Shown: positions 1 through 64,000 of the stretch, piece by piece | Layout: each line of letters begins with the position of its first letter | How positions within the stretch are numbered: position 1 is the stretch's first letter | NCBI GenBank assembly: GCA_963922205.1 | Contig: CAWUHX010000168.1 | Location: forward strand, 201,501 to 265,500 | Direction of reading: 5' to 3' | DNA from: Romanomermis culicivorax | Lineage: Eukaryota; Nematoda; Enoplea; Mermithida; Mermithidae | Length of the DNA stretch: 64,000 nucleotides | Translations under genes and position numbers: made by a program | Notes under the pieces: model-generated | Database searches by the model: none | Told to the model about the DNA's origin: nothing | What the model saw: the letters and a program-made list of their open reading frames with translations, nothing else

Positions 1-1801
1 AATTACCGTAACCTGAATTTCCTGAAAAAGTTACAGTAACCAGAGTTTCCTGAAAGAGTTACAGTAACCAGAGTTTCTTCAAAAAAATTACAGTAACCTG
101 GGTTTTTAAAAAAAAACTACGGTAACCTGGATTCCTTTTAATAAATACAGCAACCTGATTTTTTCTCAAAAACTTACAGCAACCTGATTTTTTCTCAAAA
201 AGTTACAGTAACCTGATTTTCTTTCAAAAAATTACAGTAACCTTAGTTTCTTCAAAAAAATTACAGTAACCTGAGTTTCTTAAAAAGTTACAGTAACCTG
301 ATTTTTTTAAAAAATTACAGTAACCCAATTTTATTCAAAAATAACAGTAACCTGAGACTCCTGAAAAAGTTACAGTAACCAGAGTTTCTTCAAAAAAATT
401 ACAGTAACCTGGGTTTTTAAAAAAAAACTACGGTAACCTGAATTCCTTTTAAAAAATACAGCAACCTGATTTTTTCTCAAAAACTTACAGCAACTTGATT
501 TTTTCTCAAAAAGTTACAGTAACCTGATTTTCTTTCAAAAAATTACAGTAACCTTAGTTTCTTCAAAAAAATTACAGTAACCTGAGTTTCTTAAAAAGTT
601 ACAGTAACCTGATTTTTTTAAAAAATTACAGTAACCCAATTTTATTCAAAAATAACAGTAACCTGAGACTCCTGAAAAAGTTACAGTAACCAGAGTTTCT
701 TCAAAAAAATTACAGTAACCTGGGTTTTTAAAAAAAAACTACGGTAACCTGGATTCCTTTTAAAAAATACAGCAACCTGATTTTTTCTCAAAAACTTACA
801 GCAACCTGATTTTTTCTCAAAAAGTTACAGTAACCTGATTTTCTTTCAAAAAATTACAGTAACCTTAGTTTCTTCAAAAAAATTACAGTAACCTGAGTTT
901 CTTAAAAAGTTACAGTAACCTGATTTTTTTAAAAAATTACAGTAACCCAATTTTATTCAAAAATAACAGTAACCTGAGACTCCTGAAAAAGTTACAGTAA
1001 CCAGAGTTTCTTCAAAAACATAACAGTAAACTGGGTTTCTCAGAAAAACTACAGTAACCTAAATTTTTTCGAAAAAGTTACAGTAACCTGCGCTTTTCAA
1101 TAAATTGAAGTAACAAAAGTTATACAGTAACTTAATTTTTTACAAAAACATACAGTAACCTGATTTTTTCATAACCTAAGTTTCCTGAAAAATTTACAGT
1201 AACCTGAGTATTTTCAAAAAATTACAGTAACCCGAGCTTTTTCAAAAAATTACAGTAACTGAAGTTTGTTCAAAAAGTTACAGTAACCTGGGTTTTTTAA
1301 AAATTTTACAGTAACCTGAGTTTGTTCAAAAAGTTACAGTAACCTTGGTTTTTTTTAAATTTACAGTAACCTGAGTTTCTCCAAAAGCTTACAGTAACCT
1401 GAGTTTTTGGAAGAAATTACAGTAACCGGGGTTTGTTCAAAAAGTTGCAGTAACCTTGGTTTTTTGAAAAATTTACAGTAGCCTGAAGTGACCTGTATTT
1501 TTTCGCAAAAGCTACAGTAACCTTGATTTTTTCGAAAAACTACAGTAACCTGAGTTTTTTCCAAAAAGTTGCAGAAAGCAAGGTTACAGTACGGTTGATT
1601 TTCAGAAATAATTTACAGTAACCTGAATTTTTTCGAAAAAGTAAGAGTAAATAAAAATGAAGTAACCTGAATTTTTTTGCAAAAGTTACAGTAACCAGGA
1701 TTTTTTCCAAGAAGTTGCAGAAACCAAGGTTACAGTAAGCTTGATTTTCAGGAAAAAGTTACAGTAACCTGAATTTTTTCGAAAAAGTTTCAGTAACTTA
1801 C
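1..1801. repeat. TTACAGTAACC tandem array, PHF12 intron 7 (partial)
   Basis: About 55-60 copies of a roughly 30-bp unit with core TTACAGTAACCTG and a T-rich then A-rich arm. A higher-order period of about 310 bp is visible: the variant GAGACTCCTG recurs near 355, 667 and 977. Copies diverge after about 1.05 kb. Confidence 0.9.
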
Positions 1802-22746
<20,945 letters not shown>

Positions 22747-23170
22747 TTTCCTTTGAAAAAATCCTTAAAAAGAAAAAATGACGAATATTTTTTTAATTTT
22801 TTCAATTAATTAAATCAAAATTTAATTAATTAATCATCGCAATTAAAATTAGAAAAGCCCGAAAATTTTTTTCCGTCGAAAAAGACCTGATTTTCGAAGC
22901 GGAGCGCGGAGGCGCCAAAAATTCGTGGAATTTGAGCTACAGTAAACAAGCTCACTATGAATTCTAATCGAAGATTTTTGCTATACTGTAAAACGTTTGT
23001 TCAATCCACAGAAATGACACAATCTGCTCGAATAATCCATAGCAATAAATCGAAATAAACACAACAACAAATAGATAAAAACACTAAAAAATAAGAAACG
23101 AACACAAAATTCGACGACGTTTTTTTCTTGCCGTCGACGTTTTTTTTGACGTCGGCGTTTTTTCCGTCGC
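22747..23170. other. Intergenic region between the 113-aa gene and PHF12
   Basis: Largely non-repetitive. 22780-22840 is ATTAAT-rich and has ATTAAA-type signals on the minus strand that could end the upstream gene. 22870-23000 holds the GGCGCC/CTACAGTAAAC pair and GCGGAGCGCGG. No RNA gene recognised. Confidence 0.6.
22911..22947 (-). promoter_or_regulatory. Candidate PHF12 upstream element: GGCGCC plus CTACAGTAAAC
   Basis: GGCGCCAAAAA at 22911-22921 reads TTTTTGGCGCC in the gene's sense, like an E2F site. CTACAGTAAAC follows at 22937-22947. The pair lies 165-200 bp before the PHF12 ATG in non-repetitive DNA. A matching pair lies before GALNT and a looser one before ARPC5. Function is inferred only. 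Confidence 0.45.
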
Positions 23171-23512
23171 TCAATCGCACGGCCTCAACGTTATAAATCG
23201 CGACAAGATAAACGCCGTCAAGCAAGTACAAACGACGAATAGTAAAGCCGTTAAATAGAACGTTTCTTCGTCGAACAGATCGCTAAACGACGGAACGACG
23301 TCGTTCATCCGACGTAATAATTGATATTTCCAGCCGTCGGTAGCGACGCCGCGGAAAATTTGACGTTCGCCACCACCGCCGCCGCCGCCGACGGAAAATT
23401 TTGTGTCGTCGTCGATGCCCGCGGCGGCTTTGTCGAAGAAATCTTCCGTTAAAATTGGTTCGAATTGATCGACGCGCGGTTCATCATTTTCTTGATTATT
23501 ATGATCAAACAT
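23171..23512 (-). CDS. Unidentified 113-aa protein with a C-terminal membrane segment
   Basis: Single open exon, ATG at 23512 to TGA at 23171. GC-rich codons in very AT-rich surroundings and a clear protein-like composition support a real gene. The acidic N-terminal third (residues 1-37) is followed by a run of seven glycines (about 42-48), a conserved-looking amphipathic stretch (KYQLLRRMNDVVPSFSDLFD, about 62-81) and one hydrophobic segment from about 85 to 107, ending SRFITLRPCD. This is the layout of a tail-anchored or small single-pass membrane protein; N-terminus in the cytosol is likely but not shown. I do not recognise the family and assign no function. It lies 425 bp upstream of the PHF12 ATG on the same strand. 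An alternative is that this is one exon of a larger gene, but no joining exon was found. Confidence 0.72.
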   Translation of the reverse strand: MFDHNNQENDEPRVDQFEPILTEDFFDKAAAGIDDDTKFSVGGGGGGGERQIFRGVATDGWKYQLLRRMNDVVPSFSDLFDEETFYLTALLFVVCTCLTAFILSRFITLRPCD

Positions 23513-23577
23513 TATTATTAATTTTAATTAATTAATTAATTAATTAACAAGAATTAATTAATTAATTAATTAAAGCT
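23513..23577. repeat. TTAA microsatellite upstream of the 113-aa gene
   Basis: Two runs of AATT/TTAA tetranucleotide repeats separated by CAAG, directly upstream of the ATG at 23512. A TATA-like role is possible but unsupported. Confidence 0.8.
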
Positions 23578-23649
23578 TTTAATTAAATGAGATTCTGAAA
23601 AATTCAAAAAAAATTAGAAAATTTTTAATTTTCTGAAAATTTAAATTTT

Positions 23650-26560
23650 TAGGAATTTATGTCGGAAAAAAAGCGATTAAGATTAAAAGCGATAAAATCG
23701 CTTGAATTTGCTATTTTCAGCGATAAAATCGCTAGAATCAGTGACTTACACAAAAAAACCGCTAAAAGTTGCTATTTATAGCAGGAAAATCGCTAAAATC
23801 TGCGATTCTGAGCGATAAAATCGCTAGAAGCTGTGATTTGCAGCGAAAAAATCGCTAAAATCGGCGATTTAGAGGAGAAAATCGCAACAATCACCGATTT
23901 AGAGTAGAAAAATCGCTTAATTTAAAAAAAGCGCTTGAAATCTGCATTTATGAGCTATAAAATCACTATTATCTGCGATTTTGAGCGATAAAATCGCTTA
24001 AATTTGCCATTCTGAGCGATAAAATCGCTACAAGCTGCGATTTCGAGCGGGAAAATCGCTTAAAGCTGCTATGTTTAACAAAAAAATAGTTAAAATCTGC
24101 GATTTTGAGCGGAAAAATATCGCTAGAATCGGGGAAAATCGCTACAGTCTGCGATTTCGAGCGAGAAAATCGCTTAAATTTGCGATTTCGGGAGATAAAA
24201 TCGGAATTATGTGCGATTTAGAGCGATAAAATCGCTACACTATGCGATTTTGAGCTAAAAATCGCTAGAGTCAGCAATTTAAAAAAGGAAAATCGCTCAA
24301 AATATATTCAAATTTAATGCAAAATATCGCTCAAATTTGCGTTTGTAGGCGAAAAATCGCTCAAATCTGCCTTTAAGAGCGAACAATTCCTATAATCGAC
24401 GATTTGGGAGAGCAAAATCGCGGAAAATTCCGATTCTAAGGACTTTGATCCGCAATTTGGAATGATAAAATCGCAAGAATCGGCGATTTAAAGTGGGAAA
24501 AATCGCTTAGACCAGCGATTTTAAGCGAAAAATCGCTGAAATCTGCGATTTTGAGTGATAAAAGCGCTAGAGTCTGCGATTTCGGGCGATAAAATCGCTA
24601 GAATCTGGGATTTACAGCTAGAAAAATGATTTAAACCGGCCATTTTCAGTGGGAAATCGCTAAAATCTGCGATTTGGAGCGATAAACGCGCAAGAATCTG
24701 CGATTTTGGACGATAAAATCACTAGAATTATCGATTTTCAGCGACAAAATCGCTAGAATTTGCGATTTTTAGCGATAAAAGCGCTAGAATCTGGGATTTT
24801 ACGCGATAAAATCACTAGAATTATCGATTTTGAGTGATAAAATCGCTAGAATCGATGATTTAAAGCCAAAAAAATCGCGAGAATCTGCAATTTAGGGCGA
24901 TAAAGTCACTAGAATTTGCGATTTTCAGCGATAAAAATGTTCGAATTTCTGATTTTGAGCGATACATTGCTAGAATCTGTGTTAATGAGGGAAGAATCGT
25001 TCAAAATCGCGATTTTAAGCAATAAAATCGCTTAAATTTGCGATTCAGAGCGATAAATCGTTAGAATCTGCGTGAATGAGGGAAAGAATTGATCAAATTT
25101 CCTAATTTGAGCGATAAATCGCTAGAATCTGCGTTTAAGAGGAAAAAATCGCTCAAATTAGCGATAAAATCGCTAAAATTTGCGATTTAGAGCGATAAAT
25201 CGCTAGAATCTGCGTCTATCAACGATAAAATCGCTATAATCTGCGATTTTAAGCGATAAAATCGCTTAAATTTGCGATTTTAGATGATAAAATCACTAGA
25301 GTCTGCGATTTATAGGAGAAAAATCGCTAGAATCGGTGATTCAGATCGAAAAATTCGCTAAGATTTGTAAGTTGGAGTGAAATAATCGCTATAATCAGCG
25401 ATTTATCGAAAAAATCACTAAAAACGGCGATTTCGAGCTGGAAAAATCGATGAAATCGGCGATTTTAAGGAGAAAAAATCGCTTGAACTCGCAATTTGGA
25501 GTGGAAAAATCGCTAGAATCTGCGATTGAGAGCATAAAAATAGCTATAATCTGCGACCTTGGGCAAAAAATCGCTAAAATCGGCGTTCTAGAGCAAAAAA
25601 ACCGCTAAAATCTCAGATTTTCAGCGATAAAATATTTGTGAGAGATTTTGAGCGATTAAATCGCTAGAATCTGCGATTTAGAGCGAAAAGATCGCTTAAA
25701 ACTTACGTTTATGAGCGAAAAAAAATCGATTTTGAGCAATAAAATCGCTAGAATCGGCTTTTAAGAGGAGAAAAATCGCTTGAATCGGGAATTTGTGGAG
25801 GAAAGTCGCGTAAATTTGCGATTTCAGCGATAAATCCCTAGAAGAATCTGTGTTGTCGAGCGAAAAAATTGATCAATGCAATATTAAGCGATAAAATCGC
25901 TAGAAGTTGCGATTTAGAGCAGAAAAATCGCATAAATCTGCACTTTCGAGCGAAAAAATCGCTGAAATAGGCGATTTAGAGGAGGAAAATCGCTTAAATC
26001 TTCGATTTTGGGCGGAAAATCGTCATAATCAGCGATTCTCAGGAAGAAAATCGCTTAAATCCTCGATTTTAGCGCGGAAAAATTTTTTACATTTCTTAAT
26101 AAATCACTCATTTTTTCAGAAATTTCGTCGTCCAAATCATCTATTTTATCGATTTTTAACGCAGAAATTGACAATATTGGCGAATTTTTCAAAAAAAATC
26201 GCTCGTTTCCAGCGATTATTTACCCAAAATATGACCGATTTAATCAGCCAAAAACACCCCAACCTTACCGGTTTTGAACTTTTAAATTTAGCGTTTTGAT
26301 GGTTAAAATTATGTTTTTGAAGCGATAAAATCGATTAATTTGGCGATTCGGACAAGAAACATTGTCGAAATTGAAAATTTTTCCGACGAAAAAAACGCAT
26401 TTAAGAAAAAAATGGCAAAAATCGGCGATTTTAACGAGTAAAAAATGGTTAAAAATTTGCAATTTTAAAGGAGTAAAATCACCCAAAGTCCGCAATTTTG
26501 AGCGAAAAATCGTTAATTTTTCGAAAATTCGACGATTTTAAGACGAAAAATTAATCGTGG
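23650..26560. repeat. GCGATT/AATCGC tandem array, intergenic
   Basis: More than 80 copies of a unit close to AAAATCGCTAGAATCTGCG, with GCGATTTTGAGCGATAAAAT junctions. Each unit pairs GCGAT and ATCGC as an imperfect inverted repeat. It belongs to the same family as PHF12 intron 1 but has a different consensus. Open frames here follow the repeat and are not genes. Confidence 0.88.
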
Positions 26561-26599
26561 AATAAGAATCGTCTGTTTTCTCGATTTTTTCGGTGAAAA

Positions 26600-26790
26600 A
26601 AAAACGGAAAATTGATCAGGAAGGAATTAAAGATTCTAGTAGCTACAGTAAACTGATCATATTGAAAACACATTATTGTACGGTAACAACTTGCTTGTCA
26701 TCTCGTAGGACAGCCAAATTGATATTTGAACAAGATTTTCTTGGAAATTATAAAAAAAATTCGACAACATTTTTATACTTTTAAATTTCT
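26600..26790. other. Non-repetitive island with CTACAGTAAAC
   Basis: About 150-190 bp of mixed sequence between two repeat arrays, with GCTACAGTAAAC at 26642-26653. There is a short plus-strand open frame (63 codons) without recognisable features. It could be a distant promoter, an RNA gene or a relic. No E2F-like site is present. Confidence 0.4.
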
Positions 26791-26799
26791 AAAATTTGT

Positions 26800-29090
26800 C
26801 ACCAAAAAATCACAATATTCTAAAGAAATTTAGCAAATTTCGCGCATTTTCGAATCAAAAAAAACTGAAAACTACAAAATTTTGAAGGAATTTTGCAAAT
26901 TTGATGGAAAAATTTAGAAATTTTTTGATGAATTTTTAAAAAATTAGTCGAATTTTTTCAACCAAAAAATTCTCAAAATTATAAATTTGTAAATTTTCAA
27001 AGAAAAAAGTGACGAAACAACAAAAATTCCTCGAAATTTCGACATAAAGTTGATGAATTCGTCCTCAATTTCAAGAATATTCAATTAAAAACTACAAAAT
27101 TTTGGAGAAATTCGATAAATTGGGTGGAAAAATTTTGAACAAATTTCGAAATTTTGATTAAAAACTTTCTAAATTTCGACGAAAGGTTGCTAAATTCTCG
27201 GCAAATTTTAGAATTTTCAACGAAAAATTACAAAATTTCAAAGAATTTTTTCAATGATAACAAAAAAGTGATGAAATTTTTTGTGTGATTTTAAAAAAAA
27301 ATTTCAATTAAGAACATCACAAATTAGGATTTTATAAATTTTCGAAGAAAATAATTGAAAAAAACAACAAAAATTTCCTGAAATTTTGAAATAAAAAATT
27401 TTAATTTGTGGTAAATTTCGAGATTTTTCAACTAAAATTTGCAGAATTTTGAAAAAAAAATTTCGATGAATTTTTAGAAAATTTTTAAAATTTTTTCACG
27501 TTTCGACGAAAAGTTGCAAAATTTTCGGCAAATTTTTAAAATTTTGAATCCAAAAACTAGGAAATTTTGATGAAATTTTGCAAATTTAACTAAAAAATGA
27601 TCGAAATTCCTTGAAATTTTGGCGAATTTCAGACGAAAACTTCATAAACTTGAGGAAAATTTCCAGCTTTTTCAATTAAAAACCATAAAATTTTATGAAA
27701 AATGTTAAAATCTTTTGTAGAAAGATTGTCAAACTTTTTCACAAAAAATTCACAAATTAGAATTTTTTTTAAATTTTCAAAGAAAGAATAAAAAAACAAC
27801 AAAAATTCCTTTTAATTTTCACATAAAGTTTGTAAATTTATGGCAAATTTCTATAATTTTTAACTAAAAACTACAAAATTTTAAAGCAATTTTGCTGATT
27901 TGATGGAAAATTTTTGAAATTTTTAAACATTTTTTCAGACTTTTTCACCCGAAAAATTCTCAGAATTAGAATTTTATAAATTTTCAGGGGAAAAAAGTGA
28001 ACAAACAAGAAAAATTCCTCTGAAATTTGACCTAAAATTGGTAAATTTGTGGCGAATTCCTAGAATTTTAAACCAAAAAACTAGAAAATTTTAAAGGAAT
28101 TTGCAAATTTGATTAAACAATTTCAAAATTTCTCGATGAATTTTTAAAAAATTTTTCAAAATATTCCAATGATAAAAAAATCGCAAATTGGAATTTTATC
28201 AATTATGAACGAAAAAAAGTTGACAAAAATGTTAGAAGTTGCTTAAAATTTTGAAGAATTTTCGACGAAAAAATTGGTTAATTTCTGTTAATTTTCGGAA
28301 TTTTCAATTAAAAAACCAAAGAATTCAAAAAAAATTCTTGGCAAATTTGATGAAAGAATGTCGAAATTCCTCAAAATTTTGGCGAATTTTGGACGAATAA
28401 TTGGTTGATTCGTAGAAAATTTCTAAAATTCTCAACTAAAAAGTACAAAATTTTGAAGAAATTTGCCAAATTTAATGAAAAAATGTTGAAATTTTATGCT
28501 TAAAATTTGTCAAATTTTTTCAACCAGAATATTTAAAAATTAAAATTTTGTGAATTTTCAAAGAAATAAAGTGGAAATACAACAAAATTTCCTTGAAATT
28601 ATGACATAAAATTGGTAGTTTTATGAAAAATTCTCAGAATTCTCAACTGAAAACTACAAAATTTTTGAGAAATTTAACCAATTTGATGGAAAATTTTAAA
28701 ATTTGTTGCAAATTTTTTCATTCAAAAAATTAACAAGATCATAATTTCATAAGTTTCCGAAGAAAAAGAGTGAAAAAACGACAAAAATTTCTTGAAATTT
28801 TGACATAAAATTGTTAAATTTTTGGCAAATTTCTAGAATTTTCAACTAAAAACTACAAAATTTTAATACTATTTAGCAAATTTGGTAGAAAAAATTTGAA
28901 ATTTTTTGATGAATTTTCGAACAAAGTCATCAATTTTCTCCAAGAAAAAATTTATAAATCAGAATTTTTGAAAACTTTCAAGAAAAAAGTGAAAATTTTT
29001 TACAAAAAAAAAATTTGAATTTCAAAAAAAAAGTCAAAATTTGAAAAAAATGCTTAAATTTTGAAAATTTATAACAGCAAAAAATTCACC
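26800..29090. repeat. AT-rich interspersed repeats, intergenic
   Basis: Recurring phrases ACAACAAAAATTCCT, GACATAAAATTGGTAAATTT and TCAACTAAAAACTACAAAAT appear at least six times (near 27019, 27365, 27795, 27994, 28576, 28777) at irregular spacing of 200-580 bp. No gene seen. Confidence 0.75.
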
Positions 29091-29092
29091 AC

Positions 29093-29098
29093 TTTATT
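29093..29098 (-). terminator. Candidate GALNT poly(A) signal
   Basis: AATAAA in the gene's sense, about 340 nt after the GALNT stop codon and at the border of the repeat-rich intergenic DNA. It is the first canonical hexamer after the stop; an ATTAAA lies earlier, near 29213. Confidence 0.5.
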
Positions 29099-29434
29099 TT
29101 TAAAAATCTTTTTCGATGTATAATAAGAAAAAAAATTTAACAACACGAAAAACAAAATAGGCCGCGCGAAAAATGGGAAAAACCAACAATAAATTGTATA
29201 CATAAAGCCAAATTTTAATAAATAGACATTTTTTTCGAAAATAAATAATTTTAATTTTAAAAATTTAAATTTTCAAAATTTGAGTTCTAAAATTTTCAAA
29301 ATTCAAATTTCAAGATTTTTAAAATTTAAATTCTAAAATATTTAAAATGCAAATTTCAAATTTATTAAAATTTAAATTTCAAAACTTTCAAAAATTAAAT
29401 TTTAAAATTTTCAAAATTTAAATTTTTAAAATTT

Positions 29435-29613
29435 CATGATTCTTGGTTATTATTGTTGTATAATCGTTTAATTTGGTCGTCGGGTGGTTGGCGAAAATTT
29501 TCCATTCGCCACATTTGGCCGGCAGTTTCGCTATTGCAAGGTTTCAAAAATAATTCGCTATTCAATAATAATTCCAGGCATAAATTTGTGTTGGCCCGTC
29601 GAAATTGTTTGGT
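29435..29613 (-). CDS. GALNT1: GALNT exon 14, third lectin repeat and stop
   Basis: Residues 591-649. NTNLCLELL and GQMWRMEN form the gamma repeat, followed by a short polar, Asn-rich tail. The TGA is read near 29435; the terminal Asn codons are in a repetitive ATT run, so the exact last residues are less sure than the rest. Confidence 0.88.
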
Positions 29614-32600
29614 CTGAGATGGAAAAAAATTTTTTAAATTTAATTTGAAAAAAAAATTTAAAAAAATTTAATTTAAAAAAAAAATTTTTTAAAATTTCAT
29701 TTAAAAATAAATTTTTTAAATTCAATTTTTGGAAAAAATTGAAAATTTCACAAAAAAACAAGCAGAAAAATTCAAAAAAATTTATAAAAATTCAATTTGA
29801 GAAAATTTTAAAGAATTTAATTTTCAAAAAAATTTAAAAAAATTTATAAAAATTTAATTTGGAAAAAATCATAAAAAATTTAATTAAAAAAAAATTTACA
29901 AAAAATCCAGAATTTTACAGAAAAATTTCAAGTCTCTTATTTTCAAAACTTTCGAACAGGAAATTTTAGTTTTTTTTCAATTACAAAATTTTTTGTTCGA
30001 AATTTTTAAAAAAATCGAAATTTCAAATTATTTTAACGCGAAAAAATTAAATTTTTTTCCAATAAAAATAATAAAAAAAATTAAATTAAAAAAAATGTAA
30101 AAAACAAAAAATTTCAATTTTTACTCTTTTTGATACATTTTCTATATTTTTTGCACCAAAAATTTTTTTCCGAAAATTTCACAACTTTTTGCATTACCTT
30201 TTTAAAAAAAATTATTACAAAGAATCCAAATTTCAATTTTTTTTCGAAAAAAATGTAAATTTTCCCCATCAAAAACTTTTTTTTTGTGCAGGAAAGGTTT
30301 AAAAAATTGAATTTTCAAAAAATGAAAAATAAAAATTAAACAAATTCCAATTTTTTTAAAATTACATTATTACAATTTTTTACATTTTTTGATAAGAAAT
30401 ATACCCAAAAATGTCAAAATTTCAAACTTATTTTCAGAAAAAATTTAATTTTTTTAAAATAAAAATAAAACACAAAAAATCAAATTTGGAAACAATTTAT
30501 ACAAAAATTCAATAAAAAAAATTATAACACTATTTGTAAAAAATTTAATTTTGGAAAAAATGATAAAAAATTTATTTTTCAAAAAAATTTTATGAAAAAT
30601 TTAATTCAGAAAAATTAATTAAAAATTTAAATTCAATTTAAAAAAATAAAACTCACATAAGAAATTAAATTTCAAAAAAAATTTATTAAAAACACATAAG
30701 TTTACAGGAAAAAAAAGAAAAAAATAAATTTTATTTTTTTTCAAAATTACATTTTATCCAATTTTTTACAGTTTTTTAATGAAAAATATATACAAAAATA
30801 CGAAAAATTTTGAATTTTGATTTGAAAATATTTTAACTTTAAAAAGAAAAATTGACACAAAAAATTAAATTTTAGAGAAATTTATGAAAAAGTACAAAAT
30901 TTTAGAAAAAGGTTAATTAATTTTTTTTGAAATTTTTGAAAAAAATTTAAAATTTCAAAATTTTTCTGCAAAAAAATTAAAAAAAATTATTTTCTTACAC
31001 TCAAATCGTATTGCCATCTTTGATTCGAACCGGATTTTGTGCAAGTTTTCATTTTTATTTGTTTTTGCTCATTATTTTCTTCGTGCTCCAAACATAAATC
31101 ATCCGATCTAATTTCGCCTATACCCGTAAAACTCCAAGCCTAAAAAAATTAAATTAATTTTTTTAAATTAAAATTTAAAATTTCAAAAAAAAATTCAAAA
31201 AAACAACAAAATTTACAAAAACTAAACAAAATTTTTTAAAAATATGAAATAAAAATAAAGAAAAAAACCAAATTTTCAGGAAAAACAAAAATAAACAAGA
31301 AAATTTAGAAAAAATAAAGAAATAAAAAAATCTAAAATGTGAGAAAAAAGTGTAAAAAACAAAAAAAACAAGAAAAAGCAAAAAAAACAAGAAAAGAAAC
31401 ATGTAGAAAGGTTTGGTAAAAAACAGAAAAAGTTGAAAAATCTAAAAAATCCAAAAAATAGAACAAATTAATACAAAAGTCGTGTAAAAAACCCCAAAAA
31501 AGTATATAAAAGTAAACAATAGAAAAATGGAAAACATAAAAAATTGGAAAGTAATCAAAAATTAAAGCCAAAAGTACAGAAAAAATGAAGAATGTATGAG
31601 AAAAAAGTTAAAAAAGAATTAAAAAGAATAAAAACCCATAAAAGTGAAAAAATGAACAAAGTCTAAACAAAGAATATACAAAAAGTAAAAAAATCAAAAA
31701 AACAAAAGAAAAATGTGAAAAAATCTGAAAAAAATCAAAAAAGTGAAACTGCAAAAAAAATTGGAAAAATGTAAAAAACGCAAAAAAACTGTAAAAAGTC
31801 GTAAAAGAAAAAATCTGAAAAAATTCGGAAAAGTTGAAAAAAATCGAAAGAAAGAAAAAGAAAAGCGTAGAAAAGTTTAAAAAAAGCAAAAAAATCTAAA
31901 AAACAGCTTAAAAGCAAAAAAAGTTTAAAAAAAGATAAAAAAGTGTAGAAAGAGGCAAAAAAAAATGTTAAAAATTTCAAAAAACAAAAATAATCTAAAA
32001 ATAAAATAGTAAAAGAAAAAGTTGAAAAAAACAAAAAGTACAAAATTGAAAAAAAAGAAAAACGGGAAAAAAGATCGAAAAAGTTTTAAAAAAGTGGAAA
32101 AAAGCTAAAAAAAAGTATTAGAAATGTGAAAAAAGAAAGGAGAAAAATATTTCAAAAAGAAAAAAGTGTGGAAAAATGAGAAACGAAAAAAAGAATAGTG
32201 TAGAAAAATGAAAAAAGTGAAGCAAAGATGTGAGAAAAATTCAACAAAGAAGACAAAAAAATGGGAAAAAACAAAAAGTAAAACAAGAAAGAAATGTGAA
32301 AAAACAGGAAAAACTAGGATATCAAAGAAATAGCTGAAAAAATTTAGAAAAAAACCAAAAAAAGGGAAGAAAAAACAAAAAAAAAAAGTTACAAAAAACC
32401 CAAAAAACGTAAATCGTCCGCTCCAATTTCGTCTATACCTGTAAAACTCCAGGCATAGAAAAATTTAATTTTTTTTGAAATTTAAAATTTCAAAAAAGTG
32501 TAAAAATTAAAAAAAATTACAAAACAAAAAAAACAAAAACATTCAGAAAAAACTGAACAAAAATAAAAAAAACAAACTAAAAATGTGAGAAAAGAGTGTA

Positions 32601-35600
32601 AAAAAACAAAAAAGCAAGAAAAAGGTAAAAAACAAAAAAGTGGAAAAAAGTTTAGTAAAAAAAGGAAAAAGTAGAAAAAATGTAAAAAAGCTAAAAAAAT
32701 AGAAGAGAAAATCAGAAAAAGTATAGAAAGATAACAAAAATGTGTAAAAAACATCAAAAATAGAAAAAAATATGAAAAAGTAAACGATAGAAAAATCGAA
32801 AAAGTAAAAAAAATTACAGGAAAAATACAACAAAAACTTAAGGAAATAAAAGGAATAAGTAAAAAAGATTGAAAAATGTAAAAAATCAATGAAAGTCAAA
32901 AAATGTAAAAAATAACACGTCGAAAAAAGGAAAAAGAAAAGTGTAGAAAAAACTAAGAAAAATTAAAGTGCAAAAAAGTAAAAACTTTAGAAAAACGAGA
33001 AAAAATCGAGAAAAAACGCCAAAAAAATGTAGAAAAATCAAAAATGTTCAAAAAATAGAAAAAAAAGAAAAATGAAAAGTGTAGAAAAATCCAAAAAAGT
33101 AAAAGTGCAATAAAATCTAGAAAAACGAAAAAAACAAAAAAAAACAAAAAAAATGCAAAAAGTAAAAGAAAAAGTGTGAAAAAGTTAAAAAATTGAAAAA
33201 ATATACAGAAAAGTGTAGAAAAAAGCCATAGAATTAATATTTTTCGAAAAAATAAAAAAGTTAGAAAAATTGAAAAAAGCGCAAAAAACAGAAAAAAGTA
33301 AAAGAAAATGTGCATAAATGATCGAAATCGTAAAAGAAAAAAACTGAAAAAAAGAAAGAAGTGTAGAAAAAAATGAAAAAAGTTCAAAAAGGCGGAAAAA
33401 ATAAAAAAAGTGTAAAAAAATGCAAAAAATCAAAAAAGAAGAAAAGCGTAAAAAAAGACATGAAAAAGTGACAGAAAATTGTAAAAAAGCTTAAAAAATT
33501 TAGAAACGTGAAAAAAATAAAGAAAAATGTTTGAAAAAAGGGAAAAATTTAAAAAAGTGTAGAAAAATGAGAAAAGAAAAGTAAAAAAGGAAAAAGTAGA
33601 ACAAGGAAAAAATATAACAAAATCAAAAAGTGAAAAAAATGTGAGAAAAATTCAAAAAGGTACAAAAAATGAAAAAAATGAAAAATGAAAAATAAGAGAG
33701 AAAGAAACTCGAAATTGTAGAAAAAAAGACTGCTGGAAGCAGAAAAAAAGAGGAAAAAAGATTAAAAAATAAAATATTTAAGGGAAGAGTAAAAAAAAAC
33801 AAAAACTACAAAAAACAACCAAAAAAAGAAAATAAAACAAAAAAAAAAAGAAAATAGTTAAAAAAAACCCAAAAATTCTAACCTGATTTCCGCCCAAACC
33901 GTGACAAGCGGACGCCATGGCCGGATTATCCGTTTTTTTGCCCATCGTATCGATACACATGTCCATTTTAGGCGAATCCAACGAAGTTTTAATCTGAAAA
34001 ATTTACAAAAAAATAAAAAAAATTTTACAATAAAAAAAAATAATTTTTTTAATTTTAATTCGAAATTTTGAAGAAAATTTTTTTTTAAATTTCACAATTT
34101 TTAAAGCAAATTTGCATAAAATTTGGGCTTTTCCCCATGAAAAATGGCGAAAATTGGAAAAATTTTACAATTGAAAAAAATTTCAGGAAAATAAATCAAT
34201 TATAAAAATTGGAAAATTTTTTTAACTTTACTTTTTTTGTAAAATTTTAAATCGAAATTTTGAAGTTTTATGGAAAAAAATTTTTTTTGTCGAAAATTTT
34301 AAAATTTTTGCTGCCAATTCGCATAAAATTTAAATTTTTTTCCATTACAAAAAATTGCAAAAATTGAACAAATTCAACAATTACAAAAAATAACAATAAG
34401 TTTAAAAAAAAATTTCCTTTTTTAGTAAAATTTTGAAATTTCCTGAAAAAATTTTTTTCTGAAAATTTCACAATTTTTAAAGCAAATTTGCATAAAATTT
34501 GGGCTTTTCTCCATGAAAAATGGCAAAAATTGGAAAAATTCTACAATAAAAAAAAAATTACTGAAAAATAAATCAATTATGAAAATTGGGAAATTTTTTT
34601 AACCATTTTTTTTTGTAAAATTGTAATTCGAAATTTTGAAATTTTATGAAAAAATTTTTTTTGTCAATTTGCATAAAATTTAGATTATTTTTCATTACAA
34701 AAAATTGCAAAAATTGAACAAATTTAACAATTACAAAAAATAATAATAAATTAAAAAAATTTTTTACTTTTTTTTGGTAAAATTTTGAAATTTCCTGAAA
34801 AAATTTTTTTTTCCAAATTTGACAATTTTTATAGTAAATTTTCATAAAATTGGTTATTTTCCATTAAAAAACTAATAATTAAAAAATTTTTTTCAATTTT
34901 TTTGTATGAGAAATTTTTCTTTCAATTTTCTCAATTAAATTTTATTTTTTTGTAAAACTTTAATGCAAAATTTTGAAATTTTATCAAAAAATTTTTTTCT
35001 CGAAATTTTCAATATTTTTGCAGCAAATTTGCATGAAATTTAGGTTTTTTTTTTAAATTAAAAATTGTAAAAATTTCAAAATTAGAAAAAAATGATTTTT
35101 TCACAAAAATTTAAATTTTTTTACAAAATTTCTAATTTTATTATGGTAAAATTTTTCGAAATTTTAAAAAGTTTTCAAAAAGAATTTTTTTTTGAAATTT
35201 TCCTGAAAATTTTTTAATTTTTTTTGTTAAAATTTAATGCAAAATTTTGAAACTTTTTTTGAAAAAAAATTTTTTTTGAAAATTTTAATATTTTTGCAGC
35301 AAATTTGCATAAAATTTTTTTGAAAAAAATACCTCTCCGAGCGAAAAATAATTTTCCGGAATTAAGGCTTCTTTGTACACATTTTCCAAATACCATTTAA
35401 AAGGTTTACAATTCAATTTTTGGCGTAAAGCTTTCCTTTCCGAGAGATCACCGATATCGATATTGCGGGCATCTGTAGAAAAAAATTATTCAAATAAAAA
35501 AATTTAAATTTAAAAAATTGTTGAATTTTAAATTTAAAAATTTTTGAATTTAAATTTTTATAAATTTTTGTTTCCAATTAAATTTTTTTTTTTAAATTCA

Positions 35601-38600
35601 AATTTGAATTTAAAATTTTAGGTGAAATTTTCAGCTTTTTTTTTATAAAAATTTTATAAGAAATTACAAAAATGCAGACATTCTAGCAATTTTTTTATCG
35701 CGAATCATTGGAAAAATCACTCAAATTTTAAAAATTTTGAATTTTATTTTAAATTTTAAATTTCAAACTAAAATTTAAAGCTGTTCGAACAAAAATCTAA
35801 AAAATTTTACGAAGAATTACAAAAATATAGAAATTTTTACAAATTTTTGCATCAAAAATCACTCAAATTTAAAAAAATTCCCAATTTTGAAGACAATTTT
35901 TTAATTTTTATTTAAAATCTTTCTAAACAAAAATTTTACAAATTTTTCAAAAAAGTACAAAAATCTGGAAGTTTTCACTACTTTTTAAATGAAAATCACT
36001 AAAAAATCACACAAATTTCAAATCTGACGTCAAAAAATATAAATTTCAACTATAAAAATTCAAAAAATTCAATTTTTCAATTTCACAACATTTACAAGAA
36101 ACTACAAAAATCTAGAAATTTTTACAATTTTTTTTATTAATAATCACTAGAATTTCAAATCTGACGTTAAAAAATACAAATTTGAACTAAAAATTAAAAA
36201 AAAATTAATTTTTTTCAATTTTACAAAATTTACAAGAACAAAAATTTAAAAAATTTTACAATTTTTTCATTTTTTTTGCATTAAAATCATTTTAAAAATG
36301 ACTCAAATTAGAAAAAAATTTGACTCAAAAATTCAAAAAGATTAATTTTTTTTTAATTCTACAAAAATTTTACATATTTTACAAAAAAAGTACAAAAATC
36401 TAGGAATTTTTACATTTTTTCATTTTTTGCGTCAAAAATGACTCAAACTTCAAATCTGACACCGAAAAAAAACAAATTTAAATAGAAAAATTCAAAAAGT
36501 TACTTTTTTCAATTTTAAAAAACTTTATTAATTTTACAAAAAAAAATCAAAAATTTAGAAATTTTCAAATTTTTTCCATCAAGAATCACTGGAAAAATCA
36601 CTCAAATTTAAAAATTTGAGAATTTAAATCCAAAAATAAAAAAAAAATAATTTTTGAGTGACATTTAGAGTTTTTTTTTTGGTACAAAATTTTTGTAAAT
36701 TTGATAAAAAATATAAAAATTTTTACAATTTTTTGCATTAAAAATCACTCAAATTTCATGTTTGACGTAAAAAACACAAATTTAAATACAAAAAATTAAC
36801 TTTTTCAAGTGATATTTCCAGCTTTCATGGACAAAAATTCTACGAATTTTATAGAAAAGTACAAAAATCTAAAGATTTTTACAAATTTTTTTAAAAAATT
36901 TTAAATCCGAAACAAAAAAAAATATACAAATTTCAATTAAAAAATTTGAAAAATATAATTTTTGGAGTGAAATTTACAGCTTTTTCGCAAAAAATATTTT
37001 CAAATTTTACATAAAATACGAAAATCTAGAAATTTTTGCAATTTTTTTCACAATTTTCGCGTTGAAAATTACTGGAAAAATCGTTTAATTTTCGAAAAAA
37101 TTGAAAAAAATCACATTTTAAACTGGAAAATGGCGAAATTCAACTTTTTATAGCGTAAAAATGCCAGTTTTTTTACGAAAATTTCGGTATTTAAACAATT
37201 TTTACAATTTTTTTTTGTAATTTTACATTCTAAATCGTAAGAAAAATGGCTGCAAAGTAAATTTTTAAATGACAAAATTTTTAATTTTTAAATTAAAATT
37301 TTGTGCTCTTTTTGAAAAAATATTAAAATTTTTCACTCACGAGGCGTCACTTTGTAGAAAAAATCTTTATAATCGTCCATCCATACCTGCAAAATTGAAA
37401 AAAAATTTCTACTGCAATTTTAAATATAAAATTTTAAATTTAGAAAATTTAAATTTTAAATTCGAAAAATTAATTTAATTTCCATATTTTTTTTAAAACC
37501 CTTTCTTTTTTACACATTTTTTTTTTCTTTTTTTTAAATTTTATCTTTTTTCTAAATTTTTCTTTTTTTTCATTTTCTAATTGTTTTCTGTTTTTATTGT
37601 TTTTTTTGCACCCATTTGGTTTGTCTCTTTTTGTTTTTTTGTTAATTTTTTTTGTTTTTGTTTATAGTTTTGCTACTTTTTTTAATTTTTTAGTCTTTTT
37701 TGTTTTTCGTCTCTTTTTCTTCTTTTCTCGATTTTACTTTTTTTTCTGTTTTTGTTTAGTTTGGTTTTTTTATTTTGTTTGTCCTATTTCTTTTTCAGTC
37801 GCTTTTTGGTTTCTCTTTTTGTTTTTCGTCGATTTTACTTTTTTGTTTTTTTCACAATTTTTTCTCTTTTTTTTATTTTTTTCCGATTTTTTACTTTTTT
37901 GTTTTTCTGTTATTTTTACTTTTTTCTTTCTATTTATGTTATTCTACTTTATTCTCTAGTTTTTGCTACTTTTTTCTACGTATCTATGTTTTTTCGTTTT
38001 TCTTTTATTTCCTGTTATTTTTATCTTTTTTTCTTTTTCTATTTATTTATGTTTTAAATTTTTTTTTCAGAAAAAAGTTGAATGATTAAAAAAAATTAAA
38101 AAAACAAAAAAGCTTGAAAAAATAATTTTTTTTCAAAAATTTTACAAATATTTTTTTTTCAAAAATTTAATAAATTTTTTTCAAAAATTTGATAAATTAA
38201 TTTTTTTCAAAAATTTAAAAAATTTAATTTTTTTTCAAAAATTTCAAAAATTTAATTTTTTTTTCAAAAATTTAAAAAATTTAATTTTTTCAAAATTAAA
38301 AATCTCACTTCGGCCGTCCGGGCGGCGTTCCGGTGTATAACGTAGGCCGTGCCGCCCGGAAAGGTGTAAGGCGTTTGTTTTCGAAAAACGTGCCCGACGT
38401 GCGAACAAGTGGCTATTTCGAGACTGCCCCCGCATTGCCAAACCTGCAAAAATTTTGACAAATTTGAATTTTTCTTTAAATTTGGAAAAAAATTAAAATT
38501 TACAAAACTTTTTTTTACAAAAAAAATTAAATTTAAAAATTTAAAATTAAAAAAAAAATTTTTTTGGAAAAGAAATTTTAAAAAATTGAAATTTTTTAAA

Positions 38601-41600
38601 TTTTTTTACTAATAATCCGACAAATTTTTGTGGAATTTATTGCAAATCTAGTCGTCCCCTTTTTCATTGAAAATATGTCAAATTTTAAGAAAATTGTGAA
38701 AGTTTTTTTGAAATTTCAAAATATTTGAAATTTTGTAGTTTTTTGATACAAAATTCGACAAATTTTCGGAATTTATGCGGAATTTGGGCGTTTTTTCTTG
38801 AAAAAAAAAATTTCCAAATTTTTTTGAAATTTCTTAAAAATTCTCAAATTCTTTGCATCAAAAATTCAACAAATTCAAAATTTTCCAATTTTTCGATAGA
38901 AAATTCGACAAAATTTAAAAATTTTGTTCTTCTTTTATCGGAAATTCAAAAATTTTAGAATTTTGTGAAAGTTTGCCGAAAAAATTTTTCCACTAAAATA
39001 AGGTCGACCAGCGGATAATATTTCAGAATTTTGCCGTTTTTTGATGGAAAAATTGACAAATTTTCGACATTTCGTGATTTTTTTTGGTTCAAATTTAGTC
39101 AAATCTACAAAATTCGACAGAATTTCAAAATTCCTTCCGAAAAAATTTCATAAAATTCTAATCATTTTTTCTCAAGAAAATTAAAATTCCGCAATTTTTT
39201 TAGAATTTTCCGTTTTTAGACCGAAAATTCCACAAATTTTTGGTAGCAACTTTTTCGGCGAAATTCGTTAAAATTGAGAAGAAATTCTTGACAAATTCCG
39301 GAATTTAGTCAGAATTTTTCTATTTTGACGAAAAATTCGACAAATTTCGAAATTTCTTCAAGTTTTTCCGATCAAAAATTTGAGAAATTTTCATGATTTT
39401 TTCGAAATTCTGTAGTTATTTATAGATAATTCGACAAATTTTCTAAATTTATTCAAAATTTGGTGGTTTTCTCCCGTAGAAAATTCAAAAAATTTGGAAA
39501 TTTCTTGCAAATTTAGACTTTTTTTCGGTTAAAATAGGTGAAATTTGCAGTGTTTTATGGAATTTTGATCATTTGTTCCGAAAAAAACTTTGAATTCTAG
39601 AAATTTTTCGAGAATATTGTCTTTTTTAAAAGAAAATTCGACAAATTTTCAAAATTTTCTAGCAAATCCAGCTTTTTTTTGTTGAAAATTCGTCAAATTT
39701 GAAAAAATTCTAAAATTTGTTGAAAATTGTGTTGTTTTTGATCGAAAAATCGACTAATTTTCGAAATTTGTGGCAAATTTTGCAATTTTTTCGTCGAAAT
39801 TTTGTTAAATTCGCAAAGTTTCAGTGGATTTTACTGGCCAAATTTCGCGAAATTTTATGAATTTTTTTTCAGAATTCAGTCGTTTTTTGATCAAAAATTC
39901 AACAAAATTTTGAAAATTCTTTGAAAACTTTTTATGAAAAATTCGACAAGTTTTTGAAATTTTTTCAAAATTTTGTCGTTTTTTCCGGCAAAAATTCGAC
40001 AAAAATTCAAAATTTCGCGAAATTTCAATTTTTTTTGGGATAAATTTCACGGACCTCAAATTCTTACCCTGAAGGAAATTTCCAAATTTTCGCCGCCCCA
40101 AACGTGCATGCCTTCGTCGTAGGCGCCAATTTCGTAAAAATAAGACTTATCCACCGAGAATAGACCCCCGGCGATGGTCGGAGTCCTGAACAAAAAAATG
40201 AATTTTGACACAAAAATGAGAATTTCCACACAAAAAAACGAAAAAAATCGCGGAATTTAGCAAAAAATTTACCCAAATTTTGGATTAAAAATGCTTAAAT
40301 TGACAAGATATTTATGAAAAATTGGGAATTTTCCTGAAAAAAGTATCAAATTTGCAAAAAATAACTCAAATTTGTCGAATTTAAAAATTAAAAAAACGAT
40401 AAAATTTTGAAAAAATTCTGTAAAATTTCAGCAATTTTCAATTGAAAAATTGCTAAATTGTGAAAAATTCCTAAAAATGTGTCGAGTTTTCCTATAGAAA
40501 AAACGACGAAATTTGAGAAAATTGCGGAATTTCGCCCAAAAATTCTCAAATTTAAGAGAAATCTCTGAAACTTGTCGAATGTTCGACCTAAAAATGCCAA
40601 AATTTTGAGAAAATATACAAAATTTGGATGAAGAAAAAACAAAATTTTGAAAAAATTTCGAAAATTTGTCAATTTTCAATCAAAAAATTGAAATATTTGC
40701 AATTAATGACTAAAATTTTTCGAATTTTCAATAGAAAAAAGACAAAATTTTAAAGAAATTTCGATAAATTTTCCAATTTCCAATTTTAAAAAACGACAAA
40801 ATTTTGAAGAAATTTGAAAAAACTGATGAATTTTCGATGGGGAAAAAAAACAAAATTTTCAACAAATTTCCAAAACTCGTTGAATTTTCAATGAAATAAA
40901 CGGACAAAATTCTGGAAAAATATCGGATAATTGTTGAATTTTCGACCTAAAAATGCTTAAATTTAGAAGAAATTTGTAAAAAAAAACGAATTTTCGTGGA
41001 AAAATGTCAAATTTGCATGAAGTTTCGATAATTTGTCGAATTTTCGATCAAATAACGACAAAATTTTGCAAAAATTTCAAAAATTTGTCCAATTATAAAT
41101 CATAAAACCAAAAAATTTTGAAAAATTTTGCAAATTTATAAACTTTTCAACGAAAAATTGTTAACTTTTCATCAAATTTGTCGAATTTTCCGTGAAAAAG
41201 ACGAAATTTTGAACAAATTTCAAACATTTGTCAAATTTTCGACCTAAAAAAGCCAAAATTCTGAAGAAATTCCAAAAATTTGTCGGTTTTTCGATCAACA
41301 AGCGTCAAATTTCGAAGAAATTTGTCGAATTTTGCGAAATTTGTCGAATTTTCAATTTAAAAAACCCAAAAATTTTTCAACAAATTTCCGAAATTTGTCG
41401 AATTCTTGATGGAAAAAATGAAAAACTTCCAAAATTTTGAAGAAATTTCGAAAATTTTTCGAATTTTGCATCAAAAACGCCAAAATGTTGAAGAAATTTC
41501 GAAAATTTTTCGAATTTTGCACAAATAACGGCGAAATTTAAAACAAATCTAGAGAATTTGTCGAATTTTCTATGAAAAACGCCAAAATTTCGAAGAAATT

Positions 41601-44600
41601 TGGAAAATTGTCGAACTTTCGATACAAAATTCTTGAAATTATTTAAATTTTGCATCAAAAAAACGACAAAATTTTGAATAAATTTCAAAAATTCGTCCGA
41701 TTTTTGAGCAAGAAACGACGAAATTTTTAAAGAAATTTCGAAAATTTGACCAATTTTCAACCAGAAATATTCTCGAATTTTGAAAAGTTTTTCAAAATTT
41801 TCGACCAAAACCGGGTGAAATTTTAAAATTTTAATGAAAAATTTATTGATTATACTCAAATTTTAAAAATTTCTCAAAATTTCAATTGCAAATTCAGAAA
41901 AAATTTGGAAATTCGACAGATTTTCAATCAAAAAACACAAAACATTTTGAAGAAATTTGGGAAATAATTCAAATTTTCCATCAAAAAACGATAAAATTTT
42001 GGACAAATTTCGCGAAATTCGACGAATTTTAGATAAAAAACACCAAAGAAATTTCCGAAATTTGTCGAATTTTGGAGCAAAAAATTCCAAAATTTTGAAG
42101 AAATTTCACAACTCTGTCAAATTTTCGATCAGAAAAATACAGAATTCACAGGAAATTTCGAAAATTTGTCGAATTTTCCATAAGAAAAATAGCAAAATCT
42201 TAAAAAAAATTTCGAAAACTTTTCAATTTTGCATCAAAAAACTCCAACATTATGAAAAATTTGGAAAAATTGACGAATTTTTAAGAAAAAAATGTGATAA
42301 ATTTCAAAGAAATTCTGAAAATTTAACGAATTTTCAACTAAAAAAACTGGTAAATTTTTGGGAAAATTTCGAAAATTTCAAGGAATTTTCACGAAAAATT
42401 GGTTGATTCGACCAAAATTTGGAGAATATCTCAGAATTTGGACCGAAAAATTCTGAAATTTGACCAATTTTTAATCAAAAAAAGCTAAAATTCTAGAGAA
42501 ATTGCGGGAATTATTCGAATTTTCAAGCAGAATTTGCGCAATTTTTGGAAAATCTTTTTTCGAATTTTCTATTAAAAAATGACGAAATTTCAAAAATTTG
42601 TAGAATTTCCAACGGAAAATTATCAAATTTTGCGAAAAATTTATGCAATTTTCGATCAAAAAACACCAATATTTTGAAGAAATTTCGCTTAATTTAAGGA
42701 ATTTTCAACAAAAAAATTTTGAAATTTGCTAGAAATTCAAAAATAAATTTAAAAACAACAAAATTCTGAACAAATTTTTGATTTTTTTTTTTAAATCAAA
42801 TTTCCAAAAATTTCTACGTTTTTTTCCAAATTCGGAAATTAAATGTTGGAATTTTGTAAATATGACGAATTCTCCAACGGAAAATTCGCCAAATTTTTCG
42901 GAAATTTCAATCAGGAAAAGTTGAAAATTTCAAAATTTTGTGGAATTTTCGCTCAAAAAACGACAAATTTTCAATAAATTTCAGAAAATCTCACAGAATT
43001 TTTTCAAATCTGACAAATTTTCAAAAAAATGACTGAATTTACTAGAAAATTTTAGAATTTGTCGGATTTTCGGTCAAAAAAACCGAACATTCGACGTTTT
43101 TTCCAACGAAAAATAATTAGAATTCACCAAAAAATTCAAAGTCCTCGAAAATTTGACGAATTTTCGATCAAAAAATACCAAAATTCAGCAAAAAATTTCC
43201 AAAAATTCCATAAGAAAAGAGAATAAAATTTGGAAATTTCAATAAAAATTTGAGAATTTCTCAAAATTTCGACTAAAAATCTTTAAAATTTCACGAATTT
43301 TCTACCAAAAAAAGCTTGTAAATTTAGCGAAAATTTCTGAGAACAGGCAAAAAATCGAGTAATTTTTAAAAATTCGAAGATTAAAATTTTTTTTTCTTGA
43401 AATTCAACTCACTTCATAGGTTCCGAACGATCGTTATTCCGCCTTTCCAATTCCCTTTTCGGCGCCGGATACCAACGGAAATTCATGTGCCAGTTGAACC
43501 CTCCTAAAAAAATCCAGAATTTAAAATTCTAAAATAAAAAAAAAAATTTAAAATTCTAAAATTTAAAGAAAAATTGAAAATTTTAGAATTTCAAAAAAAT
43601 TAAAAATCTTACATTTAACAAAAAATTGAAAATTTTAGAATTTCAAAAAAATTCAAAATTTCACAATTTTCAAAAAATTTGAAATTCTTGAATTCAAAAA
43701 AAAAAAATAGAATTCCAATCTTAAGCCTACCCCAAGTCATGTCCGAAGCTGAAACGTATTGAAACGAATCGTCCGATATAACGTCGATTATAGGAGCAAT
43801 AATAGTTGTTCTGAAAAAAGAAAGAAAATTTGGGCGAATTTCCAAAATTTTGCGTATTTTCCACTAAAAAATGGTTAAATTTGAAAAAAATTCGCAAAAA
43901 AAGACGAATTTTCGACAAAAAAATGACTGAATTCTAACAAAAATTCGAAATTCTAATCATTTCCAGGGTAGAAATTTCTAAAATTTAGAAAAAATGCCAA
44001 AAAACGGATTTTCGACAAAAAATAAAGAAATTTGAAAGAAAAAGTAGAAAATTTAACAATTTTTACGCTAAAATTCTCAAAATTTAGCCGAAATTTTAGA
44101 ATTTTCAATAAAAAATGTCAAAATTTAGAAAGAATTTTACTAAACTGCGCTTAATTTTTCACCAAAAAATGCTTAAATTTAGGAAAAATTCCCCAAAAAA
44201 AACACGAATTTTCCACAAAAAATGACAGAATTCTAACGAAAATTCGAAAATCAAATCATTTTCAGGGTAGAAATTTCTAAAATTTAGAAAAAATGGCAAA
44301 AAAACGGATTTTCGACAAAAAATAAGAAAATTTGAAAGAAAAAGTAGAAAATTTAACAATTTTTACGCTAAAATTTTCAAAATTTAGGAGAAATTTTCAA
44401 AAAAATTTCAAAAAAAAAAATTTTCAAAAGTCAAAAAAACTTTCCTTTTTTCTTTTTCTTTTTTTCTACTCACTTATTTTCATAAATCTTGGACCTCGAA
44501 GGTTCTTTTTTCTGAATTTTTAGCAAAAATTTGATTTTTTCAAGTCTAAAATTGAGAAAAATTCAAAAAAATAAAAAATTTGCTGCTTTCTATGTAGAGA

Positions 44601-47600
44601 AATTGAAATTTTAGCAGAATATTTCTAAAAAAATCAAATTTCAAAATTTTTTAGATTTTTCAGCAAAAAATTTGATTTTTTTGAATTTTTTCATATTAAG
44701 GAAAATTTGGAAAAAATTCAAGAATTTGCAGGTTTTTATAGCAAAAAAATTAAAATTTACGAAAAATAATGAACAAAAAGGAAAATTTAATGTTTTTTCT
44801 GCATTTATTGAAAAAAATAATTTTTAGACTCTAAATTTGAGAAAAATAAAAAAAATTCGAAAATTTGATGCTTTTCGTAGAAAAAATAATAAAATATTGA
44901 GGAAAATGTAAAAAAAAACAAAATTTAATGTTTTTTTCGAAATTTTTTTTAAAAAATTCAATTTTTCCGAATTTAAAACTAGAAAAATCCGTAAAATTGA
45001 CGTTTTTTACGAAAAAAATTAAAATTTAAGAAAAATTGTAACCAAAAAGCAAAAATCTAAAATTTTTTTTTTGTAAAAAAATTTGATTTTTCCGATTCTA
45101 AAATTATGAAAAATGTGAAAAAATTGACAATTTCTGCTTTTTACACGAAAAATAACTAAAATATAACCAAAATTGAAAAATTTAAACTTTTATTTAAAAT
45201 ATTTTTTGAAAAAATGTGATTTTTGCGAATCGACAAAAATTACAAATTTGATGATTTTTTTAGGAAAAAATGATTAAAAATTTCATAAAAAATTATGAAC
45301 AAAAAACAAAAAAAATTTTTTGGCATTTTTTTCCAAAAAAATCGAGAAAAATATATAAAAATTTGCAAATTTTCTACTTTTTAGGCTAAAAATTAATGGA
45401 AAATTTGGTTCAAATTTTGAAAATTTAACAAATTTTCAATCAAAAGACGTCGAAATTTCGAAAAAAAATTTAAAAACAATGATAAATTTGAGGCGACTTT
45501 TTCAAAAATTTTACAACAAAAAATGACAAAATTTCCAAATTTTGTCGAATTTTCGTTGGAAAACTCGAAAATTTGAAAAAAAAGTTTTTTTCAATAAAAA
45601 AGGCCAAATTCGAAAAAATTGAAAAAATTTAAAAAATAAATTTTTTTTATTTTTTTCCATTTTTCTCACCTATTTTCATAAATTCTGGCCATCAAAGGTT
45701 CCAACCAACCGACGGTCACTTCGATATGAGCGTCCAAAAAGGTCAAGGTCGGTCCTTGGGCGATTTTGGCGCCGGTTAACCGGGCCCGGATCAAACCCGA
45801 CCTGTTGGCCAAATGAATTATTTCCACGGGGACGGGTAAACTTTCGACGTAACGATCGAGCGGATTTTTTAAATAATCTTAATTTTAATTTAAAAAATTT
45901 AAATTAAAAAAATTTAAATTAAAAAAATTTAAATTAAAAAAAAAATTAAATTAAAAAAAATTCAAATTTAAAAATGTAAAAATAAAATTTTTGAAAAAAA
46001 TTAAAAAAAATAAAAAAAAAATTGAAAAATTAAAAAATGTGAAAAATTGAACAAAAATGTAGAAAAAATTAAACGACACAGGAAAAAATTGAACACAAAC
46101 ATAAAAAAAATTCAATCAAAATGTAGAAAAATAAAAACAAAAAAGTGTAAAAAAATTGAACGAAAATGTAAAAAAATAGAACAAAAAATGCTAAAATTAA
46201 ACAGAAGAGAAAAAAATTGAACAAAATTTTAGAAACTTAATCGAAAAATGTTGAAAAATTCAACAAAAATGTAAAAATTTAAACAAAAAATGTAAAATTG
46301 AAAAAAATTCAAAAACTTGAACAAAAATATCGAAATATTGAACAAAAATGTAAAAAAAATTAACAAAAAAATGTATGATTCGAAAAAAAATCAAAAATTT
46401 AAACAAAAAATGGCAAAAAAATTTAACAAAATTGTGGAAAATTGACAAAAATTGTGAAAAAAAATGGACAAAATAGTAAAAAATTGAATAAAAAATGCAA
46501 AAACTTTGAAAAAAATGAACAAAATTAGACAAAAATGTGAAAATTTAAACAACATGTGAAAAAATCGAAAAAAAAAAGTTTAAACAAAAATGCATAAAAA
46601 TTGCACCGAAAATGTAAAAAATTGAACAAAAAATGTAAAAAATCTCGCAAAACATCTAAAAAAAGACAAACAATGTAAAAAATTTGGATAAAAATGCAAA
46701 AAATTAGGACAAAAATTGGCTAAAAACGGTAAAAATTGAAAAAATGTCAACATTTGAACAAAAAAGGTAAAAAAATTCACAAAAATGTAAAAGTTTGAAC
46801 AAAAATGTGGAAAATTTGTAAAAAATGCAAAAATTTACACAAAAATTCGAGAAAAAAAATGCAGAAAATTTGAACAAAAACAGAAAAAAATTGAACAAAA
46901 AGTGTAGAAAAGTGAAAAAAAATGTAAAATGTAGAAAATTTAACGAAAATTGTAAAAAAAAAACAAAAAAAAAACCCAGAAAATTGAATAAAAACTGTAC
47001 ACAACTGAGCAAATTATGTAAAAATTTCAATGGAAAAAATCCAGATATAACAAAAAAAGCAAAGAAAATTTAATTAAAAAGGCGGAGAAATGGTTAAAAA
47101 ATGTAAAAAATGAATTAAAAACTTGAAAAAATTGAAAATGATTGAATGGAAACAAAAAAAAAATTTGGACGAAAAGTTAAAAAATTTGAATGAAAATTAA
47201 TAAAATTGAATAAAAAAATGTAAAAAAATCAACAAAAAGCTTGAAAAACTCAAAAAAATGTAAAAAAAATTCCAGGAAAAATGTAGAAAATGCAACTAAA
47301 AATCCAAAAATTAGAATAAAAAGTTTACAAAATTAAACATATAATGTAAAGAATTGAAAAAAAACATCAAAATTGAACAAAAAGAAAGTAAAGAAAATTC
47401 AATAAAAATTTGAAGACTTGGATGGAATAAGTAAAAAAATGAAAAAAATAATTTAAAAAATGGGGCAAAGTTGAGAAAATTTTTTCAAAAATTTGAATAA
47501 AAGTATCAAAAATTTATCAAATAATGCAAAAAATTGAATAAAAAAATTAAAATAAGAAAAAACCGTAAAAAAGCCAAATGTATTATTTCCACGGGGACGG

Positions 47601-50600
47601 GTGAACGAGCGGATTTTTTAAATAATCTAAATTTTAATTTAAAAATTTAAATTTAAACAAAATTTTAAATTAAAATATTAAAACTAAAAATGTAAAAATT
47701 TGAACAGAAAAAAAAGAAAAAAAATGTTTCAAAAATGTTGAATTTGAACAAAAATCTTAAAAAAATTTAACGAAAAATGTGAAAAATTGCACGAAAATGT
47801 AAACAAATGAAACAAAAATGTAAAAAATGGAACAAAAAACGTGAAAAATGCAAAAAAATAACGAAAATTTTTTCACAAAAATATAAAATTGAACAAAAGA
47901 TTTAGAAAATTCGGAAAATATAAAAAATGTTCACAAAAAAAAATGCAAAGAAAATAAACAGAAAATCCTAAAATTAAAAGTCAATGTAAAAAATTGAAAA
48001 AAATGTAAAAAAATGAACGAAAAATTTAGAAAATTAGGAAAAATGTAAAAAATTGAAGAAAAAGTTTGACAAATGTAAAAATTCAACACAAAAATGTAAA
48101 AAAAATTAAGCAAAAAACATAAAACTCAACAAGATCTGTAAAAAATTTGAACAAATGTGAAAAATTAAAAAAAAAATTAAAAAAATTGAAGAAAACTGTA
48201 AAAATTTTAACAAAAAAAAATTATGAGAAAAAATGTGAAAAATCAAACAGAAAATGTAAAACAAATGTGAAAATTGAAAAAATTTAAAAATTTGAACAAA
48301 AAGTGAGAAAAAAAGGAAAAAATGTGAGAAATTGAACAAAAATCTTAAAAAATTGAACAGAAAAAGACAAATTTACAAAAAATGTAAAAAAGTGGAGAAA
48401 AAATCCAAAAACTTAAAAAAAATATAAACTAAAAAATTAATGAAAAAATTCTAGCGGAAAAAAATTAAAATTGAGAAAAATTCTTTTGAAAATTTAATAT
48501 AAAACATAAAAAATTGAATAAAATTCACAAAAATGAAAGAAAAAAGAAAAAATTTTTAAGTGGAAAATCTAAAAAATTGAAGGAAAAATGAAAAAAAATA
48601 ACAAATTCAATTTAAAAAACTGAAATTAAAAAAATTATAAATAAAAAATTTAAAAAGAAAACTTGAAAAATTCAAAAAGGAGTGAGAAAAATGACTACAA
48701 TAACAAAAATTGAATTAAAGAAAAAGAAATTTCAATAATAAAATCGCAACAATCTGGAAAAAAGTGTAGAAAATTGAACAAAAATTTAATAAAAAAAGTT
48801 GAAAATTGAACAAAAAAAAAATGAACAAAAAATTAATAAAAAATGTTGAAAATTAAGCAAAAAAATAAAAATAAACAAAAAATTTAATAAAAAGTGAAAA
48901 AGCACTAACAAAAAATCAATGAAAAGTTTAAAAAATAAAAAAAATTGAAGAAATGAAGAATAAGTTAAAAATTGCACGAAAAATGTAAAAAATTGAACAA
49001 AAAAAGAGAAAAAAGGGAAAAAATGTGAAAATTTATCAAAAAATGTGAGAAAATGAACAAAAATCTTAAAAAATCGAACAGAAAAGGACAAATTTACAAA
49101 AAATGTAAAAAGTGAAGAAAAAATCCAAAAACTTAAAAAAGAATATAAACCGAAAAATTAATGCAAAAATTCTAGCGGAAAAAAAATTAAAATTGAGAAA
49201 AATTTTTTTGAAAATTTAATATAAAACATGAAAAATTGAATAAAATTCACAAAAATGAAAGACAAAAGAAAAGTGAAAAATCTAAAAATTTGAAGGAAAA
49301 ATAAAAAAAATTGAAAAAAAATAATAAATTCAATTTGAAAAACTGAAATTAAAAAAATTATAAATAAAAAAATTTAGAAAAAAACTTGAAAAATTCAGAA
49401 AAAAAGTGAGAAAAATGACTACAATAACAAAATTGAATTAAAAAAAAAAGAAATTTCAATAATAAAATCGCAATAATCTGGAAAAAGTGTAGAAAATTGA
49501 ACAAAAAAGATTAACAAAAAAATGAATGAAAAGTGAAAAAGCACAAAACGAAAAATCAAAAAAAATAAAAAAAACAAAAAAATTGAAGAAATGAAAAATA
49601 AGTCAAAATTTGCACGAAAAATGTAAAAAATTGAACAAAACGTACAAACAATTCTAGAAAAAAAAAATAAAAAATGGAACTGAAAATAGAAAAAAAATTG
49701 AATAAAAAGTTTGCAAATTGAAAAAATAATGTAAAATATTGAATTGGAAAAAAAGCAAACTTGAACAAAAAAGTGAAGAAATTCAATAAAAAAAGTAAAA
49801 TTAAAAAAAATTAAATTGAAAATAATATGATAAATTTTGAAAAAATCTAGAAATTCAAGTGAAAGAATAAAAAATATGACAAATAATGCAAAAAATTCAA
49901 TTAAAAAAAAGAAAAAAATAATAAAAATTTTAAAGAAGTGTGAAAAATTAAAAAAAAAATTTAAAATTTAAAAATAAAAAATTTTATACACAGAAAAATC
50001 CAAAAATTACCCCTATCACTTGCGTCATCGACGAGAATAATTTCCTAAAAATCAGAGAAAAAAAATTTACATGAAAAATATGCAAATTTTTTTTTTTCAA
50101 ATTTTAAAATTTAAATATACTTTCAAAAGATCGGGCGGCGTACGATTAATCACCGAATGTAAAGTTCTCAATAAAGTGGACCACGCTTCGTTATGAAAAA
50201 CGATAATCACCGAAGTTGAAGGTAAATTTTCCGGATAAACTTTAGTTCGACATCTGAGAAAAAAAATTTGAAAAAATTGAAAAACAAACAAAAAAAAATA
50301 TCGAAAAATTAAAAAAGTAGAAAAATAATTTGAAAAACAAAAAAAAAATTAGGAAAAATTACAAAGAAGGAAAAAATGATATAGGAAAAAAATGTGAAAA
50401 AGAGAAATAAAACAAAAAAAGATTTGAAAAATCAAAAAAGAAGACAAAATTGAAAGAAATAAGAAAAAAATTAAAAAAACAAAAACTAGAAAAGGAAATC
50501 ATCACAAAAAAATTTTCGGAAATAAGAACAGAAAAAACAGCAAGATAAAAATTGTAAAAATAAAAAGACAACTGTAAAAAATAAAAAATTAAAAATTAAA

Positions 50601-53600
50601 AAAATTAAAAGAAACACAAAAAATAAAAATGGAAAAAAACAAAAAAATTAGAAAAAATGCGGAAAAAAGACAAAAAAAAGAAAAAACACCAATCAAAAAA
50701 TCAAAATTAAAAAAATTCAGAAAAACCAGAAATGGAAGAAACAATGTAAAAAGTTGGAAAAAGCTCGAAAAAAGGCAAAATTCAAGAACTAAAAAACGGA
50801 AAAATCAGGAAATTTAAAGAAAAAACAAAAAAAAGTTGGAAAAAAAACTAAAAAATTGGAAAAAAGGCACAAAAAAACAGAAAAAATTGGACAAAAAGAA
50901 AAAACAAAAAAATTTAAAAAAATTACAAAAAAAGATTTGAAAAATCAGAAAAGAAGACAAAATTAAAAGAAATAAGAAAAAGATTAAAGAAACAAAAACT
51001 AGAAAAGGAAATCATTACAAAAAAATTTTTGAAAAAAAGAACAGAAAAAACAGCAAGATAAAAATTGTAAAAAAAGACAACTGTAAAAAATAAAGACTTA
51101 GAAATTAAAAATTAAAAAAGACAAAAATTAAAAATGGAAAAAAAACAAAAAAATTAGAAAAAATGCGGAAAAAAGACAAAAATAAGAAAAAACAATAATC
51201 AAAAAACCAAAATTAAAAAAAGTCAGAAAAACCAGAAATGGAAGAAACAATGTAAAAAGTTGGAAAAAGCTCGAAAAAAGGCAAAATTCAAAAACTAAAA
51301 AACGGAAAAATCAGGAAATTTAAAGAAAAAACACAAAAAAAGTTGAAAAAAACTAAAAAATTGGAAAAAAGGCACAAAAAAACACAGAAAAAATTGGGTA
51401 AAAACAGAAACAAAAAATGAAAAACAAAAAAAAAGAAAAAAAAATTAAAAAAAAAATTTTGACTCACTTTTTAAGCCTCACATAGGGCAAACTACAAACT
51501 ACTATGAAAAAACAGAGACTAATAAAAGGAAGAAAGAAAAAAGAACAAAAAAGTAAAGAAAGATAAAAATAGAAAAGAAGGAAAAAATTGCTCGAAAAAA
51601 GACAAAAGAAGAAAAAGTTAAATACTAAAAAATAGAAAAACCAGGAAAATGAAAAAGAAGGAAAACAAATTTAAGCAAACAAAAAAAAACAAAAAGGTTA
51701 TTAAAAAAAAAACAAAAAATTTGGAAAAAAATACAGAAAGAAACAGACAAAAAATTGAAAAAACAAAAATTAAAAAAAAAATCAGAAAAAACAAGAAAGA
51801 AGCACAAAAATAAATTTGACACACTTCTTAAGCCTCAGTAAGGAAAAAAACAAAAAATTGATGAGAAAACAAAAAAAACGAGAAAAAAATTGCGAAAAGG
51901 GACGAAAAAACAAGAAAAAATGACACAAAACAAAGCAAAAAAAAAGAATGAAAAAAAGAAAGAATAGAGAAGAGAAGAAAAATGAAAAAAAAGAAAAAAA
52001 CGAAAAAATTGCTAAAAGCTCAAAGAAAAGAAAAAACCAGAAACTAGAAGAAGGGAAAATCAAAAAAATAGAAAAAAAGGAAAAAAATTAAAAAGAAGGA
52101 AAAAACAAAAACTTGGATGAAAAAAACGAGAAAAATTGAAAAAACTTAAAAACCAAACAAAAATTAGAAAGAGGGAAAAATTGAGAAAACAGAATGTAAA
52201 AGTGAAAAAATGAAAAAAACGGAGGAAAAATAAAGAAAAAAATTGGAAAAAACACAACAAAAATAGAAACAAATTGTAAAAAAGACAAAAATACAAAGAG
52301 GAAAATTGAAAGAAAAAATAAAAAATGAAGAAAAATATATAGATATATAGAAAAACAGAGAGAAAAAATGGGCGAAAACAGAAACAAAAAAAAATAAAAA
52401 ACAAGAATTTAAAAAAAAAAACCAAAAAAAATATACGAAAAAAACAGAGAAAAAATTGGGCGAAAATAGAAACCAAGAAAATTTAAAAAAATAAAAAAAA
52501 CAAATCAGAAAAGAAATAAAAAAAAATTTTGACTCACTTTTTAAGCCTCACATCGGGCAAACTACGATTTATTGATATTAAATCGGAAGCCATAACATTG
52601 AATTGATTTTCTTTGAAACGTTCCTTCATTTCGGCTTGGCTTTCCGGGCCGAAAGTCACGCCTTCGCCCGCTTCGCCCGGCCCGTTCGGATCCGAACCGA
52701 AATTCAAACCTAGAAAGAAAAAAAAAACCCATTCAAAATTGCATATTTTTCGAAAAATCTTTTTTTTTTTGTTTTTTTATCTTTTTTGGGCTTTTTGGTG
52801 TTTTTTCTACTTTTTTTTGTTTTTTTTGCTCCTGTTATTTCTTTTTGTCTTTTTCTACTTTTGCTTTTCTTTCTTTTCTAGTTTTGCTTTTCGGAAAGGA
52901 AACTTGAGCCTAGAAAGAACAAAAAAGGTAATTTTCGCCTTTTTGTTTTTTTCTTTTGTTTTTTGCTTCATTGCTTTTTTGTTTGTTTTTGCTTTTGCTT
53001 GTTTTTTCGCCTTTTTTGCTTTTTCTTTTCTAATTTTCTATTTTCTAATTTTCATCTGTTTAGCTTGCTTTTTTTCTGTTTCACTAGCTTTTTTGTTTTC
53101 TTTCTTTTCCCTTTTTATTAACTTTCTTCCGCTTTTTTGCTTTTTTTTGTTTGCTTTTTTGCTTTTCGTCTTTTTGCGTTTTTTCTGCTCTTTTTTCTTT
53201 GTATTTTCCCTGTTTTGTTTTTTATTTTTATGTTTTTTCTGTTTTTTGTTCTTTCTCTTCCTTTTGCTTTTTTCGTTTTTGTTTTTCTGATTTTTTTCTG
53301 CTTTTTCTTTTGTTTGTTTCTTTTTTTGTTTTTATTAACTTTTTTCCTCTTTTTTTGCTTTTTTAATTGTTTTTGTTTTCCTGCTTTTGTTTTTTTTCTT
53401 TTTTGACCTTTTGCAAGTAAGTTTTTTGCTTCTGTTTTTTTCTTTTTTTGCTTTATATTTCCCTTGCATCATTCTTTCTTTTATTTTTTTTTGCTTTTTT
53501 TCTGTTTCACTAGCTTTTTAGTTTTCCTTCTTTATTGTTTTTATTAACTTTCTTCCGCTTTTTTGCTTCTTTTTGTTTGCTTTTTTGATTTTCGTCTTTT

Positions 53601-56600
53601 TGCGTTTTTTCTACTCTTTTTTCTTTGTATTTTCCCTGTTTTGTTTTTTATTTTTATGTTTTTTTCTGCTTTTTTTCTTTCTTTTCCTTTTGCTTTTTTC
53701 GTTTTTGTTTTTCTGATTTTTCTTTCGTTTCGTTTCTTTTTTTTATTAACTTTTTTTTCTTTTTTTGCTTCTTTTATTTGTTTTTTTTCAATTGTTCTTG
53801 TTTTTCAAGTTTCAATTTTTTTCTTTTTGGACCTTTTTTAAGTAAGTTTTTTTTGCTTCTGTTTTTTTTCTTTTTTGCTCTCTATTTTTTCTTTTGTTTC
53901 CCTTACATCATTCCTTCTTTTATTTTTTTTGCTTTTGCTTTTTCTTTCGTTTTGTATTGTTTTTTTCGCCTTTTTCCGTTTTTTGTTTTTGCTTTTCTTC
54001 CCTTTTTCTTTTACTTTTTTTGCTTCTTTCTGTTTTTGATTTTTTATTTTTTGGCTGTTTCTCTGTTTTTATGCTTTTTCTCTCTTTTTTCTTTCTTTTT
54101 TTAATTTTTTTGTTTCCTTTCTTTTTTGTTTTTTGCTTCTCTTCTTTGTTTTATTGTTTATTTCTTTGATCGGGATCCGAAGCGAAATTTAAGCCTAGAA
54201 AAAAGCAAAAACCGTTCAAAAATGCATATTTTCCGGCAAACTTTATTTTTTTTGTTTTTTATCTTTCTTTTTTATAATTTTTTCTATTCTTCAGCTTTTT
54301 TTCATTTCGTTCTTTTTTTTCAATTTTTCCGTTGTTCTTTTCTTCATTTTTGCTTTTGTTTTCCTTATTTCTTTTTTTGTTTGTTTTTTTGCTTTTTTTA
54401 CAGTTCCATTTTGCTTTGTGTTTTTTGTTTTTTTGACTGCTTTTCTTCCTTTTTTTCTGTTTTTTGCTTTTGCTTCCTTTTTCTTCTAATTTTTTTTCTA
54501 TTTTTTCGCTTTTTGGTTTTTTTGTTCTGGTTTTTTCATGTTACTGTTTATTTTGTGTTCTTTTGTTTTCTTCTTTTTACTGCCTTTTTCGCATTTGTCG
54601 GCATTTTTGATTTTGCTTATTTCTTTTTTCTTCGTTGTTTTTTGATTTTTCGCGCATGCTTTTTTTTTCTTTTTTTAAATCTTTTTTGTTTTTTTCGTTT
54701 ATGGTTGTTTCTTTTTCGCTTTTCGTTTTCTTTTTTCCGTTTTTTTGCGTTTCCTGCCTTTTTTTGCCTTTTCTCTTCCTTTTTGTTGTGTTTTTTCTTA
54801 TTTTTTTCTTTTTTGTTTTTTTTCTGCTTTCTTCTTTTTTTTGTTTTTTACTTTTGTTGAATTTGCTTTTTTTCCTACTTTTTTCTTTTTGATTTTTTTT
54901 CTGTTTATTTTTTTTGTTTGTTTTAGATTTCGCTTTTTCTTACATTTTAAAATTTTTCCTTTTCTTTTTATGCTTTCTTTTTTTTCTTTTGCGGCGTTTT
55001 TTCTTTTTTTTTAAATTTTTAATAAAATTTAACCAAAAAGTTGAAAAATGTTTTTTTTTCGCAGAATTTTCCCTAAAATCTAATCCAAAATTCTAAATTT
55101 TCAAAATTTTGGATATTTTTCAATAAAGATTGACCGAAAAGTTGAATTTTCCTCTCAAAAAATCAATTTTTCCGAATTTTTTTGTGGAAATTCTCCACAA
55201 AATTTTGAAATTTACAAAGTTTTTGATGAAATTTAATGAAAAACTCGAATTTTTCGCACTAAAAAAACTTTTTCCCAGCAAAATTTTGCTCAATTCTTCA
55301 TGGAATTTTTCGAAAAAGTTGAAAATTCCACAGAGTTGTTTTTGCGATTTTTTTTAAATTTAAGCCAAAATTCCGAATTTTTAAAGTTTTTGATGAAATT
55401 TGACAGAAAAATTTATGTTGTGTGCTTTTTTCTCCAAAATTTTGCATAATGTTCAATGAAATTTAATCAAAAGTTGAATTTTCTTCTCAAAAAATGCTTA
55501 TTTTCGCTGAATTTTTCATGAAATTTAAGCAATTTTTTCGAATTTTTGATTGATTCTCCATAAAATTCAACGAAAATTCCGAATTTTTTTCTTCCTTTGG
55601 GTTTTTCTGTTTGTTTTCTTTTTTTGTTTGTTTTTGCTTTTTCTTACATTTTTAACTTTTTCTTTTTTTTGGTTCGGTTTTATCAATGTTTTTAAAAGTT
55701 TTCCCGTTTTTTTTGCTTTCGCCTTTTTTTTGTTGTTTTTCTTGCTTTTTTGCTTTTCGTTTTTGTTTGTGTTTTTTTGTGTTTTTTTTGCTTCTCAATT
55801 TTTTTTTGTTTTTTTCTGCTTTGGCTTTTTTCTCTTGTATTTTTTGCTTTTTACTTTTCGTTTGTTTGTTTTCTTTTCGGTTTTTGTTCTTTTGAATCCT
55901 GCCTTTTTGATTCAATTTGCGAATATTTGTTGATTTCCAGGCCGGAAAGTTCTCAAAAATTGTTGACATGTTCCAAACTTGACAAATTTTCAGCCGAAAA
56001 TTATCCCAATTATCAAAAATTCATGCAATTTTGGACCAAAAAACGACAAAATTTGGCAAAATTTGAACACTTTTCTGCGAGAAGTTGGAAAAATTTTAAG
56101 AACAAATTGGCAACTTTCCACCAAAAAACGACAAAATTTTGAATAAAATTTCGAAAATTTTAGCAATTTTCAGGCAAAAAAAGACAAAATTCGAGAGAAA
56201 TTTCAAAAATTTGACAAATTTTTAACGAAAAAAATGCCGAAATTTGCGGAAAATTGCGCAAATTAAAAGATTTTTAGGGGAAAAGGTATTAAAAATCGTT
56301 GAAATTTTCTAAATTCATTAAATTAATTGGCGAAAAATTGCCGAATATCAAGAATTCACGCCATTTTCAAGCAAAAAACCGCAAAACTCAGCGAAATTTG
56401 TACAATTTTTCCACAAAGAGTTGACAAATTTTGCAGAAAAATTCGCAAATTTATCTAATTTCGAACGAAAAAATGCCCAAATTTGCGAAAATTTTACAAT
56501 TTTAAGGCGAAAAATTAAGTAAATTTCTCGAATTTTCAGCAGAAAATCATCAAATTGACCGGGAATTTCGCTAAAGTTGACGATTTTCAAACGAAAAAAA

Positions 56601-57171
56601 CCGGTATTTGAACATTTTCAGCCAGATAAGGTCATAAAATTTACCGAAATTTGGTGAATTTGTCAACTTTTCAACGAAAAATGGACAAATTTGACACAAA
56701 ATTTCGAAAATTTATCCAATTTTCATACCAAAAAAACGGCAAAATGTAGCACTTTTCCGCGAAAAGTTGTCAAATTTTGCTAGAAAATCCCCAAATTTTC
56801 CGTCCAATACCTTTCATTAAACTGCCTAAAATCCCATCATAACCGGCTTCCGTCGCGGTTTTTCGTGTTTTCAACGACGAAATCCCTTCATTTTTTTCCA
56901 CTTGTTTAAAAAAGTCAGTCCTAGGAATTTTGACCAAATTTTGAAAACGTCGCGTGGTCGATTGACGATTTTTCAAATTTTCCTCCTCAAAAACGTCGCG
57001 TTTTTCGACGACGTTTTTTAAAAACGCCTCCGGCGGCTTTTGAGGAGGAGGAGGATAAACCGGTGAGCGATTACAATCCAAAAAATATAATAACAATAAA
57101 ACGACTAGCATAAACCAAAAAGCCGACGTTAATAAAACGATACGCCAAGTATCTAAGCGTCGAAAATTCAT
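29435..57171 (-). CDS. GALNT1: Polypeptide N-acetylgalactosaminyltransferase, GALNT1/13 type
   Basis: Type II Golgi membrane enzyme that moves GalNAc from UDP-GalNAc to Ser/Thr, starting mucin-type O-glycans. Fourteen exons in order: 57171-56811, 52709-52538, 50253-50121, 50044-50011, 45877-45670, 43810-43731, 43503-43413, 40185-40068, 38443-38309, 37386-37341, 35472-35333, 33993-33883, 31139-30999, 29613-29435 (the last few bases are uncertain by one). All are GT-AG with matching phases; about 649 aa. Signal anchor at 11-31, stem to about 170, GT-A catalytic domain (about 179-440) with [28 protein letters not shown] and SHVGHVFRK, then a ricin-type lectin domain with three QxW repeats (about 510-635). 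The stem-end (NQFNVMAS), catalytic and FSLGE sequences fit the GALNT1/GALNT13 branch, of which C. elegans gly-3 is the likely worm member. Introns range from 76 bp to 4.1 kb. Confidence 0.96.
29614..30998. other. GALNT intron 13, AT-rich
   Basis: Low-complexity A/T sequence with A runs on the + strand. No clear period, no second exon candidate. Confidence 0.7.
30999..31139 (-). CDS. GALNT1: GALNT exon 13, second lectin repeat
   Basis: Residues 544-590. [13 protein letters not shown] and [10 protein letters not shown] form the beta repeat; Glu replaces the Asp of a CLD motif. The donor used is GTAAGA after AGT, because an earlier GT would put exon 14 out of frame. A decayed copy of this exon's 5' edge lies at 32405-32470. 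Confidence 0.93.
31140..33882. repeat. GALNT intron 12, A-rich purine block
   Basis: Phrases such as AAAAAAGTGTAGAAAAATG and AAAAACAAAAAAG recur throughout; the + strand is almost free of runs of T. 32405-32470 holds a copy of the exon 13 edge. Long Phe/Leu-rich open frames here arise from composition. Confidence 0.8.
33883..33993 (-). CDS. GALNT1: GALNT exon 12, first lectin repeat
   Basis: Residues 507-543. Alpha repeat of the ricin-type domain: MCIDTMG keeps the Asp that binds GalNAc in active lectin repeats, and CHGLGGNQ joins AW from the next exon to make QAW. Confidence 0.95.
33994..37340. other. GALNT introns 11 and 10, with exon 11 between
   Basis: AT-rich. In intron 11 (33994-35332) a unit of about 300 bp repeats (GCATAAAATTTGGGCTTTTC near 34109 and 34489). 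Exon 11 is 35333-35472 ([20 protein letters not shown] then FSLGE). Intron 10 (35473-37340) repeats TACAAAAATCTAGAAATTTT and AAAATCACTCAAATTT. Confidence 0.75.
37387..38308. other. GALNT intron 9, T-rich block
   Basis: 37490-38065 is a T-rich pyrimidine block on the + strand, opposite in sense to the A-rich blocks on both sides. The remainder repeats CAAAAATTTAATAAATTTTTT. Exon 10 (37341-37386, [15 protein letters not shown]) lies just to its left. Confidence 0.75.
38309..38443 (-). CDS. GALNT1: GALNT exon 9, metal-binding histidine
   Basis: Residues 400-444, phase 0 at both ends. [20 protein letters not shown], where His417 matches the third metal ligand of the family, then the mobile loop [13 protein letters not shown]-rich exon in a very AT-rich setting. 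Confidence 0.97.
38444..43412. repeat. GALNT introns 8 and 7
   Basis: Both introns repeat a short unit close to GAAATTTGTCGAATTTTCG with an AAAAAACGACAAAATTTTG arm. In intron 8 (38444-40067) the sense is mostly AATTCGACAAATTTT; in intron 7 (40186-43412) it is mostly its reverse complement. No exon besides 40068-40185. Confidence 0.78.
40068..40185 (-). CDS. GALNT1: GALNT exon 8, Gal/GalNAc-T motif
   Basis: Residues 360-399. [16 protein letters not shown], then [19 protein letters not shown]383, W389, E392, N393 and E395 of the motif are kept. His387 stands where the closest vertebrate enzymes have Asp. Confidence 0.96.
43413..43810 (-). CDS. GALNT1: GALNT exons 7 (43413-43503) and 6 (43731-43810)
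   Basis: Exon 6 gives residues 303-329 ([20 protein letters not shown] then SASDMTW), exon 7 gives 330-359 ([20 protein letters not shown] then [10 protein letters not shown]). The intron between them (43504-43730) is 227 bp. Phases 1 and 2 join cleanly on both sides. Confidence 0.94.
43811..45669. repeat. GALNT intron 5
   Basis: AT-rich. A unit of about 300 bp is duplicated at 43975-44090 and 44270-44390 (GGTAGAAATTTCTAAAATTT). The rest repeats GAAAAAATTGAAATTTGATG-like phrases without a firm period. Confidence 0.7.
45670..45877 (-). CDS. GALNT1: GALNT exon 5, DxH motif
   Basis: Residues 234-302 plus two bases. The acceptor is a non-pyrimidine TTAAG that gives the in-frame start [11 protein letters not shown]. 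Holds the metal/UDP motif D282-A-H284 and E286. The two cysteines usual in this stretch (DAHCEC) are Ile285 and Val287. Ends [13 protein letters not shown]. Confidence 0.95.
45878..50010. repeat. GALNT intron 4, A-rich block with large duplications
   Basis: Short unit near AAAAATGTAAAAAATTGAAC throughout. Two stretches, about 48290-48770 and 49030-49500, are near copies about 720 bp apart (shared CCAAAAACTTAAAAAA and TTCTAGCGGAAAAA). 47571-47640 copies the exon 5 edge. Confidence 0.82.
50011..50044 (-). CDS. GALNT1: GALNT exon 4, 34-nt microexon
   Basis: Encodes [11 protein letters not shown] plus one base (residues 223-233). It carries the UDP-binding aspartate of the LVDDAS motif, so skipping it would disable the enzyme and shift the frame. 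Flanked by a 76-bp intron upstream and a 4.1-kb intron downstream; the donor is GTAATT. Confidence 0.95.
50121..50253 (-). CDS. GALNT1: GALNT exon 3, start of catalytic domain
   Basis: Residues 178-222: [20 protein letters not shown] then [20 protein letters not shown], the family's nucleotide-binding start with the E of HNEAWS. Ends in phase 0 before a 76-bp intron. Confidence 0.97.
50254..52537. repeat. GALNT intron 2, A-rich block with large duplications
   Basis: 50410-50830 and 50935-51340 are near copies about 510 bp apart (shared ACTAGAAAAGGAAATCAT and AGAAATGGAAGAAACAATG). 51471-51515 copies the donor edge of exon 2. + strand is A-rich throughout. Confidence 0.85.
52538..52709 (-). 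CDS. GALNT1: GALNT exon 2, end of stem
   Basis: Residues 121-177 plus two bases. Gly/Pro/Glu-rich start, then a conserved end: [20 protein letters not shown] followed by DVRLK. Donor GTGAGTC. Broken copies of both edges of this exon lie in the adjoining introns (51471-51515 and 54170-54250). Confidence 0.95.
52710..56810. repeat. GALNT intron 1, T-rich block then AT-rich tail
   Basis: 52740-55020 and 55590-55900 are T-rich with TTTTTTGCTTTTT phrases. 53110-53310 and 53540-53740 are near copies about 430 bp apart. 54170-54250 copies the acceptor edge of exon 2. From 55.9 to 56.8 kb the sequence is AT-rich with TTTTCAGC and AAAACGACAAAATTT phrases. Confidence 0.82.
56811..57171 (-). CDS. GALNT1: GALNT exon 1, signal anchor and stem
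   Basis: Residues 1-120 plus one base. Short basic cytosolic tail (RRLDTWR), hydrophobic anchor 11-31 ending YFLDCN, then a Pro-rich and Lys/Glu-rich stem. ATG at 57171 chosen because the tail and anchor match the family's length. Upstream, TTTCTTATTTTAG ends at 57203 and is a possible 5'-UTR or spliced-leader acceptor. Confidence 0.92.
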
Positions 57172-57279
57172 AATTTTATAGGAAATTTAGCTAAAATTAA
57201 CCCTAAAATAAGAAAATTAGGCGAAATTTGCTTCATTGTCAGCTGTGTAAATAAAAAATTGGGCGAAATTTAAACAGCT

Positions 57280-57324
57280 GGCGCCATTGGCGCAAAATTT
57301 GGGAAGGGAATTTCTACAGTAAAC
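57280..57324 (-). promoter_or_regulatory. Candidate GALNT upstream element: GGCGC plus CTACAGTAAAC
   Basis: GGCGCC (57280) and GGCGCAAAATTT (57289) read TTTTGCGCC in the gene's sense, like an E2F site. CTACAGTAAAC is at 57314-57324, 20 bp after GGCGC. This lies 110-150 bp before the GALNT ATG. Function inferred. Confidence 0.45.
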
Positions 57325-57377
57325 TAGTTCCACATTCGATTCAAATGCCGAACGTACAAACTTGCGCGCTGAGTCAA

Positions 57378-57383
57378 TTTATT
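57378..57383 (-). terminator. Candidate ORMDL poly(A) signal
   Basis: AATAAA in the gene's sense within the palindrome GTCAATAAATTGAC, 44 nt after the ORMDL stop codon. Confidence 0.6.
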
Positions 57384-57426
57384 GACAAAACCACGAGAAT
57401 CGACAAATATTCATGTTATTTTTTCT

Positions 57427-60251
57427 TCAATATTTATTTATTTTAAATAATCGAACTTTATGAAAAGCCGGTAATTTAGGTAATAAAACTAGAACCAAAG
57501 TCGAAACGTTGATCAAAAATTGTAGAAAATCGTATTTCGAAGCGTAACTGGCGATTAAAAATCTAGAAAAAAAGCAAAAAACTACAGTAACCCAAATTTT
57601 GCCGCCTTTTTCAAAAAAAAACTTACAGTACGACGGGGATTACTGTAAGGAATTTTTTCGTACTCGTAAATTGTTGACCATAATCGATTTGTTCCCAATG
57701 GGTTAAACGTCGACTTTCGCCTTGATCTATGGTTAACCACGGGGCGCCTTTTAACGTGTGTAAAACGACGTACATGACCTGGGAAAAATTTTTTGTAGAG
57801 ACACCATGGTCCAAAAGAAGAAAATTTTTTTGATCCAAAATACGTCTTGTAGGGTATCAATCGATAGATCTCGTCGAGCTGTATCCGAAAATATAAATTT
57901 CATCACGAAATTTGCATTTTTGATCGAGATACAGTAAGGTTTAGCTACAGTATACCAAAAACCATTTGGTAGAGACAACCAGTTGCAAGGAAAAAAATTT
58001 TTTTGATTAAAAATATGTCGTGTTTGGTATCGATCGATAGGTCTCGTAGAGCTGAATCCGAAAATATAACTTTTATCGCGAAATTTGCATTTTAAAGCAT
58101 AATCTGGGAGATCGAAAATTTAGAGGCACCCTGTTGCAAATCAATTTTAGCAATTTTTATTCAAATCATATCAAATTTGATATCAATCGATACATCTCAT
58201 CGAGCTCTATCCAAAAATATAAATTTTATCACATAAACTACATTTTTGAGCGGAATTTTCGAATCTATAGAAAAATCACATGATCAGAAAATTTAGAGAC
58301 ACCCTGTTGCAGATCAATTTTTGTAATTTCTATCCAAATCATATCAAATTTGATATCAATCGATAGATCGCATCGAGCTCTATTCAAAAATATAAATTTT
58401 ATCACCCAAGCTATGTTTTTGACCGAAATTTTCAAGTCTATAGCAAAAATCGCATGATCAGAAAATTTATAGACACCCTGTCGCAGATCAATTTCCAAAA
58501 TTTTGATCCAAATCATATCAAATTAGATATCAATGGATAGATCTCACCGAGCTCAATCAAAAAATATCAATTTTATCACCTAAGCTATAATTTTGACCGA
58601 AATTTTCAAGTCTATAGCAAAAATCACATGATCAGAAAATTTAGACACCCTGTCGCAGATCAATTTTCGAAATTTTGATTCAAATCATATCAAATTTGAT
58701 ATCAATCGATAGATCTCATCGGGCTGAATCCGAAACTACCAATTTTATCGCATAAGCTATATTTTTGACCGAAATTTTCAGGTCTATAGCAAAAATCATA
58801 TAATCAGAAAATTTATAGACACCCTGTCGCAGATCAATTTTCGAAATTTTTATCCGAATCATATCAAATTTGATATCAATCGATAGATCTCATCGAACTC
58901 TATCCAAAAATATAAATTTTATCACATAAACTACATTTTTGATCGAAATTTTCAAGTTTATAGCAAAAATCATATGATCAGAAAATTTGAACCAACATTG
59001 TTGCAGATCAATTTTTGAAATTTCCAACAAAATCATATTAAATTTGATATCAATCGATAGATCTCATCGAGCTCTATTTAAAAATACCAATTTTATCGCA
59101 TAAGCTGCATTTTTAATCAAAATTTTCAAGTATCTAGCAAAAATCACATGATCAGAAAATTTAAAATTCACCTTAGCGCTGATCAATTATTACAATTTTG
59201 ATACAAATCATATCAAATTTGATATCAATCGATAGATCTCACCGAGCTCAATCAAAAAATATCAATTTTATCACCTAAGCTATATTTTTGACCGGAATTT
59301 TCAAGTATCTAGCAAAAATCACATGATCAGAAAATTTAGATTCACCTAAGTGCTGATCAATTTTTACTATTTTGATACAAATCATATCAAATTTGATATC
59401 AATCGATAGATCTCCTCGAGCTGTATCTAAAAATTTTAATTTTATCACATAAGCTACATTTTTGACCGAAATTTTAAAATCTATAGCAAAAATCATATGA
59501 TCACAAAATTTGGAGGCACCCTGTTGCAGATCAATTTTTGCTATTTCGATTAAATCGTATCAAATTTGATATCAATCGATAAATCTCATCGAGCTCTATC
59601 CAAAAATATAAATTTTATCACCTATGCTATGTTTTTGACTGAAATTTTCAAGTCTACAGCAAAAATCACGTGATCAGAAAATTTAGACACCCTATCGCAG
59701 ATCAATTTTCGAAATTTTGATCCAAATCATATTAAATTTGATATCAATCGATAGATCTCATCGAGCTGAATCCGAAACTACCAATTTTATCGCATAAGCT
59801 ATATTTTTGACCGAAATTTTCAGGTCTATAGCAAAAATCATATGATCAGAAAATTTATAGACACCCTGTTGCAGATCAAATTTTGCAATTTTCATCGGAA
59901 TCATATCAGATTTGATATCAATCGATAGATCTCATGAAAATCTATTCAAAAATACAAATTTTATTCTAATAGCTGCATTTTTTAAAGGGAAAAATCCAAG
60001 TTTTAGCATGAATTCGACCAGAAAAAAATCGATAATCGCTCATGAAATCAAAAATGAATTTCATGATTTCAACTTACCAAATTATGCACCAAACTAGCAA
60101 CAGTAAAAACCCAATGCCTGTCTATGAACGGTAGGGCGAAAACGCACAAATGTAAAACGACCAAAACGCAAACGTACGACGCCCATCCGCCGCGGCTAGA
60201 CAGCCACGAACAATTGGGATTTTCGTCGCTATTGGCCACGCCGACGTTCAT
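57427..60251 (-). CDS. ORMDL: ORMDL sphingolipid biosynthesis regulator
   Basis: ER membrane protein that binds serine palmitoyltransferase and lowers its activity when ceramide is high. Exons 60251-60078, 57778-57627 and 57562-57427 join (phase 0, then phase 2) into exactly 153 codons, the usual ORMDL length. Visible signatures: [13 protein letters not shown] at the start, including Asn13, reported as a ceramide-sensing residue in human ORMDL3; [35 protein letters not shown], the family's most conserved stretch; and the end [16 protein letters not shown]. Hydrophobic segments near 26-42, 44-66, 95-112 and 118-138. Intron 1 (2.3 kb) is a satellite-like array and intron 2 is 64 bp. It lies 1.6 kb downstream of ARPC5 and 255 bp upstream of GALNT on the same strand. 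The GGCGC/CTACAGTAAAC pair seen before its neighbours is absent here. Confidence 0.97.
57850..59950. repeat. 175-bp tandem array in ORMDL intron 1
   Basis: About 12 copies, spacing close to 175 bp. Each has the perfect palindrome ATATCAAATTTGATAT, then ATCGAT, AGATCT and GAGCTC, and later ATCATATGATCAGAAAATTT and CACCCTGTTGCAGATCAA. Copies are 80-95% alike by eye. No exon seen. Confidence 0.92.
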
Positions 60252-60284
60252 AATTTTTTTTTTGAGGACACCTTTTTTTTTGAT

Positions 60285-61780
60285 CGATTAAATCGATAAA
60301 TTGACGATGTAGATCGATAGATTTCGTCGAGCTGATTTCAAATATATGTTTCAAATTTTCGTATCTATAATATTGAAAGAGTTATAAGCGTTCAAGTTTT
60401 CTACAGTAACCCTCATTCTGATCCGCAAGTACTTTGAGGTTTTTTTTGAGCAAGAAAGGCAAAAAACATGAAAAATTAAAAAAATAAATAGGACGTAGAT
60501 CGATAGATTTCGTCGAGCTGATTCCAAATATATGTTTTAAATTTTCGTATCTATACAATTGAAGGAGTTATAGGCGTTCAAGTTTTCTACAGTAACCCTC
60601 ATTCTGATCCGCAAGTACTTTAAAGTGTACGTTTAGAGCAAGCAGAAAACATGAAAAATTAAAATAATAAATAGGACGTAGATCGATAGATCTCGTCGAG
60701 CTAATTCCAAATATATGTTCAAAATTTTCGTATCTATATTTTTTGAGGAATTATTAGCCTTTAAAATGTTCGCCTATAGTAATCAATTTTCATTCGCAAG
60801 TATGAATTTTCAGAAAAAATCAGAATAACCCCGAGAATTTACGATAATTGTTGATCAAATTAATATAAACCTGACGTAGATCGATAGATCTCGTCGAGCT
60901 GATTCAAAATATATGTTTCAAATTTTCGTATCTCAAATATTCAAGGAATTATAAGCGTTTGAAGTTTTCCTCTACAGTAACCAAATTTGATCCGCAAGTA
61001 TCTTAAGCTGCTTTCTGAGCAAAAAAACCACAAAAGCTGGAAAACCTGCAGAAATTATTCATTAAATAAATATAAACTGGACATAGATCGATAGATATCG
61101 TCGAGCTGATTCCAAATATATGTTTCAAATTTTCGTAATCTCAAATATTCAAGGAATTATAAGCGTTTGAAGTTTTCCTCTACAGTAACCAAATTTGATC
61201 TGCAAGTATCTTAAGCTGCTTTTTCAGAAAAAAAACCCAAATTTACGGGAATTGTTCATCAAACAAACGTAAACTGGATGTAGATGGATAGATTTCGCCG
61301 AGCTGATTCCGAATATGTGTTTTAAATGCTCGTTTCTATCATATTGAAAGAATTACAAGCGTCCCCTACAGTAATTCATTTTGATCCGCAAGTTGTGTTT
61401 TCAGCAAAAAAGCTAGAAAGTTAAAAAAGCATAGGAAAATAAATATAAATAGGACGTAGATCGATGGATCTCGACAAGCTGATTCCAAAAATATGTTTTA
61501 AATTTTCGTATCTATAATATTGAAGCTTTTATAAGCGTTTAAAGTATTTTACAGTAATCCTCATTTTGATCCGCAAGTTGCGTTTTCGTCAAAAGAGCCA
61601 GAAACCTGCAAAATCTATAATATTAAGTAAATGGGACGTAGATCGATAGATTTCGCCGAGCTGAATCCGAATATGCGTTTCAAATTCTCGTATCTATAAA
61701 ATTAGAAAAATTATGAGCGTTTAAAATTTTTTTCTACAGTAACCAATTTCGATTCGCAAGTATTGAAACTGGATTTCCAG
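60285..61780. repeat. 180-205-bp tandem array between ARPC5 and ORMDL
   Basis: Eight copies with GACGTAGATCGATAGAT, TCGTCGAGCTGATTCCAAAT, CTACAGTAACC and GATCCGCAAGT. Starts near 60308, 60492, 60676, 60876, 61083, 61278, 61456 and 61636. The GATCGATAGATCTCGTCGAG core is shared with the ORMDL intron array. Confidence 0.9.
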
Positions 61781-61854
61781 CAAAAACCCAAAAAACCTAG
61801 AAAATCTACAAAAAAGGTTTATCAAACAAATAAATAACCAAAAAACCCCAATTT

Positions 61855-62510
61855 TTAGAGACGTTTCATATCGGTCAAAACGCGAACTATAATCCCCAAA
61901 CCGCATTGTTGAATGAGCTTTTCGTGCCAAATTAACAATTGAGCCGAATTATTTTCTTGCGGATATTCGAACGATTTGTAAACGTATTTCATCAAAATTT
62001 CCCGTTCGCTTTGATCTAAATCGTTTTTGATCACTTTTTCGATTTCCTATTTTTGGGAGAAAAAAACAAAATTTAGTGTCCCAAATTGCGATATTTGCGA
62101 AAAAATCGCAAAAATTGCCAAAAATCCCATCTCACCGACTGTTTAAACGACGTCAAAACTTTCGAAACTAGTAAAATCGTTCGATCTTTTAGAATTTTAT
62201 CGCGCGATTTATAGGGCGGATTTTTCAACGCCGTTTTTAAAGCTTCGACGTTTAAATTGCGCGACAAAAAATTGCAAACTTCTTTATCGTCCGGCGCGTT
62301 TAGGTCGCCGGCGCCGCCGTTCGACGATTTTCTATTCGCCGTCGCGGCGCCGCTGCCGCCGCCGTTTATACAACGTAGGGGAGCGGCGCCGGCGTTTTTG
62401 CCGCCGCCGCCGCCGGCTAAATCGTCTTCTTCGCGATAATCGTCGTCGTTGGCGTTCAACGAATCGACGTCGATTTTACGGAAAGCGTCGCTGCTGGTAT
62501 TTTTAGACAT
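61855..62510 (-). CDS. ARPC5: ARPC5, Arp2/3 complex subunit 5 (p16)
   Basis: Small helical subunit of the Arp2/3 complex, which nucleates branched actin filaments in the cytosol. Exons 62510-62136 and 62046-61855 with an 89-bp intron; phase 0; 188 aa against about 151 in vertebrates. The start [16 protein letters not shown] fits the family, as do [45 protein letters not shown] and [10 protein letters not shown] at the end. The extra length is a Gly/Ala/Asn-rich, low-complexity insert (about 38-70) in the acidic N-terminal part that is variable in the family. An in-frame ATG eight codons upstream is rejected: a TTTTTTTCAG acceptor lies between it and MSKN, and MSKN is the conserved start. Confidence 0.95.
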
Positions 62511-62531
62511 ATTTGTTGACGCTGAAAAAAA
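62511..62531 (-). promoter_or_regulatory. Candidate spliced-leader or 5'-UTR acceptor of ARPC5
   Basis: TTTTTTTCAG ends at 62522 in the gene's sense, 11 nt before the ATG at 62510. A strong acceptor this close to a start codon, with no upstream coding exon, is typical of trans-splicing in nematodes. An ordinary 5'-UTR intron would look the same. Confidence 0.5.
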
Positions 62532-62714
62532 CAACGAAAAAAATTGAAAATTCGATCATTTTACGAAAATTTAAGAGTTTTCGACGGCGAATGGTTAAAA
62601 AATAGGAAATTTTGAATTCTAGATCAATTGATCAGAAAAAAACGGCGTGGTTTTCGGCCGGAAAATCGAAATTTGGATGATTATTGGCCAAAATTGGACT
62701 TTTTCACAGGGGCA

Positions 62715-62751
62715 GCGCGCCGAAATTCTAGCGCAAATTGATACAGTATAC
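62715..62751 (-). promoter_or_regulatory. Candidate ARPC5 upstream element: GCGCGCC plus ATACAGTATAC
   Basis: GCGCGCCGAAATT at 62715 reads AATTTCGGCGCGC in the gene's sense. ATACAGTATAC, a variant of CTACAGTAAAC, follows 19 bp later at 62741-62751. It lies 205-240 bp before the ATG. Weaker match than the two other pairs. Confidence 0.35.
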
Positions 62752-62960
62752 TGAGCAATTTAGTGCTAAAAATATAAAAGGCATAACTTGATTGTCAATC
62801 CAATTTCTAAACAAATATTCTTGATGATATCATCATCATGAAGAGCGGCGTATATATGTACCAGCAACTCTGTCTTTTTTGATAATTTGACAGATAAGTG
62901 TTGCCTGTCATAGATTGTTGCATCTTGATATCACAGTTTACTGTGGGAAATTATCCGAAT
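62752..62960. other. Non-repetitive intergenic island upstream of ARPC5
   Basis: Mixed sequence with GATGATATCATC, a poly-T stop-like stretch and, at 62932-62945, CACAGTTTACTGTG, a near-palindrome holding the reverse complement of ACAGTAAACT. No gene or RNA recognised. Confidence 0.4.
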
Positions 62961-64000
62961 AAATCCGGTATTCTTTCCAAAACGCAGATTTTTTGTCAAA
63001 AATTATTCGATAAAAACCGCAAAATATTTTCTCCTTTTCGGTTAAATTGTAGTAGATTCTGAAATTTTCGAATAAAAATAACCCATATTAGCCGTTTTAC
63101 GCCTGAAACGCCGTCGCTTTTTTCTCAAATGTGGAATTTTTTCGCCGTTTTCGCCGTTTTTTCGCTTAAAAATGCTCATAAATGGTCATAGGCGAGAATT
63201 TTCCATGAAATTTAAGGGAAAATTCGATAGTTTATCTGAAAAAAAAACTTTTTTCCGCTGAAAATTTATAAATTTTCGACTAAATTCCAACCCAAAAACG
63301 CAATTTTTCCTTGAAAAAAACTTTTTCCGTTGAATTTCCGGACAAAATCTTACCCAAAAACTGAATTTTTCACTCAAAAAAAGTGCGTCGTCTCCGAAAT
63401 TTTCGACAAAATTCAATAGAAAAATTCTCATTTTATGCTTCAAAAAACTTTTTCCCCCCAAATTTTGGGCAATTTTTGGTGGAAATTTAACCATAAGGTT
63501 AAATTAATTTTAAATTTTTAGCTTATTTTCGCCATTTTTTTTGGTGAAATCCTTGCGCAAATTCGAATTTTCTATTGAAAAAAAGCTTATTTCCTCCGAA
63601 TTTCTGAATTTTTTTTTTGATGAAATTCATCCAAAAAGTTGAATTTTGCGCTTTAAAAAAATTGCTTCTTGCGAAGGTTTGGGAAATTTTTTGATGAAAT
63701 TTCACACAAATTTAATCGAAAAATTCATATTTAAGTTCAAAAAATGCTGTTTTTCCCAAAAAATTTTAATGAAATTTGACCGAAAATTCTACATTTTCGA
63801 AATTTTTGAATGATTTTTGATGAAATTTAACCAAAAATTCGAATTTTTTATTTTTTCCCCCAAAATTGTGAATAATTTAAAATAAAATTTAATCAAAAAG
63901 TTGAATTTTCCTCTCAAAAAAATTTTTTTCCCGCTGAATTTTTGATGGAATATGTTCCGAAATCCAAAATTTGTCAAATTTTTGATTGATTCCTCCGTGA
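62961..64000. repeat. AT-rich repeats at right edge
   Basis: Phrases TTTTGATGAAATTTAACC, AAAAAACTTTTTTCCGCTGAA and GAATTTTCCTCTCAAAAAA recur at irregular spacing. The same phrases occur in GALNT intron 1 at about 55.1-55.5 kb. No exon seen. Confidence 0.7.

Follow-up and report, generated by a model that had tools for sequence, protein, structure and literature searches.

Intron lengthening is usually attributed to mobile elements or to anonymous insertions. Tandem duplication is recognised as one way in which introns are gained (PMC3443670), and in the Rogers model an intron is gained through the tandem duplication of an exon piece that bears AGGT (PMC3443670, PMC4974935). The closest described case is a potato RdRp gene, for which a tandem genomic duplication across an intron-exon boundary and, separately, a purely intronic one of 83 bp in intron 1 are reported (PMC4974935). 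Tandem duplications formed by polymerase theta in the helq-1 mutant of C. elegans range from about 100 bp to 10 kb with a median of about 1 kb (PMC8654963), and those of the brc-1 mutant are described as mostly larger, about 10-20 kb (PMC7368036).

Here we analyse a gene in which copies of exon edges lie within the introns. An earlier note on this DNA held that there was no standard description of such a pattern; however, tandem duplication across an intron-exon boundary has been published for the potato gene (PMC4974935). Our literature search found no description of exon-edge fossils, or of several scars per gene, as a record of intron lengthening.

The GalNAc-transferase gene and its predicted model

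The studied stretch is a single minus-strand gene for a polypeptide GalNAc-transferase, and its coding piece matches GalNAc-transferases. It lies in a window of 64 kb, by which we mean the whole stretch of DNA that was analysed, taken from an assembly of 359 Mb. Fourteen joined exons (numbered 1-14, with introns 1-13) give one open frame of 649 amino acids with the domains Glycos_transf_2 and Ricin_B_lectin. The exon borders were chosen by eye at GT/AG sites, guided by vertebrate GALNT1, and the result is a predicted model; the edge copies contribute no exon to this model of 649 amino acids and 13 introns. The coordinates of all features are collected in the table.

On the coding strand, T predominates strongly in introns 2, 4 and 12, with a plus-strand AT skew of 0.48-0.62 (32001-34000 and 46001-52000), and intron 1 is A-rich (AT skew -0.30 to -0.55 at 52001-56000). 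A genome search with the end of intron 12, which is low-complexity DNA, gave at least 133 matches, the window's own included. An Rfam search gave no match in the 64-kb window.

Table. Features of the GalNAc-transferase gene and of the second locus, L005 (positions are those of the window unless stated otherwise)
Feature	Position	Strand	Basis and remarks
Exon 1, GalNAc-transferase gene	56811..57171	-	gene model
Exon 2, both edges copied	52538..52709	-	gene model
Exon 3	50121..50253	-	gene model
Exon 4, 34 nt	50011..50044	-	gene model; closes the reading frame
Exon 5, 5' edge copied, 3' edge probably copied	45670..45877	-	gene model
Exon 12	33883..33993	-	gene model
Exon 13	30999..31139	-	gene model
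Exon 14, last	29434..29613	-	gene model
Copy of exon 2 5' edge, intron 1	54168..54194	-	22/26 aligned exon nt; about 1.48 kb away
Copy of exon 2 3' edge with donor, intron 2	51468..51495	-	35/36 nt (by eye); 1070 bp away
Donor GTGAGT beside the exon 2 3' copy	51467-51462	-	unchanged
Copy of exon 5 5' edge, intron 4	47573..47626	-	52/54 nt (by eye), 16-bp gap; 1749 bp away
Weaker copy of exon 5 3' edge, intron 5	44475..44505	-	26/31 nt; about 1.2 kb away
Copy of exon 13 5' edge, intron 12	32405..32454	-	43/50 nt; 1.31 kb away
First unit, intron 12 tandem duplication	32405..33833	-	blastn pair of 31090-32414; looser alignment starts at 33897
Second unit, ending 50 nt inside exon 13	31090..32414	-	blastn pair of 32405-33833
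Repeat-only tandem duplication, intron 1	52960..54004	-	offset about 426-444 bp; 91.5% identity without gaps
Repeat-only tandem duplication, intron 2	50386..51462	-	offset about 505-522 bp; 94.8% identity without gaps
Repeat-only tandem duplication, intron 4	47990..49715	-	offset about 722 bp (739-812 at alignment ends); 92.6% identity without gaps
Repeat-only tandem duplication, intron 5	43809..44576	-	offset about 300 bp (293-326 at ends); 86.1% identity without gaps; clear at about 44360-43825 by eye
Repeat-only tandem duplication, intron 11	34031..34897	-	offset about 350-377 bp; 90.6% identity without gaps
NLE1-like exon, L005	410-613	-	L005 coordinates
Copy of its 5' edge, L005	1743-1803	-	L005 coordinates

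Exon-edge copies in the adjacent introns

Four edges, the 5' and 3' edges of exon 2 and the 5' edges of exons 5 and 13, have firm copies, and the 3' edge of exon 5 has a weaker fifth one. The earlier note had described four clear copies, each in the intron next to the copied exon and on the side of the copied edge, at distances of 1.0 to 1.8 kb. It left them unnamed, but the four clear copies found here match its distances, and its description holds, with all of them on the same strand and 1.07-1.75 kb away. A scan along the gene, in which the best partner elsewhere in the gene was sought for each 150-bp window, placed every strong edge partner in the adjacent intron, at offsets of about 1475-1490 bp for exon 2 5', 1070 bp for exon 2 3', 1749-1753 bp for exon 5 5', 1196 bp for exon 5 3' and 1307-1313 bp for exon 13 5'.

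All five copies take in the splice junction. Their homology ends after 26-70 nt on the exon side, where AT-rich DNA follows, and in the exon 2 5' copy it extends about 60 bp on the intron side. The state of the copied splice sites varies: the acceptor AG has become AT in the intron 12 copy and is intact in the copies of exon 2 5' and exon 5 5', the latter of which lacks 16 bp, and in the exon 2 3' copy the donor and the first intron letters are unchanged.

Scored with 60-nt pieces of exon letters only, the copies reach 187 (exon 13 5'), 171 (exon 5 5'), 150 (exon 2 3'), 110 (exon 5 3') and 84 (exon 2 5'), and for all five the adjacent intron scores higher than any other intron on either strand. 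When exon letters alone were compared with the adjacent intron under dinucleotide shuffling, the scores of exon 13 5', exon 5 5', exon 2 3' and exon 5 3' were reached by 0 of 200 shuffles and that of exon 2 5' by 1 of 200. A junction test took 25 nt of exon together with 35 nt of intron and compared them with the adjacent intron and with 200 block shuffles; it covered 22 of the 26 edges, introns 3 and 6 being too short. A comparison of exon edges with their own and with shuffled introns had been proposed, for the whole genome, as a check of the pattern; in the GalNAc-transferase gene, six of the 22 edges exceeded all 200 block shuffles, where about 0.1 would be expected. These six are the five copies and exon 12 3', which is marginal (131 against a shuffle maximum of 127) and may represent the distal end of the unit in intron 12 described below. 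Four of the six beat the shuffle maximum 1.2-fold, and exon 5 3' and exon 12 3' fall short of this. With exon and intron parts taken together, four copies are firm, and exon 5 3' is likely a real fifth one.

The intron sides of the copies were also scored by distance from the junction. For exon 2 5' the homology is stronger than in every control over the 60 bp next to the junction, and for exon 13 5' over the nearest 100 bp; for the latter, the 100-400 bp interval exceeds all 145 controls when pooled, whereas its parts at 100-150, 150-220 and 220-300 bp do not do so singly. For exon 5 5', all controls are exceeded in the first 30 bp; at 30-60 bp its score is matched by 13 of 273 controls, and two intervals further out, 150-220 bp (0/253) and 300-400 bp (0/220), are again above all of them. 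For exon 2 3', all controls are exceeded at 0-30 bp and 60-100 bp (0/229 at the latter) but not at 30-60 bp. The intron side of exon 5 3' is marginal, with 2 of 246 controls at 0-30 bp and 0 of 216 at 60-100 bp.

Three further candidates were rejected as copies. The score of exon 1 3' (102) was reached by 2 of 200 shuffles and, in the junction test, by 32 of 200 block shuffles; the corresponding values for exon 8 5' (score 90) were 3 and 80 of 200, and a piece inside exon 11 (score 126) was reached by 3 of 300 block shuffles. Only two of the 29 exon-interior windows score at least 120, one being part of the exon 5 edge copy and the other the exon 11 piece.

Duplicated units within the introns

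Intron 12 consists of two collinear copies of a unit of 1.3-1.4 kb that ends 50 nt inside exon 13. The units share 67% identity with gaps (blastn), or 80-85% of aligned letters when gaps are excluded, and the alignment contains 120 gap openings and 178 mismatches. In a window-order test the collinearity of the intron is high, with a Spearman rho of 0.82 against 0.23 as the largest of 25 controls. The exon 13 edge copy passes directly into sequence that resembles the first letters of intron 12, and the exon part (43/50) is worn to a degree similar to that of the whole unit (80-85%). The junction between the units, which is the sole readable one, carries a short T-run overlap. Because the whole unit is collinear, intron 12 did grow by tandem duplication across the border of exon 13.

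Along the intron bodies that adjoin the other four copies, matching windows do not keep their order, with rho values of -0.09 (intron 2), 0.10 (intron 4), -0.53 (intron 1) and -0.05 (intron 5); the value for intron 1 is set against controls that are mostly T-rich and thus a poor match in composition for this A-rich intron. A rotation null was applied to nine body comparisons, and the real score was reached by 0-121 of 200 rotations (19 and 12 for intron 12), where it has to be considered that small rotations keep collinearity. In the 150-bp window scan, the windows of the first body of intron 2 had no partner above controls at the expected offset, with the exception of the edge itself.

The lack of order in introns 2 and 4 is most telling when it is set beside the age of their edge copies, which are the youngest of all. 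The 95% upper bound of divergence is 12.5% for exon 2 3' (1 of 36 letters changed) and 11.2% for exon 5 5' (2 of 54). When the bodies of introns 2 and 4 were duplicated as whole units in a simulation, with an indel model of our own that was set from gap counts in repeats of this gene, rho stayed at 0.87 or above at these bounds; in none of 24 runs did it drop to the observed value at any of eight divergences between 3 and 20%. A cruder earlier simulation, in which substitutions often preserved the letter and divergences were therefore too low, pointed in the same direction with lower values. As the edges are young, the bodies are non-collinear and simulated duplicates stay ordered, plain whole-unit tandem duplication is not a plausible fit for introns 2 and 4, unless selection kept the edge copies young-looking. 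The copies of exon 2 3' and exon 5 5' are better read as short blocks of about 50-130 bp that were locally copied or duplicated. Tandem duplication across exon borders, which the earlier note had proposed for the pattern as a whole, thus stands for intron 12 (rho 0.82) and is not supported as a single explanation, given the non-collinear bodies beside the other four copies; of these, the ones in introns 1 and 5 adjoin edges old enough for decay to have erased the order.

Duplications that contain repeats only are present as well. Those of about 430, 510 and 720 bp that had been noticed before in introns 1, 2 and 4 were recovered at offsets of about 426, 505-513 and 722 bp, and the window scan added further ones of about 300 bp in intron 5 and 350-377 bp in intron 11. 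Measured from end to end of the alignments, the offsets are 440-444 bp in intron 1, 520-522 bp in intron 2 and 350-372 bp in intron 11.

Neighbouring genes and a second locus

The other genes of the window that were examined are a PHD gene (with a sub-threshold PHF12 match), ORMDL, ARPC5/p16-Arc and one encoding an unnamed protein. At the 24 approximate ends of their 12 coding segments, 0 copies were found with a threshold that passes three of the five known copies. ORMDL and ARPC5 (p16-Arc), assigned by Pfam, are neighbours at 57430-62560 on the minus strand, and repeats spaced about 173-208 bp occur around 57.8-61.7 kb. Long satellite arrays are found at 4938-6804 (unit of about 92 bp), 8937-10822 (about 116 bp), 11191-12240 (about 169 bp), 18799-20414 (about 31 bp) and 23938-26022 (about 31 bp). 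Several of these arrays lie between coding segments, which may form one minus-strand PHD-finger gene.

Eight loci were taken for their likeness to the T-rich end of intron 12, and six of them, of 3.2 kb each, lie outside the window; they are a T-rich choice and not a random sample. A scan of these six for repeated high-complexity pieces flagged four, and the edge-copy pattern is present in one of the six, L005. On inspection, the other flagged loci turned out to be weak (L003), an AT-rich repeat (L004) and a tandem array (L006). L005 belongs to another contig and contains a Notchless/NLE1-like exon whose 5' edge recurs 1190 bp upstream in the same intron, which is T-rich. A PDB match that covers all 68 residues (1-68, E 2.9e-59) identifies the exon, and five WD-40 repeat or designed proteins rank above that match. 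Over 72 nt the copy has 53 identical letters, 8 different ones and 11 gap letters (53/61 aligned), and the score of its first 60 nt was reached by 0 of 200 shuffles. As beside four of the copies in the GalNAc-transferase gene, the intron body is not collinear (rho -0.14).

Origin of the edge copies

We think that the edge copies were probably left behind by small local duplications of an ordinary kind, in introns whose DNA is low in complexity and AT-rich, mostly T-rich. The copies are above chance, each of the five has its highest score in the intron that borders the copied edge, and the collinear intron 12, the repeat-only duplications and the second, independent gene in L005 point the same way; on the other hand, collinearity is absent beside four of the five and in L005, and the 24 ends in neighbouring genes yielded no copy. 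Stretches of a few hundred bp up to about 1.4 kb have been duplicated head to tail repeatedly in this gene, with examples in introns 1, 2, 4, 5, 11 and 12. Where such a stretch crosses a splice junction, as the sequence of intron 12 shows, the complete exon with its own junction would stay in use, and the inner copy, severed from the rest of the exon, would sit in the intron and presumably decay there as a fossil. Splicing likely uses the outer junction, since the joined exons give a single intact frame of 649 amino acids. In introns 2 and 4, a short piece of about 50-130 bp across the junction was probably placed about 1.1 and 1.75 kb away, respectively; alternatively, a short tandem duplication could have been split apart later by other DNA. 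As molecular route, an end-joining repair of the polymerase-theta type, acting on a broken and partly copied end, may be considered, and we count it in favour of such a local end-joining origin that the sizes of the helq-1 duplications fit those observed here.

The explanation nearest to this one, which extends that of the earlier note, is that all five copies stem from tandem duplication of whole units of 1.0-1.8 kb, whose low-complexity bodies have since turned over beyond recognition. It holds for intron 12, and the separate matches beyond the edge (150-220 and 300-400 bp for exon 5 5', 60-100 bp for exon 2 3') would agree with it. DNA of this kind gains and loses letters fast, as illustrated by intron 12, where 178 mismatches are accompanied by 120 gap openings, and the exon 2 5' and exon 5 3' edges are, at about 15% divergence, old enough for such a decay. 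Yet it is the youngest edges (35/36 and 52/54) that have non-collinear bodies, whereas the older intron 12 (43/50) is collinear; the first-body windows of intron 2 lack their partners at the expected offset, and simulated decay of up to 20% never led to the observed disorder in 24 runs. As an account of all five copies, we therefore consider it unlikely. Selection on some copies, which might serve as cassette or decoy exons, appears more doubtful still. With an upstream AG, the exon 2 3' copy forms a 51-nt piece (51468-51518, minus strand) that, traced by hand, is open in the frame of the gene, and a stop-free stretch of 68 amino acids (51467-51670) ends at this copy; its unchanged donor and first intron letters, and the AG kept in the copies of exon 2 5' and exon 5 5', could also be taken as signs of use. 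But T-rich DNA is open by composition, and the lost acceptor in intron 12, the 16-bp gap in intron 4 and the 11 letters missing in L005 speak against such a use.

An assembly artefact, in which two diverged haplotypes were joined head to tail, would be expected to give an identical layout, and our view rests on the assembled sequence. A working allele, however, is not expected to have a lost splice acceptor or frame-breaking gaps, as the inner copies do, nor an R in place of a cysteine of exon 13, which we take to be conserved, as the intron 12 copy does; furthermore, four of five bodies are non-collinear and the pattern occurs on two contigs, so that we regard this as very improbable. We give equally little weight to chance matches in low-complexity DNA as the general cause. 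Exon 5 3', and exon 2 5' when judged by exon letters alone, do come near the control range, and for exon 5 3' chance is possible. Exon 2 3', exon 5 5', exon 13 5' and L005 are far above every shuffle, though, and so is exon 2 5' above every one once its intron letters are included (192 against a shuffle maximum of 106). For five of the six copies, that is, all but exon 5 3' and with L005 included, chance is refuted.

A wider proposal can be put forward, albeit tentatively and with clearly less confidence than the reading for this gene. In this genome, introns with T-rich or A-rich tracts might lengthen through a succession of local duplications, commonly across splice junctions. A measurable share of exon edges (5 of 22 here) would then leave dated fossils in the next intron, partly as short junction-spanning blocks copied about 1-2 kb away and not in tandem. 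Because exon sequence is of high complexity and in part conserved, an edge fossil can reveal a local duplication that is invisible in low-complexity intron DNA. Should the share hold genome-wide, edge fossils could serve to count, date and size the events of intron lengthening and to test which repair route is responsible.

Relation to known systems

The helq-1 duplications (PMC8654963) resemble the edge copies in their size range. The junction microhomology and templated inserts of polymerase theta are unreadable in the old copies here, except for the T-run overlap of intron 12. With the Rogers model, the GalNAc-transferase gene shares the supply of splice-site copies by local tandem duplication; that model, however, deals with the gain of an intron, whereas here the splice-site copies lie inside introns and are apparently unused. 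The potato RdRp gene (PMC4974935) is similar in that a border-crossing duplication and an intronic tandem duplication occur in one gene. An intron was gained and an exon piece added there, while in the predicted model studied here the introns are longer, no exon is added and several scars are present. Measured against the literature covered here, individual cases of tandem duplication across a splice border are known, and the new aspect is the occurrence of several such scars in one gene together with longer introns.
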